Origin: Microbacterium sp.
GTDB lineage: Bacteria; Actinomycetota; Actinomycetes; Actinomycetales; Microbacteriaceae
Direction: 5' to 3'
Length of the DNA stretch: 64,000 nucleotides
Assembly: GCF_017305435.1 (NCBI RefSeq)
Contig: NZ_JAFKIP010000009.1
Location: forward strand, 84,400 to 148,399
In this document: positions 1-64,000 of the stretch, piece after piece
Numbering within the stretch: position 1 is the first letter of the stretch
Layout of the letters: each line of letters begins with the position of its first letter
Program-made: the position numbers and the translations under genes
The notes under the pieces: generated by a model
Seen by the model: the letters and a program-made list of their open reading frames with translations, nothing else
Told to the model about the DNA's origin: nothing
Database searches by the model: none

Positions 1-2
1 AG

Positions 3-923
3 GGTCAGAACATGGTCGACGGTCACCTCTACGCCGTCGGGATGATGAACTCCGGTCTGGCGATGTGGGGGAACAAGAAGCTCCTCGACGCGGCCGGAAT
101 CACGATGCCCACCAGCGCGGCCGACGCCTGGACCGCGGAGGAGTTCACCCAGGTCGTCGACACACTGTCGAAGCTGGATGCCGACGGCAAGCCCCTCGGC
201 ATCGGCGAGGCCAACGGCCTCACCGGCGAGTACGGGATCTACGGGTTCGCTCCCGTCCTGTGGTCGGCGGGCACCCCGATCCTCGCCGACGGCAAGGCCG
301 CCGGCTCCCTGGACTCCGACACGGCGGCGGAGGCGATGACGACGTTCGCGTCGTGGCGTGATTTCGTCGACCCGGACACCGACGGTCAGGCATTCCAGTC
401 GGGTCGTGTTGCCTTGAACTGGATGGGCAACTGGCTGTACCCCGCGTACAAGGAAGCTCTGGGCGACGATCTGGTCGTCGGGCCGCTTCCCGACTTCGGG
501 GCAGGTGCCAAGACGGGCTCCGGCACGATCGCGTGGGCGATGGGCGGGGCGACGAAGAACGCCAAGGCGGCCGGTGCGCTGCTGGATTACCTGATGAGCG
601 ACGAGGTCGTCACAAAGTACACGTCGGCCAACGGTGCTCCTCCGGCGACGCTCACCGCGCTCGAAGCCTCTCCTCTTTACGGAGCGGGCAAGCCCCTCGA
701 GTTCCTGTCCAGCCAGCTCAACGCCGCGTGCCCGACCGAGGACAAGCTGACCGAGGACTGCGTGGCGGTGTCTCGACCGGTGACCGCAGGCTACCCCGTC
801 GTGACCGCGGAGTTCGGCAAGGCGCTCTCGGCGATCTGGGGCGGCGCCGACGCCAAGTCGACTCTCGAGGCGGCAGCACGCGCCATCGACCGCGACTTCG
901 CGGACAACGACGACTACAAGTGA
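3..923 (+). CDS. ABC transporter sugar substrate-binding protein, 3' part
   Basis: This is the C-terminal ~306 residues of an extracellular solute-binding protein of the carbohydrate (MalE/UgpB-like) ABC class. The reading frame is open to the left edge, so the signal peptide and first lobe are outside the window. The visible part has the usual binding-protein traits: YGFAPVLWSAG, a WMGNWLYPAY aromatic patch and a closing run of short helices (AARAIDRDF). It would capture a sugar or oligosaccharide outside the cell and deliver it to the two permeases that follow. No ATPase gene is present, which is normal for actinobacterial sugar importers that share a common MsiK-type ATPase. Family assignment is secure; substrate is not known. 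Confidence 0.9.
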   Translation, partial: GQNMVDGHLYAVGMMNSGLAMWGNKKLLDAAGITMPTSAADAWTAEEFTQVVDTLSKLDADGKPLGIGEANGLTGEYGIYGFAPVLWSAGTPILADGKAAGSLDSDTAAEAMTTFASWRDFVDPDTDGQAFQSGRVALNWMGNWLYPAYKEALGDDLVVGPLPDFGAGAKTGSGTIAWAMGGATKNAKAAGALLDYLMSDEVVTKYTSANGAPPATLTALEASPLYGAGKPLEFLSSQLNAACPTEDKLTEDCVAVSRPVTAGYPVVTAEFGKALSAIWGGADAKSTLEAAARAIDRDFADNDDYK

Positions 924-933
924 GCATGTTCGT

Positions 934-966
934 CCCGGGTGGCTCCGCAGGTCGGAGCCACCCGGG
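934..966 (+). terminator. Intercistronic hairpin between binding protein and permease genes
   Basis: A perfect 14-bp inverted repeat (934-947 paired with 953-966, 5-base loop) lies between the stop of the binding-protein gene and the first permease start at 991. It has no T-run. Such hairpins in ABC operons usually act as partial terminators or 3' stabilisers that keep the binding protein in excess over the membrane subunits; that role is inferred here. Confidence 0.7.
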
Positions 967-990
967 GCGATCCGCTTTGGAGACGAACTC

Positions 991-1941
991 ATGACTCTCG
1001 CACCTCTCGCGCGCCTTCGTCGGCGCGGACCGCAGCCACGGCGGAGGCCATCCGCCGCGGGCCCGTTGATGGCCGCGCCGGCGATCATCCTCCTCATCGC
1101 GTTCCTCGTCTTGCCGTTCATCGGCGCGATCGTGGCCTCCTTCTTCCGAATCCAGCTCGGCAACCCCCGACCGCCGAAGTTCGTCGGCTTCGAACAGTAC
1201 GCGCGGCTGTTCCTCGACCCGGATATCAGCGCGACCTTCCTGCGTGCGCTGGGCAACAACTTCACGTTCGCTCTCATCGTGGTTCCCGTGCAGACCGCGC
1301 TCGCGCTGGGGCTCGCGATCCTCATCAACCGCAAGATCCGCGGGATGACGGTGTTCCGCACGCTCTTCTTCATGCCTCTGGTGTTCCCGCTCGCTCTGGT
1401 CGCGGTGATCTGGCGGCTGATCTTCGCCCGCGACGAGTACGGGCTGCTCAACGGAGTGCTCAGTGCGATCAGCGGTGGCGCGATCGCGCCGCACGACTGG
1501 TTGGGCGATGGGGCCACCGCGCTCGGCGCGATCATCGTGATGTCGGTGTGGCAGAGCGTGAGCTTCCAGATGATCATCTTGTTGGGCGCCCTGCAGGGCG
1601 TGCCGAACGAGCTGTACGAGGCGGCATCCATCGATCGGGCGGGGCGCTGGAGCCAGTTCCTGCACGTCACCGTCCCGGGCATCCGCAACACCCTGATCTT
1701 CGTCGCCCTGCTGACGACGATCTTCTCCTTCCGGCTCTTCGACCAGGTGTATCTCCTCGACCGCAGCGGATCGCTGGACATCGAGTCGACGCAGACCGTC
1801 ATGTACCAGGTGATCACCACCGGTTTCGATCAGAACAACATCGGGCAGGGTTCCGCGATGGCCGTCGTGTTCCTCATCATCGTTGCGCTCGTGGCGCTGA
1901 TCCAACGACGGCTCGTCCGTCAGGAAGGCGGAGTGTCATGA
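991..1941 (+). CDS. Carbohydrate ABC transporter permease (MalF/UgpA type)
   Basis: A 316-residue polytopic membrane protein with about six transmembrane segments after a basic N-terminus (residues 1-25). The cytoplasmic EAA loop that docks the ATPase is visible as EAASIDRAGRWSQFLHVTVP at about residue 210. The ATG is preceded by GGAGA at a proper distance. It pairs with the next permease to form the translocation channel for the binding protein upstream. Its stop overlaps the next start (ATGA), so the two permeases are translationally coupled. Confidence 0.95.
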   Translation: MTLAPLARLRRRGPQPRRRPSAAGPLMAAPAIILLIAFLVLPFIGAIVASFFRIQLGNPRPPKFVGFEQYARLFLDPDISATFLRALGNNFTFALIVVPVQTALALGLAILINRKIRGMTVFRTLFFMPLVFPLALVAVIWRLIFARDEYGLLNGVLSAISGGAIAPHDWLGDGATALGAIIVMSVWQSVSFQMIILLGALQGVPNELYEAASIDRAGRWSQFLHVTVPGIRNTLIFVALLTTIFSFRLFDQVYLLDRSGSLDIESTQTVMYQVITTGFDQNNIGQGSAMAVVFLIIVALVALIQRRLVRQEGGVS

Positions 1942-2792
1942 GCGTCGTCCGAACCAAGAGGGGCCGGGTCGCGACCCGTGTCTGGGAGTACGCACTGCTC
2001 GGCTTGTTCGGGATCGTGTTCTTCGCGCCGATCTACTACCTGATCGTCGGTAGCTTCCGTCCCGGCGATCGGGTGCTCGCGGGAGTCGCGGGGTTCTTCC
2101 CCTCGAACCTCACCTTCGACAACTACGTCGCGGTCTTCCAGCGGTTCTCGAACCCGGTCACCGGCTACCTGTGGCAGTTCATCGCCGTGTCGGTGATCGT
2201 CACCGTCGTGGTCGTCGTGGGCGGGCTGCTCGTGAACTCGCTCGCGGGGTACGCGCTGGCGAGGATGAAGTGGAAGGGCCGGTCGTTCGTCCTGCTGATG
2301 ATCACGATCCTCACGATCATCCCGTTCGAGGCCGTCGCCCTGCCGCTGTACTACATGCTCAACGACAGCCGGAACACGATCTACGTGCAGGCGCTGCCGT
2401 TCATCGCGAGCGCGTTCTCGATCTTCCTCTTCTACACGTTCTTCCTCGATATGCCGAGCGAGATCGAGGAAGCTGCACGGCTGGACGGCGCCGGGCCGCT
2501 GCGCACCTTCTTCCAGATCGTCGTCCCGATGTCGCGTCCGGCTTTCGCGACGGTCGCGATCCTCACCTTCCTCGCGCAGTGGGGCTCCTACCTGTGGCCC
2601 GTTCTCATGGTCAGCGATACATCGGTCCGGCCGCTGCCTCTGGAGCTGAGCGTCTTCCAGAGCGCACAGCCCCCGGAGTGGGGCGCCGTCCTGGCGTTCG
2701 GTGTGATCTTCGTCCTCCCGGTGCTCGTGATCTTCCTGGTCTTCCAGCGATGGTTCGTCGCGAGTGTCGCAAGCTCGGCGATCAAGGGCTGA
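1938..2792 (+). CDS. Carbohydrate ABC transporter permease (MalG/UgpE type)
   Basis: A 284-residue inner-membrane permease. The start is set at 1938 because it overlaps the upstream stop by 4 bp and gives the usual family length; an in-frame extension further upstream would only read through the partner gene. The EAA motif reads EEAARLDGAGPLRTFFQIVVP near residue 180, the signature loop that contacts the ABC ATPase. Six membrane spans are predicted by hydrophobicity. It is the second half of the heterodimeric sugar channel and leads directly (3-bp gap) into a serine hydrolase gene. Confidence 0.95.
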   Translation: MSVVRTKRGRVATRVWEYALLGLFGIVFFAPIYYLIVGSFRPGDRVLAGVAGFFPSNLTFDNYVAVFQRFSNPVTGYLWQFIAVSVIVTVVVVVGGLLVNSLAGYALARMKWKGRSFVLLMITILTIIPFEAVALPLYYMLNDSRNTIYVQALPFIASAFSIFLFYTFFLDMPSEIEEAARLDGAGPLRTFFQIVVPMSRPAFATVAILTFLAQWGSYLWPVLMVSDTSVRPLPLELSVFQSAQPPEWGAVLAFGVIFVLPVLVIFLVFQRWFVASVASSAIKG

Positions 2793-2795
2793 GCG

Positions 2796-4019
2796 ATGGA
2801 CTTCGACACCACGATCCACGGCATGGTCGCGCCCGGGTACGAATCGGTCGCCGAAGCCTTCGCCTCGACGGTGAGCGAGTCGGGCGGTTCCGCTCTCGCA
2901 GTACGCGTCGACGGGCTCACCGTGCTCGACCTCTGGCACGGAGCGGCCGACCGCGAACGTGCGGTTCCCTGGCAGCACGACACGATGGCGATGGTCTTCT
3001 CCTGCACCAAGGGCCTGCTCGCCATCATGATCGGCCACCTCGTCCAGGAAGGTCGTCTCGAGCTCGATCTGCCCGTCGCGACCTATTGGCCGGAGTTCGC
3101 GGCGGCAGGCAAGTCCGCCATCACAGTGCGCCAGGCTTTGTCGCACCGTGCCGGACTCGCAACCCTTCGCGATGACGTCGACCTCGGTGCGGCGCTCGAC
3201 GACGCTGCGATGGCTGCGCGGCTCGCTGAGGAGGCTCCGCTGTGGAGCCCCGACGCGGCGTATGGATACCACGCGTTGACCTATGGCTGGCTCGCCGGCG
3301 AGATCATCCGGCGTGTCACGGGCGAGACACCGGGCGCGCGCCTGCGTCGCACGCTCGCAGGACCCTTGGCCGCAGATGCATGGATCGGCGTGCCGGAGCC
3401 GGACCTGCCGCGTGTGGCTCGACTCGCTGCGGGAGACTCCCTGTCGGCGCCGCCCCCGATGACGACAGAACGAGCCATCGACCCCGAGGACGCGCGTTGG
3501 ATGGAGCGTGCGATGACGCTCGGCACGGCGTTCCCGGCGTCGTTCGTCGTCCCCGGTGAAGGGTTCGACGATCCGCGTGTGCGCCAGGCCGGAGTACCGG
3601 GGGCGGGTGGCGCGGCGAGCGCCGCGGGTCTGGCCGCGATCTGGTCGGCGACCGTCGTGCCCGTTTCGGGCGTGGAACCACTGGACGCAGCGGTGGTCGC
3701 CGATATGACGCGCGTGCAGAGCGAGGGCGAGCCCGTGTGGTGGCTGCCGGGACCGTACCCTCGGTGGGGGACAGGCTTCATGCTGCCATCGGAGCGGCGA
3801 CCGTTCCTGTCCGATGCGTCGTTCGGACATGACGGCGCCGGCGGACAGATCGCGTTCGCCGACAGCCGGCACCGCGTCGGCTTCGGATACGTGACGAGCC
3901 TGCTCGAGGTGCACTCCGACGACCGCGGCGACAGCATCGTTCGTGCCTTGGGCCGCGTGCTGGGCGCGCCGCCCCGACGCGACTTCGAGGTCGCCGCAGA
4001 GGAGAACGGGCGTTCATGA
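2796..4019 (+). CDS. Serine hydrolase, beta-lactamase fold (EstB/class C-like esterase)
   Basis: A 407-residue member of the beta-lactamase-related serine hydrolase family (family VIII esterases, EstB). The nucleophile motif S-x-x-K appears as SCTK at about residue 68, and a YGYHALTYGWLAGE block near residue 150 carries the conserved tyrosine. GHDGAGGQ near residue 345 takes the place of the third KTG/HxG box. No signal peptide is visible, so it is probably cytoplasmic. In this operon it is likely to remove acyl groups from imported carbohydrate; that role is inferred from context. It is paralogous to the gene at 5014-6174. Its stop overlaps the next start by 4 bp. Confidence 0.88.
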   Translation: MDFDTTIHGMVAPGYESVAEAFASTVSESGGSALAVRVDGLTVLDLWHGAADRERAVPWQHDTMAMVFSCTKGLLAIMIGHLVQEGRLELDLPVATYWPEFAAAGKSAITVRQALSHRAGLATLRDDVDLGAALDDAAMAARLAEEAPLWSPDAAYGYHALTYGWLAGEIIRRVTGETPGARLRRTLAGPLAADAWIGVPEPDLPRVARLAAGDSLSAPPPMTTERAIDPEDARWMERAMTLGTAFPASFVVPGEGFDDPRVRQAGVPGAGGAASAAGLAAIWSATVVPVSGVEPLDAAVVADMTRVQSEGEPVWWLPGPYPRWGTGFMLPSERRPFLSDASFGHDGAGGQIAFADSRHRVGFGYVTSLLEVHSDDRGDSIVRALGRVLGAPPRRDFEVAAEENGRS

Positions 4020-5017
4020 CCTTCGAGATCGACGACCGGTGGGTATGGGACTTCTGGCTTGCGCGGGATGAGGGAGACTTCCACCTCTTCTTTCTGAACG
4101 CCCCGCGCGCGCTGGGAGACCCGCACCTGCGTCACCGCAATGCGACGATCGGACACGCCGTCTCGACCGACCTGCGCACCTGGTCGGAACCCGAGACGGT
4201 GATCTCACCCGGGGCTGAGGAGGCGTTCGACGGTACCGCGACCTGGACCGGCTCGGTCATCCGCGACGGCTCAGGATGGCGCATGTTCTACACGGGGTCC
4301 CGGTTCCTGTCCGAGGACAGCCACGCGAACATCGAGTCGATCGGCGAGGCCACCAGCATCGATCTGCACCGGTGGAGCAAGGCGCCCGGTCCGCTCGTGA
4401 CCCCCGATATGCGGTGGTACGAGACCCTCGAAACGGGAACGTGGCCAGAGGAGGCGTGGCGGGACCCCTGGGTGTTCCGCGCTGACGACGGCTGGCACAT
4501 GCTGATCACCGCACGCGCGCGCCGTCCGATCGGCGATGACCCCCGCGACACGGGTGTCGTCGGCCACGCGTTTTCACGCGACCTGCGCTCGTGGGAGGTC
4601 AGGCCGCCGCTCAGTGCGCCCGGTGCGGGATTCGCGCATATCGAGGTCATCCAACCCTTCCGCTTGGGGTCGCGTGACTTCATTCTGTTCTGCTGCGACG
4701 CCGCCCATCTCGTCGGCGCGCGGGTGGGGCAGAGCGGGGGGATCTGGGTCGCCCCGCGTGACTCGCAGAGCGGTTGGTGCGACGTGCACATGGCGCGACG
4801 GCTGACGGACGAGACTCTCTACGCGGGCCGGATCGTGACGACCCCCGACGAGAGACTCGCCTTGATGGCATTCGAGAACGTCCTCGGCGACGATTTCGTC
4901 GGACGGATCAGCGACCCGATGTACCTCGTCGCCGATCACGAGGGGTGGCCGGTCCTGGCGACGGATGCCGGGGCATCCTCTGCACCCGCCACTCGAGTCG
5001 AGGGGGCATCTCGATGA
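4016..5017 (+). CDS. Five-bladed beta-propeller glycoside hydrolase (GH32/43/68-like)
   Basis: A 333-residue protein with the blade repeats and acidic triad layout of clan GH-F/GH-J enzymes. An N-terminal WVWDFWLA block holds the likely nucleophile or base aspartate (about residue 11), WRDPWVF is the RDP-type motif around residue 150, and AHIEVIQPF around residue 205 supplies the likely acid glutamate. TATWTGSVI is the sugar-binding blade-2 motif. No secretion signal is seen, so it would act inside the cell on transported oligosaccharide. It is sandwiched between two serine hydrolase genes with 4-bp overlaps on both sides, which implies one processing pathway. The exact GH family and linkage cannot be fixed by eye. 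Confidence 0.78.
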   Translation: MTFEIDDRWVWDFWLARDEGDFHLFFLNAPRALGDPHLRHRNATIGHAVSTDLRTWSEPETVISPGAEEAFDGTATWTGSVIRDGSGWRMFYTGSRFLSEDSHANIESIGEATSIDLHRWSKAPGPLVTPDMRWYETLETGTWPEEAWRDPWVFRADDGWHMLITARARRPIGDDPRDTGVVGHAFSRDLRSWEVRPPLSAPGAGFAHIEVIQPFRLGSRDFILFCCDAAHLVGARVGQSGGIWVAPRDSQSGWCDVHMARRLTDETLYAGRIVTTPDERLALMAFENVLGDDFVGRISDPMYLVADHEGWPVLATDAGASSAPATRVEGASR

Positions 5018-6174
5018 CGATCGACGTCAAAGGTCATGCCGACGAACGCTTCGGAGGCGTGGTCGATGCGTTCCGGGCCGGGTTCCTGGACGGTCACCCG
5101 ATGGGCGCGGCGCTTGCCGTGCGGGTCGACGGCAAGCCGGTCGTCGACGTCTGGGCGGGAACGGCCGACGCGCGCACCGGCCGGGCCTGGGATGCGGACA
5201 CGATCAGCGTGATCTTCTCGTGCACCAAAGGGCTCATGTCCATCCTCGCCGCACAACTCGTCGCAGAAGGACGACTGTCCTACGATCGCCTCGTCGCACG
5301 GCATTGGCCGGAGTATGCGACCGATGCCAAAGCGGCCACGACGATCGCGGACCTGCTCGCTCATCGTGCCGGCGTGCCCGCGATCGTCGAGAACCTGTCC
5401 GTGGAGGATCTGAGCGATTGGGACAGGTGCGTGTCGCTGCTCGCGGCGGCCACGCCGCACTGGTCGCCCGGGACCGCGCACTCATATCATCCGATCACGC
5501 ACGGGTGGCTCATCGGCGAGGTGATTCGTCGTGTCACGAGGCAGAGCATCGGCGACGTCTTCGCGGAGCGTATCTCGGCGCCCCTCGGCATCCCGGCGTG
5601 GATCGGACTTCCGGCCACGGTGGAGCATCGGGTAGCGGATATGGCCGTGGGTGCCAGTCTGGCCGAAGCGACGCGGACACTGGAGCAGGCGGCGCAGACG
5701 GACCCGGTGCCGCTTCGCGCGATGACTCTCGGTGGGGCTCTTCCCTCCGCGCTCGTCGGGCCCGGCGAGGGTTTCAACGACCCGCGGGTCAGGGCGGCTT
5801 GTGTCCCGGGAGCAGGTGGAGTGACCAGCGCACGCGCTCTCGCAACGATCTGGTCGGCGACCGTCACAGAGACCGATGGCGTGCAGCTCTTCCCGCAGGG
5901 ACTGCCGGCCGATGCGGTCACGACGGTGAGCGGGGGTGAGCCGTTCTTCGCCGCGCCTCCACCCTGGCCGCGGTGGGGGATGGGGTTCCAGCTGGATTCC
6001 CCGGCGCGCCGATACGTGACTTCTCGGGGATTCGGGCACGATGGCGCCGGCGGACAGGTCGCGTTCGCGGAACCGGACGCGAAGGTGGGGTTCGCCTACC
6101 TCACGAACCTGATGGAAGCAGGCGACGACCGGGGAACACGGATCGTTGACGCGCTGCGCGCTGCGCTGGAATGA
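5014..6174 (+). CDS. Second beta-lactamase-fold serine hydrolase
   Basis: A 386-residue paralogue of the hydrolase at 2796-4019. The same landmarks are present in the same order: SCTK nucleophile motif (about residue 70), YHPITHGWLIGEVIRR block, GPGEGFNDPRVR, and GHDGAGGQVAF near the C-terminus. The start at 5014 is chosen because it overlaps the glycosidase stop (ATGA); an upstream in-frame reading would run through the glycosidase. It is the last gene of the operon and ends 16 bp before the convergent LacI-type gene. Two related hydrolases in one sugar operon suggest different ester positions or different substituents on the substrate. Confidence 0.88.
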   Translation: MTIDVKGHADERFGGVVDAFRAGFLDGHPMGAALAVRVDGKPVVDVWAGTADARTGRAWDADTISVIFSCTKGLMSILAAQLVAEGRLSYDRLVARHWPEYATDAKAATTIADLLAHRAGVPAIVENLSVEDLSDWDRCVSLLAAATPHWSPGTAHSYHPITHGWLIGEVIRRVTRQSIGDVFAERISAPLGIPAWIGLPATVEHRVADMAVGASLAEATRTLEQAAQTDPVPLRAMTLGGALPSALVGPGEGFNDPRVRAACVPGAGGVTSARALATIWSATVTETDGVQLFPQGLPADAVTTVSGGEPFFAAPPPWPRWGMGFQLDSPARRYVTSRGFGHDGAGGQVAFAEPDAKVGFAYLTNLMEAGDDRGTRIVDALRAALE

Positions 6175-6190
6175 AGAGTGGACCGCGCCG

Positions 6191-7219
6191 TCACGCGATG
6201 CGCGGCTCCGCGATGGACGACCGTTTGACGAGCGGCATCTCGATGAGGTGCTCACCGGCCTCCGCCGGGTGGAGGAGGAGCTCGACGGCGCGGCGCCCCA
6301 TGGGGATGTGAGGCAGCGCCATCGTGGTGAGACCTGGGCGGAGGTACGCCGCCACTTCGTCGTTGTCGAAGCCGATCACGGAGACGTCCCCAGGCACCGA
6401 CAGGCCGGCATCGGCGAGGGCCTGGTAGGCGCCGAAGGCCAGGCGGTCATTCATGCACAGCAGTGCAGTGATGGGCAGGTCGCGCTCGAGCAGTCCGGTG
6501 GTTGCCGCGTAGCCGCCCTCGGGCTCCCACAGCCAGACGGACTCCTCGGCCAGGAAGGTGAGCCCGTGCGCGGCGAGCTCGTCGCGCACGCCGGCGACGC
6601 GCCGCGACACCGTCACGGACCGGAACGCGTCGCGTTCGACCTCGTCGTTCTGGCCGATGAGGGCGATGCCGTCGCGGTGACCGCGCTCGATGAGACTGCG
6701 CACGGCCACACGTCCTCCGAGCGTTTCGTCAGGAAGCACGGATGTCAGGTGGCGCGGACTCGTGGCATTCAGCATCACGACCGGCAGCCCCGCCGGAAGG
6801 TCGGGGACGACGAGCTCCCGAGCGCGCATGCTCGCGAACACGATTCCGTCGACCTGTCGATCGAGGACGGCGCCGATGGCCGCAGACTCGCGCGCCGGCT
6901 CGCCGCCCGTCTCCAACACCAGGAGGACGTGATCCGCCGCTTCCGCCGACTCGATCGCTCCCTGGATCAACCCGCTCGCGAAGCGGGTGGTGGCGACGTG
7001 ATCGGAGATGAAGCCGATCGTGTGGGTCTTGTCGGTGCGAAGGCTGCGAGCGGCCACGTTCGGGCGATACCCGAGGGCTTGCGCCGCCGCGTGGACTCGG
7101 TCATGGGCGGCCTGCGACAGGCGCGTGTCCGGCCGATCATTGAGGATCATGGACGCTGCCGTCGTGGAGAGTCCTGCCAGGCGCGCGACGTCGGCGAGTG
7201 TCGCTCTCTTGCCCGGCAT
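6191..7219 (-). CDS. LacI-family transcriptional repressor
   Basis: A 342-residue LacI/GalR regulator. The helix-turn-helix is at residues 5-25 (TLADVARLAGLSTTAASMIL) followed by a hinge, then a periplasmic-binding-protein-like sensor domain with GFISDH and ALLCMNDRLAFGAYQAL motifs. The start at 7219 has a GGAGGAG ribosome site just upstream; an alternative start at 7264 would add 15 residues before the HTH that the family does not need. It converges on the sugar operon and most likely represses it in the absence of its sugar ligand. Confidence 0.92.
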   Translation of the reverse strand: MPGKRATLADVARLAGLSTTAASMILNDRPDTRLSQAAHDRVHAAAQALGYRPNVAARSLRTDKTHTIGFISDHVATTRFASGLIQGAIESAEAADHVLLVLETGGEPARESAAIGAVLDRQVDGIVFASMRARELVVPDLPAGLPVVMLNATSPRHLTSVLPDETLGGRVAVRSLIERGHRDGIALIGQNDEVERDAFRSVTVSRRVAGVRDELAAHGLTFLAEESVWLWEPEGGYAATTGLLERDLPITALLCMNDRLAFGAYQALADAGLSVPGDVSVIGFDNDEVAAYLRPGLTTMALPHIPMGRRAVELLLHPAEAGEHLIEMPLVKRSSIAEPRIA

Positions 7220-7443
7220 CTCTCCTCCATCGGTCTTGATCACTGGCTGGCTAAATCCTTTCACACACGCGACCGTTTTCCCCGGCGATGCAGAGGCGCC
7301 CGAGACCTCGCCTCCGCTAGCGTCGAAGGGTGGACGACGCGCACCCTGGGACCGAACCCGAGCCGATCACCGAGGCGATCTGCATTCTCGGCTACGACTG
7401 ATCCGGGTGGATTCCAGGCGACGGGGAGGCGCGACCGGGCGGC

Positions 7444-7449
7444 TAGGCT
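7444..7449 (+). promoter_or_regulatory. -10 box (TAGGCT) for a leaderless transcript
   Basis: TAGGCT ends 8 bp before the GTG start at 7458, and no Shine-Dalgarno is present, so the transcript would begin at or next to the start codon. This is the common leaderless arrangement in Actinobacteria. Confidence 0.45.
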
Positions 7450-7457
7450 GACTCTCC

Positions 7458-8414
7458 GTGACTGCTGCCGCTCCCGCTCGACTGCCGGCGGCGGTCGCCA
7501 TCGCGGGCGCCGTCGCGGTCGGCGTCCTCACGGCGCTGCAGGCCCGCGTCAACGGTCAGCTCGGGCGCCAGCTCGATGACGGGTTCGTCGCCGCCGTGGT
7601 CTCCTTCGGGTCGGGACTCGTCGTTCTCGTCATGCTCTCTGCGGCGCTGCCGAGCGGTCGCCGCGGCGCGCGTGCCCTCGCCGCCGGCATCCGTCGCCGG
7701 ACGATTCCGTGGTGGATGCTCGCCGGCGGCGCCGCCGGAGCGCTCACGGTCGCGACGCAGGGACTTGCCGTGGCGGTCATCGGCGTTTCGCTGTTCACGG
7801 TCGGCGTCGTCGCGGGGCAGACTCTCTCGGGGCTTGTCCTCGACCGCGTCGGCTACGGTCCGGCGGGGGTCGTCGCGGTCACGATGCCGCGCGTCGCGGG
7901 AGGCGCGCTCGCACTCGTCGCCGTTGCGATATCGCTGCAGGGCGACCTGCTCGCACGCGTGCCGTGGTGGATGCTCGCGCTTCCCTTCCTCGCCGGCATC
8001 GGCATCGCCTGGCAGCAGGCGACCAACGGTCGACTGCGTCAACGCGTCGGGACTCCGCTGACGGCGACGCTCGTGAACTTCATCGGCGGCACCGCCATCC
8101 TCGCCGTCGCCGCCCTCGTCCACGTCGCACTCGTCGGCACGCCGGACGTGTGGCCGATCGAGCCGTGGATGTACCTCGGCGGCGTCATCGGGGTGACGTA
8201 CATCTTCTTGTCGGCCGCGCTCGTCGTGCACACCGGCGTGCTGCTCCTCGGCCTCGGAGCCGTCGCCGGCCAGCTCGTGACCGCATTCCTGCTGGATGCC
8301 GCGTGGCCGGCCGATGCCGGACCGGGCTGGCTCGCCGAGCTCGCGATGGTCGTCGTGGCCGGGGCGGGCGTCATCGTCGCCGCCGCGCCGTGGCGGCAAC
8401 GCGCGCGCGACTGA
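7458..8414 (+). CDS. DMT-family transporter, YdcZ/DUF606 type
   Basis: A 318-residue very hydrophobic protein made of two repeats of about five transmembrane helices each. The second half begins near residue 165 (WWMLALPFLAGIGIAWQQ), and a QARVNGQLGRQL motif follows helix 1 in the first repeat, matched by QQATNGRLRQRVG in the second. This internal duplication is diagnostic of YdcZ (DUF606) transporters of the drug/metabolite superfamily. It starts with GTG and appears leaderless. Transported substrate is unknown. It converges with the Gfo/Idh gene, leaving only 3 bp between stops. Confidence 0.88.
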   Translation: MTAAAPARLPAAVAIAGAVAVGVLTALQARVNGQLGRQLDDGFVAAVVSFGSGLVVLVMLSAALPSGRRGARALAAGIRRRTIPWWMLAGGAAGALTVATQGLAVAVIGVSLFTVGVVAGQTLSGLVLDRVGYGPAGVVAVTMPRVAGGALALVAVAISLQGDLLARVPWWMLALPFLAGIGIAWQQATNGRLRQRVGTPLTATLVNFIGGTAILAVAALVHVALVGTPDVWPIEPWMYLGGVIGVTYIFLSAALVVHTGVLLLGLGAVAGQLVTAFLLDAAWPADAGPGWLAELAMVVVAGAGVIVAAAPWRQRARD

Positions 8415-8417
8415 CGA

Positions 8418-9452
8418 TCAGACGGGGATGACCTCGACGGTCGCCCCGGTCTGCGCGGCGGTGACGATCGCGTCGAGGACGGCGAGGTTCTGCGCGCCCT
8501 CCCGCCCGCTCACGAGCGGCTCCGCTCGGCCCGACACCACATCGGCGAAGTGGCGCAGCTGCTCCGCGTAGGGGCTGGATGCCGCGACGTGCTGTCGCAC
8601 GGGATGCATCTCGGTCGTCCATTCGCGGGGTCCGTCGTGCCGCCAGAGCTCCAACGTCGGCACCGTGAGGGATGCCTCGGTGCCGCCGATGCGGTGCGAT
8701 TCGACGCCGTGTGCGGGGAAACGGGGCGAGTCGCCCGCCGTCAGGTCCCAGCTCCACGGTCCGGCGACGGCATCGGAGATCACGAGACTCCCCAGCGCGC
8801 CGCTCGCGAACGCGAACGACACTGCTCCGGTGTCTTCGACGTCGAGACCGCGCACGGCGCTCGACGACATCGCCGAGACCGCCGTGACCTCGCCGATCAG
8901 GTGACGGAGCAGGTCGATCTCGTGGATCAGATTGATGAGGAACGTGCCGCCTGCGCCGGGTGTGCGGTGCCAGGGGATGTCGAAGTAGTCGTCGGGTTTG
9001 GCGAGGAAGTAGGTGGCGCTCGCCGCGACGATGCGCCCCAGCTCTCCCGAGGCGATGATCTCCTTGGCGCGGACCATCACGGGGTGGTAGCGCCGGTGGT
9101 GACCGACCAGCACCGGCACGCCGCGCGACTCCGATGCGGCGACGAGCCGGCGGGCCTCGTCGAGCGAGCCCGCGATGGGCTTCTCGACGAGGACGGGAAT
9201 CCCCGCCTCGACGAAGTCGAGAGCCTGCGGAACATGCAGTTCGTTGGGCGTTGCGATGATCGCGGCATCCGGCCGTTCCGCGTCGATGAGCGCCCGATGG
9301 TCTCGGTAGTGCACGGCGCCCGACTGTGCAGCGAGGTGCGCTCCCGCGTCGAACGGGTCCGCGACGCCGGCGAGCGTCACCCCACCGGTGTGCAGGACGG
9401 CGTCGACGTGCGTGCGACCGATGGCCCCGGCGCCGACGAGTGCGACTCTCAT
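8418..9452 (-). CDS. Gfo/Idh/MocA-family NAD(P)-dependent oxidoreductase
   Basis: A 344-residue dehydrogenase. The N-terminal Rossmann fold has GAGAIGRTH at residues 7-15, and the EKPIAGS motif near residue 95 is the family signature that places the nicotinamide and a catalytic lysine. The C-terminal alpha/beta domain binds the substrate. Members oxidise or epimerise sugars, inositols or related polyols. It is the last gene of the minus-strand operon YciI-ADH-flavoprotein-Gfo and its start overlaps the flavoprotein stop by 4 bp. Confidence 0.92.
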   Translation of the reverse strand: MRVALVGAGAIGRTHVDAVLHTGGVTLAGVADPFDAGAHLAAQSGAVHYRDHRALIDAERPDAAIIATPNELHVPQALDFVEAGIPVLVEKPIAGSLDEARRLVAASESRGVPVLVGHHRRYHPVMVRAKEIIASGELGRIVAASATYFLAKPDDYFDIPWHRTPGAGGTFLINLIHEIDLLRHLIGEVTAVSAMSSSAVRGLDVEDTGAVSFAFASGALGSLVISDAVAGPWSWDLTAGDSPRFPAHGVESHRIGGTEASLTVPTLELWRHDGPREWTTEMHPVRQHVAASSPYAEQLRHFADVVSGRAEPLVSGREGAQNLAVLDAIVTAAQTGATVEVIPV

Positions 9453-11095
9453 GCGTGTGCCTCCAGAAGGGTGGATGCCGGGAGGCGGTGCGCCCCGGCG
9501 ACGTCGCCTGCCTCGTACGATCGGGCCAGGGCGGAACCGAGCGTCGCTCCGCCGCCCGGATAGGTGTTTCGGAAGACGCCGGCGGCGACGTTTCCCGCGG
9601 CGAAGAGACCCGGCAGCGGCTCACCCGCCCAATCGAGCACGCGGCTGCGCTGGTCGGTGCGGACACCACCGGAGGTGCCGAGCACGCCGGCGTGGAGCGG
9701 AACGGCCGCGAAGGGCGGGGTCTGCAGCGGTGCGAGACAAGGGTTGGGCTCGTGCGTCGCGTCGCCGAGGAAGCGGTCCTGCGGGCTCGACCCACGACCG
9801 AACAGGGTGTCCACGCCGATCTCCGCGTCGGCGTTGAATCGTCGCACGGTCGTCGCGAGGCCTTCCGCGTCGATGCCCGCCGCTTCCGCGAGGCCCTGCA
9901 GGGTATCGGCCGACGTCGCCCAATCCGGCGCGGTGCCGACCGCGGAACCCGCGATCGGGTAGCGCGCGGCGAAGGCCGCGTCGAAGACGAGCCATGCCGG
10001 GGCGTTGCGCGGCCGCCCCGTCGCCGGATCGGTGTCGCCGAACATGCGGCAGGTGTCGTGGTAGGCGAGCGCCTCGTTGACGAAGCGCTCGCCGGCGGCG
10101 TTGACGACGATCGACCCCGGGAGCGTCATCTCGACGTTGCCCATGCGGCCCGACGGCAGCCCGTCGTAGGTCTGGGTCGGGGGAGTGAGGACGGGGACGC
10201 CCCAGATCGCGGTCATGTCGGCGACGGACGCCCCCGCCTCCAGCGCGAGCTCGAGCCCGTCGCCCTCGTTCGAGGGCGCGCTGATGGGCGTCACGGGGAA
10301 CGCGAGGAAGGCCTCGCGCAGGCGCGGGTTCCACTCGAAGCCTCCCGTGGCGAGGACGACGGCGGCGGCGGAGACCGCGCGCCCGCCGAAACCGATGCGC
10401 CACCCGAACCCGGTGCGCTCGAGCGCACCCGCGCGGACGCCGCGGACGACGTCGATGCCGCGGTCGAGGCAGCTCGCGACGAGGGCGCCCACGAGCGCGC
10501 CCCCCATCGTCCGCACGCCGCGATCGCGACGCTCGGCGAGAAGCTCGGGGTCGGGTGCGCGGCCGTTGAGGTCGTCGCGCTCGGCCATCGTCAGGAGCGG
10601 AAAGTACGACGACGGGCGCAGCGCCTCGGCGAGGCCCGGGACGCTCGACGGATCGAACGCGTCGTTGTCCAGGCTGCGGCCGCCCTCGGCGGCGCCCGGC
10701 CACTCACCACGGTAGTCGGGTCGTGCGAGTGCGGTGAGACGAACGCGGGTCGACGACGTGAGGTATTCGATCGCCGCAGCGGCGGTCTCGACGTACCAGT
10801 CGATCGTTCCGGCATCCATCACGTGCCCCGACGACGCCGCGAGATATGCGCGCCCCGCGGCGGTGTTGTCGCGGAACCCGGCGCGGGCGGCACGAGCGGT
10901 CGCGGGCGCCCAGATGACTCCGCCGCCGGCGCACGTCGTCCCGCCGAGGAGGTCGGCCTTCTCCGCGACGCAGACGCGCGCCCCGGCATCCGCCGCGCGC
11001 AGCGCCGCGACGAGCCCCGCGGCGCCCGATCCGAGCACCAGCACATCGACGCCCTCGGGCAGGTTCTCGGCGCCGATGAGGAGTCGCCCGGTCAT
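9449..11095 (-). CDS. FAD-dependent oxidoreductase, KstD/fumarate-reductase type (first of three)
   Basis: A 548-residue flavoprotein. VLGSGAAGLVAALRA at residues 19-33 is the dinucleotide-binding GxGxxG motif, followed by the FAD ribose-binding E (VAEKADLLGG). NVAAGVFRNTYPGGGATLG near residue 515 is the C-terminal FAD loop typical of 3-ketosteroid delta-1-dehydrogenase, tricarballylate dehydrogenase and urocanate/fumarate reductases. Such enzymes introduce or reduce a C=C bond next to a carbonyl. The start at 11095 overlaps the upstream alcohol dehydrogenase stop (ATGA). Only distantly similar by eye to the two other flavoproteins at 17-21 kb. Substrate unknown. Confidence 0.88.
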   Translation of the reverse strand: MTGRLLIGAENLPEGVDVLVLGSGAAGLVAALRAADAGARVCVAEKADLLGGTTCAGGGVIWAPATARAARAGFRDNTAAGRAYLAASSGHVMDAGTIDWYVETAAAAIEYLTSSTRVRLTALARPDYRGEWPGAAEGGRSLDNDAFDPSSVPGLAEALRPSSYFPLLTMAERDDLNGRAPDPELLAERRDRGVRTMGGALVGALVASCLDRGIDVVRGVRAGALERTGFGWRIGFGGRAVSAAAVVLATGGFEWNPRLREAFLAFPVTPISAPSNEGDGLELALEAGASVADMTAIWGVPVLTPPTQTYDGLPSGRMGNVEMTLPGSIVVNAAGERFVNEALAYHDTCRMFGDTDPATGRPRNAPAWLVFDAAFAARYPIAGSAVGTAPDWATSADTLQGLAEAAGIDAEGLATTVRRFNADAEIGVDTLFGRGSSPQDRFLGDATHEPNPCLAPLQTPPFAAVPLHAGVLGTSGGVRTDQRSRVLDWAGEPLPGLFAAGNVAAGVFRNTYPGGGATLGSALARSYEAGDVAGAHRLPASTLLEAHA

Positions 11096-12141
11096 GCGAG
11101 CACCGCCGCCTGGGTCGCCGCCGGCATCAGGACGATGATCTTCCCGGACGGGATGCCGGGGTCGGCCATCGTGCGGAACGCCTCCTCGAGGTCCTCGAAC
11201 GCGAAACGGTGGGTCACGAGCGCCGCGACGGCGCCGGGATGCCGCGCGAGGAGCGCGAGCCCGTCGGGGATCAGCCCGAGACTGTTGCGGCTGCCGCGCA
11301 GGTCGATCTCTTTGTCGGTGAGGTCTTTGATCGTGATCTGCGCAGCGCGCGGCGAGATGCCGACCTGGACGATGCGCCCGGCGGATCCCACGAGCCGGAT
11401 GGCGTTCTCCAGCGACGCGGGCACGCCGGTCGCCTCGATGACGATGTCCGGCCCGGCGCCATCGGTCAGATCGGCGATGCGTGCGGCCTGATCGACATCG
11501 GGGAAGCCCGCGCCGACCTGGAGGGCGACCGCAGCGCCGAACCGCTCGGCGAGGGCGACCCGGTTCGGATCGGTGTCGGCAGCGATGACGGTGACGCCGC
11601 GTTCGCTCAGTGCGAGCGCGGCGAGCAGCCCGATCGGTCCGCAGCCGAGCACCAGCGCGACCGCGCCCGCGGCGGGTTCGGCGCGGCTGACCGCCTGGAG
11701 CGAGATCGAGGTGGGCTCGCCCAGGGCCGCGATCTCCAGGGGAAGGTCCTTGGGCACGCGGTGCACGCGCGCCGCGGGGACGCTCAGCACCTCCACGAAC
11801 CCGCCGTCCTCGTAGCAGCCGAGGACGGAGAGCCGTGCGCACACGTTCGATCTGCCGCGGCGGCACGCGCGGCACGAGCCGCACGCGACGAGAGGGTCGA
11901 CGGCGACGCGGTCGCCGGCATCGAAGTCGGTTCCCACTGCTGCGTCGATGACGACGCCGGACAGCTCGTGCCCCTGGATGAGGGGCAGATCCGTCGGGAA
12001 GTCGTCTTCGAAGATGTGCAGATCGGTGCCGCACAGGCTGACCGCGTGCACGGCGACGCGCACCTCCCCGGGGCGGACGGCGGGCTCGGGCTCCTCGGCG
12101 AACGCGATGCGCTCGGCGCCGACGGTGCGGGCGACGCGCAT
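11092..12141 (-). CDS. Zinc-dependent medium-chain alcohol dehydrogenase (sorbitol/threonine DH-like)
   Basis: A ~349-residue MDR-family enzyme. Catalytic zinc ligands are seen in LCGTDLH and GHELSG, and the structural zinc lobe in CGSCRACRRGRSNVC (residues about 90-105). The Rossmann motif is VLGCGPIGLLAALAL near residue 168. It would oxidise a secondary alcohol with NAD(P). The ATG at 12141 shares TGATG with the stop of the YciI gene; a GTG one codon upstream is also possible. Second gene of the operon. Confidence 0.92.
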   Translation of the reverse strand: MRVARTVGAERIAFAEEPEPAVRPGEVRVAVHAVSLCGTDLHIFEDDFPTDLPLIQGHELSGVVIDAAVGTDFDAGDRVAVDPLVACGSCRACRRGRSNVCARLSVLGCYEDGGFVEVLSVPAARVHRVPKDLPLEIAALGEPTSISLQAVSRAEPAAGAVALVLGCGPIGLLAALALSERGVTVIAADTDPNRVALAERFGAAVALQVGAGFPDVDQAARIADLTDGAGPDIVIEATGVPASLENAIRLVGSAGRIVQVGISPRAAQITIKDLTDKEIDLRGSRNSLGLIPDGLALLARHPGAVAALVTHRFAFEDLEEAFRTMADPGIPSGKIIVLMPAATQAAVLA

Positions 12142-12431
12142 CACGCCGCCGTCCGCGGGTCGAAGAACACGTTCCAGGTCGCGATGGTGCGCGCCTCGAT
12201 GAGCCCGGCCTCCGCGAACGGATCGTCGTCGAGGCGCGCGGCGAGCGTCGACTCATCGGTGTCCTCGAAGACGAGGAGGGCGCGCGGCTCATCGCCGGCG
12301 AGGGGGCCGCTCATGTACAGCAGGCCCGCGTGGTGCAGCCCCTCGAGGAAGGCGAGGTGGGCGGGTCGGTGCGTTGCGCGGTCGTTCTCGCTGTTCGCGC
12401 GGTAGGCGTAGGTGACGGCGAACGTCGGCAT
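12141..12431 (-). CDS. YciI-like protein
   Basis: A 96-residue single-domain protein of the YciI/dimeric ferredoxin-like fold. The conserved R...H..HL pattern is present (RATHRPAHLAFLEGLHHAG), as is the closing DDPF..AGL...ARTI block. Relatives include small chlorophenol-pathway proteins and isomerase- or dehydrochlorinase-like enzymes, but most are uncharacterised. AAAGGAG lies at good distance before the ATG. It opens the four-gene minus-strand operon that ends with the Gfo/Idh gene. Confidence 0.85.
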   Translation of the reverse strand: MPTFAVTYAYRANSENDRATHRPAHLAFLEGLHHAGLLYMSGPLAGDEPRALLVFEDTDESTLAARLDDDPFAEAGLIEARTIATWNVFFDPRTAA

Positions 12432-12476
12432 GACGACTCCTTTGTCGGGGTGGTTGTCGCTTCAGTATGTGACGCC

Positions 12477-12494
12477 GATAGTGTGAACAGAACG
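12477..12494. promoter_or_regulatory. 18-bp motif shared with the 21.6-kb operon promoter
   Basis: Written on the minus strand, CGTTCTGTTCACACTATC sits about 50 bp upstream of the YciI start. It matches 16 of 18 positions with 21621-21638, upstream of the flavoprotein operon. In both places it lies in the probable -35 region. A common regulator is inferred. Confidence 0.55.
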
Positions 12495-12517
12495 ACTGAA
12501 TTCGTCATTGTTTATGC

Positions 12518-12546
12518 TTGCAGGCCGTCTTATTGCTCGCTACCGT
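12518..12546 (+). promoter_or_regulatory. Promoter of the SDR gene, probably leaderless
   Basis: TTGCAG (12518-12523) and TACCGT (12541-12546) are separated by exactly 17 bp. The -10 ends 7 bp before the ATG at 12554, so transcription would start at the start codon. Divergent from the YciI operon. Confidence 0.5.
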
Positions 12547-12553
12547 GAGGCGC

Positions 12554-13294
12554 ATGTCACAGGTGACCTTCGATTTCCATGGCTCTCACGTCATCATCAC
12601 GGGAGGGGCGCGCGGCATCGGTGCCGGCATCGGAGCCCTCTTCGCGGCCTCCGGTGCGGCGGTCGCCGTCTGGGATCGCGATCCCGATGCGTTCCGCGGA
12701 GACTGGGAGCCGGCCGCGCTGATCCGCGCCGACGTCACCGACGAGGCTTCTCTGCAGGCGGCCTTCGCCGAGACGCTCGAGCTGTTCGGGTCGGTCGACA
12801 TCGTCGTCTCGTCGGCGGGCATCACCGGGCCCGTGGCCCCGCTGTGGGAGTACGGGGCCGACGACTGGCGACGTGTCGTCGACCTCGACCTCACCGGCGC
12901 GTTCCTGACCGCCAAGACGGTCGTGCCGCACCTGCGTGAGCGCGGGTACGGCCGTGTGATCACCGTGGCCTCGATCGCGGGCAAGGAGGCCACCGCGTCG
13001 CTGTCCGCCTACACGGCCGCCAAGCACGGCGTGGTCGGGATGACCAAGGTGCTGGCGCGCGAGCTCATCTCCGACGGCGTCACGGTCAATGCGATCGCCC
13101 CGGTGATGGTGCGCACCGAGCTGTTCGCTCAGCTGACCGACGAGTTCATCGAGCGGACCCGCGCGCTCATCCCGCTCGGCAGGTTCCTCACGGTCGAGGA
13201 GGTCGCCGCGACCGTCGCGTGGATCGCAAGCGATCAGTGCGGATTCACGACGGGGGCGACGTTCGACCTCTCCGGCGGTCGCGCCGACTACTGA
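12554..13294 (+). CDS. Short-chain dehydrogenase/reductase
   Basis: A 246-residue classical SDR. GGARGIGAGIG near residue 15 is the NAD(P)-binding TGxxxGIG variant. SSAGI follows beta-4, the catalytic tetrad includes S near VASIAG and YTAAK at about residue 155, and NAIAP follows beta-6. The start at 12554 is preferred over one 12 codons upstream because the SDR fold begins right after it and the promoter abuts it. It is the only plus-strand gene of the catabolic cluster, divergent from one operon and overlapping by 7 bp the 3' end of the QsuD-like gene of the other. Confidence 0.93.
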   Translation: MSQVTFDFHGSHVIITGGARGIGAGIGALFAASGAAVAVWDRDPDAFRGDWEPAALIRADVTDEASLQAAFAETLELFGSVDIVVSSAGITGPVAPLWEYGADDWRRVVDLDLTGAFLTAKTVVPHLRERGYGRVITVASIAGKEATASLSAYTAAKHGVVGMTKVLARELISDGVTVNAIAPVMVRTELFAQLTDEFIERTRALIPLGRFLTVEEVAATVAWIASDQCGFTTGATFDLSGGRADY

Positions 13295-14172
13295 GCGGCG
13301 CTGGTCGCCACGCCGGCTGCGCCGCTCAGCTCCAGGAAGTGGGCGCGCATCCGGTCGCGGTCGGGCTCGACGCCCGTGATGAGACGGAAGGTGTCGGCCG
13401 CCTGGCTCGCGACCATCCGTCCGCCGTCGAGGACGGCGCAGCCGAGTGCGCTCGCCGCGTCGAGCAGTTCGGTGTGCAGAGGCCGGTAGATCGCGTCGGC
13501 GACCCACAGGCGTTCGTGCAGCAGCGCCGGGTCGATGGGGGTGCCCGGGTGTCCCACCATCCCGACGGGGGTGGCGTTGACCAGGCCGTCGGACGCGGCC
13601 ACGGCATCCGCGACCTGGTCCGTGCCGATCGGAGTGATCCGGGCGTCGGGGAACGCGGCGCCCAGTGCGTCACGCACGGCCGCCGCTCGGGTGACCACGG
13701 GATCAAACACCGAGAGCCGTCGGGTTCCCGCGCGCAGGAGCGCGTAGGCGATAGCGGATCCGGCGCCGCCGGACCCCAGCAGCACGACATCGTCCAGGTC
13801 GGGGTCGTCGAGACCGGTTCGCAGCCCCGCGGCGAAGCCGGAATGGTCGGTGTTGTGCCCGATCGCGCGCCCGTCCCGGAAGAGGATCGTGTTGACCGCC
13901 CCGAGGAGCCGCGCATCGGCCGACAGGTCGTCCAGCGCCTCCCACACCGTCTGCTTGCACGGATGCGTGACGTTGAGCGCGTCGTACCCGAGACGTCGCG
14001 CCGCTGCGACGAGCTCGGCGGCCCCCTCGGGGGCGACGCCGAGCTCGTCGATGTCGATGGTGCGATAGAGGTAGCGGATGCCGAGGGCATCGGCTTCGCG
14101 CTCATGGAGCGCCGGCGTGGACGAGGTGCCGATGCCAGAGCCGATCAGTCCGACGAGGTACGCGTGCGACAT
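13288..14172 (-). CDS. Quinate/shikimate dehydrogenase (QsuD-like)
   Basis: A 294-residue AroE-fold enzyme. The N-terminal substrate domain has the NVTHPCKQ motif (catalytic lysine) and GHNTDHSGF (catalytic aspartate), and the Rossmann domain has GSGGAGSA. The sequence pattern follows the catabolic QsuD subgroup of Corynebacterium as I remember it more closely than biosynthetic AroE, so oxidation of quinate or shikimate with NAD is expected. AGGAGA precedes the ATG. It is the last gene of the long minus-strand operon and lies downstream of an MHS-family transporter. Confidence 0.88.
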   Translation of the reverse strand: MSHAYLVGLIGSGIGTSSTPALHEREADALGIRYLYRTIDIDELGVAPEGAAELVAAARRLGYDALNVTHPCKQTVWEALDDLSADARLLGAVNTILFRDGRAIGHNTDHSGFAAGLRTGLDDPDLDDVVLLGSGGAGSAIAYALLRAGTRRLSVFDPVVTRAAAVRDALGAAFPDARITPIGTDQVADAVAASDGLVNATPVGMVGHPGTPIDPALLHERLWVADAIYRPLHTELLDAASALGCAVLDGGRMVASQAADTFRLITGVEPDRDRMRAHFLELSGAAGVATSAAQ

Positions 14173-14213
14173 GGTCTCTCCTGACGATGACGATGATGGT
14201 GACGAAGATGAGC

Positions 14214-14244
14214 GGGGCTCGCATCCGCAGCGGATGCGAGCCCC
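14214..14244 (-). terminator. Hairpin between transporter and dehydrogenase genes
   Basis: A perfect 14-bp inverted repeat with a 3-base loop (14214-14227 / 14231-14244) lies between the MHS transporter stop and the QsuD-like start. No T-run follows on either strand. It could attenuate read-through into the dehydrogenase gene or stabilise the upstream message. Confidence 0.6.
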
Positions 14245-14257
14245 GTCGGGGTGCGGT

Positions 14258-15667
14258 TCAGCGCCGCCCGAGGCGGTCGTAGGGCGTCGTGCGCACCGAC
14301 TGAGTGAGCGGCTCTCCCGACTCCTCGCGGCGGTCGATCTCGGTGAGCTGACGTCGCGTGAGACCGAGCCGCGCCGTGGGCGTGAAGGCCGTCTCCGGCG
14401 CGAACAGAGTCGCGATGCCGGAGACCACGATGATGCCGATCGTGAAGAACGCGACGGCCGGCCAGTTGTTCTCGTTGCCTTCGCCGGTCACGAAGCCCTG
14501 CGCGATCGCGGGGGTGAACCCGGCCAGCAGCAGCCCCAGCATGAGGCTCACCGCCATGCCGGTGTAGCGCACCCGTGCCGGGAACTGCTCCGGGAAGTAG
14601 GCGGGGTACACCGAGTTCGACAGCGTGTACGCGAAGCCGATCAGGAAGATGCTGAGGGTCCAGACGAGCGGCATGTTCGCGGCATCCACCGCTGCCAGCA
14701 GCGCGTAGATCGTGATCGACTGCAGCACGAGGCCGATGAGGAACACCGGCTTGCGCCCGAATCGGTCGGAGAGGGCGCCGGCGACGGGGCCGAAGCACAC
14801 GGCGGCGAAGTTCGCGACGGTGATGATGACGAGCATCTCTGCGCGGGGAATCCCGGCGACCGTGGTGCCGTACGCCAGGACGAAGACGTTGAACATCGTG
14901 TTCACCGCGGCGAAGATCGCCATCAGCGTGACGCGCAGAACGGTGCCGCCGTTGTAACGCAGGAGCGTGACGAGGGGGATCTTGGGCGCCTCGTCGGAGT
15001 CCTTCGTCTCCTCGAAGACCTCGGGCTCGTCGAGCATGCGGCGCAGGACGATCGCGACGACGGTGACGAGAAGCGACGCCCAGAACGGCACGCGCCAGCC
15101 CCACGACAGCAGTGCCTCTTCCGGCATCGCGGCGACCGGGATGAACACGAGGCTCGAGATGACGATGCCGAACATGATGCCGCTCATCGTCCAGCTGGTG
15201 AAGAAGCCGCGGCGGCGGTCGGGTGCGTGCTCGAGGGTCAGCGCGCTCGACCCGGGGGACTCGCCGCCGGCGGAGACGCCCTGCACCAGTCGCAGCGCGA
15301 CGATGATGATCGGCGCGGCGACGCCGATCGCATCCCACGTGGGCAGGCAGCCGACGAGGAACGTTGCGACGCCCATGATCGACAGGCACGCCAGAAGCGC
15401 CTTCTTGCGCCCCCACCGGTCGCCGATGTGTCCCCACAGCACGGCGCCGAAGGGGCGTGCGACGTAGGCGACGCCGACCGTCGCGAACGAGAGCAGCGTC
15501 GCGACGCCGGGCTCGCCCGCGGGGAAGAAGAGGTGCGGGAAGATCAGCGCCGCTGCCGACGCGTAGATGAAGAAGTCGTAGTACTCGAGTGCACTGCCGA
15601 CGAAGCCGGAGATCGCCGCGATCTTCGCGTTGTTCTTCTGCGGTGGGTGGGATGTCGTCCTTGACAT
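14258..15667 (-). CDS. MFS transporter, metabolite:H+ symporter (MHS/ShiA-like) family
   Basis: A 469-residue, 12-helix major facilitator. The loop 2-3 signature GHIGDRWGRKK is present, with its half-repeat GALSDRFGRKP in the second half, and the RLVQGVSAGGE motif in helix 4-5 is typical of MHS symporters such as ShiA, KgtP and CitA. These import organic acids with protons. Placement directly before the QsuD-like dehydrogenase makes a shikimate- or quinate-like carboxylate the likely cargo. Substrate is inferred from context only. Confidence 0.9.
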   Translation of the reverse strand: MSRTTSHPPQKNNAKIAAISGFVGSALEYYDFFIYASAAALIFPHLFFPAGEPGVATLLSFATVGVAYVARPFGAVLWGHIGDRWGRKKALLACLSIMGVATFLVGCLPTWDAIGVAAPIIIVALRLVQGVSAGGESPGSSALTLEHAPDRRRGFFTSWTMSGIMFGIVISSLVFIPVAAMPEEALLSWGWRVPFWASLLVTVVAIVLRRMLDEPEVFEETKDSDEAPKIPLVTLLRYNGGTVLRVTLMAIFAAVNTMFNVFVLAYGTTVAGIPRAEMLVIITVANFAAVCFGPVAGALSDRFGRKPVFLIGLVLQSITIYALLAAVDAANMPLVWTLSIFLIGFAYTLSNSVYPAYFPEQFPARVRYTGMAVSLMLGLLLAGFTPAIAQGFVTGEGNENNWPAVAFFTIGIIVVSGIATLFAPETAFTPTARLGLTRRQLTEIDRREESGEPLTQSVRTTPYDRLGRR

Positions 15668-15747
15668 GGCTGAGGCCTTCGCTCGTGGCGTCGCTCCGCG
15701 GCGCCGTTGATCTGCGGGATGGGACGGATGCCGGGGCGATCCGTTCC

Positions 15748-15788
15748 GAACAGAGTGCCAGCGTAATTGTGTGGCGTCCAGAACAGAG
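15748..15788. promoter_or_regulatory. Two GAACAGAG direct repeats, 33 bp apart, before the MHS gene
   Basis: GAACAGAG occurs at 15748-15755 and 15781-15788, exactly three helical turns apart, in the 149-bp gap between the LysR gene and the transporter. A regulator binding one face of the helix is a reasonable inference. The rest of the gap shows nothing else recognisable. Confidence 0.35.
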
Positions 15789-15816
15789 TTTGTCTGAGAC
15801 TAGGCGTCAAAGGCTC

Positions 15817-16743
15817 TCAAATTGTCGGCGTGGGAAGGATGCGCTCGGACAGCTCGAGCACGGCCCGGACGGCGGCCGTCTGCTCGTCCTCCATCCACGC
15901 GATGCCGTGCTGCATGTACTGCGGCGGGTCCTCCAGCGGAACCCAGCGCGCTCCCTCCGGCATGATCGAGGCGAGGTCCTGCGCCGTGATCGTCACCCCG
16001 AGACCGGCGGCGACGAAGGTCAGCATCATGTACGGGTCGGCCATCTCCTGTGTGATGCGCGGCCGGAAGCCCGCCGCGACGCAGCATCGGATGAGCCCCT
16101 CGGCCATCGCGGAGGATCCGTCGAGCGGCATCGACAGGAAATCGTCCTCCGCGAGTCGACGTAGTGAGAGCGTGGTCTCCTCGGCGAGAGGGTGGTCGAC
16201 CGGGAGCACGGCGCCGAACTCGGTGCGGGCGATCAGGCGCGCCGCCACGCCGCTCGTCGCGATCGGGAGTCCGACGAACGCGATGTCCAGAACGCCGGTG
16301 CGCAGTTTCGCCAGCCCGTCACCGGTGCTCACACGGCTGACCAGTTGCAGGTCGATGTCGGGGAGCTCGCGCCGCACGGCGCGGGCGAGGGCAGGCAGCG
16401 TCAGATGGTTGAACGCGCCGGAGAAACCGATCCGGACACTGCCGTGAACCGACCCCGATGCGGCGCGCGCGGCCTCGGTGGCCAGAGACAGATCCTGGAT
16501 GACGCGGTATGCCATCGGCAGCAGAGCCCGTCCGGCAGGGGTGAGAGCGACGCTGCGCGTATTCCGCTCGAACAGCTCTGTGCCGATGCTGGCTTCGAGC
16601 CTGCGGATCGTCTGGCTCAGCGGTGACTGTGCGACGTGGAGCCGGGCGGCGGCACGGCCGAAGTGCAGTTCCTCGGCGACGACGACGAACGCTTCCAGCC
16701 ACCGGATCTCCACGTCGCGAGCATAGCGGCCGTCGGATGCCAC
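15817..16743 (-). CDS. LysR-family transcriptional regulator
   Basis: A 298-308 residue LysR regulator. The N-terminal winged HTH (AFVVVAEELHFGRAAARLHVAQSP, then QTIRRLEASIGTELFERN) is textbook, followed by a two-lobed ligand domain. A GTG at 16713 gives the typical V-E-I-R-W-L-E-A-F start and is equally likely; the ATG at 16743 adds ten residues. It follows the VOC gene by 9 bp in the same direction and precedes the MHS transporter. By analogy to QsuR it may activate the surrounding genes with a pathway intermediate as ligand. Confidence 0.9.
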   Translation of the reverse strand: MASDGRYARDVEIRWLEAFVVVAEELHFGRAAARLHVAQSPLSQTIRRLEASIGTELFERNTRSVALTPAGRALLPMAYRVIQDLSLATEAARAASGSVHGSVRIGFSGAFNHLTLPALARAVRRELPDIDLQLVSRVSTGDGLAKLRTGVLDIAFVGLPIATSGVAARLIARTEFGAVLPVDHPLAEETTLSLRRLAEDDFLSMPLDGSSAMAEGLIRCCVAAGFRPRITQEMADPYMMLTFVAAGLGVTITAQDLASIMPEGARWVPLEDPPQYMQHGIAWMEDEQTAAVRAVLELSERILPTPTI

Positions 16744-16752
16744 GGGAGAGCC

Positions 16753-17211
16753 CTACGCCGGCGTCGACAGGATCTCGAGGAAGAACCCGAGTGACGGGCG
16801 TGCATCGAAGTACGCGTATCGGACGCCGCCGCCGCGGACCGAGTCGCCCTCTTGGTGAACGGGCACGCCGATGGCGCCCATCGCCGCGACGACGGCATCG
16901 TGATCGGTCACCGCGAACCGGATGTGATGCAGGCCCGACCCGTGTTCGTCGACGAACTCCTGCCAGATGTCCGGGCCGCCCCGCGGCGAGAGGAATTCGA
17001 GCTCGATGCCGAACAGGTCGTAGAAGACGACGTCGACCTCGGTGTCGATGCGCGTACCGCGGTACGCCGCACCGACATAGCGATTGGTGACGCGGATGCG
17101 GGGCTCGAGGCCGAAGATCGCGCGCATGCCGGCGATGGCCGCGTCGGGATCGGCGACGACGATCCCGATCTGGTCGAGCGACGAGGCGAGCGTGCGCAGG
17201 TTCTCGGTCAT
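16753..17211 (-). CDS. VOC-family (glyoxalase/methylmalonyl-CoA epimerase-like) protein
   Basis: A 152-residue protein with two betaalphabetabetabeta modules. Likely metal ligands are H in GLHHIRFAV (about residue 95) and glutamates in ELEFLSP and FFLEIL. The first-strand ligand position reads Q (DQIGIVV) where glyoxalase-type enzymes often have H or Q. It is the last gene of the flavoprotein operon, its start overlapping the preceding stop by 4 bp. VOC enzymes carry out isomerisation, epimerisation or ring-opening with a divalent metal. A link with the TIM-barrel protein upstream is possible, because QsuB-type dehydroshikimate dehydratases fuse a TIM barrel with VOC-like domains. Confidence 0.82.
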   Translation of the reverse strand: MTENLRTLASSLDQIGIVVADPDAAIAGMRAIFGLEPRIRVTNRYVGAAYRGTRIDTEVDVVFYDLFGIELEFLSPRGGPDIWQEFVDEHGSGLHHIRFAVTDHDAVVAAMGAIGVPVHQEGDSVRGGGVRYAYFDARPSLGFFLEILSTPA

Positions 17212-18950
17212 GCGTTCACCTGCGCCTCGATCGCGGGCCCCGTGACGACGGCCGCCGCCGCGTCGAGGGCGGCGAGGTAGCCGAACGTCATCCCGGCCCC
17301 GACCTGGCCCCCCGCGCCCGGATACTCGGCCGCCATCGGGGAGTCCGCGTCGTTGCCGGCGGCATACAGGCCTGCGATGGGCTCGCCCTCCGCGTCGAGC
17401 ACGCGCGCGTGGGCATCGATGCACAGGCCCAGCGCCGTGCCGAGCGGGGTCGGCACCAGGGGGAGCGCGTAGAAGGGAGCGGTGCGGATCGGGCCGAGGT
17501 TCACGTTCGGAGCGTGCCGTGGGTCACCGTACTGGTGGCCGAACGGGCTCGTCCCCTTGCCGAAGTCCTCGTCCACGCCCGTCTCCGCGAAGCGGTTGTT
17601 GCGCTGAATCGTGTCGGCGAGTCCGGCGGGATCGACGCCGATCCGCCGTGCGAGCTCGTCGACGGTTGAGGCGCGATGGATGTAGCCGTCGCGCACGTAC
17701 TTCTGCAGGAAGGCCGTCGGGGTGTGCGGGCGGATCATGCCCAATCCGTACTCGTGCAGGGAACGCGCGTCGATGATCAGCCACGCGGGAACGGCTTCGT
17801 CGGAGGACTGCGTCCGATACATGGCGCGGACGAACCGATGGTAGGAGACCGACTCGTCGACGAACCGGCGCCCCGAGGCGGTGACGGCGACGATGCCCGG
17901 CTTGGCGCGGTCCCAGATGTGCGGGAACACGACGAGAGAGCCGTCGCCGCGTCGCCCGATGGAGCTCGGGAACCAGAAGCCGTTGTCGCCGTGGTCGGGT
18001 CCGAGCGCCCCGCCGGCGGCCATGCCGAGGGCGATCGTGTCGCCTGTCGCTCCCTCCGCGGCACGCGTGAACTGCGGTGTCGGCGTCGGCAGATGCCGCT
18101 CCCGCCACGCGGGGCTGGCCGCGAACCCTCCGCCAGCGAGGATGACCCCGCGGGTCACACGGATGCGACGCTCCCGCCCGCCGGACTGGACGACGGCGCC
18201 CACCACCCCGCCGTCCTCGACGATGAGCTCCCGCGCGGTGCTCGAGAACCAGACGTGTCCGTCATGCTGAGTGAGCGTGTGGAACAGGTTCGCGACGAGG
18301 GCGTTGCCCATCGCCAGACGGGTTCCGCGCGGGTGGCGCAGCCGATCGAAGAACCATCGGAAGCCGAGCGAGAGTGCGAGGCCCGCGGCCCGCGGCGACC
18401 AGCGGAACAGCTCGAGCAGCCGATTGACCTCCGCGCGGCGCACCATCAGCGTGCCGCCGAACAGCGCGAACTCCGGCACCGGTGGGCGCACGCGACGGAA
18501 GTCCTCGCTGCTGAGCACTCGCCCATCGAAGGTCTCCGGTTCCAGGGCGCGGCCGACGCCGGCGCCCTCGACCTCGGGGTGGTAGTCGACGACGGTGGCG
18601 GAGTGCCAGAAGCGCACGCCGAGACTGTCGTACCAGTCGATCATCTCGGGGCCGTGTTCGAGATAAGCCTCTCGGATCTCACGGGGGGCCTTGTCGCCGA
18701 CGACGCCGTCGAGGTAGAGCGAGGCGAGCTCCCGTTCGCCGGTCATGCCGAGCGCGCGCTGGTGCCGGTGCCCGGGGACCCAGCACGTCCCCGCGGAGTA
18801 GGCGGTGGTGCCGCCGAGGTACTCGGTCTTCTCGAGCACGAGGGTCTTCAGGCCCTTGGCCGCGCCCGTGACGGCGGCGGAGAGACCGGCGGCGCCGGTG
18901 CCCAGAACGAGCAGATCGACGGTGTCGTCCCAGCTCTGCGATGCGGTCAT
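17208..18950 (-). CDS. FAD-dependent oxidoreductase, KstD type (second of three)
   Basis: A 580-residue flavoprotein. VLGTGAAGLSAAVTGA (residues 15-30) binds FAD, followed by LEKTEYLGGTTAYSAG, which is the diagnostic KstD-like turn. GLYAAGNDADSPMAAEYPGAGGQVGAGMTFGY near residue 550 closes the FAD site. Length and motif order match 3-ketosteroid dehydrogenase or fumarate-reductase-type enzymes, which act on a C-C bond alpha,beta to a carbonyl. Start at 18950 overlaps the isomerase stop by 4 bp. More similar to the third flavoprotein (19819-21540) than to the first. Confidence 0.88.
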   Translation of the reverse strand: MTASQSWDDTVDLLVLGTGAAGLSAAVTGAAKGLKTLVLEKTEYLGGTTAYSAGTCWVPGHRHQRALGMTGERELASLYLDGVVGDKAPREIREAYLEHGPEMIDWYDSLGVRFWHSATVVDYHPEVEGAGVGRALEPETFDGRVLSSEDFRRVRPPVPEFALFGGTLMVRRAEVNRLLELFRWSPRAAGLALSLGFRWFFDRLRHPRGTRLAMGNALVANLFHTLTQHDGHVWFSSTARELIVEDGGVVGAVVQSGGRERRIRVTRGVILAGGGFAASPAWRERHLPTPTPQFTRAAEGATGDTIALGMAAGGALGPDHGDNGFWFPSSIGRRGDGSLVVFPHIWDRAKPGIVAVTASGRRFVDESVSYHRFVRAMYRTQSSDEAVPAWLIIDARSLHEYGLGMIRPHTPTAFLQKYVRDGYIHRASTVDELARRIGVDPAGLADTIQRNNRFAETGVDEDFGKGTSPFGHQYGDPRHAPNVNLGPIRTAPFYALPLVPTPLGTALGLCIDAHARVLDAEGEPIAGLYAAGNDADSPMAAEYPGAGGQVGAGMTFGYLAALDAAAAVVTGPAIEAQVNA

Positions 18951-19822
18951 GCGACTTCTCCTTCGGTGTGGGACCCCGGCCGCAGTGCCGGTGTCGGTGC
19001 GGCATCCACTCGCTCGACGAGATCGCGCGCGGTGCGGATGACCTCCGCCGCGTAGGAGCGCGGGTCGAGTCGACGTCGGAGGCGCTCGTGGGGGATCTCG
19101 ACGCTCACGGGAGTGCCTGCCGGAGTGGCGGCGAGAAGGTCGGCGAGGGGCAGCGAGCCCTCGCCGACGAGCAGCCGCTGTACGCGGGCCTCGCGCTGGA
19201 GCCCCGTGATGCGGGCGTCGTCGTCGACGGCCTCCGGCGGATCGGCCGGGGCGTCGCAGAGCTGCACGACCGGGACGAGGTCGGCCTCGAGGGCCCCGAT
19301 GTCGCTGAGCGGCGAGCCGCCTCGCTGAACGTGCAGCGGGTCGATCATGAGCGCCGCGCCGGTCGCTCGGGCCACTGCCGCGGCATCCGCGACGGTACGC
19401 ACGGGTTGGTAGGAGATCGGCTCGAGCAGCGGACGGATGCCGAAGTCGGCGGCATCGCGCGTGAGTGCGGAGAGCGTGTCCACGAGACGCGCACGATCGG
19501 GGTCGGCGCCGGTGACGGTGAGCGCGGACGCGCCCAGAGCGGCCCCGGCCTCGAGCGCCGGGAGCCAGTCGCCCGGCCCCGTGTGGGTCGTCACGGGCAG
19601 GAACTCGATGTCGCGCACCGTCACCCCGGTGTCGCGAAGCCGCGACAGCGTCTCGCGCAGCAGAGGAGAGCCGGGCGCGAGGTCGAACGCGCGCTCGGTG
19701 GGGGTGACGGCCTTGACGCGGATGCCCACGAAGGAGAACCCGACCGCGGCAGCCGTCTCGACGAGCTCGGGCGGCGTGAGTGAGAGAAGGGTGAGGTGCG
19801 CGACCCCGATCGAGCGCGTCAT
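18947..19822 (-). CDS. Sugar phosphate isomerase/epimerase-like TIM barrel
   Basis: A 291-residue AP-endonuclease-2/xylose-isomerase-like TIM-barrel protein. Strand ends carry the expected metal-binding acids and histidines: LEPISY near residue 130, IDPLHVQRGG near 160, VQLCDAP near 195 and VSIEIPHERL near 250. The same fold gives sugar epimerases and 3-dehydroshikimate dehydratases (AsbF/QsuB N-domain). Given the QsuD-like dehydrogenase and MHS transporter in the same operon, a dehydratase role is possible but not shown. It sits between two flavoprotein genes with 4-bp overlaps on each side. Confidence 0.85.
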   Translation of the reverse strand: MTRSIGVAHLTLLSLTPPELVETAAAVGFSFVGIRVKAVTPTERAFDLAPGSPLLRETLSRLRDTGVTVRDIEFLPVTTHTGPGDWLPALEAGAALGASALTVTGADPDRARLVDTLSALTRDAADFGIRPLLEPISYQPVRTVADAAAVARATGAALMIDPLHVQRGGSPLSDIGALEADLVPVVQLCDAPADPPEAVDDDARITGLQREARVQRLLVGEGSLPLADLLAATPAGTPVSVEIPHERLRRRLDPRSYAAEVIRTARDLVERVDAAPTPALRPGSHTEGEVA

Positions 19823-21540
19823 CGCTGTGCCTCCGCTTCCGTGCGGGCCAGATCGCGTCCGGCGATGTAGCCGAAGGTGAGCGCCGGTCCGATGTTGACC
19901 CCGCCTGCGGGGTAGTGGCCGCCCATGACGTTGGCCTGGTCGGCTCCGACGGCGTACAGGCCGGCGATGGGGCGGTCCTTGGCATCCAGGACGCGTGCCC
20001 GCCCGTCGGTGGCGAGCCCGGCGAAGGTGCCGAAGGAGCCGGGCAGCACGCGTACCCCATAGAACGGCCCCTTCTCGAGCGGGGCGAGCGACGGGTTCGG
20101 TCCGTACGAGGCGTCGCCCCCGTAGCGGTTGAAGGGCGTCGATCCCCGTCCGAATCGGGTGTCGAGACCCGAGCGGGCGTCGAGGTTGAACTGCGCCACG
20201 GTGCGTTCGAGTCCCGCCGGATCGATGCCGCACTTCTCGGCCAGGGCGCGGAGCGTCGGCGCCTTCACGAGGTAGCCGCTGCGGAGATAGGGGAACAGCG
20301 GGACGGGGCGGGGCTTCGCCATTCCGAGCGGGAAGCGGCGAACGAACGTCGCGTCGCCGATCTGCCAGGACTGCACGGGCTCGTTCTCCGGCGCGGCGCG
20401 GAACATGCCGGCGACGTAGTCGAAGTAGCCGTTCGCCTCGTTGACGAACCGTTCACCGGTGGAGACGACGCCGATGCTGCCCGGCTTCGCGCGATCCATG
20501 ATGTGCGGGAAGACGCCGACGCGACCCGACCGGTAGGGCACGAGGGAGACGGGGCACCAGGCGCCCGCAGACGCTTGCTGCCTCAGGACGCCGCCGACGC
20601 TCTCGCCGAGGGTGATTCCCGATCCGTCCGCGGTCTCGGGCGCGAGGGTCCAGTGCTCGCTCCCCGTAGGGGTGCGCGGGAACCTCTCGCGACGGCGCGC
20701 GACATCGTGCGGGAATCCGCCCGCCGCGAGCACGACGCCCGAGCGCGCCGTCAGTGACTCCTCCCCGTCGGCCGACCGTGCGACGACACCGGTCACCCGG
20801 CCGTCGTGGTCCTGCGTGAGGCGGAGGGCGGGTGTGGAGACACGGATGTGGACACCGGCATCCTCGGCCGACTGCAGCAGACGTCCGACGAGGGCCGTGC
20901 CGTTGACCAGCTGCATCCCGCGGCGGTGGACGACGAGGTCGATCAGGTGCCGACCGACGCGCCAGGCGCAGTGCCAGATGCCGCGGAGGCTGCCACGCGC
21001 AGCAGACAGGAAGGCGCCGAGATCGGGCCCCGCCATGATGCCCATGCCGAGGAACGACGTCTCGTACAGCTGCCCGCGCAGCAGGCGACGCACCGACGGA
21101 CTCAGTCGGCGGGCGTCGATGGGCTTCGGCGCGGCGGACCGGTTGCCCGTGCCGGCGTGCGGGAGGGTGCCGTAGATATCGTTGATCTTCGAACCGGGGA
21201 TGAGCTCGAGGGCCGTCTGCGTGTGGAAGAACTCCACCATCTGGGGCGCCGCGACGAGGAACGCGTCGACGCGTTCCTCGTCGTAGTCCGCGCCGAGCGC
21301 CGCGCGGAGGTACGCCTTGACGTCCTCGATCGATTCGTCGACGCCCTCGCCGCGGGCGAGCATCGACCGCGGCGCCCACAGCCAGCCGCCGGACCATGCG
21401 GTCGCGCCTCCGCAGACATCGGCGGCCTCGAGGACCAGCACGGATCGGCCCGAGTGCGCCGCCGCGATGGCGGCGGCGAGACCGCCGGCGCCGGCTCCCA
21501 CGACGATCACGTCGTATTCGGTTGCGGGGGGCAGGGTCAT
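19819..21540 (-). CDS. FAD-dependent oxidoreductase, KstD type (third of three)
   Basis: A 573-residue flavoprotein opening the operon. VVGAGAGGLAAAIAAA (residues 13-28) is the FAD-binding motif, then LEAADVCGGATAWSGG; the C-terminal FAD loop is YAVGADQANVMGGHYPAGGVNIG around residue 535. GGAGG lies at the right distance before the ATG at 21540. A strong promoter and an 11-bp palindrome lie 45-95 bp upstream. Function probably alpha,beta-desaturation or reduction of a cyclic ketone or acid; substrate unknown. Confidence 0.88.
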   Translation of the reverse strand: MTLPPATEYDVIVVGAGAGGLAAAIAAAHSGRSVLVLEAADVCGGATAWSGGWLWAPRSMLARGEGVDESIEDVKAYLRAALGADYDEERVDAFLVAAPQMVEFFHTQTALELIPGSKINDIYGTLPHAGTGNRSAAPKPIDARRLSPSVRRLLRGQLYETSFLGMGIMAGPDLGAFLSAARGSLRGIWHCAWRVGRHLIDLVVHRRGMQLVNGTALVGRLLQSAEDAGVHIRVSTPALRLTQDHDGRVTGVVARSADGEESLTARSGVVLAAGGFPHDVARRRERFPRTPTGSEHWTLAPETADGSGITLGESVGGVLRQQASAGAWCPVSLVPYRSGRVGVFPHIMDRAKPGSIGVVSTGERFVNEANGYFDYVAGMFRAAPENEPVQSWQIGDATFVRRFPLGMAKPRPVPLFPYLRSGYLVKAPTLRALAEKCGIDPAGLERTVAQFNLDARSGLDTRFGRGSTPFNRYGGDASYGPNPSLAPLEKGPFYGVRVLPGSFGTFAGLATDGRARVLDAKDRPIAGLYAVGADQANVMGGHYPAGGVNIGPALTFGYIAGRDLARTEAEAQR

Positions 21541-21583
21541 CGGGTTCCTCCATTGGCTCCGTGACGATCGTGCGGATGCACGA

Positions 21584-21594
21584 CATAGACTATG
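21584..21594. promoter_or_regulatory. 11-bp palindrome CATAGACTATG, candidate operator
   Basis: CATAG-A-CTATG lies immediately downstream of the predicted start site of the flavoprotein operon (promoter 21605-21633, minus strand). The position fits a repressor that blocks initiation or elongation. The protein that binds it is unknown. Confidence 0.45.
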
Positions 21595-21604
21595 TACGCT
21601 ATGA

Positions 21605-21633
21605 AGTATAATTAAGCCTTGATAGTGTGTAAA
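21605..21633 (-). promoter_or_regulatory. Promoter of the flavoprotein operon
   Basis: On the minus strand TTTACA (21633-21628) and TATACT (21610-21605) are separated by exactly 17 bp, each 5/6 to consensus, in an AT-rich island unusual for this genome. The -35 lies inside the 18-bp motif shared with 12477-12494. Confidence 0.7.
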
Positions 21634-21638
21634 GAACG
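21621..21638. promoter_or_regulatory. 18-bp motif shared with the 12.5-kb operon promoter
   Basis: On the minus strand CGTTCTTTACACACTATC, 16/18 identical with 12477-12494. It overlaps the -35 box of the flavoprotein operon. Confidence 0.55.
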
Positions 21639-21682
21639 ATATAGACGCCCGTGCGACGGCGCAAGTCCGCGTTCGGAACATC

Positions 21683-21719
21683 CGAAGAGGCCGGTGCCTC
21701 CATGGCACCGGCCTCTTCG
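21683..21719 (-). terminator. Terminator hairpin after the msrB-nitroreductase pair
   Basis: A perfect 16-bp inverted repeat with 5-base loop (21683-21698 / 21704-21719) begins 41 bp after the nitroreductase stop. No T-run. It also separates this unit from the promoter of the flavoprotein operon. Confidence 0.75.
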
Positions 21720-21759
21720 TATGGGAACCCCGACATCTCTGGGGCTCCGGGGGAGGATC

Positions 21760-22518
21760 TCAGTCGTGGCTGACGGCGGCCGCCTTCGCGCGGGCCTTCT
21801 CCGCGCGCCGGGCGGCCTTCTCCGCCTTCCGCGCCTTCGCTGCCCAGTCGGTGGGCCTCTTCTCCTTGCGCTTCTTCTCCTTGTGCTTCTTCTCCGCCTT
21901 CCGCGCCTTGGCGGTCTTCTTCGACTCGGTGCGCCAGTGCGTGAACTCGTCGGGCGTCGTCGTGACCCCCGGCATCCGGGTGACGTGCGCGCGCGCCTCG
22001 ACGGCCTTGCGGCGCTCCGGCCGTGACCGCTCGGGCTTGCCTCCGACGTACAGCCAGCCGAGGAGCTCCTCGTTCTCGCCGAGACCGTGGGCGGCCGCGA
22101 CCGGGGCCGACCGCGTGTAGTGGCCGGTGCGCCAGATGACGCCCCATCCCGCTTCGTCGAGCAGCAGGCTCAGGGTATGCGCGACGCCGGAGGCGACCGC
22201 CTCCTGCTCCCACCGCGGCACCTTCTCGCTCGCGCGATAGCTCGCGACGATCGCGACGAGCAGCGGTGCGCGCAGCGGCTTCGTCGAGGGGGAGGAGTCG
22301 CCCTGGGCCGCGGCGATCGCGGCGCCGAGGACGAGCCGGTCGTCTCCGCGCAGTTCGATGATGCGCCAGGGGCGCAGCGACGAGTGATCGGCGACGCGCC
22401 CGGCCGCGGAGACGAGGGTGAGGAGTTCGGCCCGCGTCGGTGCGGCGTCGGTCACCTTCGACCAGGAACGGCGCTGACGCACCGCCTCGAGCGCGGGGCG
22501 CGGGTCGGCGTCGCTCAT
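21760..22518 (-). CDS. Nitroreductase-family protein with Lys/Ala-rich tail
   Basis: A 252-residue protein. Residues 1-190 follow the FMN-dependent nitroreductase fold (RRSWSKVTDAAP..L, AAGRVADHSSLRPWRII, then GWGVIWRTGHY and LGWLYVGG). The last ~55 residues are an unusual basic tail of repeated K/A/E/R (KKTAKARKAEKKHKEKKRKEKR and a second similar run), probably helical or coiled and able to bind nucleic acid or acidic surfaces. It would reduce nitro, quinone or similar compounds with NAD(P)H. Start at 22518 overlaps the msrB stop by 4 bp, so the pair is coupled. Confidence 0.85.
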   Translation of the reverse strand: MSDADPRPALEAVRQRRSWSKVTDAAPTRAELLTLVSAAGRVADHSSLRPWRIIELRGDDRLVLGAAIAAAQGDSSPSTKPLRAPLLVAIVASYRASEKVPRWEQEAVASGVAHTLSLLLDEAGWGVIWRTGHYTRSAPVAAAHGLGENEELLGWLYVGGKPERSRPERRKAVEARAHVTRMPGVTTTPDEFTHWRTESKKTAKARKAEKKHKEKKRKEKRPTDWAAKARKAEKAARRAEKARAKAAAVSHD

Positions 22519-22916
22519 GATTCCGGCGCGAACGAGAGCGACAGGGAGTTCATGCAGTACCGATCGCCGGTCGGCGTGCCGAAGCCGTCGGGGAACACAT
22601 GACCCAGGTGCGACCCGCAGTTGGCGCAGCGCACCTCGGTGCGCACCATGCCGTGGGTGCGGTCCTCGATGAGCTCGACGGCCTCGGGGCGCACCGACTC
22701 GTAGAAGCTCGGCCATCCGCAGTGCGAGTCGAACTTCGTCCCGCTCTGGAAGAGCTCGGCACCGCACGCGGCGCACGTGTACAGACCGGCGCGGTGCTCG
22801 TCGAGGAGCTCCCCGGTCCACGCCCGCTCGGTTCCGGCCTGGCGCAGCACGGCGTACTGATCGGGGCTCAGCTCCGTCCGCCACTGCTCGTCGGTCTTCT
22901 GCACGTTGTACGACAT
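22515..22916 (-). CDS. msrB: Peptide-methionine (R)-S-oxide reductase
   Basis: A 133-residue MsrB. Two zinc CxxC pairs are visible (CAAC and CANC), and the resolving or catalytic cysteine lies in RYCMNSLSLSF near the C-terminus. It repairs methionine-R-sulfoxide in oxidised proteins in the cytoplasm. Length is standard for single-domain MsrB. It is followed by a nitroreductase gene with a 4-bp overlap, consistent with a small redox-repair unit. Confidence 0.96.
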   Translation of the reverse strand: MSYNVQKTDEQWRTELSPDQYAVLRQAGTERAWTGELLDEHRAGLYTCAACGAELFQSGTKFDSHCGWPSFYESVRPEAVELIEDRTHGMVRTEVRCANCGSHLGHVFPDGFGTPTGDRYCMNSLSLSFAPES

Positions 22917-23035
22917 GGGTGGTCACCTTTCGTCCGTTCTATTCAACCCGAACGAAGCCCTGCGTGTTCCGCAGTCTTCGGGATGTCCGGGGTGGCTCAC
23001 GGCTCACCCGCCGCGGCGAGGCTAGCCTCGAATCC

Positions 23036-23305
23036 GTGCCCCTCTCCGCCCGCGACCGCGAACTGCTGGACTTCGAGTCCCGCTGGAACGGCCACGGCGC
23101 GGCGAAGGAGGAGGCCATCGCCCGAGAGCTCGAGATGACGCCGGCCCGCTACTACCAGCTGCTGGAGCGCGTCATCGATGCGCCGGATGCCGCGGAGCAC
23201 GACGCCATGCTCGTGCATCGCCTCCGCCGGATGCGCGAGCGCCGACGGACCGCGGGTGGTGTCGTCGAGGGGGCCGCCGCGATGCGCACAGGTGCAGCCC
23301 GGTAG
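23036..23305 (+). CDS. DUF3263-domain protein
   Basis: An 89-residue actinobacterial protein with the DUF3263 pattern (LLDFESRWNGHGAAKEEAIARE, then ARYYQLLERVID). It looks like a short HTH (sigma-like) domain, so DNA binding is likely, but no function is known. The GTG at 23036 follows a TAGCCT -10-like box by 8 bp, suggesting a leaderless message. The next gene (LytR_C) starts 9 bp after its stop. Confidence 0.85.
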   Translation: MPLSARDRELLDFESRWNGHGAAKEEAIARELEMTPARYYQLLERVIDAPDAAEHDAMLVHRLRRMRERRRTAGGVVEGAAAMRTGAAR

Positions 23306-23314
23306 CATTCTCTG

Positions 23315-23893
23315 GTGCCCAAGACTCCGCCGCCGAAGGATCGCTTCGACGACCTCCCCGCCGACCGCGGGCGGATCGGCGCCCATCGCGCCGAGAACCC
23401 GCGCCTGCGCGGCGGCGTCGTCCTGCTCTGGTCGGTCATCGCGACGGTCGTGCTCGTCGCCGTCGGGATCTTCGGCACGATGCTCGCGACCGGTCGCATC
23501 TCCCTCACCCCCGCCGCGACGCCGACGGCGTCGGTCGCTCCGACCCCCGAGGCGCGCCTGGACACCTCGTACAAGGTGACGATCCTCAACGCGACCCCGC
23601 AGCGCGGTCTCGCGAGCGCGATGAGCGACACGCTCGTCGCGGCCGGGTGGAACGCCGATGACGTCAATGCCGGGGATGCCGGGTCGGACGACTTCGCCAC
23701 GACGACCGTGTACTACACCTCGCCGGCCGACGAGGCCGCCGCGCGCGGTCTCGCTGCCGCGATCGGAGGGGCCGACGTCGTCCTGAGCGACGCGTACGCC
23801 GGGATGTGGGGCACCGACGACCCGCAGCTCGTGCTCGTCATCGGGCTCGACCGCACCGACGGGGCGACTCCCGCGGCCGACTCCGAGGGCTGA
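23315..23893 (+). CDS. LytR C-terminal domain protein, single-pass membrane
   Basis: A 192-residue protein with a cytoplasmic N-terminus, one transmembrane helix at about residues 38-60 (VVLLWSVIATVVLVAVGIF), a short Thr/Pro-rich linker and an extracellular LytR_C domain (VTILNATPQRGLASAMSDTL to VLVIGLD). The domain is found at the end of cell-wall LCP ligases but stands alone here, as often in Actinobacteria next to DUF3263. Probably a wall-associated factor. It uses GTG and appears leaderless (TAGCAT 6 bp upstream). Confidence 0.85.
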   Translation: MPKTPPPKDRFDDLPADRGRIGAHRAENPRLRGGVVLLWSVIATVVLVAVGIFGTMLATGRISLTPAATPTASVAPTPEARLDTSYKVTILNATPQRGLASAMSDTLVAAGWNADDVNAGDAGSDDFATTTVYYTSPADEAAARGLAAAIGGADVVLSDAYAGMWGTDDPQLVLVIGLDRTDGATPAADSEG

Positions 23894-24044
23894 TCCCCGC
23901 CGCGCCGAGAGGCGTCCGCGGGGACCGTGTTTCGCGCGTGTGAACACTTCGGTGCGGCCGTGTCAACAGTGCCCGGATCCGCGTCGTCGCGGCATCCCGC
24001 CTGGTTAGCATGGCCGAGTCCCACTGCACCATCAGGAGATTCGC

Positions 24045-24257
24045 ATGACCGGCAACACGCAGGGCACCGTCAAATGGTTCAACGCCGAGAAGGGCTTCGG
24101 CTTCATCACCGTCGAGGGCGGTCAGGACGTCTTCGTGCACTACTCGAACATCGACATGTCCGGTTTCCGCGTGCTCGAGGAGGGCCAGACCGTCGAGTTC
24201 ACGGTCGGCTCCGGCTCGAAGGGGCCGCAGGCGGAGTCGGTGCGCGTCGTCGCCTGA
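24045..24257 (+). CDS. cspA: Cold-shock protein CspA-type
   Basis: A 70-residue cold-shock domain with both RNA-binding motifs intact (KGFGFIT and VFVHYS). It starts [12 protein letters not shown], the usual Csp opening. AGGAGA lies before the ATG, and a TAGCAT -10-like box lies 34 bp upstream. It acts as an RNA chaperone in the cytoplasm. The 5' leader is short, unlike the long thermosensor leaders of enteric cspA. Confidence 0.96.
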
Positions 24258-24309
24258 GCGGTCCTCCCTCCCCGGCGACACGGCCGGGCTCCCGGCTCGT
24301 CGGATCGGC

Positions 24310-24338
24310 TTGCACTCGTCATGCCCGAGTGCCAGAAT
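24310..24338 (+). promoter_or_regulatory. groEL promoter overlapping a degenerate CIRCE
   Basis: TTGCAC (24310-24315) and CAGAAT (24333-24338) are 17 bp apart. The spacer and -35 hold an inverted repeat GCACTC-N9-GAGTGC (24312-24332), a shortened CIRCE. It lies 33 bp (three turns) before the perfect CIRCE and shares most of its N9 core. Confidence 0.65.
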
Positions 24339-24341
24339 GAG

Positions 24342-24368
24342 TTAGCACTCCGTCATGCTGAGTGCTAA
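24342..24368. promoter_or_regulatory. CIRCE operator (HrcA site)
   Basis: TTAGCACTC-N9-GAGTGCTAA is a perfect match to the CIRCE consensus. It sits at the predicted transcription start of groEL, 37 bp before the ATG, where HrcA repressor would block transcription. Confidence 0.95.
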
Positions 24369-26024
<1,656 letters not shown>

Positions 26025-26029
26025 TCCGC

Positions 26030-26072
26030 TGATCTCGATACACCGCAGCGAAAGCCGCGGCACTCGATCACC
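26030..26072. repeat. REP-like palindromic repeat, copy A (reverse orientation)
   Basis: Contains TGATCTCGATACACCG and CGGCACTCGATCACC arms around a GC-rich hairpin. It begins 5 bp after the groEL stop, between convergent groEL and the WXG100 gene. Three further copies are at 34994, 44110 and 44972. Confidence 0.85.
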
Positions 26073-26077
26073 GAGTG

Positions 26078-26104
26078 AAGGGCCCCTCTTCGGAGGGGCC
26101 CTTT
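26078..26104. terminator. Bidirectional terminator after groEL
   Basis: An 11-bp stem with TTCG loop (26078-26088 / 26093-26103), A-rich on one flank and T-rich on the other. It ends 8 bp before the stop of the convergent WXG100 gene, so it can serve both. Confidence 0.85.
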
Positions 26105-26111
26105 CCCGTTG

Positions 26112-26399
26112 TCAGCGGAACAGCCCCGAGGCGGCCGCCTCGGTCTGCGCGTACTGGCTGCCGGCGTGCGCGAGCGCGCTGCCGATGTCGCCGAGTGCCG
26201 CTTCGAGCTCGCGCTGCGTCAGGCGCCACCGGTCGATCACGCCCTGGAACGCGATCGCCGCGGCTCCCGTCCACGATCCCTGCAGCTGTGTGAGCTGCCC
26301 GAGCATCGCGGCGGTCTCGCCCTGCAGGCGATCGGCGGTTGCGCGGATCGCTCCGGTGGCGGTGAGCACGGCATCGGAATCGACGGAGAAGGTCGCCAT
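26112..26399 (-). CDS. WXG100-family (ESAT-6-like) secreted protein
   Basis: A 95-residue helical hairpin protein with the W-x-G turn (GSWTG) near residue 42. It begins MATFSVDSDAV, the usual start of this subgroup. Such proteins leave the cell by a type VII (ESX-like) system or form dimers at the envelope. No EccC or partner gene is nearby, so it is an orphan. The start at 26399 is chosen because the upstream in-frame extension would be Gly/Ala/Arg-rich and unlike the family. Confidence 0.85.
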   Translation of the reverse strand: MATFSVDSDAVLTATGAIRATADRLQGETAAMLGQLTQLQGSWTGAAAIAFQGVIDRWRLTQRELEAALGDIGSALAHAGSQYAQTEAAASGLFR

Positions 26400-26569
26400 G
26401 TCGGACCCCTTTCTGTGTGGATGCCGCCACGCTAGGCCGCGGATGCACGCAGCAGGAGCGGCGCCGGCGGAACGGTGGACAACTTCCCGCATCGGTCTCC
26501 TGTGGAGGAGACGATGCGCCCACTCGCACGGGGCATCCGCACGGGCACCAGCCCGCCCGGTGCACCCGA

Positions 26570-28345
26570 TCAGAAGTCGTCGGCGCTCAGCCGGGGCAGG
26601 GGCTGCGTCTCGATGAGGAGGTGCTCCGCGGCATCCCGCTGCTTCGCCAACGGCAGGAAGACGCGGAACGTCGCCCCGCCGCCGGCCGTCTCGAAGACCT
26701 CGATCGACCCGTGCAGCGCCTCGACGACCGAGGCGACGATGGACAGGCCCAGCCCCGAGCCCCCCGTCTCGCGCGCACGCGAGGTGTCGGCGCGCCAGAA
26801 GCGCTGGAAGATCTTGTCGCGGATCTGCTCCGGGATGCCCTCGCCGTGGTCGCTCACCGCGATCCAGCCCATCCCGGCCCGCTCGTCGACGCCCGTGGAC
26901 AGCTCGATCGGCGAGCCGGCCGGCGTGTAGCGGCGCGCGTTGCCGAGGAGGTTCGCGACGACCTGGCGGATGCGGTTCTCATCGCCGAGGACGATCGGAG
27001 CGGGCGGCGCGGGTATGGCCGGGGTGCCCGGCCGCGAGGCCGCACCACCGGCAGCGCCGGCCGCGGCTGCCGCACTGGCCGCACCGGCCGCACTGGACCC
27101 GGGGCGGGGACGCCGGCGCAGGAGGGAGCGGGTGGCGCCCGCGATGCCACGGCGCGCACCCGTGGCATCCACCGTCGACGTCACGAGCGGCACCGGTGCC
27201 GTGGGCGTGGGCTCCGGTCGGTCGTCGATGAGAGCGACCTCGCGGTCGGGCGAAGCGGCGCGGGCGTCGAGGGCCGCGTCGCGGGCGATCGGGCGGAGGT
27301 CGACGTCGGCGACGACGATGTCGCGCCGTTCGTCGAGGCGGGCGAGGGCGAGGAGGTCTTCGACGAGCCCGCCCATGCGGATCGCCTCCTTCTCGATCCG
27401 CTCCATCGACTGCGCGGTCTGCTCGTCGCCGGCGATCGCGCCCATGCGGTACAGCTCCGCGTAGCCGCGCACCGTGACGAGGGGTGTGCGCAGCTCGTGG
27501 CTCGCGTCGCCGATGAAGCGGCGCATCTGCTGCACCGTGGCATCCCGTTGGCCGAGAGCGTGGTCGATGCGGTCGAGCATCGTGTTGATCGCGATCTTGA
27601 GGCGGCCGACCTCGGTGCCCGGAGTGATGTCGCCCATGCGCTGGCTGAAATCGCCCGCTGCGATCGACATGGCGGTGGACTCCACCTGACCGAGCCCGCG
27701 GAAGGCGAGGGTCACGAGCAGGCGCGTCGCGATGGCGCCGGCCAGGATCGTGACGAGCGCGAGGGCCGTGTAGATGCCGAGGAAGTTCGCGACCGTCTGA
27801 TTCACCGGCGTCAGCGGCAGCGCGAGCAGCTGCACGTAGGACTGCTGCGACCCGGGGAGCTGCAGCAGGTCGACCGCCGCATGGAAGGTCGTCTTGCCGT
27901 CGACCGAGAGGATGTCGAAGGGTGCCGTGCCCTGCATGAGCGCCTTGTCCAGGCCGAAGGGCTCCGGATAGTGCGGCTGGCTCCCGGCCGGGCCGCCCGC
28001 GGCGCCGCCGGTCTGCAGCAGCGTGCCGTCGGGCCCGTAGATCGCGATGTAGAACGACGTCAGCGGCGCTGTCGCGGGCGGGCCGAACTGGGCGACGCCG
28101 TCGATCACTTCGACGCTCAGGAGACTGGATGCCTGGTCGAGTGTGACCGTCTGCGTGATGGATTTGTCACGCTCGTCGATCTGGGCGTTCCGCAGGAACA
28201 CCGCCGTGCCGATCCCGACCGCGACGAGCCCCAGGGCCAGCACGGCGACGGTGACGCCGGTGACCTTCGCGCGCAGGCTGACGCCGCGCCACCATTCGGT
28301 GATCCGGTCGCCTCGGCGGGCGTGCGCGGCGAGCGGGGGAGCCAC
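26570..28345 (-). CDS. Sensor histidine kinase (TrcS-like)
   Basis: A 591-residue kinase: N-terminal transmembrane helix (about residues 28-50), extracellular sensor, second helix around 185-208, HAMP, HisKA with DASHELRTP (His near 282), then HATPase with N-box (NLLGNARRY), DHGEGIP and GGSGLGLSIV. Between HisKA and the N-box, residues about 377-446 hold a low-complexity Pro/Ala/Gly/Arg-rich insertion, not a normal part of the ATPase fold. It lies 19 bp downstream of the response regulator gene and forms a two-component pair with it. Confidence 0.94.
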   Translation of the reverse strand: MAPPLAAHARRGDRITEWWRGVSLRAKVTGVTVAVLALGLVAVGIGTAVFLRNAQIDERDKSITQTVTLDQASSLLSVEVIDGVAQFGPPATAPLTSFYIAIYGPDGTLLQTGGAAGGPAGSQPHYPEPFGLDKALMQGTAPFDILSVDGKTTFHAAVDLLQLPGSQQSYVQLLALPLTPVNQTVANFLGIYTALALVTILAGAIATRLLVTLAFRGLGQVESTAMSIAAGDFSQRMGDITPGTEVGRLKIAINTMLDRIDHALGQRDATVQQMRRFIGDASHELRTPLVTVRGYAELYRMGAIAGDEQTAQSMERIEKEAIRMGGLVEDLLALARLDERRDIVVADVDLRPIARDAALDARAASPDREVALIDDRPEPTPTAPVPLVTSTVDATGARRGIAGATRSLLRRRPRPGSSAAGAASAAAAAGAAGGAASRPGTPAIPAPPAPIVLGDENRIRQVVANLLGNARRYTPAGSPIELSTGVDERAGMGWIAVSDHGEGIPEQIRDKIFQRFWRADTSRARETGGSGLGLSIVASVVEALHGSIEVFETAGGGATFRVFLPLAKQRDAAEHLLIETQPLPRLSADDF

Positions 28346-28364
28346 GGTTCTCGCGGGAGCGGCC

Positions 28365-29057
28365 TCAGGCCGTCTTGCCGGCCTTCAGCATGTAGCCGAA
28401 CCCGCGCTTGGTCTGGATGAGGGGCTCCGACGAGTACGGATCGATCTTGCGTCGCAGGTACGAGATGTAGCTCTCGACGATGCCGGCGTCGCCGTTGAAG
28501 TCGTACTCCCAGACGTGGTCGAGGATCTGCGCCTTGCTCAGCACACGGTTGGGGTTGAGCATGAGATAGCGCAGGAGCTTGAACTCGGTGGGGGAGAGGT
28601 CGATCGACACGTCGCCGACGGTGACGTCGTGCGTGTCCTGGTCCATCGTGAGCTCGCCGGCCTTGATGGTCGACTCCTCGTCGGCCTGCATCGTGCGGCG
28701 GAGGATCGCCTGCAGCCGCGCGACGATCTCGTCGAGCGAGAAGGGCTTCGTGACGTAGTCGTCGCCGCCCGCGTTCAGGCCCTCGATCTTGTCTTCCGTC
28801 TCGTCCTTCGCGGTCAGGAACAGGATCGGCGCCGTGTACCCGGCGCCGCGCAGGCGCTTGGTGACGCTGAAGCCGTTCATGTCGGGCAGCATGACGTCGA
28901 GGATGATGAGGTCGGGCTCCTCCTCCAAGACGGCGGAGATCGTCTGCGCGCCATTGCTGACGGCGCGGACCTGGTACCCGGCGAACCGGAGGCTCGTGAC
29001 GAGCAGATCGCGGATGTTCGGTTCGTCGTCCACGACGAGGATGCGCGGTGCGGTCAT
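28365..29057 (-). CDS. OmpR-family response regulator (TrcR-like)
   Basis: A 230-residue regulator with a receiver domain (phospho-acceptor D54 in LIILDVMLPD, LFLTAKDE with the T/K switch residues) and a C-terminal winged helix (LSPTEFKLLRYLMLN, TKRGFGYML). The start at 29057 gives the standard MTAPRILVVDDE opening; longer in-frame readings lack support. It is transcribed first, followed by its kinase. Regulated genes are unknown. Confidence 0.95.
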   Translation of the reverse strand: MTAPRILVVDDEPNIRDLLVTSLRFAGYQVRAVSNGAQTISAVLEEEPDLIILDVMLPDMNGFSVTKRLRGAGYTAPILFLTAKDETEDKIEGLNAGGDDYVTKPFSLDEIVARLQAILRRTMQADEESTIKAGELTMDQDTHDVTVGDVSIDLSPTEFKLLRYLMLNPNRVLSKAQILDHVWEYDFNGDAGIVESYISYLRRKIDPYSSEPLIQTKRGFGYMLKAGKTA

Positions 29058-29147
29058 GACCCCATACTGGCACCGGAATCCATGCGGTTGCTGGATATCC
29101 GCATCCGTGGCCCCGATCGCGGGTCGATCGGTCATCATGAAAAGGTG

Positions 29148-30200
29148 ATGCCTGCCCCCGCTCCGGCGCCCGCGCCCGTCCTCGTGCACGTCCCCGCGCC
29201 CGCTGCGGCCCCGCTTCCGGCCGATGCCACATCGGGCGGTCTCGCGTTCCACCGGCTCGTGTTCGCGCGTCGTCGCCGGGGGTGGTGGACGCCGCTCGTC
29301 GTCGGAGCCCTCGGCATCGCGTTCTACCTCGTGCTGATGCTCGTCGTGCTGGTGGCGATCTTCGCCGCGGCATCCGTCGACCCCACCGTGCTCGAACGCA
29401 TGACGGCGCTCGCGCAGAATCCCACCATCGACGCGCGGGATCCGCTCATGCTGGCGCTCCTGCTCGGCACCATCGTGCTGATGCTGCCGTGCTATCAGCT
29501 CGCCTCGCTCATCGTGAACGGCAAGCGGGTCGGACTCATCTCGTCGGCGGCGGGTCGGCTGCGCTGGCGGTGGATGCTGCTGTGCGGGCTCGTCGCGCTC
29601 GTCCTCTACGGCGTCTTCACGCTCGTGTCACTGGTGCTGCCTTCGGAGATCACCGGGGATGCCGCGGGGGATGCCGCGCCGCAGCCGCTCTGGCCGCTCT
29701 CGCTCGCGCTCATCCTGCTGCTCGTGCCGCTGCAGTCGGCGGCGGAGGAGTACGTCTTCCGCGGGTATCTCGCCCAGGCGATCGGGCGGTGGCTGCGGCA
29801 TCCCGCCTTCGCGATCCTGCTGCCCGTGCCGCTCTTCGTCCTCGGTCACCTCTACGACGTGCTCGGTCAGCTCAGCGTCGGCGTGTTCGCCGTCGCCGCA
29901 GGCTGGCTCGTGTGGCGCACGGGCGGGCTCGAAGCCGCGATCGCGCTGCACGTCGTGAACAACCTGTCCGGTTTCCTCCTGTCGCTCGCGTCCGGCGCCG
30001 ATCCGACGGCGAGCGAGACGGGATGGGTGAGCTTCGTCTCCTCGTTCGTGCTGATCGGCGGCTATGTCGCGATCGTCGAGTGGCTGCTGCGCCGCCGGGC
30101 GGCGCGCGGCCGGCCCCTCCCGCGGACCCTCGTGCTCACGCCGCCCGTGCCCGTGCCCGCTCACGCCGCGGCGAGGCCGTCGGCGTCCAGGATCGTGTAG
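29148..30200 (+). CDS. CPBP-family intramembrane glutamic endopeptidase
   Basis: A 350-residue polytopic protein with a Pro/Ala-rich cytoplasmic N-terminus (residues 1-30). The CPBP (Abi/Rce1-like) motifs are in order: EEYVFRG (motif 1 glutamates, about residue 200), FVLGHL (motif 2 His) and HVVNN (motif 3). AAAGG lies just before the ATG at 29148. Members cleave membrane substrates such as prenylated or bacteriocin-type peptides; substrate here is unknown. Its last 40 bp overlap the 3' end of the convergent XPB gene. Confidence 0.9.
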   Translation: MPAPAPAPAPVLVHVPAPAAAPLPADATSGGLAFHRLVFARRRRGWWTPLVVGALGIAFYLVLMLVVLVAIFAAASVDPTVLERMTALAQNPTIDARDPLMLALLLGTIVLMLPCYQLASLIVNGKRVGLISSAAGRLRWRWMLLCGLVALVLYGVFTLVSLVLPSEITGDAAGDAAPQPLWPLSLALILLLVPLQSAAEEYVFRGYLAQAIGRWLRHPAFAILLPVPLFVLGHLYDVLGQLSVGVFAVAAGWLVWRTGGLEAAIALHVVNNLSGFLLSLASGADPTASETGWVSFVSSFVLIGGYVAIVEWLLRRRAARGRPLPRTLVLTPPVPVPAHAAARPSASRIV

Positions 30201-31804
30201 CTGTAGCCCTGTTCGGCGAGGAACCGCTGGCGGTTCTGCGCGAAGTCCTGATCGACGGTGTCGCGTGCGATGAGGGTGTAGAAGCTCGCCGTGTGCCCGC
30301 TCTGCTTGGGGCGCAGGAGTCGTCCGAGCCGCTGTGCCTCCTCCTGACGGGATCCGAACGACCCCGACACCTGGATGGCGACGGATGCCTCGGGCAGGTC
30401 GATCGAGAAGTTCGCGACCTTCGAGACGACGAGCACGGGGATGCGTCCCTCGCGGAACGCGCCGTAGAGCTCCTCGCGCTCGTCGACGGGCGTCGCGCCC
30501 GTGATCTGCGGCGCGCCCAGGGCGTCTGCGAGGATGTCGATCTGATCGAGGTACTGGCCGATCACGAGGATCTGCTCGCCCGCGTGCCGCGCGACGAGGT
30601 CCTTCACGACGCCGATCTTCGCGTGCGCCGTCGCCGCGAGGCGGTAGCGCTCGTCGTCGGCCGCCGCCGCGTACTCCATACGGTCGCCCGGGGGCAGATC
30701 GACGCGCACTTCGTAGCAGACGGCGGGGGAGATGAACCCCTGCGCCTCGATCTCCTTCCACGGCGCGTCGAAGCGCTTGGGTCCGATGAGGCTGAAGACG
30801 TCGCCCTCGCGGCCGTCCTCGCGCACGAGCGTGGCCGTGAGGCCGAGTCGTCGCCGCGCCTGCAGGTCGGCGGTCAGCTTGAACACGGGGGCGGGTAGCA
30901 GGTGCACCTCGTCGTAGACGATGAGACCCCAGTCCAGGGCATCCAGCAGCGCCAGATGCGCGTACTCGCCTTTCCGCTTCGCGGTGAGGATCTGGTAGGT
31001 CGCGATCGTGACCGGCTTGACCTCCTTCACCTGACCGGAGTACTCGCCGATCTCTTCGGGAGTGAGCGTCGTGCGCTTGAGCAGCTCGTCGCGCCACTGC
31101 CGCGCGCTCACGGTGTTGGTGACGAGGATGAGGGTCGTCGTCTTCGTGTCGGCCATGGCCGCCGCCCCCACGAGCGTCTTGCCGGCGCCGCAGGGGAGCA
31201 CGACGACACCCGACCCGCCCTCGCTGAAGATGTCGACGGCTTTGCGCTGGTAGGGGCGCAGCGTCCAGCCGTCCTCGGCGAGGTCGATCTCGTGCGGGGT
31301 GCCGGGGGTGTAGCCGGCGTGGTCCTCGGCGGGCCAGCCGACCTTGAGGAGTTCCTGTTTGATGTGACCGCGCGCCCAGGCATCCACGGTGAAGACGCCG
31401 GGGGAGGGATGCCCCGTCAGCAGCGGCTGGATGCGCTTGTTCTTCGCGACCTCGGCGAGCACCGCGGTGTCGGTCGCGCGGAGGATCAGCGTGCCCTCGT
31501 CGTCGCGCTCGATGACGAGCCGCCCGTAGCGGCCCACGGTCTCGCGGATGTCGATCGAGACGGATGCCGGGACGGGGAAGCGCGACCAGCGATCGAGCGT
31601 GGCGAGCATGTCCTCGGCGGAATGTCCCGCCGCGCGGGCGTTCCACAGCCCGAGCCGCGTGATGCGGTAGGTGTGGATGTGCTCCGGGGCGCGCTCGAGT
31701 TCGGCGAACGTCGCGAGTTCGTGACGGGCGCTCTCGGCGTCGGGATGGGCGACTTCGAGCAGCACGGTGCGGTCGCTTTGCACGATGAGGGGTCCGTCAG
31801 CCAT
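30161..31804 (-). CDS. XPB-type DNA repair helicase
   Basis: A 547-residue SF2 helicase of the bacterial XPB/Ssl2 group. Walker A (LPCGAGKT), DEVH box (VYDEVHLLPAP), SAT-like GLTATLVRE, and motif VI QRLGRLLRPK are visible, after an N-terminal damage-recognition-like domain. It unwinds DNA 3'-5' in repair. The next gene on the same strand is its usual neighbour, a helicase-associated protein, the same order as ercc3 and Rv0862c in Mycobacterium. Confidence 0.95.
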   Translation of the reverse strand: MADGPLIVQSDRTVLLEVAHPDAESARHELATFAELERAPEHIHTYRITRLGLWNARAAGHSAEDMLATLDRWSRFPVPASVSIDIRETVGRYGRLVIERDDEGTLILRATDTAVLAEVAKNKRIQPLLTGHPSPGVFTVDAWARGHIKQELLKVGWPAEDHAGYTPGTPHEIDLAEDGWTLRPYQRKAVDIFSEGGSGVVVLPCGAGKTLVGAAAMADTKTTTLILVTNTVSARQWRDELLKRTTLTPEEIGEYSGQVKEVKPVTIATYQILTAKRKGEYAHLALLDALDWGLIVYDEVHLLPAPVFKLTADLQARRRLGLTATLVREDGREGDVFSLIGPKRFDAPWKEIEAQGFISPAVCYEVRVDLPPGDRMEYAAAADDERYRLAATAHAKIGVVKDLVARHAGEQILVIGQYLDQIDILADALGAPQITGATPVDEREELYGAFREGRIPVLVVSKVANFSIDLPEASVAIQVSGSFGSRQEEAQRLGRLLRPKQSGHTASFYTLIARDTVDQDFAQNRQRFLAEQGYSYTILDADGLAAA

Positions 31805-31840
31805 AACGGATCATTCTACCGGCGTGCAGTCGGTGCGGCT

Positions 31841-33619
31841 TCAGGCGGGGCCGACCCGGACGATGCTCGAGACGGGCAGCGTGCGTTCGACGTCGACGGT
31901 GCGGTCGAGGCCCCGCAGACGCCCGCCGCCGAGCCCGGTCGCCTCGATCGTGAACGAGCGCTCGGCCCCCTGATCCTCGTCTGGACTGGCCGGCAGGCGT
32001 ACGGTGACCGTGATGGTCGCCCGGGTGCGGACGGCCTGCTCGAGCTCGCGGCCGAGCCATGCGGCATCCGCGTCTTCGGACTGCGCGGCGCGCAGGCGTG
32101 CGAGGAGGTCGGCGTACACCTCGACGGGGTCCGCCTCCGGCTCCGGCGGCGCGGCGAGGCGATGACGCTCGAGCGGGCGACGTGCGCCGTCGGCATCCAC
32201 GGCGACGATCGGATAGCGGGCGTCGGCGATCATCCAGAACGCGGTGTCCGCGCTCGATCGGGTGATGAGGGCGTCCCCGTCCGGAATCAGCCCGAGGGGC
32301 CGCAGGGCCTGATCGACGGCGATCGTCTGCAGCATCGCGGCGTCGTCGCTCGTGACGCGCGTGCGTCCGCTTCCGTCCTGTCCGACGCGGAGCGTGCCGT
32401 GCCGGCTGGCGGAGCGCTCGATCTCGTAGGCGAGCGGCTGCGGCAGACCCGTGAGCGAGAGTTCGAGGAGGAAAGCCCGCAGGGAGTCGGCGGTCTCGCC
32501 CGCCGTGAGCGCGTCGGCGAGCGTCTCCGCGGTGAAGCGGTAGCTGGATGCCTGGGCACGCGATTCGCGACGCGCCATCGACCGCAGCCGCAGGTCCAGG
32601 TGCGGGGCGAGGGAGCCCGGGGCGATCGCGGTGAGGTCGTTCTGCAGATAGACGCGGTCGACTTCGGGCGGGAGGAGTGCGGCGAGTGCGGCCGCGTCGG
32701 GGGCGTCGCCCGCGGCTGCGCGCCGCATCCACACGGTCGGCTCGCCCGCGCCGTCGACGATCGCCCAACGCCGCAGGAGCCCCGCGAGCTCGTCGGCGCG
32801 CGCGGGCCAGGCCGGGTCGAACGGGTACGCGCCGGGCCAGGCGGGGGCGGCGAGCCAGCCGCCGGCTGCCGTGCGCAGCCCCGCCGGCAGGCCCGCGATC
32901 AGCCGCGCCGCGACGGCCGACCAGCGAGCGGCCGTGCTCCCGCCGAGCCAGTCGATGCCGGCGGGGGTGACGAGGAGCGCGCGCCCCTCCGGAGCGAGCA
33001 GGCCCGCACTCTGCCCGATCGCGACGAGGTCATCGGCGGCCGCGGCATCCTCGACCGCGCCGGTGTCGATGAGTCGCCGGCGGTCCGCGGCGCCGAGCGT
33101 GCCCGCCCCGATGCGGCCGAGAGGGGCGACGAGCGCCGCGTGCAGGACGTCGGCGAGCGAGGCCGTGGCGGTGAACGCGCGCTCGGCGGATGCCGCGTCG
33201 GCGGCGTTCTCGCCGATCGGCGTCCGTTCCGGTGTCGGCGCCGTGGTCGGGGAGAGTACGGCGACGCGGCTCGTCGCGCGGAAGGTGTCGGCGACGCTCT
33301 CCCAGACGCGCCCGTCGGCGTCGAGCAGCCCGCGCGCGACGAGCACGTCACGCGCGGGGCCGGGCTCGGCTGCGGTGGCTGTCGCCGCCGGTGCCGCTGA
33401 GGCGGCTGTCGCCGCCTCCAGCGCGTCCGCCTCTGCGGCGGTCAGATCGACGAGGGCGCGAGCGATCGACGTCGGATCGAGCAGCTGCTCGGCCGCGTCG
33501 AACGCGTCGTTCCAGTGCGCGGCGGGGGAGACATGACGGGCGAGAAGCAGTGCGGCGAGGGAGCGGTCGTCCCGCGCCGCGAGCTCGTGCGCGAGCGTGC
33601 GCGCGGAGGGCCCGGTCAT
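31841..33619 (-). CDS. Helicase-associated domain protein (Rv0862c-like)
   Basis: A 592-residue Ala/Leu/Arg-rich protein that in Actinobacteria is encoded beside XPB. The N-terminal half has winged-helix-like repeats (GPSARTLAHELAARDDRSLAALLLAR), the C-terminal third a helicase-C-like domain (ASRHGTLRVGQDGSGRTRVTS; ARYPIVAVDADGARRPL). No catalytic helicase motifs are seen, so it is probably an accessory factor. Start at 33619 is the first ATG after the upstream membrane gene and gives the family length. Ala/Gly/Thr low-complexity linkers lie near residues 75-90. Confidence 0.8.
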   Translation of the reverse strand: MTGPSARTLAHELAARDDRSLAALLLARHVSPAAHWNDAFDAAEQLLDPTSIARALVDLTAAEADALEAATAASAAPAATATAAEPGPARDVLVARGLLDADGRVWESVADTFRATSRVAVLSPTTAPTPERTPIGENAADAASAERAFTATASLADVLHAALVAPLGRIGAGTLGAADRRRLIDTGAVEDAAAADDLVAIGQSAGLLAPEGRALLVTPAGIDWLGGSTAARWSAVAARLIAGLPAGLRTAAGGWLAAPAWPGAYPFDPAWPARADELAGLLRRWAIVDGAGEPTVWMRRAAAGDAPDAAALAALLPPEVDRVYLQNDLTAIAPGSLAPHLDLRLRSMARRESRAQASSYRFTAETLADALTAGETADSLRAFLLELSLTGLPQPLAYEIERSASRHGTLRVGQDGSGRTRVTSDDAAMLQTIAVDQALRPLGLIPDGDALITRSSADTAFWMIADARYPIVAVDADGARRPLERHRLAAPPEPEADPVEVYADLLARLRAAQSEDADAAWLGRELEQAVRTRATITVTVRLPASPDEDQGAERSFTIEATGLGGGRLRGLDRTVDVERTLPVSSIVRVGPA

Positions 33620-33621
33620 GA

Positions 33622-33903
33622 TCAGCGCCCCTTGCCGACCCGCGCCTTCCGGATGAAGGTCATGATGAGCACCGTCAGCAGGAGCAGGAACGCCACGATC
33701 GGGGCGATGTACACCGTCGTTCCGAGTGCGGGCCAGACGCCCGTGCCCATGTCCGCGCCCGAACGCGACCCGATGATGATGGCCGCGAAGCACACGATCG
33801 ACAGCACGACGAGCCCGAGGGACATGAACGCGAGGATGCGGTCGATCCGGCGGACGGGCAGATCGTCGGCCGGTTTCGGCGTGCGCGGTGCGGAGGAGGA
33901 CAT
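33622..33903 (-). CDS. Small two-span membrane protein
   Basis: A 93-residue protein with a charged N-terminus (RIDRILAF), then two hydrophobic segments at about residues 25-45 and 62-84 and a basic tail (FIRKARVGKGR). The ATG at 33903 is chosen; a GTG two codons upstream is possible. Its stop lies 2 bp before the start of the helicase-associated gene. No known domain recognised; probably a conserved actinobacterial membrane protein. Confidence 0.7.
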   Translation of the reverse strand: MSSSAPRTPKPADDLPVRRIDRILAFMSLGLVVLSIVCFAAIIIGSRSGADMGTGVWPALGTTVYIAPIVAFLLLLTVLIMTFIRKARVGKGR

Positions 33904-34022
33904 CCGCACCAGCCTACTGCGTCGCGCCGCTCGCCGCGCAGCCCGTGCCGTAGGCTGAGAGGGGGGAATTCGTCCCCTCTTTCACAGCGCCCGCACACGG
34001 CGAGCACATCAGCGAGGTTCAC

Positions 34023-34403
34023 ATGCCCACCGGCAAGGTCAGGTTCTACGACGACGAGAAGGGTTTCGGCTTCATCACCGCCGATGACGGCCAGGACGTC
34101 TTCCTGCACGCCACGGCCCTTCCTGCGGGATCGGTCGTGAAGACGGGCTCGCGACTCGAGTTCGGTGTCGCCGACGGCAAGCGCGGTCTGCAGGCGCTCG
34201 CGGTGCGCGTGCTCGACGCTCCTGTGAGCCTCGCCAAGCGCAACCGTCCGAAGGCCGACGACATGGCGGTCATCATCGAGGACGTCGTGAAGCTGCTCGA
34301 CAAGGTCGGAGGCGACCTCCGCCGCGGGCACTACCCGAGCGGAGCCCAGGGCACGAAGGTCGCGGCGATCCTGCGCAAGGTGGCCGATGACCTCGACGCC
34401 TGA
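34023..34403 (+). CDS. Cold-shock-domain protein with C-terminal extension
   Basis: A 126-residue protein. Residues 1-65 form a cold-shock domain ([23 protein letters not shown]), and residues 70-126 a charged helical extension (VIIEDVVKLLDKVGG..TKVAAILRKVADDLD) found in actinobacterial CspB-like proteins. A TAGGCT -10-like box lies about 70 bp upstream. It overlaps the DUF3027 gene by 17 bp in another frame, so the two are coupled. It likely binds RNA or single-stranded DNA. Confidence 0.92.
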   Translation: MPTGKVRFYDDEKGFGFITADDGQDVFLHATALPAGSVVKTGSRLEFGVADGKRGLQALAVRVLDAPVSLAKRNRPKADDMAVIIEDVVKLLDKVGGDLRRGHYPSGAQGTKVAAILRKVADDLDA

Positions 34404-34998
34404 GCCCGTGACGTCGATGCACGGCTCCGCGGACGAGCGCCTGATCGGCGCGCACGATCTCGCCGTCGCGGCGCTGCGGGAGATCACGCCGGCGGCGACG
34501 ATCGGCGAGCCCGTGGGCTACACGCTCGAGGACGGCGGCGTCGTGTCGCTGCGTTTCGCGAACACGATGGAGGGCTACCCGGGCTGGTTCTGGACGGTGA
34601 GCGTCGCCGTCGTGGAGGACGCCGACCCGACCGTGCTCGAAGCCGAGCTGCTGCCCGGTGACGGGGCGCTGCTCGCGCCGGAGTGGATCCCCTGGGCCGT
34701 GCGGCTCGCCGAGTATCAGGCGGCCGCTGCGGCCGCCGCGGAGGCGGACGACCACGACGAGGACATCGACGACATCGAGGACGACGACGATCACGACGTC
34801 GACGATCTGGACGATCTGGATGCCGCCGACTTCGACGACGACGGCTCGCCGATCCTCCACGCGGGCGACGTCGACGGCGTCGACATCGACGAGCTCGACG
34901 ACTCCGCCCCCGACGCGGCTGAAGACGACGACGCCGACCCCGACGGCGACGACACCGACCTCGCCGACTCCGACGACGAGACCGCTCAACCCCGGTGA
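34387..34998 (+). CDS. DUF3027-domain protein with acidic tail
   Basis: A 203-residue protein. Residues 12-120 carry the DUF3027 pattern (AHDLAVAALREIT, GYTLEDGGVVSLRFA, YPGWFWTVSVAVV, PEWIPWAVRL). Residues from about 118 to the end are almost entirely Asp/Glu (runs such as DDHDEDIDDIEDDDDHD), an intrinsically disordered acidic tail. Relatives lie beside CspB and SerC in other Actinobacteria, as here. Its TGA stop is supplied by the first bases of REP copy B. Function unknown. Confidence 0.85.
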   Translation: MTSTPEPVTSMHGSADERLIGAHDLAVAALREITPAATIGEPVGYTLEDGGVVSLRFANTMEGYPGWFWTVSVAVVEDADPTVLEAELLPGDGALLAPEWIPWAVRLAEYQAAAAAAAEADDHDEDIDDIEDDDDHDVDDLDDLDAADFDDDGSPILHAGDVDGVDIDELDDSAPDAAEDDDADPDGDDTDLADSDDETAQPR

Positions 34999-35037
34999 TC
35001 GAGTGCCGGCGCGCAGCGCCGGTGTATCGAGATCACC
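34994..35037. repeat. REP-like palindromic repeat, copy B
   Basis: GGTGATCGAGTG arm, 7-bp central stem CCGGCGC/GCGCCGG around a GCA loop, then GTATCGAGATCACC arm. It overlaps the DUF3027 stop codon and lies between convergent DUF3027 and serC. Confidence 0.85.
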
Positions 35038-35153
35038 CCACCCCTCCCGCGCGAGGTAGTGGTCACTCGTGGCGCTCACGGACGCCGGGATGCCGCCACA
35101 ACTGCCCACAAGTCGGCCGGCCAGGTCGGCCGGCGCCGCACACCGGCGCGGGC

Positions 35154-36309
<1,156 letters not shown>

Positions 36310-36336
36310 CCCCGACATCGCGCACCGAGGCCTGCC

Positions 36337-37044
36337 ATGACCGATCTGATCGACACCACCGAGATGTACCTGCGCACGATCCTCGAACTCGAGGAGGAGG
36401 GGATCGTCCCCCTTCGCGCGCGCATCTCCGAGCGCCTCGGTCACTCGGGTCCCACGGTGTCGCAGACGGTCGGACGCATGGAGCGCGACGGCCTCGTCGT
36501 CGTGACCGACGACCGCTCGCTCGCGCTCACCGACTCGGGGCGGCACAAGGCCGTCGACGTGATGCGCAAGCACCGCCTCGCCGAGCGGCTCCTCTCCGAC
36601 GTCATCGGCCTCGACTGGGCGTTCGTCCACGAAGAGGCGTGCCGGTGGGAGCACGTCATGAGCGAGCAGGTGGAGCGCCGCCTCATCGAGCTGCTCGGCC
36701 ACCCGACCGAGTCCCCGTACGGCAACCCCATTCCGGGTCTCGACCAGCTGGGCGACGTCCCGGCGCGCACGTTCGACGACGGCGTCGTCGGGCTCGTGCG
36801 CCTTCTGAACGAGACGGGCGGCCCCGTCTCGGGCACCGTCCGTCGCCTCGCGGAGCCGGTCCAGGTCGACCCCGAGCTGCTCACGCAGCTGCGCGAGGCG
36901 GGTGTCGTCCCGGGAGCGACGGGCGACTACCGCTTCAGCGAGGGGTACGTGCTCGTGCAGATGGACGGCCAGGCCGACGGTCTCGAACTGCCCGTCGAGG
37001 TCGCCTCGCACATCTTCCTGGTGGATGCCGCGCCGCAGGCCTGA
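36337..37044 (+). CDS. dtxR: DtxR/IdeR-type metal-dependent repressor
   Basis: A 235-residue regulator. The winged helix includes GPTVSQTVGRMERDGLV. Met10 (TTEMYL) and the primary-site residues Cys, Glu, His (EEACRWEHV) match DtxR/IdeR rather than MntR, which points to iron sensing. A C-terminal SH3-like domain (PVQVDPELL to GVVPGA) is present, again as in DtxR. When iron-bound it would repress uptake genes. Start at 36337 gives the classical MTDLIDTTEMYLRTI opening. Confidence 0.93.
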   Translation: MTDLIDTTEMYLRTILELEEEGIVPLRARISERLGHSGPTVSQTVGRMERDGLVVVTDDRSLALTDSGRHKAVDVMRKHRLAERLLSDVIGLDWAFVHEEACRWEHVMSEQVERRLIELLGHPTESPYGNPIPGLDQLGDVPARTFDDGVVGLVRLLNETGGPVSGTVRRLAEPVQVDPELLTQLREAGVVPGATGDYRFSEGYVLVQMDGQADGLELPVEVASHIFLVDAAPQA

Positions 37045-37139
37045 CCGGCCCGGGCGCATCCCCCGAGCCTGAACGCCTGGTGGGAGAGTCCTGGGCGCCG
37101 CGAACCCCGCGTGACATATTCGTTACCTTCCGGTAGCCT

Positions 37140-37299
37140 CGAAAAGTCCACCTGGCGAGAAGCCCGCCACGGACCGCCGCTCGGATTGCCTCATGGGTTC
37201 GTCGTCCGCACGGTGAAGCCCGTACATCTGTGCCCGACACCGAGTGCCGACGAACCAGCAATCCTCCGCCGGAGGGCATGCAGAGGCGCCGGAGGACCA
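37140..37299 (+). promoter_or_regulatory. Structured 5' leader of the M23 peptidase gene
   Basis: About 160 nt of leader follow a TAGCCT -10-like box (about 37134). It holds several hairpins: TGGCG...CGCCA, a long-range 9-bp stem GGTTCGTCG (37196-37204) with CGACGAACC (37248-37256), and CACCGAGTG. Near the gene, TCCTCCG (37262-37268) can pair either with the adjacent GGAGG or with CGGAGGA (37290-37296), the ribosome site of the TTG start. This is consistent with RBS masking. Known c-di-AMP (ydaO) riboswitch core sequences were not recognised. Confidence 0.45.
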
Positions 37300-38214
37300 T
37301 TGGCTGAACAGTTCGACTCGTCGCGAGAGACTCCCGAATCCGACGCGACGACCCCCGCTCCCACGCGACGCACGGCCCTCGGCCGTGTCCGCGCCCTCGC
37401 GACCACGCGGGCGACGTCGCCCGCACCGCGTCGCGCGGCATCCGCCCCGCAGAGCCGTGCCGCTCGTCGCGCGGCCGGCAAGCCGCACCCGATGCGCAGC
37501 TTCCTGACGGTCGCCGCCGTCGCCGGCCTCGTCGCCACGGTGGCCGTGCCCGCCGCGCTGAGCGCGACCGGCGGCACCCCCGCCGAGGCCGCCGTCACGA
37601 CGCTGCAGCAGGTCGCCGCGGACAACGCCCAGTCGCTCGTCGTCGCCTCCGAGGCGACGCCCGCGGCGCTCGAGCGCGGCAGCTACACGGCGACCACGCC
37701 CGAGGAGATCCAGGCGAAGAAGGACGAGGATGCCGCGAAGGCGGCCGCGGCCGCGCGCATCGCTGCGGCATCCACCACCACGTCGAGCGATTACACGGGC
37801 TCGCTCGCCGAGTCGATCGCGCCGGCCGGCTCGGTCGTGCGTCCGTTGCCGTACTTCAACAACTTCGGCGAGCCGTACGCGGGCCACAAGGGCACCGACT
37901 ACATGGTCGAGCGCGGCACGCCGATCTACGCGATCGCCGACGGCGTCGTCGTCGCCTCCGACGAGAACGGCCCGGGCTGGGGCGTCTACATCAAGATCGC
38001 CCACAACATCGGCGGCCAGAGCGTCACCTCGCTGTACGCCCACATGCTCTACGGCTCGCGCCGGGTCGCCGTCGGCGACACGGTCCGCGCCGGTCAGCTC
38101 ATCGGCCAGGTGAGCGACACGGGCCTCGCGTACGGCACGCACCTGCACCTGGAGATCTACGTCAACGGCTCGTGGATCTTCGCCGAGGACTTCCTGCAGG
38201 CCAACGTCCACTGA
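37300..38214 (+). CDS. M23-family metallopeptidase (secreted, wall-active)
   Basis: A 304-residue protein. An N-terminal cytoplasmic basic region (to about residue 62) leads into a hydrophobic segment (FLTVAAVAGLVATVAVPAAL), a signal anchor or long signal peptide, then an Ala-rich linker and a LytM/M23 domain. Zinc ligands are H and D in GHKGTDYM and H in THLHLEI. It would cleave peptidoglycan cross-bridges outside the membrane. The start is taken as TTG at 37300 because GGAGGA precedes it closely; an internal ATG at 37492 would leave only the signal segment, and the upstream ATG at 37111 has no support. Confidence 0.85.
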   Translation: MAEQFDSSRETPESDATTPAPTRRTALGRVRALATTRATSPAPRRAASAPQSRAARRAAGKPHPMRSFLTVAAVAGLVATVAVPAALSATGGTPAEAAVTTLQQVAADNAQSLVVASEATPAALERGSYTATTPEEIQAKKDEDAAKAAAAARIAAASTTTSSDYTGSLAESIAPAGSVVRPLPYFNNFGEPYAGHKGTDYMVERGTPIYAIADGVVVASDENGPGWGVYIKIAHNIGGQSVTSLYAHMLYGSRRVAVGDTVRAGQLIGQVSDTGLAYGTHLHLEIYVNGSWIFAEDFLQANVH

Positions 38215-38261
38215 GTGCGTTACCCTGAACCCGACGCTCGCAGAAGCCGAGGGGGAAGCTG

Positions 38262-38393
38262 ATGGACGCAGCAGGAGCAGGCATCCGCACCATGGATGCC
38301 CTCTGCCGGAATGTCTCCGGTCGCTACGTCCTGCGGCATCGCGTGCACGAGAGTCGCGGCATCCGCCGCGCGACGAAGGCGCTGTCTCGATGA
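38262..38393 (+). CDS. Small basic protein, 43 residues
   Basis: A short frame with AGGGGGA 7 bp before its ATG and GC-biased third positions. The product opens MDAAGAGIRTMDALC and ends in a basic stretch (RRATKALSR). Its stop lies inside an intrinsic terminator loop (38376-38406), so it forms a complete mini-transcription unit. TACCCT at 38221 may be its -10. No domain recognised. It could also be a leader peptide linked to attenuation before the HNH gene. Confidence 0.5.
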   Translation: MDAAGAGIRTMDALCRNVSGRYVLRHRVHESRGIRRATKALSR

Positions 38394-38406
38394 CGGCGCC
38401 TTTTTT
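38376..38406 (+). terminator. Intrinsic terminator
   Basis: AAGGCGC (38376-38382) pairs with GCGCCTT (38396-38402), and the T-run 38401-38406 follows. It is the only classical hairpin-plus-T6 terminator seen in this part of the window. Confidence 0.85.
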
Positions 38407-38492
38407 CGTGCCCGCACGCTCCTTCCCGGGGCCTGCGCGCGTCGACCGAGAGGCCCGCTGAAGCCGTCAGGGGCCGTTCGAGAGGACGCCGC

Positions 38493-38990
38493 ATGCGCAC
38501 ACTGGTACTGAACGCAGGATACGAACCGCTCGCCATCGTCTCCTTCAAACGAGCCCTCGTGCTCGTCATGAACGAGAAGGCCACCGTGATCGAGCACATC
38601 GACGGGAACCCCGTCTGGGGGCTGAGGGGGCCGTTGGACCGCCCCGCCGTCATCGTGCTGACACGGTATGTCCGGGTTCCGGGGGCGCGCCGGGTGCCCG
38701 TCACGCGCCGCGGGGTGCTGCGGCGCGACGCGCACCGCTGCGCCTATTGCGGCGCCGGCGCCACGACGATCGACCACGTGCTGCCGCGCTCGCGCGGGGG
38801 AGCGGATTCGTGGGAGAACCTCGTCGCCTGCTGCCTGCGCTGCAACAACGTCAAGGGCGATCGCACGCCGCAGGAGATGAACTGGGAGCTGCGTTGGATG
38901 CCGCAGCCGCCGCGGGGCGCGCAGTGGACCGTGCGGGGCACGGAGCGCTCCGACCCTGCCTGGGAGCCGTACCTCTCGCTCGCCGCCTGA
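38493..38990 (+). CDS. HNH endonuclease-domain protein
   Basis: A 165-residue protein. N-terminal residues 1-70 form an actinobacterial extension (TLVLNAGYEPLAIVSFKRAL). The HNH domain follows with CAYCG, DHVLPRSRGG, WENLVACCLRCN and KGDR, so both zinc CxxC pairs and the catalytic His are intact. This stand-alone form is a conserved chromosomal gene in Actinobacteria with unknown target, probably in DNA repair or defence. Confidence 0.9.
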   Translation: MRTLVLNAGYEPLAIVSFKRALVLVMNEKATVIEHIDGNPVWGLRGPLDRPAVIVLTRYVRVPGARRVPVTRRGVLRRDAHRCAYCGAGATTIDHVLPRSRGGADSWENLVACCLRCNNVKGDRTPQEMNWELRWMPQPPRGAQWTVRGTERSDPAWEPYLSLAA

Positions 38991-39057
38991 TTCCGAGGCT
39001 TCTCCGGCGGCTCCGGTCGCGATGTCGGATGCCGTGATTATCTTCGATCTCACCGGA

Positions 39058-39086
39058 TTGAAGTACTAGAACAGAAGTTCTAGCCT
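39058..39086 (+). promoter_or_regulatory. SOS promoter with LexA box before imuA'
   Basis: TTGAAG (39058-39063) and TAGCCT (39081-39086) are 17 bp apart. Within the spacer lies the perfect palindrome TAGAAC-AGAA-GTTCTA (39067-39082), which matches the actinobacterial LexA box GAAC-N4-GTTC. LexA would block RNA polymerase directly. The site controls the three-gene mutasome operon downstream. Confidence 0.88.
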
Positions 39087-39104
39087 GGTGAGGTGAGGAC
39101 GATC

Positions 39105-39809
39105 ATGGCGGACGCGGGGGCGATCCAGGCGCTGCGCGCGCAGGTGGAGCGCCTGCAGGGGCGCCGCCTCGACGTGCCCGTGCTGCCGGTGCCGCCGGCG
39201 CTCGCCGAGCTCCTCCCCGGCGGCGGCCTGCGCCCGGGGTCCTCGTACGCGCTCGGGCGCTCGACGTCGCTGCTGTTCGCGCTGCTCGCCCGCCCGTCGC
39301 AGAGCGGCGCGTGGTGCGCCGCGGTGGGGATGCCGCACCTCGGTGCCGAGGCGGCTCGGGCGGCGGGGGTCGACCTGTCGCGGCTCGTCCTCGTGCCCGA
39401 CCCCGGGCAGCGCTGGCTCGCGGTCACGGCGGCGATCGCCGACGTGTTGCCGGTCGTCGCGGTGCGTCCGCCCGCGCGCGCGAAGGATGCCGACATCGCG
39501 CGCCTGGCGGCCCGCATGCGCGAGCGGGAGGCGGTGCTGCTCGTGCAGGGGCCGTGGCCGCAGACCGAGGCGATGATCGACGTCGGCGACCCGTCCTGGT
39601 CGGGTCTCGGCGAGGGCTACGGACTGCTCGACGGGCGTGAGCTGACCGTCACAGTGACCAGTCGCCGCTTCCCGTCTCCGCGCACGGGCCGCGTGCTCCT
39701 GCCGGATGCCGCGGGCGCCGTCTCCGGCGTCACCGGAGCCTCCGCCACCTTCGCCCCCGAGAAGCACAGCGTCGAACCGCGCTGGGGCCTGTCGCGGGCG
39801 GTGGGCTGA
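39105..39809 (+). CDS. imuA': ImuA'-like protein of the SOS mutasome
   Basis: A 234-residue RecA-fold-like protein without a convincing Walker A motif (PPALAELLPGGGLRPGSSYALG in its place). It is the first gene of the imuA'-imuB-dnaE2 cassette and has the LexA box just upstream. ImuA' helps load the translesion polymerase. The ATG at 39105 has a GGTGAGG ribosome site; a GTG at 39093 is possible. Its stop overlaps the imuB start (TGATG). Confidence 0.85.
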   Translation: MADAGAIQALRAQVERLQGRRLDVPVLPVPPALAELLPGGGLRPGSSYALGRSTSLLFALLARPSQSGAWCAAVGMPHLGAEAARAAGVDLSRLVLVPDPGQRWLAVTAAIADVLPVVAVRPPARAKDADIARLAARMREREAVLLVQGPWPQTEAMIDVGDPSWSGLGEGYGLLDGRELTVTVTSRRFPSPRTGRVLLPDAAGAVSGVTGASATFAPEKHSVEPRWGLSRAVG

Positions 39810-41488
39810 TGGTGACGCCGTCGGATGCCGCGCCGCGCACGCTCGTCGTGTGGGTGCCGGACTGGCCGATCGTCGCGCTCTTCCGGGACGGCGACGACCC
39901 GCCCCCGCAGGGCGCGCCCATCGCGATCTTCGCGAAGGGCGCAGTGGCGGCCTGCTCGGCGGCGGCGCGTGCCGAGGGGGTGCGCCGGGGCCAGCGCCGG
40001 CGCGACGCGCAGGCGCGGTGCCCGCACCTGGAGGTCGTGCTGGACGATCCGGTGCGCGATCACCGGGCGTTCGCGCCCGTCGTCGCCGCCGTCGAGGAGG
40101 CCGCCCCGGGCGTCCAGGTGGTCCAGCCCGGGCTCCTCGCCCTGCGGGCGAGGGGGCCGGAGCGCTTCTACGGGGGCGAGGCGGCAGCGGCGACCGTGCT
40201 CGCCGGCACGGTCGCCGCGCAGGGTATCGGCGATGTGCGCGTCGCCGTGGCGGACGGCGCCTTCACGGCCGAGCAGGCCGCGCGAGTGGGGACACGGGCA
40301 TCCGACCCGTTGCGGATCGTGCCGTCCGGCGCCGCCTCCGCCTTCCTCGCTCCGCTGTCGGTGGCCGTGCTCGACGACGACATCGTGAGCCTGTTCGGCC
40401 GGCTCGGCGTGCAGACTCTCGGGGCCGTGGCCGCCCTCGGCCCGGAACGGCTGAGCGAGCGCTTCGGCGCGCGCGGCGCGCGGCTGTACGCTCTGGCATC
40501 CGGTCGGGACCCCCGGTCCGTGCAGGCGCGGACACCGCCGCCCGAACTGCACCGCGAGATCTCCTTCGAGCCGCCCGTGGCGCTCGCCGACCAGATCGCG
40601 TTCGCCCTCCGCATGCCCGCGGAGGAGTTCACTCTGCGCCTGGGGGAGCGGGGGCTCGTCTGCACCGAACTGCGCGTCGTGCTCACGGGCGAGCACGGCG
40701 ATCGCAGTGAGCGGGTGTGGCTGCACCCCGGCGCGTTCGACGCCGCGGCGATCGTCGACCGGGTGCGATGGCAGCTCGCCGAGCAGGGGAGCGCCGCTTC
40801 TGCGGGCAGGCGCATCACGGGGCTGCGCAGCGCGGTCACGAGCGTGCGGATCGAGCCGGAAGGGGTGGATGCCGCCGCGCACCACACAGCGCGCCTGTTC
40901 GGCTCGGGGCCCGAGGAGCGCGTGCACCACGCGCTCTCCCGGGTACAGGCGATGCTCGGGCACCAGGGCGTCCTCACGCCGGAGATCGGCGGGGGGCGCT
41001 GGCTCGCCGAGCGGCAGCAGCTCGTGCCGTGGGGGGACGTGCGGGCGGATGCGCGCCGACACCCGGTGGGATCGGCGGGGCAAGCCGGGCCGGCGGGACA
41101 GGCGCCGCCGCCGTGGCCCGGGAGCCTGCCCGGACTGCTGCCGACCTCGGTGTTCGCCCCGCCCGTCCCCGTGGCGGTGCTCGATCGCGACGGGGACATG
41201 GTGGCGGTGGATGCCCGGGGAGAGGTCACCGCCGACCCCGTCTGGATCCTGGTGCCGACGCCGCCGGCGCGCGCTGCGTCGGGGCGCGAGGCGCCGGGGC
41301 CGGGGCCGGGCGACGGGGCGCGGCGCGGCATCCGGCACTGGGCGGGCCCCTGGCCGGTCGCCGAGCGCGGTTGGGATCCGGTGCGAGCGCGGGCCGCGCA
41401 CCGCTTCCAGGTCGTCGACAGTGCGCAGTCGGCGTGGCTGCTCGTGTGCGAGGAGGGCAGCTGGCAGGCGGAGGGGGTGTACGACTGA
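39809..41488 (+). CDS. imuB: Y-family polymerase-like ImuB
   Basis: A 559-residue DinB/UmuC-fold protein. The N-terminal palm begins LVVWVPDWPIVALF instead of the D-x-D start of active Y polymerases, and the acidic pair is missing, as expected for catalytically inactive ImuB, which bridges beta-clamp, ImuA' and DnaE2. The C-terminal region is Gly/Ala/Pro-rich around residues 415-435. Its stop overlaps the dnaE2 start by 1 bp (TGATG). Confidence 0.93.
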   Translation: MVTPSDAAPRTLVVWVPDWPIVALFRDGDDPPPQGAPIAIFAKGAVAACSAAARAEGVRRGQRRRDAQARCPHLEVVLDDPVRDHRAFAPVVAAVEEAAPGVQVVQPGLLALRARGPERFYGGEAAAATVLAGTVAAQGIGDVRVAVADGAFTAEQAARVGTRASDPLRIVPSGAASAFLAPLSVAVLDDDIVSLFGRLGVQTLGAVAALGPERLSERFGARGARLYALASGRDPRSVQARTPPPELHREISFEPPVALADQIAFALRMPAEEFTLRLGERGLVCTELRVVLTGEHGDRSERVWLHPGAFDAAAIVDRVRWQLAEQGSAASAGRRITGLRSAVTSVRIEPEGVDAAAHHTARLFGSGPEERVHHALSRVQAMLGHQGVLTPEIGGGRWLAERQQLVPWGDVRADARRHPVGSAGQAGPAGQAPPPWPGSLPGLLPTSVFAPPVPVAVLDRDGDMVAVDARGEVTADPVWILVPTPPARAASGREAPGPGPGDGARRGIRHWAGPWPVAERGWDPVRARAAHRFQVVDSAQSAWLLVCEEGSWQAEGVYD

Positions 41489-44400
41489 TGGGATTCAACA
41501 ACCCCTCCGTGACGTGGTCGGAGATGGAACGGCTCCTCAGTGGGCGCGCGAAGGAGCCCGACGGCGGCGACGGTCCGGCGTTCTCACGCAAACGCGGGAC
41601 GTACGAGGCGCCGCCGATCCCACGCCCCGCCGATCCCGTGCCCTATGCCGAGCTGCACGCGCATTCGTCGTACTCGTTCCTCGACGGGGCGTCCTCTCCC
41701 GCGGAGCTCGCCGAGGAGGCCGAACGGCTCGGACTGCACGCGCTCGCCGTGACCGACCACGACGGCTTCTACGGGATCGTGCGCTTCGCCGAGGCGGCCG
41801 AACAGCTGCACGTGCAGACGGTGTTCGGCGCCGAACTGTCGCTCGCGGACGATCCGTTCTCCGGGGCGCCTGCCCGCGGCGGGCCGGCCGATCCGGGCGG
41901 GACGCACCTGCTCGTCCTCGCCCGCGGCGAGGAGGGCTACCACCGCCTCGCCGCCGCGATCACGCATGCCCAGCTCGCCGGGGGTGAGAAGGGGCGCCCG
42001 CGCTACGACCTCGATGACCTCGCCACGCAGGCGGACGGTCACTGGGCCGTGCTCACCGGATGCCGCAAGGGCGCCGTGCGGCAGGCCCTGGCATCCGGGG
42101 GCGCCGCAGCGGCCGGCGACGCTCTCGACGCACTCGTCCGGCGGTTCGGCCGAGACGCGGTGAACGTCGAGCTCATCGACCACGGCGGCCCTGCGGACAC
42201 GCGCGACAACGACGTGCTCGCCGCGCTCGCCGCGGCGCGGGGGCTGCCCGTCCTCGCGACGAACAACGTGCACTACGCCGTGCCCGAACGCGTGCACCTG
42301 GCGGCGGCCGTCGCCGCGGTGCGAGCGAATCGCGGGCTCGACGAACTCGACGGATGGCTCCCCGCGCATGCGAGCGCGCACCTGCGCTCGGGGGCGGAGA
42401 TGGCCCGTCGCTTCCGGCGGTACCCCGGGGCGATCCCGCGCACCGTCACCCTCGCCGACGAGCTCGCGTTTCCGCTCCGCCGTGCCAAACCCGCGCTGCC
42501 GAAGACGGACGTGCCGGAGGGGCACACACCGATGTCGTGGCTGCGGAAGCTCGTGTGGGATGCCGTGCCGCGCAAGTACCCCGATGCGTCGGACGACGAT
42601 CGTGCGCGCATCGAGAAGGAGCTCGCCGTCATCGAGCAGAAGAACTTTCCCGGGTACTTCCTCATCGTGCACGGGATCGTCAAGGAAGCGCGGGAACGAG
42701 GCATCCTGTGCCAGGGGCGCGGGTCGGCCGCCAACAGCGCCGTCTGCTATCTGCTCGACATCACGGCCATCGACTCGATCTTCTACAACCTGCCGTTCGA
42801 GCGGTTCCTCTCCGCGATGCGCGATGAGGAGCCCGACATCGACGTCGACTTCGATTCGAACCGACGTGAGGAGATCATCCAGTGGGTGTTCGACACGTAC
42901 GGGCGCGAGCGTGCGGCGCAGGTCGCGAACGTCATCCAGTACCGACCCAAGAACGCCATCCGCGACATGGCGAAGGCGCTCGGCCACTCGCCGGGGCAGC
43001 AGGATGCCTGGTCGAAGCAGGTCGAGCGGTGGGACGGCCTCGTCCCGGGGGCCCACGACATCCCCGAGCGGGTGCTGGAGTACGCCGGCGCGCTGATGAA
43101 GGCGCCGCGCCACCTCGGCATCCATTCGGGCGGCATGGTCCTCACCGAGCGTCCCGTCGGCGAGGTCGTGCCGATCGAGCACGCGCGCATGGTCAACCGC
43201 ACCGTCATCCAGTGGGACAAGGACGATGCGGCGTGGATGGGGCTCGTGAAGTTCGACCTGCTGGGGCTCGGCATGCTCGCAGCTCTCCAGTACTGCTTCG
43301 ACCTCATCCGGGGCGCGACGGGGGAGGAGTGGTCGCTCGATGCGATCCCGAAGGAGGAGCAGGCGGTCTACGACATGCTCTGCCGGGCGGACTCGATCGG
43401 GGTCTTCCAGGTGGAGTCGCGCGCACAGATGGGGCTCCTGCCCCGGTTGCAGCCGCGGCGCTTCTACGACCTCGTGATCGAGATCGCGTTGATCCGGCCC
43501 GGCCCGATCCAGGGCGGGGCGGTGCATCCGTACGTGCGGCGCAAGGTGCAGGGCGAGACCGTGACGTATGCCCACGAGAAGCTGAAACCCGTGCTCGAGC
43601 GCACCCTCGGCATCCCGATCTTCCAGGAGCAGCTCATGCAGATGGGCATGGCCGTGGGAGATCTCACGGGCGAGGATGCCGATGTGCTGCGCCGCGCGAT
43701 GGGGTCCAAGCGCGGCATCGAGCGGATCGAGTCGGTGAAAGAGAAGCTCTACGCCGGGATGGAGCGCCACGGCCTCGTGGGCGAGGTCGCCGACGACATC
43801 TACGCGAAGATCCAGGCGTTCGCGAACTTCGGCTTCGCCGAGAGCCACTCGCTGTCGTTCGCGCTGCTCGTCTACGCATCGTCTTGGCTGAAGCTGCACT
43901 ATCCCGGCGCGTTCCTCGCGGCGCTGCTCCGCGCGCAGCCGATGGGGTTCTACTCTCCGGCATCCCTCACCGCCGACGCCCGCCGGCACGGCGTGCAGGT
44001 GCTGCGCCCCGACCTCCACGCGTCCGGCGCCGACGCGACCCTCGAGCCGCTCGAGTCTGTCGGGCCTGTCGGGCCTGCCGGTGATCGAGTGCCGCCTGTG
44101 GCGCTTCTCGGTGATCGAGTGCCGCCGCGCAGCGGCGGTGTATCGAGATCACCCGCCCCGACGGGCAAGGCCACCTGCACCGACTGCCGCCAGCCGCCCG
44201 TGCCCCCCTTCGACGCCGCCGCTCCCGACGAGTCCGCCGCGCACCGTCGTGACGGGGCGTTCGCCGTGCGGCTCGGCCTCGCCGCGGTCACCGGGGTCGG
44301 ACAGGCGCTCGCGCAGCGGATCGTCGCGTCACGCGAGGCGGAGGGCCCGTACCGCGACCTCCGCGATCTCGTCCGCCGCACGAACGCGACCGAGGCGCAG

Positions 44401-44964
44401 GTCGAGGCGCTCGCTACCGCCGGGGCGTTCGAGAGCATGGGCATCTCGCGGCGCGAGGGACTGTGGATGGCGGGGGATGCCGCGAAGGACCGTACCGAGT
44501 TCCTCGAGGGCACGCTCGTGTCGGTGCAGCCGCCGCTGTTTCCCGACCAGTCGAGCTACGACATCCTCGCCGCCGATCTCTGGGCGACGGGCATCTCGAC
44601 CGACGATCATCCGCTCGTGCACTACCGATCGCAGCTGGACGCGCGGGGGGTGCTCACGGCGCGCGGCCTGCGCACGCACGAGGTGGGGCGGCGGGTCGAG
44701 GTCGCGGGGCTCGTCACGCATCGCCAGCGCCCGGCGACGGCGTCCGGGATCACATTCCTGAACCTGGAGGACGAGCACGGGCTCATGAACGTGATCTGCT
44801 CGAAGGGGGTGTGGGACAGGTATCGGCGCGTGCTGCGGGATGCCCCGGCCCTCATCGCCCGCGGCATGCTGGAGCGCTCCCCGGAGGGGGTGACAAACCT
44901 CGTCGCCGATGCCTTCGAAGACCTGCGGATCGGGGTGCGGCACCGCTCCCGCGACTTCCGGTGA
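41488..44964 (+). CDS. dnaE2: Error-prone DNA polymerase III alpha, DnaE2 (ImuC)
   Basis: A 1158-residue C-family polymerase: PHP domain (AELHAHSSYSFLDGAS, TDHDGFYG), palm with catalytic aspartates in PDIDVDFDSNRR (about residue 450), finger GRGSAANS, HhH region (VTGVGQALAQRI), and OB domain (VEVAGLVTHRQRP). It makes mutagenic translesion synthesis with ImuA'/ImuB after SOS induction. Residues about 865-889 are encoded by a REP-like repeat in frame, followed by a Pro-rich linker, a place where related enzymes have a short loop. The catalytic core is untouched, so the gene is probably functional. Confidence 0.96.
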   Translation: MGFNNPSVTWSEMERLLSGRAKEPDGGDGPAFSRKRGTYEAPPIPRPADPVPYAELHAHSSYSFLDGASSPAELAEEAERLGLHALAVTDHDGFYGIVRFAEAAEQLHVQTVFGAELSLADDPFSGAPARGGPADPGGTHLLVLARGEEGYHRLAAAITHAQLAGGEKGRPRYDLDDLATQADGHWAVLTGCRKGAVRQALASGGAAAAGDALDALVRRFGRDAVNVELIDHGGPADTRDNDVLAALAAARGLPVLATNNVHYAVPERVHLAAAVAAVRANRGLDELDGWLPAHASAHLRSGAEMARRFRRYPGAIPRTVTLADELAFPLRRAKPALPKTDVPEGHTPMSWLRKLVWDAVPRKYPDASDDDRARIEKELAVIEQKNFPGYFLIVHGIVKEARERGILCQGRGSAANSAVCYLLDITAIDSIFYNLPFERFLSAMRDEEPDIDVDFDSNRREEIIQWVFDTYGRERAAQVANVIQYRPKNAIRDMAKALGHSPGQQDAWSKQVERWDGLVPGAHDIPERVLEYAGALMKAPRHLGIHSGGMVLTERPVGEVVPIEHARMVNRTVIQWDKDDAAWMGLVKFDLLGLGMLAALQYCFDLIRGATGEEWSLDAIPKEEQAVYDMLCRADSIGVFQVESRAQMGLLPRLQPRRFYDLVIEIALIRPGPIQGGAVHPYVRRKVQGETVTYAHEKLKPVLERTLGIPIFQEQLMQMGMAVGDLTGEDADVLRRAMGSKRGIERIESVKEKLYAGMERHGLVGEVADDIYAKIQAFANFGFAESHSLSFALLVYASSWLKLHYPGAFLAALLRAQPMGFYSPASLTADARRHGVQVLRPDLHASGADATLEPLESVGPVGPAGDRVPPVALLGDRVPPRSGGVSRSPAPTGKATCTDCRQPPVPPFDAAAPDESAAHRRDGAFAVRLGLAAVTGVGQALAQRIVASREAEGPYRDLRDLVRRTNATEAQVEALATAGAFESMGISRREGLWMAGDAAKDRTEFLEGTLVSVQPPLFPDQSSYDILAADLWATGISTDDHPLVHYRSQLDARGVLTARGLRTHEVGRRVEVAGLVTHRQRPATASGITFLNLEDEHGLMNVICSKGVWDRYRRVLRDAPALIARGMLERSPEGVTNLVADAFEDLRIGVRHRSRDFR
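44080..44153. repeat. REP-like repeat, copy C, inside dnaE2
   Basis: A degenerate half copy (44080-44099) is followed by a full copy (44110-44153) with a CCGCCGC/GCGGCGG stem and GCA loop. Length and phase keep the dnaE2 frame open. It is preceded by GTCGGGCCT twice in tandem. Confidence 0.85.
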
Positions 44965-44971
44965 CCCACCC

Positions 44972-45014
44972 GGTGATCGAGTGCCGCGGCGCAGCCGCGG
45001 TGTATCGAGATCAC
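44972..45014. repeat. REP-like repeat, copy D
   Basis: GGTGATCGAGTG arm, CCGCGGC/GCCGCGG stem around GCA, then GTATCGAGATCAC arm. It begins 8 bp after the dnaE2 stop, between convergent dnaE2 and the HesB-like gene. Confidence 0.85.
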
Positions 45015-45029
45015 ACCCCCACGAAGGAC

Positions 45030-45058
45030 GGCGCCCCGGCATCGTGTGCCGAGGCGCC
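45030..45058 (-). terminator. Hairpin after the HesB-like gene
   Basis: 12-bp stem with one mismatch and a 5-base loop (45030-45041 / 45047-45058), 22 bp after the HesB-like stop on the minus strand. No T-run. Confidence 0.55.
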
Positions 45059-45080
45059 GCCCATGGTTCGAGTATCGGGA

Positions 45081-45362
45081 TCAGCGCTTCTGCGCGAGGG
45101 CGAACCCGACTCCGCCGTTGTCGTCGATCTGCGCGTCCAGCACGCGGTCGCCGAGCTGTACGGTCGAGACCGCGTCGACGAAGACCCGCGCCCCGGCATC
45201 CTCGACGACCGTGTCGCCCTGCTCGGGGCCGTCGGCGAGGGTGACGGCGTAGCCCTCATTCGGGGCCGTGGCCTGCGCGATCCGCAGGCCCGCGGTGTCC
45301 GTCGGCAGCTTCTGGACGAGGTGCTTGACGGCGGTGGTGGCGTTCTCGGTGAGTGTGAGCAT
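45081..45362 (-). CDS. HesB/IscA-like protein without cysteines
   Basis: A 93-residue protein with the A-type Fe-S scaffold fold (LTLTENATTAVKHLV, AGLRIAQ, GDTVVEDAGARVFVD). The three cysteines that hold the cluster in IscA/SufA are absent; the protein has no cysteine at all. It therefore cannot be a normal Fe-S carrier and may be a structural or regulatory relative. AAGGAGA precedes the ATG. The gene stands alone. Confidence 0.82.
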   Translation of the reverse strand: MLTLTENATTAVKHLVQKLPTDTAGLRIAQATAPNEGYAVTLADGPEQGDTVVEDAGARVFVDAVSTVQLGDRVLDAQIDDNGGVGFALAQKR

Positions 45363-45529
45363 GGTGCTCTCCTTCCGTGGAGTGCTTCCGTGGATGAGTC
45401 GGCCACGATGCCGAGAATGCGCGCCGATCGCAACCTCTGACACGCCTTCGGGCGGTTCTCACACGGGATACGGAGGTTCGGCGTGTCAACCCTGCACCGT
45501 GTGCCGCGACCCGGGCGTAGCGTCGAACC

Positions 45530-47260
45530 ATGGCGAACGTTGCGGACTTCTTCATCGAGACTCTCAAGCGGGCCGGCGTCGACCGGGTGTGGGGGCTGCC
45601 CGGCGACTCCCTGAACGCGTTCACCGACGCGCTGCGCCGCGACGGCGGCATCCGCTGGCTGCATATGCGACATGAAGAGGCGGCGGCCTTCGCCGCGGGG
45701 GCGGATGCCGAGCTGACGGGCGATCTCGCCGTCGTCGCGGGGTCGTGCGGCCCCGGCAACCTGCACTTCATCAACGGCCTGTTCGACGCGAACCGCAACC
45801 GGGTGCCGGTGCTCGCGATCGCATCGCACATCCCGTCGGCGGAGATCGGCAGCACGTACTTCCAGGAGACGCACCCGCAGGAGCTCTTCCGCGAGTGCAG
45901 TGTCTACACCGAGCTCGTCTCCGACCCGGCCCAACTGCCGTGGGTGCTCGAGATCGCGATGCGCACGGCGGTGGAGAAGCGCGGCGTCGCCGTCGTGGTG
46001 GTGCCCGGCGACGTGTTCTTCGCCGATGCGCCGAGCCGGCGGCCCACCGCGCCGATCCGTGCCACGCGATCGAGTGTGCTGCCGGATGCCGCAGACCTCC
46101 GCGCCGCCGCCGACATCCTGAACGGAGCGAAGAAGGTGACGATCCTCGCCGGCGCGGGCGTCGCGGGTGCGCACGACGAGGTCGTGGCGCTCGCCGCGAA
46201 GCTCCAGGCGCCGATCGTGCACGCCCTGCGCGGCAAAGAGCACATCGAGTGGCAGAACCCGTACGACGTCGGGATGACGGGGCTTCTCGGCTACGCGTCG
46301 GGGTATCGCGCGATGGAGAAGTGCGACGCGCTGCTCATGCTCGGCACCGACTTCCCGTACCGCCAGTTCTTCCCCGAGAAGGCGAAGATCGTGCAGGTCG
46401 ACCTCCGCGGCGAGCAGCTCGGGCGGCGGACGCCGATCGATCTCGGGCTCGTCGGGGGTGCGCGCGAGACGGCGGAGGCGCTGCTTCCGCTCATCGCCGA
46501 GGGGCGGTCGGCGACGTTCGCGGAGGAATCCGTCGAGCACTACCGCAAGACCCGGAAGGGCCTCGACGAGCTCGCCGTCGACGACGGCAAGGCCCCGGTG
46601 CACCCGCAGTACGTCGCACGGCTGCTCGATGAGCTGGCGACTGAGGATGCCGTGTTCACGGCCGACGTCGGAAGCCCCGTGATCTGGGCGGCGCGCTACC
46701 TGACGATGAACGGACGGCGGCGGCTGCTGGGATCGTTCCTGCACGGATCGATGGCGAACGCGATGCCGCAGGCGTTGGGCGCCCAGGCATCCGATCGGGG
46801 TCGTCAGGTGATCGCGCTCGCCGGCGACGGCGGGCTCGCGATGCTGATGGGTGATCTGCTGTCGATCCGGCAGAACGATCTGCCGGTGAAGATCGTCGTC
46901 TTCAACAACGCGTCGCTGAACTTCGTCGAACTGGAGATGAAGGCCGCCGGGATCGTCAACTTCGGGACGGGGCTCGAGAACCCGTCGTTCGCCGCCGTCG
47001 CCGAGTCGGTCGGCATCACCGGCATCCGCGTCGAGAAGGCGTCGGAGCTGCGCGACGCGCTCACACGTGCGCTCGCGACTGACGGCCCGGTGCTCGTCGA
47101 CGTGGTGACGGCGCGCGAGGAGCTGTCGATGCCGCCGTCGATCACCGCGGCGCAGATGAAGGGCTTCACGGTGTGGGCGCTGAAAACGGTGCTCTCGGGG
47201 CGCGGCGACGAGCTGCTCGACCTCGCCGACACGAACGTCTGGCGGCGCCTCTTCCACTGA
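45530..47260 (+). CDS. poxB: Pyruvate:quinone oxidoreductase-like ThDP enzyme (PoxB)
   Basis: A 576-residue ThDP/FAD enzyme. The PYR domain starts VADFFIETLKRAGVDRVWGLPGDSL, catalytic Glu lies in HEEAAAFAAG, and the ThDP motif is GDGGLAMLMGD...NNASLNF near residue 430. It would oxidise pyruvate to acetate and CO2, passing electrons to membrane quinone, as PoxB does. A C-terminal helix (KTVLSGRGDELLDLADTN) could be the membrane-binding tail. Starts with ATG at normal position; no strong SD. Confidence 0.93.
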   Translation: MANVADFFIETLKRAGVDRVWGLPGDSLNAFTDALRRDGGIRWLHMRHEEAAAFAAGADAELTGDLAVVAGSCGPGNLHFINGLFDANRNRVPVLAIASHIPSAEIGSTYFQETHPQELFRECSVYTELVSDPAQLPWVLEIAMRTAVEKRGVAVVVVPGDVFFADAPSRRPTAPIRATRSSVLPDAADLRAAADILNGAKKVTILAGAGVAGAHDEVVALAAKLQAPIVHALRGKEHIEWQNPYDVGMTGLLGYASGYRAMEKCDALLMLGTDFPYRQFFPEKAKIVQVDLRGEQLGRRTPIDLGLVGGARETAEALLPLIAEGRSATFAEESVEHYRKTRKGLDELAVDDGKAPVHPQYVARLLDELATEDAVFTADVGSPVIWAARYLTMNGRRRLLGSFLHGSMANAMPQALGAQASDRGRQVIALAGDGGLAMLMGDLLSIRQNDLPVKIVVFNNASLNFVELEMKAAGIVNFGTGLENPSFAAVAESVGITGIRVEKASELRDALTRALATDGPVLVDVVTAREELSMPPSITAAQMKGFTVWALKTVLSGRGDELLDLADTNVWRRLFH

Positions 47261-47310
47261 CGGCGGACGCGCTCCACGGGAGCTCTGTGTTCGTGGGTGC
47301 ACTCGGGTCT

Positions 47311-47329
47311 GGGAGCGCTCCCGTAGAGT
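47311..47329 (+). promoter_or_regulatory. CebR-like operator overlapping the promoter
   Basis: GGGAGCGCTCCC (47311-47322), preceded by T, matches 13 of 14 bases of the Streptomyces CebR (LacI-family, cellobiose) box. A TAGAGT -10-like box begins one base later (47324-47329), so a bound repressor would block RNA polymerase. It precedes the acyltransferase gene. Confidence 0.6.
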
Positions 47330-47349
47330 GGATGCCGCTTCCCGACACC

Positions 47350-49773
47350 ATGACTTCTCCCACCGCCTCCCGACGTCGAGACATCCAAGGGCTGCGCGCC
47401 CTCGCTGTGCTCGCGGTGATCGGCGCGCACGCCGCCGGGTGGCCGCGCGGAGGGTTCGCCGGGGTCGACGTCTTCTTCGTCATCTCCGGGTTCGTCATCA
47501 CGGGTGCGCTGCTCCGCGAGCAGCGGAGTGCGGGCCGGATCTCGCTGGCGCGCTTCTATGCCAGGCGAGCCCGGCGGCTGCTCCCCGCGGCCGTCATCAC
47601 GATCGCCGCGGTCGTCGGCACGAGCTTCGCGGTCTTCCACCGCGCCCGTGCCGACCAGATCCTCGGGGACGGTGTGGCGGCACTGCTCCTCGCCTCGAAC
47701 TGGCGATTCGCGGCGCAGGGGAGTGACTACTTCGCCGCGACGACCGCGGTCTCCCCGCTGCAGCACTTCTGGTCGCTGTCCGTGGAGGAGCAGTTCTACC
47801 TCGTCTGGCCCGGCCTGCTGATCGTCCTTCTCCTGCTCGTGCCGCGCGCAGCTCGTGCGGGGCGCCGGGCAGCGATCCTCGTCGGAGTGGCCTCCGCCGT
47901 CGTCGTGGTGGCGTCGTTCGGCATCGCGGTGGTGCAGAGCGCGCAGAACCCGTTGCTCGCGTACTTCTCGACTGCGACGCGCGCGTGGGAGTTTGCGGTG
48001 GGCGCGTTCCTCGCCGCGGCGGCGCCCCTGGCGCGTCGGCTCCCCGCGGCGATGGGTGGCCTGCTCGCGCTCGCGGGGACGGTCGGGATCGTCGCGGCGT
48101 TGTTCGTGCTCGAGCCGTCCGGGCCTGGATTCCCCGGGCCGTGGGCGGCGCTGCCCGTCGGAGCGACGGTCCTCGTGATCGTGGGCGGCGCGGTCGCACC
48201 CCGAGCGATGCTCCTGCCCCTCACCAATCCCGTGAGCGTCTTCACCGGGGATGCCTCATACTCGCTCTACCTCTGGCACTTCCCCGTCGTGGTCTTCGCG
48301 GCCGCCGTGGTTCCCGTATCGGCGTGGTCACTGCCCGTGATCCTCGCGGCCACTGCGGTGCTGGGGATCGCCTCGTACCTCCTCGTCGAGCAGCCGCTGC
48401 GGTACGCGCCGTTCTTGGGCGCGCGGCTGCCTGCGGCGCCGCCGGCGGCGTCCTCAGCGTCCGACGCGGCGCCCACGGGGCTCGTCACGGCGGAGAGCGC
48501 GCCATCGGCATCCATCGATCAGCTCGTCGCGGCATCGCGTCCTGACACGGTGTCCGAACCCGCCCCCTCGGCGTTCTTGTCGCGCCGACCGGAGGGCTGG
48601 CAGCCCGGGACGCGGTACTTTCCGGGTGCTGTGCGTCCGGCATCCGTCCCAGCGGTGGACTCTCCCGTGGCATCCGTGTCGCCAGCGCCGGCGCCGGCGC
48701 CAGCGGCGCGGGCGGTGCCGCCGCCTCCCGTCCCGCCGGCATCCGACGACGCCGGGAGATCCTCCATCGACGCATGGCGCGAGCGGTTCGGCAGCCAGAT
48801 GACCCTGACCGCGGCGGCGCTGGTCGTGGCGGGGCTGCTCGGCGTGCTCTACGCGCAGAATCTCGTCGCTCCGAACACGTCGCCGGCGGCCGGACAGTCC
48901 CCGCCGACGGTCGCGGCTCCGGGAGATCCGACGGCGGCGCTGCAGAGCGACCTCGCCGCGGCCGCGGCCGCGACGACCTGGCCCGAGCTGCATCCCTCGC
49001 TCGATGAGGTGATGGCGCAGTCGTCCGGGGCGAATCCGGCGCGCGCATGTTTCTCTCCCTCTCCGGCTCCGAGCGCGCCGGACTGCACGTGGGGGTCTCC
49101 GGACGCGCCTCACCATCTGTATCTGGTGGGCGATTCGACGGCGATGGCGTACGCGCCTGCGCTGCGCGAGCTGGCGCAGAACAGCGGTGGCGCGATCCGC
49201 GTGACGACGGTCGGCCTGTATGGATGCCGCTTCACGGACGTGCTCGTGCAGAACGACGACCCCGACGTGATGAACGCGTGCCCCGGCCGCAAGGCGGACG
49301 TCGCGGCGATGATCGCGGCCGATCGACCCGAGGCCGTCCTGGTGTCGAACGCCTACACGCTCGCGCAGACCGCGGACGGGCGCGACCTCTCGGCGAGCGA
49401 TCTCGCCGGAGCGGAGGCGGCCGAGGTGGCGTCGTACGACATGGCGGGCAGAGTCGTGTTCCTCGCCGCTCCGCCCGAGGGTGCGCCGCTCGGCAATTGC
49501 TACACGCAGGTCGGATCGCCGTACGCGTGCGCGACGAGCGTCAACCAGACGTGGACCGACATCCAGGCGGCGATGGAGCAGATGGCCGCCGCTCGCGGAG
49601 AGCACGTCATGGACTCCCGCCCGTTCACGTGCTGGAACGACGTCTGCCCGGCGTTCGCGGGCACCCTCCCCATCCGCTATGACCAGACGCACCTCACGGT
49701 CGACTACTCCGCGCACATCGCGCCTTACCTGTGGTGGTGGCTCACCTCGAACGGGGTCGTGCCCCCGTCCTGA
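47350..49773 (+). CDS. Membrane acyltransferase with SGNH domain (OafA/YrhL-like)
   Basis: An 807-residue protein. Residues 1-365 form an acyltransferase-3 domain with about ten spans (RDIQGLRALAVLAVIGAHAA, GVDVFFVISGF, SVEEQFYLVWPGL). A long Ala/Pro/Ser-rich linker (about 365-475), one further transmembrane span (AAALVVAGLLGVLYAQN) and a C-terminal extracellular SGNH domain follow (GDSTAMAYAP with the nucleophile, DQTHL with Asp/His). It would O-acetylate envelope sugars. Start at 47350 gives the canonical domain beginning; an ATG at 47332 is possible. No SD is seen, as in short-leader actinobacterial mRNAs. Confidence 0.9.
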   Translation: MTSPTASRRRDIQGLRALAVLAVIGAHAAGWPRGGFAGVDVFFVISGFVITGALLREQRSAGRISLARFYARRARRLLPAAVITIAAVVGTSFAVFHRARADQILGDGVAALLLASNWRFAAQGSDYFAATTAVSPLQHFWSLSVEEQFYLVWPGLLIVLLLLVPRAARAGRRAAILVGVASAVVVVASFGIAVVQSAQNPLLAYFSTATRAWEFAVGAFLAAAAPLARRLPAAMGGLLALAGTVGIVAALFVLEPSGPGFPGPWAALPVGATVLVIVGGAVAPRAMLLPLTNPVSVFTGDASYSLYLWHFPVVVFAAAVVPVSAWSLPVILAATAVLGIASYLLVEQPLRYAPFLGARLPAAPPAASSASDAAPTGLVTAESAPSASIDQLVAASRPDTVSEPAPSAFLSRRPEGWQPGTRYFPGAVRPASVPAVDSPVASVSPAPAPAPAARAVPPPPVPPASDDAGRSSIDAWRERFGSQMTLTAAALVVAGLLGVLYAQNLVAPNTSPAAGQSPPTVAAPGDPTAALQSDLAAAAAATTWPELHPSLDEVMAQSSGANPARACFSPSPAPSAPDCTWGSPDAPHHLYLVGDSTAMAYAPALRELAQNSGGAIRVTTVGLYGCRFTDVLVQNDDPDVMNACPGRKADVAAMIAADRPEAVLVSNAYTLAQTADGRDLSASDLAGAEAAEVASYDMAGRVVFLAAPPEGAPLGNCYTQVGSPYACATSVNQTWTDIQAAMEQMAAARGEHVMDSRPFTCWNDVCPAFAGTLPIRYDQTHLTVDYSAHIAPYLWWWLTSNGVVPPS

Positions 49774-49872
49774 GCGGTCTCGGAGGCGTGCCGCGCGCCC
49801 ACGACACGCGATCGTCGGATTCTCTGGGCGCGTTCTGCGCGATCCTTCATGTGCGCGTGCGAGCATCTCAGC

Positions 49873-50682
49873 ATGAGAGCAGCACCCCGCGCCTGGCACT
49901 TCGTGGCCGCCGCCGCCGCGCTGGCGGTGGTGCTCGCTGCGTCGTACCTGTTCTTCGTGCAGGGCTACATGGGTCAGCTGATCGACGAGCAGGCCCGCAC
50001 GGGCGCGCAGTTTGCGCTCGTCGCGCAGGCGTCGACGCTGCTGGATGCCGTGCCCCTGCTCAGTGCGGGACTGGTCGTCGTCGCGGTGCTCATCGGAGTG
50101 ATCCGCCGGCAGGTGCTCGCGACGACCGTCGCGCTGTGCGTCGTCGCCGCGGCGAACCTGACGAGCCAGCTGCTCAAGCACGAGGTGCTCACACGGCCGG
50201 ACAACGGGGCCACGGGGACGTGGCACAACTCATTCCCCTCCGGGCATACGACGGTGATCGTGTCGGCCGTGTTCGCGCTGTTCCTCGTCAGCGCCCCGCG
50301 GCTGCGGCCGTTCATCGCCGGGATCGGGTCGCTCGCGATCATCGCGGTCGGAGCGCTCCTCGTAGGGAGCCAGTGGCACCGGCCCAGCGATGTCGTCGCG
50401 GGGGTGCTCGTGGTGGCGATCTACGTCTTCCTGGGCGGTGCGGTACTCGCGCGGGTGCGCCCGGCGGCGCCCTCGGCACCGCGCACCGGCGTCGCCGGCA
50501 CGGTGGCTCTCCTCGTGCTCGCCGCCGCCGCCGCGGCCGCGGCGCTCACGCTGGCTTACCTGACAGCGGATGCCTCGACGGAGGGCACCGCCGCGGCCAC
50601 TGCGGCCGGGTTCGTCGCGATCGCCGCAGCGACCGGGGGGAGTGCCGTGCTGGCATCCCGCCTGTTCCGTCGCATCGGCTGA
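49873..50682 (+). CDS. PAP2-family lipid phosphatase
   Basis: A 269-residue membrane protein with about six spans. The three phosphatase motifs are KHEVLTRPD (KxxxxxxRP), SFPSGHTT (PSGH) and GSQWHRPSDVVAG (a variant of SRxxxxxHxxxD with SQ). It would remove phosphate from prenyl or lipid phosphates at the outer face. The last ~70 residues form an extra hydrophobic Ala-rich tail. Start at 49873 follows from the first membrane helix; an in-frame start eight codons upstream is less likely. Confidence 0.88.
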   Translation: MRAAPRAWHFVAAAAALAVVLAASYLFFVQGYMGQLIDEQARTGAQFALVAQASTLLDAVPLLSAGLVVVAVLIGVIRRQVLATTVALCVVAAANLTSQLLKHEVLTRPDNGATGTWHNSFPSGHTTVIVSAVFALFLVSAPRLRPFIAGIGSLAIIAVGALLVGSQWHRPSDVVAGVLVVAIYVFLGGAVLARVRPAAPSAPRTGVAGTVALLVLAAAAAAAALTLAYLTADASTEGTAAATAAGFVAIAAATGGSAVLASRLFRRIG

Positions 50683-50756
50683 GCGCCGGTCTTGGGCGGT
50701 GGGCGGCTTCGGGTCGCCCGTTGGGAGCCCGCTCGGCCGGTAGACTCGACGGGCCC

Positions 50757-50828
50757 GCCTCTGTAGCTCAGTGGAAGAGCAGGCGCGTCCTAAGCGAATG
50801 GTCGGGGGTTCGAATCCCTCCAGGGGCA
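50757..50828 (+). tRNA. tRNA-Arg(CCU)
   Basis: A 72-nt cloverleaf: acceptor 7 bp (one G-U), D-stem GCTC/GAGC, T-arm GGGGG-TTCGAAT-CCCTC and discriminator A; CCA is not encoded. The anticodon is CCT (50789-50791) in the loop GTCCTAA. The anticodon stem has three good pairs and two purine mismatches at its top (27-43, 28-42), partly seen in related tRNAs. A TAGACT -10-like box lies at 50741-50746. The 3' end is the attachment site of the element that follows. Confidence 0.9.
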
Positions 50829-51037
50829 CACTCTTTTTTTTCCTCTGACCAGGTATTTCTTCCGTGGTCAGACCTCTCAAAATGCGTTTTTGCCCGCTTT
50901 TTGCCCGCATTTGTAAAAGCTATGAGCCCAAAACAAGGCCCTTCAGAGGGCTTCAAACGGCGCCTCAGAACGCCGAAATCCGAGCCGATTTCGCGGTTCG
51001 AGCCTCTTCGGGAAACTGAGCAATCTGCTCTCGTGGG
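50829..51037. other. Junction of integrated element (att region, integrase arm sites)
   Basis: Immediately after the tRNA come a T8 run (tRNA terminator), an inverted repeat CTGACCA...TGGTCAG (about 50844-50870), and a perfect tandem TTTTTGCCCGC x2 (50887-50908). The stretch is less GC-rich than its flanks. Its position between the tRNA 3' end and the integrase stop is where arm-type integrase sites are expected. No second att copy was found in the window. Confidence 0.55.
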
Positions 51038-52168
51038 TCACTTCGGACGCCGGTAACGCGTCTGCGGACCCGCCGGCAGCGCGATCAGTGGCATCGCGTC
51101 GTTAAGGCGCGATGCGACGGCATCCAGATCGTCGTCGAAGAGGTCGGCGTAGGTGTCGAGCGTCATCGCCGCGGACGCGTGCCCGAGCATCCGTTGCACC
51201 GCCTTGACATTGGCGCCGGAGCTGATCGCGAGCGATGCGGCCGTGTGGCGGAGGTCGTGCGGCGTGAGCCGAGGGATCGACGGATCGATCGCCTGCGCGC
51301 GCTTCACCGCGTTCGCGAACCAGCCCTGGCTGCCGGAGTTGCGCATGTGGTGGATGCCGTCGCCGAAGAGCAACCCTTCGGGGCCCTTGCCGGCACACGC
51401 CTGCTCGATCATCGGAGCGAGGCGATCGGGATAGGGGACCGAGCGCTTTTCGTGCGTCTTCGGCGTGCCCACGTGGATCTCGTAGCCGATCATCACCGCG
51501 TTCTCTTCGATGACGAAGCGCTTACGCAATCGATTGACACTGCGCACGCGTAGTCCTGTCGCCTCGCCCCAGCGCAGGCCCGTGTACGCCAGCGTCAGGA
51601 CCATCGTCGGGTGCGCCGAGCACGCCGCCAGCGTCGCAACCTGATCGTGCGAGAGATAGACGCGACGCTTGCCCGGCCCCCGTCGAGGGAGGTTGCGGAT
51701 GTGGCGGGCCGGATTGCTCGCGAGGCGGCGATCATCGATGGCGACATCGAGGATGCCGGCGAGGACCCCGAGAGCACGAAGGACGACGGTGCTCGACTTC
51801 TCCGTCGCGAGTTCCGATACCCAGTCCTGGACTTCAGAGCGCCGGATCGACCAGATCTCCCGGTCTGCCCAGACCGGAGCGACGTGATTCTTCCACGCGC
51901 GCTCGAGCGTCATGTAATACGAGGGCTTTGACATCGGCGGTCTCTTCGATCGCAGCCAGCTGTCGGCGAACATTTGGACAGGAACCCGCGACGATGTCGG
52001 ATCGATGTACTCACCCTTCGACTTCGACACCGTGACCATCGAGAGGTATTGCTGCGCGTCGCGCATGGTCGTGAAGCCGCGCTTCTCGGCCGCAGTGTGA
52101 TCCGGCTTGCGGTAGCGCACGCGGTAGCGGCGGCCCTTCACCGTCTCGTACGGGGTGATGGTGCCCAT
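51038..52168 (-). CDS. int: Tyrosine integrase (site-specific recombinase)
   Basis: A 376-residue integrase: arm-binding N-terminus (YETVKGRRYRVRYRKPD), core-binding domain, and catalytic domain with R in TGLRWGEATGL, H-x-x-R in HDLRHTAASLAIS, H in GHASAAMT and the Tyr nucleophile in TLDTYADLF. GGAGG precedes the ATG at 52168; an ATG 18 codons upstream is less likely. It integrates the element into tRNA-Arg and lies with its 3' end towards the tRNA. Confidence 0.95.
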   Translation of the reverse strand: MGTITPYETVKGRRYRVRYRKPDHTAAEKRGFTTMRDAQQYLSMVTVSKSKGEYIDPTSSRVPVQMFADSWLRSKRPPMSKPSYYMTLERAWKNHVAPVWADREIWSIRRSEVQDWVSELATEKSSTVVLRALGVLAGILDVAIDDRRLASNPARHIRNLPRRGPGKRRVYLSHDQVATLAACSAHPTMVLTLAYTGLRWGEATGLRVRSVNRLRKRFVIEENAVMIGYEIHVGTPKTHEKRSVPYPDRLAPMIEQACAGKGPEGLLFGDGIHHMRNSGSQGWFANAVKRAQAIDPSIPRLTPHDLRHTAASLAISSGANVKAVQRMLGHASAAMTLDTYADLFDDDLDAVASRLNDAMPLIALPAGPQTRYRRPK

Positions 52169-52608
52169 CTCGACCTCCGCCCGTGCCCTGTTGTTGGTCA
52201 GTATCGGGCCAGTGTCAGACATTGGTGCGAGGCCGTCAATGCTACTGACGCTAGATGTAGATAGATGGCGGCAAACGTCGTTCCCGGAGTCTGAGCAACA
52301 TCTATCGCTGGAACGCGCCTCAGGCAGCGCGTAGCGTCAATCGCGGATCCATCGGCGGGCGGCGTACGGTGAACGTGCGTCACCGTGCCTGGATGATCCT
52401 CAACTGACCGGCCGGTGCGTCAACGGGCTGGGTCGGGCTGCTGCGCGCTGGGCGAGGTGCGCGGGCGCGCGGGTCGGCGCTGCCGGTTGGTGGTGCGGCG
52501 GGTGCTGCTCGACTCGGGGGATGGGGTGGTGCGTCGGGGAGAGAGGCCCACTCCCGGGGAGGTGGTGTCTGAAGGCTCAGCCCCGCGCGACTCCCCACCA
52601 GTCACGGC
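52169..52608. other. Gap without a supported gene
   Basis: 440 bp upstream of the integrase. The first ~200 bp are comparatively AT-rich and probably hold the integrase promoter. The second half contains a Pro/Ala/Arg-rich minus-strand frame (52380-52598) with no recognisable protein character. Nothing else is seen. Confidence 0.4.
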
Positions 52609-52903
52609 TCAGCACGCCGAGCGACGCCGGCGTCTTGTTGTTGCCCAGCGCCGGTTGTAGCCGCGATGCGATGCGCGAAGGTTCGTGATGTCCTCGGCGC
52701 GCTCAGGGTAGTCCTTCACGGGGTAGACACGGTCGGGCTCGAATGTGGCGTCGACAGACGCGTCCGTGATGCCGTAGTCGATGGGTCGGCCGCAAAGCGG
52801 AACACGGATGCGCCTGGGCGCGGAACTGCTTGCGGATCGCCTTCCAGCGATGCGTGCTGCGACCGGCGTGCTTCGCAACGACCGCCTGGGACTTTTGTGC
52901 CAC
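52609..52903 (-). pseudogene. HNH endonuclease gene broken by a frameshift
   Basis: A GTG at 52903, preceded by GAGGAGGA, starts a frame reading AQKSQAVVAKHAGRS...RWKAIRKQFRAQ. Near 52815 the homology continues in another frame as PLCGRPIDYG...FEPDRVYPVKDYPERAEDITNLRASHRGYNRR, the typical core of phage-type HNH nucleases. The normal C-x2-C pair is reduced and the final C of the usual CN(R) is Y. One indel plus a probable small deletion separates the frames. A dead or decaying homing-type nuclease is the best reading. Confidence 0.7.
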
Positions 52904-52948
52904 GATTCCTCCTCGGGCGTCGCGCACGCCGGGTTGTAGGTTTGCGCC

Positions 52949-53578
52949 ATGACGCCTACCACGATGACTCGCACGGATGGCTGGACGCTCTCAGCGGAAG
53001 GATTGATGCCATCGGACATCAAACTCGACGAGGTCCTGCGAACCATCAGCGCGTGCAACGATCTTTACGATGTGAGCCGATGGCTTACTGTTCGTCAAGG
53101 TCCGCGTTCGCCGCATGTGCGGCGGCTTCACCTCGGCAGTCCTCTAGAGATCGTCCTGCTTGTCTCGGGCTCGCTCGCCGGAACGCTCTTTGTCATCTCG
53201 AAGGCCGTGAGGCACATCGTCGAATCGGCGAAGGCAAGCGCTGAGATCTACAAGCTGGAGGCGGAGACGGCGTACATCGAGAGTCAGGACCAGCAGCTCC
53301 GGAACGACATCGCCCTTCGACGTACCTATCTAGGTTCTGCTGAGGGCCGGAAGATCGTGAGGGATGAGCTGGCCTTCGCACTCGCGAAGTCGGATGCGCC
53401 CGTCGGTTTAAGGAAGGACGCCGTTCGGGTACTCGATGAGGAGACCAGGCCCAGAGACGAGCCAATGGAGCCTCGGCCGATAGCCAGAAATGCCGCTGAG
53501 CTCAACGTTCGCGCCCTGATAGAAGCAGCGAACTTGCTCGGCATTTATGGCGTTCGAGTCGACGTCGAGCAAGAGTAG
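52949..53578 (+). CDS. Unknown protein with one membrane span and coiled coil
   Basis: A 209-residue protein. Residues 67-87 (PLEIVLLVSGSLAGTLFVISKA) form one transmembrane helix, followed by a charged helical stretch (ESAKASAEIYKLEAETAYIESQDQQLRND) likely to be a coiled coil, then a small folded C-terminus (LIEAANLLGIYGVRVDV). No family recognised. Codon use is less GC-biased than in the chromosome to the left, which fits the mobile element. Confidence 0.6.
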   Translation: MTPTTMTRTDGWTLSAEGLMPSDIKLDEVLRTISACNDLYDVSRWLTVRQGPRSPHVRRLHLGSPLEIVLLVSGSLAGTLFVISKAVRHIVESAKASAEIYKLEAETAYIESQDQQLRNDIALRRTYLGSAEGRKIVRDELAFALAKSDAPVGLRKDAVRVLDEETRPRDEPMEPRPIARNAAELNVRALIEAANLLGIYGVRVDVEQE

Positions 53579-53798
53579 CTCAGACAGAGCCCGAGTGACA
53601 GCGACCTCCGCTTGCGCTCAGGCCAGGGGGAGGGAAGGCGGTCCACCCGGGACTCGTCGTGTCCGCGCGGCGATAGCGGCGAGGACCCTCTAACGAGAGC
53701 TCAGAGCCCGGCGCAAGCGCCACCGGAGGCGTCGTCAGCCGCTCACCTCGCGGTGCCCGATAGTCTGCGTCGAGACGAAGCGGGGACGAGGAGACGGC

Positions 53799-54257
53799 GT
53801 GACGAGCACGGTGCAACCGAGGTCGGCGGAGCAGAACAAGCGGGAGGGCCGCGCGATGTGGTGGCGAGCTACTCTTGTGCTTGGGGTGATGCTTGTCGGC
53901 TACCTGGCGTCGGTCGTTCTCGTAGGGCTGGACTCAGTGACTAGCGACACGACCTTCGGTGATCGCTTTGCGCGGGCTGCCATCATCGCGGTGTTCGTTG
54001 CGCTCGTCGGCGCAGCGCTTCGGGCGATGGCACACGAGCGAGATAAGGCGCTCGACTTCATCGGTAAGCTGTTCGCGTTGTGTGCGACGGCGATGGGTGC
54101 CGCGGCTGCTCTGCTGGCTCTTCCCGCCGACACTGCGCAACGAGTCACGAACGGCTCGCTGGTCCTGCTCGTCATCATCGGACTGTCTGCCGTCGAGGCG
54201 ATCCTGCTGAAGTTGCGCGCACGATCTAGGGCCAAACGCAGCGCCCTCGATGAGTAG
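53799..54257 (+). CDS. Unknown small membrane protein (four spans)
   Basis: A 152-residue protein starting with GTG at 53799 after GAGGAG. Hydrophobic segments at about residues 24-44, 60-78, 89-107 and 116-136 suggest four spans; the ends are basic. Nothing recognised. It is one of three small membrane proteins in this part of the element (with 52949 and 54632). Confidence 0.6.
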   Translation: MTSTVQPRSAEQNKREGRAMWWRATLVLGVMLVGYLASVVLVGLDSVTSDTTFGDRFARAAIIAVFVALVGAALRAMAHERDKALDFIGKLFALCATAMGAAAALLALPADTAQRVTNGSLVLLVIIGLSAVEAILLKLRARSRAKRSALDE

Positions 54258-54431
54258 CGACGTGGACCTGAACTCGCAGGGTGGGCGGACCGGGCAGCTG
54301 GAGGGGGAGCGGGCGGGAGGTCTTCGCGGACCGCGGATGGGCGTATTGCGGCACAGCCGAGCACGTGGCCTCGGCGAACATCGTCGCCGTGCGGGCTCTC
54401 ACGGAACTGTCGGCTACGCGAGCCCCACGGC
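54258..54431. other. Short stretch with no convincing gene
   Basis: 174 bp with a frame fragment on the plus strand (about 54340-54430, FADRGWAYCGTAEHVASANI) that looks protein-like but has no start or ribosome site. It may be a gene remnant. Confidence 0.3.
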
Positions 54432-54605
54432 TCACTCTCGCTGACCCGGATCGACCTCGGTCCCGCACCCCTCACAGCGCCAGACCGGGTGGCAGTCGAG
54501 CTCGACCGCGGTCATCGGGTGGAGGCACGACGAGCAGTTCGGCGTCCACTTCGCGGCATCACGCGCGGCGCGTTCTGCACGCTGCCGCGCGACATCGTCG
54601 ATCAC
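54432..54605 (-). CDS. Small zinc-ribbon protein, 57 residues
   Basis: A GTG-started frame reading IDDVARQRAERAARDAAKW, then CSSC, about 17 residues, and CEGC. The two C-x2-C pairs make a zinc ribbon after a short basic helix. Codon use is strongly GC3. No ribosome site is obvious, so the start is uncertain. Small ribbon proteins of this type are common in actinobacterial phages and integrated elements; function unknown. Confidence 0.55.
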   Translation of the reverse strand: MIDDVARQRAERAARDAAKWTPNCSSCLHPMTAVELDCHPVWRCEGCGTEVDPGQRE

Positions 54606-54631
54606 GCGGCCAGCGTACTCACTAGTAGCGC

Positions 54632-55024
54632 GTGTTCGTCCTCGGGCTCGTAGAGTCGGCTCTTCTCTGGATCACTGGCGCGCTCGGATTCGGGGCGTAC
54701 CTCGGGGCAGTTGGCGTCGAAGCGCCCATCGTTTTGGGGGCGCTGTGTGTAGTGTTGCTGCTTACTAAGGCGGTCAGCTCGAAGATCTCGATGAGGCGAT
54801 CCCCGAAGGACGTGCGCCGGAGTTATTTCGCGACGGTCGGCAATATGTTCTCGGCCGACGTCACGAACCCGTCCCGCGGCCTCTTCGCGTTCGTCGGTGC
54901 GCGCAAGGTGATCGACGGAAGTCGCGGCCGCCGCGCGTGGTCTTGGACGGTGGTGTCGGTCCACTTCCTATGGGCTCTCGCGCTGATTGTGACCCTTGCC
55001 GTCATCCTGGCAAGCTGGCTCTGA
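54632..55024 (+). CDS. Unknown membrane protein
   Basis: A 130-residue protein (GTG start at 54632) with three likely spans: residues 2-20, 28-45 and about 105-128. A cytoplasmic loop carries SKISMRRSPKDVRRSYFATVGNMF. No family recognised. Part of the mobile element; no ribosome site is clear. Confidence 0.5.
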   Translation: MFVLGLVESALLWITGALGFGAYLGAVGVEAPIVLGALCVVLLLTKAVSSKISMRRSPKDVRRSYFATVGNMFSADVTNPSRGLFAFVGARKVIDGSRGRRAWSWTVVSVHFLWALALIVTLAVILASWL

Positions 55025-55103
55025 TCTACGGATAAGTTCTCGGGCTAGACGCGCCGAATCGTGCATCCCGGCGGCAGCCCGTCGCCGCAGTTTCCGCTGG
55101 TAG

Positions 55104-55448
55104 ATGACCGTCAAACACTGGGCGCACCTGGAAGCGAGCGTGCGCGCCGCCCTCAACGAAACTACCGGTTTTGGACACGCCGACAGGATCTCGGTCGATG
55201 ACCGGCGCGAGTTCTTCAACCCTGACCGGATCTGGATCGACTTCGCCGCCGACTATCTCAATCTTGTGCTCGCTGGTGTCGGCCATTGGCGCGAAGAGTC
55301 ATCCACTCGACGCGCGCGGCGAATGCGGATCCCCAACTTCGATCGGTGGCTCCAGGAAGCCGGCCGCTACTTTCCGGGCCTAGGAACCTGGCCATCACCC
55401 GAGTCGCTCAAGGAACGCCGCGTTAGGCGGCGGTCATTGCTCCCCTGA
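55104..55448 (+). CDS. Unknown soluble protein
   Basis: A 114-residue protein (KHWAHLEASVRAALNETTGF to RRSLLP) with mixed charge, aromatic-rich core (IWIDFAADYLNLVLAGVGHW) and basic C-terminus. No known domain is recognised and no clear ribosome site is seen. Codon use and amino-acid make-up look protein-like, so it is kept with moderate confidence. Confidence 0.45.
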   Translation: MTVKHWAHLEASVRAALNETTGFGHADRISVDDRREFFNPDRIWIDFAADYLNLVLAGVGHWREESSTRRARRMRIPNFDRWLQEAGRYFPGLGTWPSPESLKERRVRRRSLLP

Positions 55449-55554
55449 CCACTCGGTGACGCGTGAGGTGGCCGGGCCGGATCCTCTTGCGGGCATTGCC
55501 CGGAGGCGGCCCGCAATCGTGCGTTCGGGCATCGCTCGCCTGCAGTGGTCAGCC

Positions 55555-56121
55555 TCAGGGGAGTCTCCGCGCGTCACGGATCGCGGAAACGTAGTCGGCG
55601 CCAATTTCCGTCAAAAGGTAGGCCGCCCGCAGGATGATCATGTCCGGCATGTCTTCGGGGCCGTCGTTCGGGAGTGCAACGGCGACGAGCCCGTCAGTAA
55701 CAGAACCGTGCTCCTCGCTGCCACGTTCCAACACCCCAGCGTCGAGTAGCTGCATCAGCAGGATGTCAAAGTCGCCAGGCAGAAACACGAGGCGCTCTTC
55801 GGGATTCCGCACGAAGTGTTCCAGCACGCGCCGTTCGATATCGCCGAATCGCCCAGCGAGCTCCATCTGATTGGCCTTGATGACTTTAAGGGAGGCAGCA
55901 TTGATGTCGCGCGCGGCCGACCCGGCTCGCTTCATGGCATGGTGCGTGGGGCAGAGAACGATCAGATTCTTATAGTCGTGCCGCCTAGTTACCGCCCATT
56001 CCACAATGTGATCGATCTCCAAAGCAGCGTTAGTGCCGCACCCTGGAATAGAGCATCGCCATCCCGCATCAATCAAGACTTGCCGTTCGAGGGCTGCAGG
56101 AATTGCGGTGCGGTTGCTCAC
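55555..56121 (-). CDS. HNH endonuclease signature protein
   Basis: A 188-residue protein. The N-terminal half is an HNH domain: C-x4-C in WRCSIPGCG, EIDHIVEWAVTRRHDYKNLIVLCPTHH with the H-N-H triad. The C-terminal half (ALPNDGPEDMPDMIILRAAYLLTEIGADYVSAIRDARRLP) is a helical domain of unknown use. It lies two genes before the MmeI-like enzyme and could belong to element defence; this is contextual only. Confidence 0.8.
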   Translation of the reverse strand: MSNRTAIPAALERQVLIDAGWRCSIPGCGTNAALEIDHIVEWAVTRRHDYKNLIVLCPTHHAMKRAGSAARDINAASLKVIKANQMELAGRFGDIERRVLEHFVRNPEERLVFLPGDFDILLMQLLDAGVLERGSEEHGSVTDGLVAVALPNDGPEDMPDMIILRAAYLLTEIGADYVSAIRDARRLP

Positions 56122-56216
56122 AGCGAGACGATACTCCGGGAGTGCGATGTTCCCGGACGATCGGATCCCCTACGGGCGCTGCGCGAATGAGGGAACATCT
56201 CGGGCAGACTGAGGTG

Positions 56217-56981
56217 ATGAGTCCCTCTCGCCGGTCTCGTCGAGGTACGACCGTGGTGGTCGCCGCCGTCGGCACAGCACTCGTGCTGGGATATGCCGCC
56301 CTGGCGCTCGTCCAAATTCTCTATCTCAAACCCCTTGCTGCGGCGCCCAGCCGAACCCTTGCCGAGATCCACAGCGATCTTGCGGCGGCGGGTGAAAGCC
56401 TCGGTGCACCGATGGCGTTCGTGATCATGGGTGTCGGTCCGATCTTTGCGGTCGTGATCCTCGGACTCGCTGTCGCTCGACGGATCACGAACCCATGGGT
56501 CACAGCTCTGATCTACCTGGCGGTGCTCACCGTCGGGCCGGGCGCGTACTTCGTTGCGAGTTTCGGAGCCGGGATGTCACTCGCGGATACCTACGGCATC
56601 AGTGGTGGCGACGACTCGCCGTGGGCACGTCCTTTTTGCGTTGTCAGCCTCGCAGCGGCGGTATCGCTGGTGGCTGCGGCGATCGTTGGGACCAAGAAGA
56701 GCCGATTTGCGCCGCCATCAGATCGCGTGGCGAACGTGACCTTGCCTGACGGCCTGCGGACTCGCGCAGTACGGGCCGAGAGGCTGGAGTCCGATCCCTC
56801 CACGCGCCGCGCCCGAGCTGGGCACCTGTGCGTGCGATCCAGGCGCGAGGCGCTATGCCGCAAGGTGAAAGCCTCGGAATGTGTTCTGTGCGCAGCGCTC
56901 CGCTCGGCGCTCGCCCAGGACTACTTGCCGCGCTTGGCCGACGGCGCTATCGGCACAAGCCCCTGGACGGCGTCGGCGTAA
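56217..56981 (+). CDS. Unknown four-span membrane protein
   Basis: A 254-residue protein. Four hydrophobic segments (residues about 10-30, 58-80, 92-112, 135-156) are followed by KKSRF and a long basic tail of ~80 residues that overlaps by 61 bp the 3' end of the convergent restriction-modification gene. The tail has poor protein character, so an ancestral stop may have been lost. No family recognised. Confidence 0.5.
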   Translation: MSPSRRSRRGTTVVVAAVGTALVLGYAALALVQILYLKPLAAAPSRTLAEIHSDLAAAGESLGAPMAFVIMGVGPIFAVVILGLAVARRITNPWVTALIYLAVLTVGPGAYFVASFGAGMSLADTYGISGGDDSPWARPFCVVSLAAAVSLVAAAIVGTKKSRFAPPSDRVANVTLPDGLRTRAVRAERLESDPSTRRARAGHLCVRSRREALCRKVKASECVLCAALRSALAQDYLPRLADGAIGTSPWTASA

Positions 56982-59713
56982 CGAGTGAAGAGTTCCGTGA
57001 GAATCCTCTCCTCGGTGGCATTGGAGCGCAGACCCAGCGGCGACATCGTTGCTCGGTCCAGTTGCGTGTGAGCCTTCCTCAGCGCAGATGGCATGGAGTT
57101 CACTCCGTACAGGTCGGCGAGAGAAGAGTCGGGGAACGTCGCCCGGGCATCGAGCACCGCCTGCGCGGCTGTCGCGATCGCCTTCTCGTGCGCTGGCGTC
57201 ATCTTCGGGAACGGGAACGTGTTGTAGGTGAGAGTCGCCGAAATGCGCGTGTCGTTCTTGATGCGCCCAGACACCGCTCGGTTCCAGACATTGAAGACCC
57301 GGGAGGAAAGCCACCCGAAGGTGGCCAGACTGCCGTCATCCACCACGAGCACGGCATCGTTGGTGATCACCTCAGGCGGCAACATGGCCATCGGCACGTA
57401 GTCGCGGTCTGAGGAAGTGTGGCGCGGAATGGCGATGTATTCGTTCTTGGGCTGACGAATCTCACCGAACTCCGCCGGCGTGTTCGCGAGTTTCTGCGTG
57501 GCTCCGCGCGAGCTCGCAGCGCGCAGTTGCCGCACTTTGCCGACGCGGCCCTTGAGCACCGGGGAGGCGCTGATGTCGGAAGGCTCGGCGGCAGGGAGCC
57601 ACAGGCAGTAGCGCTCCTTGCCCTGGACGAGCTCGGTCGCACCGATGATGCGCCGGAGGTACTTCGCCGCGATGGGGTCGCTCTTTCGAATCTCCGCCGC
57701 CTCGGTTGCGTCGATGTTGCTCAGCCATCCGCCGTCGTTCGGCATGGAGCCGAAGTCCATCCGCGCTGAACCCGACACGAGAGGTGCCTTCCGGGCGTGC
57801 ACGTACACCTCGGGTGCGTCGAGGAGATATCCGTTGATATGGCTGGCGGTGGTCAGCTCCGGCTGCCCCTTGACGTGCGAGTAAACCCACAGTTGCGGGC
57901 GCCGCGCGTTGGTCCGCATCGAGAAGCCGATGATGACCGCATGCACGGCTGCCTGACCGGGCGCGCCGTTGTCCCACGAGAACGTGCGGTGAGCGAAGTC
58001 GATGCTCATGCCCAGCGGTCCGAGCTGTTCCCAGATGAACGCTGGCTGCTCACCCTGGGTGATGCTGTTCGTCGCGACGAACGCTGCACGGCCTCCGCCC
58101 GTCATGCGGATGTGCCTCGCGGCGATGAGGAACCAGTTGGCGACGTAGTCGAGGTCGGCAGCTCCTCCGCTCTTGCCCCAGATTGCGATGGTCTGCTGGC
58201 TCTGCTTCGAACTGCGGAGGCGCGCTCCCAGCCACGGCGGGTTTCCGTAAAGATAGGTGTTTTCGCCCATCGGCACGACGCTTGCCCAATCGAGCTCGAG
58301 CGCGTCGGCGTGGCGTATGTCGGCGGCGTCGGTGAGTGGGAAGCGGTTGGTCGACCCGCCCAGGATGGACGTCATCTGCAGGTTCGCCTGGTGGTCCGCC
58401 AAGAACATTGCCACTTGCGCAATCTGAGAGGACCACTCCTCGTACTCGATGCCGTGGAACTGAGAAAGCTTCACCGCGACGGCGTCCGCACCGAGGCCGT
58501 CGAGCCCCGGCTGCATGGGGACGTACCCGAGCTCCTGCAGACGAATGGCGACACGGAGCTCGAGCTCGCGCAGGCGGGTGTACGTAACGACGAGGAAGTT
58601 CCCGCTGCCGCACGCAGGGTCCAGATAGTGCCCCTTGCCGAGATCACGGCGCAGCTCGCGGAGAGCGGAGACGTTGTTCCATCCGGATTCGAGCCGTGCG
58701 TATAGACGGTCCAGCACGAGCGGCTTAATGACCTTCATGATGTTCGCTTCGGATGTGTAATGCTCGCCAAGGCTGCGGCGGTCTACCTTCGACTTCACCG
58801 TCTGGAAGAGCGACCCGAAGATGGCGGGGGAGATGGTTGACCACTCGTACTCGGTGGTCGCGATGAGTGCTTTGCGCATCTCGGCGTTGAACGTGATGGT
58901 CGGAAGCCGCTCCTTGAAGAGCGGCCCGTTGACGTGGGGGAGGTCGGCGATTCCTCCGGACAGCGCGCTGCGCCGCGGATCGTGCAGCGGAGTGTCAAGG
59001 ACCTCGAAAACCTCCTGGATGAGACCGCCGAGCCCCTGACCGCTCTCAGGAGTATCGGCGACGATACTCGCGAACAGCCCGTGTCCCACACGCTTCCACA
59101 TGTTGGAGTCGTCGCCGAAATTGAGGAAGAGAAGTCGGACAAGGAAGACGGAGACGTTGTGCCCTGAATACCCCGCCTTCTCGAACGCGTTGTAGAGGGT
59201 CGCCATCAACTCGACGGCATGAGCGTCCGCCGACAGCTCCTGCAACGTGGCATCGGCTATTCCGTTGCTCAGAACATTCTTGAACCGCTCGATGTTATGT
59301 GCCAGTTCTTCCAGTTTCACCTCGACGCGGGTGTTGCGAAGAACATCAATGACGCGAATACGCGCGAAGTCGGAGATGAACAGCATGGGTGCGCGCTTGT
59401 TCGCCGGCAGCGACACCAGGTAGTCCCGTGCCTGCTGCTCGGCGACGTCGAGGTCCTTACCCCGCGACTTGTGCTCGACCAGGACGACGCCCGGGAAGAG
59501 AACATCGATGAAGTTGATGTGGCCGGTGCGAGCGCTCTTGACGGGCACCTCAAACTCGATGCCGGTGACCATGAGGTCGGCGATGCCTGCAACGTCGGTG
59601 AAGAAGTCACGCCAGAACGACTGCGCCAGGCTCTTCTCGCTCGAGGCGGACTTGTACTTTTCGGCGAATGCCGTTGCCGCCGCCGGAGCGAACGGCTCGT
59701 AAGGAGCGGTCAC
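56921..59713 (-). CDS. MmeI-like type IIL restriction-modification enzyme
   Basis: A 930-residue single-chain enzyme. The N-terminal PD-(D/E)xK nuclease has D70-X9-E80-X-K82 (FIDVLFPGVVLVEHK), the same spacing and numbering as MmeI. Then a helical connector, a gamma-class N6-adenine methyltransferase with DPACGSGNFLV (SAM site, about residue 375) and GNPPW (catalytic), and a C-terminal target-recognition and helical region. MmeI-family enzymes bind one asymmetric site, methylate one strand and cut about 20 bp away. It is encoded alone, divergent from a small gene at 59727, and probably protects the element or host from foreign DNA. Confidence 0.9.
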   Translation of the reverse strand: MTAPYEPFAPAAATAFAEKYKSASSEKSLAQSFWRDFFTDVAGIADLMVTGIEFEVPVKSARTGHINFIDVLFPGVVLVEHKSRGKDLDVAEQQARDYLVSLPANKRAPMLFISDFARIRVIDVLRNTRVEVKLEELAHNIERFKNVLSNGIADATLQELSADAHAVELMATLYNAFEKAGYSGHNVSVFLVRLLFLNFGDDSNMWKRVGHGLFASIVADTPESGQGLGGLIQEVFEVLDTPLHDPRRSALSGGIADLPHVNGPLFKERLPTITFNAEMRKALIATTEYEWSTISPAIFGSLFQTVKSKVDRRSLGEHYTSEANIMKVIKPLVLDRLYARLESGWNNVSALRELRRDLGKGHYLDPACGSGNFLVVTYTRLRELELRVAIRLQELGYVPMQPGLDGLGADAVAVKLSQFHGIEYEEWSSQIAQVAMFLADHQANLQMTSILGGSTNRFPLTDAADIRHADALELDWASVVPMGENTYLYGNPPWLGARLRSSKQSQQTIAIWGKSGGAADLDYVANWFLIAARHIRMTGGGRAAFVATNSITQGEQPAFIWEQLGPLGMSIDFAHRTFSWDNGAPGQAAVHAVIIGFSMRTNARRPQLWVYSHVKGQPELTTASHINGYLLDAPEVYVHARKAPLVSGSARMDFGSMPNDGGWLSNIDATEAAEIRKSDPIAAKYLRRIIGATELVQGKERYCLWLPAAEPSDISASPVLKGRVGKVRQLRAASSRGATQKLANTPAEFGEIRQPKNEYIAIPRHTSSDRDYVPMAMLPPEVITNDAVLVVDDGSLATFGWLSSRVFNVWNRAVSGRIKNDTRISATLTYNTFPFPKMTPAHEKAIATAAQAVLDARATFPDSSLADLYGVNSMPSALRKAHTQLDRATMSPLGLRSNATEERILTELFTRYADAVQGLVPIAPSAKRGK

Positions 59714-59726
59714 CCTCAGAGGCTAT

Positions 59727-60095
59727 ATGCGCGCCGGCCTGCGACTGGGAGACGCGGGCCGCGTTTGGGAGTTCCCCGCGCGGGTCAGGTTCCATGACCG
59801 CGCCGCGAGGGATGAGCGGCGCCACATCGCTCGACATCATACTTTCAGCGGCTCTCGGCGAGTGCGAGGAAGCGTCACCTGGCTGTGGGCGCGGCTGCCG
59901 GGCTCAGCCACGATCTTTGATATCCGCGGGTTAGTCAAGGTGTCGGGCACAGTGAACGATCACCCAGGCGACGGGGCTTTCATGGCACTCGGAGACGGCA
60001 CGCACAAGCTCCCCATCGCCGCCGCGATTCTCCACGCAGTAGGAAGGAGTGAGGGCGTCGACGTCACGATCCACCCCACGCACCGTCGCACCTAG
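59727..60095 (+). CDS. Unknown small protein
   Basis: A 122-residue frame divergent from the MmeI-like gene (13 bp between starts). The second half (IFDIRGLVKVSGTVNDHPGDGAFMALGDGTHKLPIAAAIL) looks like a small beta-rich fold. The first half is Arg-rich and the true start may be further in. Possibly a regulator or partner of the restriction enzyme, on position alone. Confidence 0.4.
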   Translation: MRAGLRLGDAGRVWEFPARVRFHDRAARDERRHIARHHTFSGSRRVRGSVTWLWARLPGSATIFDIRGLVKVSGTVNDHPGDGAFMALGDGTHKLPIAAAILHAVGRSEGVDVTIHPTHRRT

Positions 60096-60491
60096 CGCTG
60101 GCCGCATACCGGTCGGTCAGCGCGCTATGCCGTCGCTTTCCTCATCCCTGTCGATGCCGCCGCCGCATGGTAACTGTGGGCATCGAGCTGCACGTCTGGC
60201 CCGCTCGGGCATGCGCACGACCAGCGAGCCTCTGCTGCAGCGCCACCGGCCCGTCTGAAGTGCCGGCGAATCATCCCACCTACCGATTGCTTAGCCCCAA
60301 CAGACCACCAGGCGAAGACGGCGACAGACGAAGACACCAACGAAGAAGGGCAGAGAAACGAGGCCGGGAACAAGGACAATGCACGCAGGCATCCGGGATG
60401 AGCGCCGACGCATAACTGCAACGCGCTGGAAGTAGCAACAAGCGCAAAAAATACCTGGATAACGCCATATTCTCAGCGTTAGTCTGCCGCC
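60096..60491. other. Gap before the relaxase gene; possible oriT
   Basis: 396 bp without a convincing gene. It contains an A/G-rich stretch with repeated CGAAGA-type words (about 60310-60365), an A6 run, and directly before the relaxase gene an inverted repeat AACGC (60461-60465) / GCGTT (60476-60480). Relaxase genes often lie next to their nick site, so this is the best place to look for oriT; nothing more can be claimed. Confidence 0.35.
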
Positions 60492-63227
60492 ATGCGCGGG
60501 GGGCTCGAACGGTGGAAGCGGGGCGTCGATTCGCGCGGCGTGCGACGGGCGATCGCGTACGCGCTGGAGGGAGTCTGCGACGCCCACCGGCCCTCGATCG
60601 CCGGCGTCGACGCACTGGAGACGTACGCCGAGGCATCCGACGCGACTGTCAGTCGCTTCATCGTCGCGAGCGGCAGGATCGGCAGCGACGAGCTCACGGC
60701 CGGTGGGCTGCGCGTCTGGATCACCGGGCACGATCCGATTACGGGGGAGGAACGCGGCCGCTCGCGGCTGAGCCCCGACGCCGACCTGCTCCTCGACGGA
60801 ACAATCAATCACCCCAAGACGTACAGCATCGCCGCGCTCCTGCATCCCCAGCTCGCGGTGGAGTTCGAAGAGCTGCAAGACCGCCTCCGCGATCGCATCC
60901 TGCTCACGTGGCAGTCCGAGCTCAACGCCCGTCGCGGACACAACGGGACCATCCGCGAAGACATCACCCGCATCGAAGTGGTCGAACTGCAGCACCGGCG
61001 CTCGCGGGCCCTGGACCCGCACATCCACCGGCACCTGTGGCTCAACATCAAGGTGCTCGGTGCAGACGGTCGGTGGACGAACCTCGACTCCCGCGTCGCG
61101 ATGAAGCTCCACACCGTTATCAACGCCGAAGGCGAACTCGCCGCGCGCACTGACCCCGCGTGGGTCGCGGCCCTCGCCCGCCACGGATACACGTTGAACG
61201 AGGCGGGGGAGATCGCCGCACTTGCCAGCGCCGTGCGTCCGCTCTCGCGTCGGTCCGCTCAGATCGAGCGCAATCGCGCGCGACTCATCGCTGAGTGGTC
61301 GACGGCAAATGGAGGAGCCCCGCCGAGCGTCGAGGTGCTGCAGCAGATCGACCGACGCTCGTGGGCGACCGCCCGACCCAACAAGCCCGCGCACCTCGAC
61401 GAGGAGTCGTGGGAGGCGACCGTCCGCGACGAAATCGCGGCGATCGACGCAGCGCTGCTCGCCGGGCGCGCGGCTGTCGACGTGGCGCCTCTGCGCATCG
61501 ACGACCTCGACCTGGACCTGCTCGCGGCGACCGCCGTCGTCGATGCCGATGAAAGGTCGACCTCGTCCAGCGGACGCTTCAGCGCCTTCGACCTTCGCGC
61601 GGGCGCGACCCGCGCGCTCTCGCGCAGCGGGATCGTCGCCGAGCGGGGGGAGCTCGACGACACCATCGCGGATATCACGCGCCGAGCCCAGGTGGCAACG
61701 CTGCGGCTCGTCGGCGGTGACGTGCCGCTCCACGTCAAGGCGTTCATGGCGAACTCGACCGTGATCGCGAAGATGCGGATCGGCGCGAGGCTCGACGCAC
61801 TGGCCAAGCCGGGCCGGTCGCTGCTGCCGGCCGAGTTCCGTCGTACCGTTCCCGGCGAGGTCGGTCTAGACGAGTCGCAGCGTGCCGCGGCATCCGCCAT
61901 CGCCGGTTCGCACGGACTCGTTGCCGTCATCGGACCCGCCGGCTCCGGTAAGACGACGATGCTGCGCGTTGCGTTCGACGCGCTCCGTGCGCAACGTCGC
62001 CGGATGCTCGTCGTGGCGCCGACGCGAAAGGCCGCATCGGTCGCGGCGCGGGAGGTCGGCGCCGCGGCATCGAGTCTGCACGCGCTCCTCGCGGACTACG
62101 GCTATCGCTGGGCGCCCGACGACGCCCGTGCGACCCAGTGGACCCGGCTCAGCCTCGGCGACGTTGACTCGGTCACAGGTCTGATCTACGCGGGGCCGAG
62201 CCGCTATCCGATGCGAGCGGGCGACCGCATCGTCGTCGATGAGGCGGGCATGGTCGATCTTGAGACCGCGAACGCGCTGACGGAGCTCGCGCTTGAGCAG
62301 CGCGTCGGGGTGGCGATGGTCGGCGACACGCACCAGGCGCTGCCGGTGGGTCACGCGGGCGCGATGGGTTCGGCGATCCGCCATGCGACGGCGCGAGTCG
62401 AGCTCGACAGCGTGCATCGGTTCCACGATCCCGAGTACGCCGCGCTGACCTTGCGGCTGCGGGATGTGGGGGAAGCGGCGGATGCTGTGACGGTGGCTGG
62501 CGACCTCGCCGAGCGGGACCACCTCGAGCGCGTGGATCACCGCGAAGCCGCCCGCGACCGGATGATCGACGAGTACTTCGCATGGCACGCGCGCGGCCTG
62601 CGCGTCGCGTTGGTGTCCGCCACGAACGCCGAGGCGGACGCTCTCAACGACGCGATCCAGCAGCGACGCGTCGACGTCGGCGAGCTCGACGCGCGGATCG
62701 CCGCATGCGGGATGGGGGAGCAGCGAATCCTCGTCGGCGACACCGTGCAGACCCGTCGCAATGACGCTCGCACCGGCGTCGAGAACCGTGCGCTGTGGAT
62801 CGTGCGGGCGATTCGCGACGACGGGGTGCACCTCGCAGCGGCGAGTGACAGCGGCGAGCTGCGGCGAGTGCCGCATGCGTATGCGCTCGAACAGCTACAA
62901 CTCGCGTACGCGTCGACCGTTCATGGGGTTCAGGGGGAGACGGCGGATGCCTCGATCGTTGGGCCCGACGTGGATGCTGCGGGGCTGTATGTGGGTCTCA
63001 CCCGAGGGCGGATCCACAACGTCGCGATTGTGGTCGCGCGGACGGACGAGGACGCGCGCGAGTGTGCGGCGCGGTCGATGATGCGTGGTACGCCGGAGTT
63101 GACGATGCAGGATGCGGTGCGCGCGGCGGAGGTCGAGCGGCGGCGGGCGGCGCGGGACCGAGAGGCGGCGATGGCTAGCGGACCCGTGATTGCTGTGACG
63201 CCGGCGGGGCGCGGAATCGGGATCTAG
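60492..63227 (+). CDS. MobF-family relaxase with SF1 helicase
   Basis: A 911-residue conjugative relaxase (TrwC/TraI-like). N-terminal tyrosines (Y23, Y45) precede the histidine motif: H168 and H179/H181 in DPHIHRHLWLN, which bind the metal at the nick site. The helicase part has Walker A GPAGSGKTT (about residue 478), Walker B VDEAGMVD (about 582), VGDTHQALPVG and the C-terminal VHGVQGETADASIVG with LTRGR. It would nick oriT, unwind and lead a strand to a recipient. No coupling protein or secretion genes are in the window. Confidence 0.9.
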   Translation: MRGGLERWKRGVDSRGVRRAIAYALEGVCDAHRPSIAGVDALETYAEASDATVSRFIVASGRIGSDELTAGGLRVWITGHDPITGEERGRSRLSPDADLLLDGTINHPKTYSIAALLHPQLAVEFEELQDRLRDRILLTWQSELNARRGHNGTIREDITRIEVVELQHRRSRALDPHIHRHLWLNIKVLGADGRWTNLDSRVAMKLHTVINAEGELAARTDPAWVAALARHGYTLNEAGEIAALASAVRPLSRRSAQIERNRARLIAEWSTANGGAPPSVEVLQQIDRRSWATARPNKPAHLDEESWEATVRDEIAAIDAALLAGRAAVDVAPLRIDDLDLDLLAATAVVDADERSTSSSGRFSAFDLRAGATRALSRSGIVAERGELDDTIADITRRAQVATLRLVGGDVPLHVKAFMANSTVIAKMRIGARLDALAKPGRSLLPAEFRRTVPGEVGLDESQRAAASAIAGSHGLVAVIGPAGSGKTTMLRVAFDALRAQRRRMLVVAPTRKAASVAAREVGAAASSLHALLADYGYRWAPDDARATQWTRLSLGDVDSVTGLIYAGPSRYPMRAGDRIVVDEAGMVDLETANALTELALEQRVGVAMVGDTHQALPVGHAGAMGSAIRHATARVELDSVHRFHDPEYAALTLRLRDVGEAADAVTVAGDLAERDHLERVDHREAARDRMIDEYFAWHARGLRVALVSATNAEADALNDAIQQRRVDVGELDARIAACGMGEQRILVGDTVQTRRNDARTGVENRALWIVRAIRDDGVHLAAASDSGELRRVPHAYALEQLQLAYASTVHGVQGETADASIVGPDVDAAGLYVGLTRGRIHNVAIVVARTDEDARECAARSMMRGTPELTMQDAVRAAEVERRRAARDREAAMASGPVIAVTPAGRGIGI

Positions 63228-63464
63228 TGTCGACCGCGTAGGGGACGCTCAACGACAAAGTTCGCGGGCGGGCACTACGAGCGGTCCAACCGGGCTCGTC
63301 GCGACGGCACACGAGTCGGCGAGCCTGTCGCGGTACGCGACCGGCATCGGTGCGGTCTCGCGGAGGACCTACGCCGTCCTTCCGTTGGAACATTCAACGC
63401 CCGCGACTGTCGCGGGAGGCGTCGACTCAGCCGGCGAATCCGGTGGACTCGATTGTTCCGTCCG

Positions 63465-63800
63465 CTACGGTGGTGATTGCTTGCGGGGCTTCGGGTACTC
63501 AGACCACATGCGCGCGAATTCACTGTCGTAGCGGCGCTCGAAGCGGAGCACCTCGTTAGCGTCGTCGAACGCAGCCGAGCGAACGAGGTTCTGTCGCTGC
63601 CGCATCGCGGGCAGGCCCAACCACTCCACGCTCGATGGGCGCGCAAAGGAATGCGTGAGGCTTCTCGGCCCGACGAAGGAGATCGTTTGTCTTCCCCGCT
63701 GATCAGTGGACTCGGATGACGGCGTGCACAGGTTGAGGCCAAATCCGAGGTTCTCAATCGACCTGACTGCGCGCCCTACGGACTCGAGAGTCGCCTCCAT
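63465..63800 (-). CDS. Unknown protein
   Basis: A 111-residue frame starting MEATLESVGRAVRSIENLGFGLNLC; its end (NLVRSAAFDDANEVLRFERRYDSEFARMWSEY) looks like the last helix-strand pieces of a phospholipase-D-like nuclease fold, but no HKD motif is present. It may be a remnant or a short independent gene. Low confidence. Confidence 0.4.
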   Translation of the reverse strand: MEATLESVGRAVRSIENLGFGLNLCTPSSESTDQRGRQTISFVGPRSLTHSFARPSSVEWLGLPAMRQRQNLVRSAAFDDANEVLRFERRYDSEFARMWSEYPKPRKQSPP

Positions 63801-63848
63801 TGCGACGCCGCGTCGCGGGGTCCAGGAGACGAGCGACCGGCTGCGGAT

Positions 63849-63866
63849 CACGGGTCAAGTCCCGTG
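63849..63866 (-). terminator. Hairpin near the window end
   Basis: CACGGG/CCCGTG with a 6-base loop lies 38 bp after the stop of the partial minus-strand gene. It could be its terminator or part of an element end. Confidence 0.35.
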
Positions 63867-63903
63867 GTGTGGTGTCACTCCGGTTGCTTCCTGGGGGTGG
63901 TGG

Positions 63904-63999
63904 TCAGGCGGTGAGGTGGAGCTCGGGGCGGGCGGGTTCGGTGTGCTCGGTGAGGATGTGGACGAGTCTGCGCATGGAGATGTCGGAGAAGTAGCGGCG
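63904..63999 (-). CDS. C-terminal fragment of a gene cut by the window edge
   Basis: The last 31 codons of a minus-strand gene (RRYFSDISMRRLVHILTE...ELHLTA, then TGA). Codon use is strongly GC3, so it is likely real. The family cannot be named from this piece; a transposase or other element gene is possible. Confidence 0.5.
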   Translation of the reverse strand, partial: RRYFSDISMRRLVHILTEHTEPARPELHLTA

Positions 64000-64000
64000 T

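Follow-up and report, generated by a model that had tools for sequence, protein, structure and literature searches.

The window, by which we mean the whole 64,000-nucleotide stretch of Microbacterium sp. DNA analysed here, contains four copies of a short palindromic element. The copies, the adjoining hairpins and the neighbouring genes are listed below in order of position.

24405–26024, plus strand: groEL (Cpn60), by Pfam.
26030–26072, minus strand: copy 1, in the gap between groEL and the WXG100 gene (flanking genes by Pfam); loop TTTC.
26078–26104, no strand assigned: separate terminator-like hairpin GGGCCCCTC-TTCG-GAGGGGCCC, adjoining copy 1.
26112–26399, minus strand: WXG100 protein, by Pfam.
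34387–34998, plus strand: DUF3027 protein, by Pfam.
34994–35037, plus strand: copy 2, which follows DUF3027 and precedes the class-V aminotransferase gene convergent with it (serC according to the earlier note).
35154–36269, minus strand: class-V aminotransferase, by Pfam.
41488–44964, plus strand: DNA polymerase III alpha homologue (dnaE2 according to the earlier note), by Pfam PF07733.
44080–44109, plus strand: truncated left unit with one arm and half of a stem, immediately before copy 3.
44110–44153, plus strand: copy 3, in frame within a variable linker of the DNA polymerase III alpha gene (dnaE2).
44972–45015, plus strand: copy 4, in the gap between dnaE2 and a convergent small gene; terminates in GATCACAC.
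45030–45058, no strand assigned: separate hairpin GGCGCCCCGG...CGAGGCGCC, adjoining copy 4 and also present in relative G036 (locus L029).
45081–45362, minus strand: small convergent gene (HesB-like according to the earlier note), from the gene finder; no Pfam match.

The earlier note had placed the four copies at 26030, 34994, 44110 and 44972, and these positions are correct. Its description of conserved arms and three 7-bp stems around a GCA loop applies to the copies at 34994, 44110 and 44972, but not to that at 26030, a minus-strand copy with a TTTC loop and a G-T pair in its stem; the right arm of this copy terminates in GATCAGC. The arms of the window subtype are GGTGATCGAG/CGAGATCACC, and its loops are mostly triloops. 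One copy was also said to supply a stop codon, and indeed the TGA within GGTGA of copy 2 (34996–34998) ends the DUF3027 gene. The left arm of the truncated unit at 44080–44109 is one of the 38 left arms counted.

A pattern scan of the 3.5-Mb genome yielded 26 strict copies and no control matches, and a looser pattern yielded 33 matches, a few of them unrelated by eye, with one control match. Twenty-three of the 26 strict sites are extragenic, and as dispersed imperfect palindromes the copies fall under the 20–40 bp definition of REPs. The genome also contains another subtype, with different outer arms, that carries GAGTAG, a motif that was found beside none of the 33 looser matches to the window subtype. 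Twelve loci searched against Rfam families to an E value of 0.1 gave an FMN riboswitch in one locus as the sole match. Carriage by phages found no backing, as two exact patterns had no match among viral contigs.

The stems of the element covary. Across 17 distinct 38-mers, 98.4% of 187 cells were paired, compared to 23–56% in slid versions; both sides had changed in 6 of 11 pairs, a number reached by 1 of 500 shuffles, and the covariation score was reached by none of 500, the shuffles not preserving the relatedness of the copies. The outer arms covary as well, occurring as GGTGATC/GATC and GGTGGTC/GACC. In the common plan, an outer stem P/P' leads to a tandem GA/GA mismatch and a G-C pair, after which one base on the 3' side is unpaired; the inner stem is free in sequence, and the loop is mostly a GNA triloop. 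This arrangement is always on the same strand. GNA loops closed by C-G were found in 25 of 32 own copies. Counts of this strand pattern covered all 24 distinct sequences and 75 sister variants, sister rows of more than 45 bases being left out. In 43 distinct inner hairpins from other genomes, 33 of the 34 tandem mismatches were GA/GA, as against 25 of 639 after shuffling, and GNA loops occurred in 31 of the 43, compared to 79 of 2150 in shuffles. Among the matches listed, the 75 sister variants had GA/GA in 96 of 106 tandem mismatches, or in 39 of 49 without the outer step that the pattern forces; in middle-only shuffles of the sister family GA/GA still made up 603 of 1553 tandem steps, since the arms are fixed. 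Folding energy was rejected as evidence that one strand is preferred: the two strands differed little, and in DNA folding the sister design was no better than shuffles (z of −0.2 and −0.65), with a tool that may not score sheared GA pairs. The strand-constant plan of GA/GA and GNA suggests, indirectly, that the element may be recognised as folded single-strand DNA.

The element was absent from the groEL gap in all eight relatives compared. In one relative, L093, this gap contains two TGATCGAG words and no element hairpin, possibly a relic or chance. In the DUF3027/serC gap, sister palindromes were present by eye in three of five relatives, and in the dnaE2 linker 11 of 29 relatives have different palindromes with the same plan, so that other subtypes occupy these same places. 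Element sites differ between species. A generic rule, P-GAG...CGA-P' with 5-base arms, gave 25 matches in the dnaE2 loci of the 29 relatives compared to 4 for an AG control. In the window it gave 12 compared to 6 and finds chance matches besides the four copies; a TC control describes the same set on the opposite strand and therefore controls nothing. The sister type occurs in 83 of 149 genomes of the genus, with up to 292 copies per genome and no control matches, and is lacking in the other 66. In our reading, the element belongs, as a subtype, to a REP-like superfamily of Actinobacteria.

The earlier note took compensatory change to mean that the hairpin is under selection. The covariation is borne out, but the inference to selection does not follow, as kinship among copies and hairpin-templated correction also give paired changes. 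In the latter case, the paired stem changes would stem from template switching during replication. Truncated left units form arrays, and in at least four of these (L081, L082, L088 and L090; by eye) the upstream flank is repeated too, pointing to slippage at these hairpins, and stems mostly agree within an array and differ between loci, both as expected for template switching. However, such a process should convert mismatches to pairs, yet GA/GA stays, and it leaves unexplained both the constant strand of GA/GA and GNA and the spread to new loci. We consider this explanation of the stem changes rather unlikely; it would be compatible with a mobile element.

The gene context bears on the possibility that the copies are bidirectional intrinsic terminators or 3'-end RNA stabilisers maintained by selection at gene ends. 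The 26 strict sites comprise 10 convergent, 11 co-directional, 2 divergent and 3 intragenic ones; orientations were taken from a home-made gene finder, with nine proteins checked by Pfam family, and the two divergent sites especially may be wrong. That the palindrome lies only between convergent genes, as first described, is true of the three intergenic copies in the window but not genome-wide, where 10 of 26 sites are convergent. Convergent bias and conserved stem pairing had been named as the points on which the earlier reading would stand or fall. Pairing is kept, and the bias is moderate: 9 of the 21 gaps with the element are convergent, compared to 8 of 37 gaps in the window (p 0.13 by Fisher's test). 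Measured against the 20% of intergenic bases that lie in convergent gaps, p is 0.013, and divergent gaps are depleted (p 0.019). This bias and the strong GC-rich stems favour termination, as do own copies in co-directional gaps, nine antisense and one sense, a skew that an RNA role could cause. However, sister copies in such gaps are mixed, with 8 sense and 10 antisense in a count of 29 of 30 loci (L132 unmatched) in which 9 of 27 window-subtype matches in other records carried no class. Moreover, the groEL gap has a separate hairpin in all eight relatives without the element, the own genome keeps one as well, and another adjoins the copy in the dnaE2 gap. The groEL hairpin has a TTCG loop in the own genome and in five of the eight relatives, whereas element loops are mostly GNA. 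A strict scan of window positions 26000–45200, which also misses the groEL hairpin, yielded no terminator-like match with a T tract. With the separate groEL hairpin, 11 of 26 sites in co-directional gaps and no T-tract match, bidirectional termination as the main role was not upheld; the terminator reading of the element is weak, and we regard it as quite unlikely.

The position of the copies relative to stop codons may point to a target. In 8 of 26 rows, the element and a gene share a TGA stop at the right end of the element. At five of these sites, relatives without the copy show TGATC in 8 of 15 cases, compared to 34 of 382 stops, a background that includes some of the tested loci; among the window's own stops the background is higher (8 of 50). 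This test is small, comprising three related genomes and five of the eight sites, and omits paralogue rows L168, L170, L171 and L172, site L008 (no clean match) and sites L001, L017 and L019. The shared stops and the TGATC in relatives without a copy suggest insertion at TGATC, probably by an enzyme other than a Y1 transposase. The flanking GATC resembles a target site duplication; this was rejected because four variant copies have GGTC on the left and GACC on the right, which is inverted and not direct. No between-strain insertion was seen. The relatives are approximately 75–94% identical over aligned stretches, and for this reason the insertion junctions are not exact.

In their most familiar guise, REPs consist of a palindrome that is partnered by a RAYT transposase. 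The REP form is present here, with dispersed imperfect palindromes at gene 3' ends, arrays and intragenic copies, so the suggestion of a REP-type element moved by a RAYT holds in its first half. The second half does not: Pfam Y1_Tnp (PF01797) had no match in the own genome or in any of nine carriers of related repeats, own genome included, and matched 1 of 149 genus genomes, which has no sister matches. Five control genomes, E. coli among them, were positive in this search. PF01797 was the only transposase family searched, and no mobilising gene was found with it. A classical REP whose RAYT (TnpA_REP) has since been lost would share the anatomy class, and the GAGTAG-carrying type in the own genome fits it; location at stop ends and intragenic copies match REPs as covered in the available part of one survey (PMC3733652). 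Such a loss is nevertheless improbable. With PF01797 absent from 148 of 149 genomes while 83 carry sister copies, so many independent losses are unlikely, and in the window subtype GTGC stands in place of the GTAG of REPs.

Selection as a site bound by a chromosome-organising protein (gyrase, ParB spreading or a nucleoid protein), with parS arrays as its original place, appears equally improbable: the element does alternate with parS in two other records (L057/L077 and L060) and in the own genome, where the genes on either side resemble rsmG and parA by eye, and sister copies sit among parS in L127 and L138, but 23 of the 26 strict sites have no parS within 1.5 kb, sites vary between species and 66 of 149 genus genomes are without the sister type.

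We therefore favour, as probable, a REP-like non-autonomous palindromic repeat, most likely spreading as a single-strand DNA hairpin and inserted next to TGATC by a non-Y1 enzyme. The element would spread, or would have spread, in this folded form, which would be its active form; the enzyme inserting the hairpin adjoining TGATC would not be a Y1 (RAYT/IS200) transposase, and the target would possibly be recognised via the outer arm; and copies would persist where harm is small, mainly behind stop codons. A bolder version, which we hold unlikely as a whole, is a new class of mobile single-strand DNA hairpins common in some Actinobacteria, in which the outer arm would choose the insertion site by pairing with TGATC or TGGTC, which would account for the stop codons. 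A non-Y1 enzyme would move them, and the GNA triloop and sheared GA/GA would form the recognition code. If the arm changed from GATC to GGTC, the target would change with it, as for the guide sequences of IS200/IS605.

Integron attC sites are recognised as folded single-strand hairpins in which some bases are unpaired and the stem sequence is free, and the element resembles them by analogy only, through the similar form proposed for it. TnpA_REP is described, in the available part of one report, as recognising REP as single-strand DNA of one strand (PMC8266576). With the GTAG-tagged REPs of E. coli, Pseudomonas and Stenotrophomonas, which have TnpA_REP/RAYT, the element shares a short imperfect palindrome, dispersal, gene ends, arrays, intragenic copies and a strand-specific design. 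E. coli REPs likewise have a conserved stem irregularity, but in the element this is the tandem GA/GA. In contrast to GTAG-tagged REPs, carriers of the element are without a detected Y1 transposase (PF01797), and the window subtype has GTGC, not GTAG. REPs usually exceed 100 copies according to the part available of PMC2817692, whereas 26 strict copies occur here. CGTC-tagged REPs, as far as the accessible text of their survey goes (PMC3733652), have no dedicated transposase and also lie inside genes, including DNA synthesis and repair genes, and in these respects are alike. They differ in a CGTC tag, an 8–9 bp stem, a 4–5 base loop and a CCA tail, the element having no CGTC tag and mostly triloops; the five phyla named for them in that text exclude Actinobacteria. 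Rickettsia palindromic elements (RPE) are palindromes in protein genes, as is the copy in dnaE2, but differ in sequence and plan, and RPE-4 and RPE-6 correspond to CGTC families (same survey, PMC3733652, in the part available).

Among the matches listed, open-access literature searches returned no paper on actinobacterial REPs, and fragments of the arms as text strings gave no repeat paper by title; longer strings had no match. Within the open-access literature searched, the element is not in print. Our results point to a large set of REP-like families in a phylum absent from the available part of the REP survey (PMC3733652), without RAYT in nearly all genomes tested. If this is real, other machinery would move or make these families. 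The strand-constant plan of GA/GA and GNA offers a simple signature for finding more of them, and a hairpin that follows a stop codon in such a genome is not necessarily a terminator.

Inspection of the window sequence confirmed the positions of the four copies of the REP-like palindrome listed in the earlier note:

26030-26072, minus strand: copy 1, groEL/WXG100 gap
34994-35037: copy 2, DUF3027/serC gap
44110-44153: copy 3, inside the dnaE2 linker
44972-45015: copy 4, dnaE2/HesB-like gap

When both arms are written on the same strand, the layout is GGTGATCGAGTG - stem - loop - stem - GTGTATCGAGATCA(CC). The described 7-bp stem with a GCA loop holds for the copies at 34994, 44110 and 44972, but not for the minus-strand copy at 26030, which has a TTTC loop. 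Within the source genome (3.5 Mb in 10 contigs), a strict pattern yielded 26 matches (backward control, 0), a looser one 33 (control, 1; a handful of the 33 look unrelated), and the left arm by itself 38 (control, 0). Among 17 distinct copies of equal length, 98.4% of 187 stem cells were paired and 6 of 11 stem pairs had changed on both sides. The covariation score was reached by none of 500 shuffles, and pairing fell to 23-56% when the partner column was shifted by 1-3 positions. Together with the pattern controls, these results indicate that the repeat and the proposed covariation are both real.

The further claim that compensatory change means selection does not follow by itself, since slippage-type processes at hairpins can also rewrite one arm of the stem to match its partner; covariation alone is therefore no proof of selection. 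At nine places left arms succeed each other in steps of 30-44 bases. In at least four such arrays (loci L081, L082, L088 and L090), judged by eye, the units repeat the upstream flank and part of the element, with one whole unit last, while flank repetition is not evident in L087 and the window array. The arrays with repeated flank are tandem duplications by slippage at the hairpin. An FMN riboswitch (RF00050) lies at 1182-1343 of locus L026, no more than a few hundred bases from an array of truncated units.

To place the copies, genes were called by a finder that had learned codon usage from the window. The 26 strict sites comprised 10 convergent, 11 co-directional and 2 divergent positions and 3 within genes; counted by gaps, the first three classes held 9, 10 and 2. 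Compared with the window's gaps, 8 of 37 of which are convergent, there was no significant excess of convergent gaps (Fisher p 0.13), whereas relative to the share of intergenic bases convergent gaps were enriched (p 0.013) and divergent ones depleted (p 0.019). The assertion that the element occurs only between convergent genes fails genome-wide, given the co-directional and intragenic sites. Two of the three intragenic copies, in genes that resemble carA and ribD on inspection, lie near the C-terminal end, and the third lies in the dnaE2 linker. The site preference is for gene 3' ends, not solely for convergent pairs.

In 8 of 26 rows the right-arm TGA, within TGATC read into the element, is the stop of the neighbouring gene, and the stop lies 5-8 bases off for four further elements; 25 elements rather than 26 were judged, as L023 and L024 show the same one. 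The earlier claim that a copy supplies a stop codon was borne out at one site, the copy at 34994 (L004), where the stop comes from the left arm instead, as it does from that of a truncated unit in L001. One of the eight shared stops belongs to the SSB protein, which ends in DDTPF and therefore has not been cut short by the element. At five of the eight sites, gene ends of three element-free relatives carried TGATC in 8 of 15 cases versus 34 of 382 stops at loci from the genus, with at least one TGATC at each site; the binomial p of 1.4e-5 is overstated because the three relatives share history, and the window's own background is 8 of 50. At ssb, the nearest relative (L162) shows TGATC followed directly by the old spacer, and the source genome TGATC followed by the element. 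Element and target may pair with each other, and GGTC/GACC arms would be expected from such pairing; a GGTC left arm is paired with a GACC right arm in four copies (L007, L021, L023 and L025), L014 being the exception. A conserved outer stem explains this arm match equally well.

Bidirectional termination had been offered as one function. At the groEL/WXG100 gap, the element was absent from all eight relatives with an aligned gap, and all eight, like the source genome, have a GC-rich hairpin there, with a TTCG loop in five of the eight and in the source genome. One of these relatives (L093) has two TGATCGAG words in the gap and no element hairpin. The dnaE2 gap likewise lacked the element in 8 of 8 relatives by eye; a separate hairpin in this gap is retained in the source genome and also present in the relative G036. 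A scan of 26000-45200 gave no terminator-like hits bearing a T tract, though it overlooks the groEL hairpin too. These separate hairpins and the empty scan argue that the element was added beside terminators and is probably not the terminator itself.

The other proposal, a RAYT-like transposase as mover, is not supported. Y1_Tnp (PF01797) had no match in the source genome, in any of nine genomes chosen as carriers of related repeats (the source genome included), or in 148 of 149 genus genomes, while 5 of 14 control genomes, E. coli included, were positive. The sole positive genus genome (G040) had no match to the sister type, another subtype of the same superfamily. By transposase and tag tests, the element is outside the RAYT-associated REPs.

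Exact arms of the window subtype were found in 22 stretches of named records.

Records with exact arms of the window subtype
Gordonia araii
Nocardioides limicola
Nocardioides MAG
Aeromicrobium terrae
Schumannella MAG
Microbacteriaceae isolate
Microbacterium MAG
MAG labelled Flavobacteriaceae, two stretches (contamination possible)

The GAGTAG/CGTATCGAGAC type occurred in 3 of 396 phylum genomes (26, 16 and 256 copies); in the genome with 256 copies, tandem arrays with steps of about 168-171 bp were seen (G272 C1:166663-167388). Of 149 genus genomes, 83 carried the sister type, GTCGTTGAGCG...CGAAACG, which reached 292 copies at most; its control had 0 matches, and the source genome had none of the sister type. 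Sampled at one site per genome in 29 genomes, it lay in 18 co-directional, 7 convergent and 2 divergent positions and twice inside genes. By alignment, palindromes of the same plan (exact rule, 4-base arms) occupied the dnaE2 linker in 11 of 29 relatives; across their whole dnaE2 loci, 5-base arms gave 25 matches versus 4 for an AG control. A sister palindrome was seen by eye in the DUF3027/serC gap of 3 of 5 relatives. Thus, the same tolerated places are taken by different subtypes across species. In the variable dnaE2 linker (window about 44070-44160; relatives' loci within L028-L056), the source-genome palindrome is translated in frame. Four loci (L034, L044, L048 and L049) also show CCCTGAGCTTGTCGAAGGG, a minimal palindrome built on this plan and presumably common in other phyla; the ends of its variants change together.

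A common plan emerged from 43 distinct inner hairpins, 19 from named records and 24 from the GAGTAG-type matches listed. GA stood opposite GA in 33 of 34 tandem mismatches (shuffles, 25 of 639), and GNA triloops capped 31 of 43 hairpins versus 79 of 2150 shuffled; the window subtype had a GNA loop closed by C-G in 25 of 32 cases. In 75 sister variants, GA/GA made up 96 of 106 tandem mismatches, or 39 of 49 without the outer step forced by the search pattern; this is a weaker test, because middle-only shuffles with the fixed arms counted gave 603 of 1553. Their GNA loops numbered 43 of 75 versus 75 of 1500; when folded, 56 of 75 left a single base unpaired on the 3' side, located one pair inward of the outer GA step. 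All these features lie on the left-arm strand; the opposite strand would show TC/TC and TNC. In DNA, both the GNA triloop and the 5'-YGAR-3' tandem GA step have unusual stability; tandem GA is also stable in RNA. The mixed orientation of the sister family to transcription (8 sense, 10 antisense) argues against an RNA role. The window subtype, in contrast, is 9 antisense to 1 sense in co-directional gaps, which we attribute to the coincidence of right-arm TGATC with stop codons.

Palindromes were also observed among parS words (GTTTCACGTGAAAC). In L079 (source genome C7:550600-554700), between genes that appear rsmG-like and parA-like, six such words are interleaved with copies of the window subtype and of an inverted GAGTAG-type palindrome, each unit spanning about 130-150 bp. 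Similar alternation was seen in two other records (L057/L077, and L060 with nine words), and two other genus genomes (L127 and L138) have sister-type palindromes among 2 and 8 words.

The main text of a survey of REPs (PMC3733652), which names Proteobacteria, Cyanobacteria, Chloroflexi, the PVC group, Chlorobi, Bacteroidetes, Spirochaetes and Thermotogae, does not contain the words Actinobacteria, Streptomyces, Mycobacteri- or Frankia, and no paper on an actinobacterial REP-like family was found in the open-access literature searched. The element is REP-like in anatomy and location. Our overall confidence was lowered slightly because the TGATC background of the window is higher and the sister control weaker. 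On balance, the evidence moderately favours the view that Actinobacteria harbour a REP-like superfamily and that the element in the window is a minor subtype of it.
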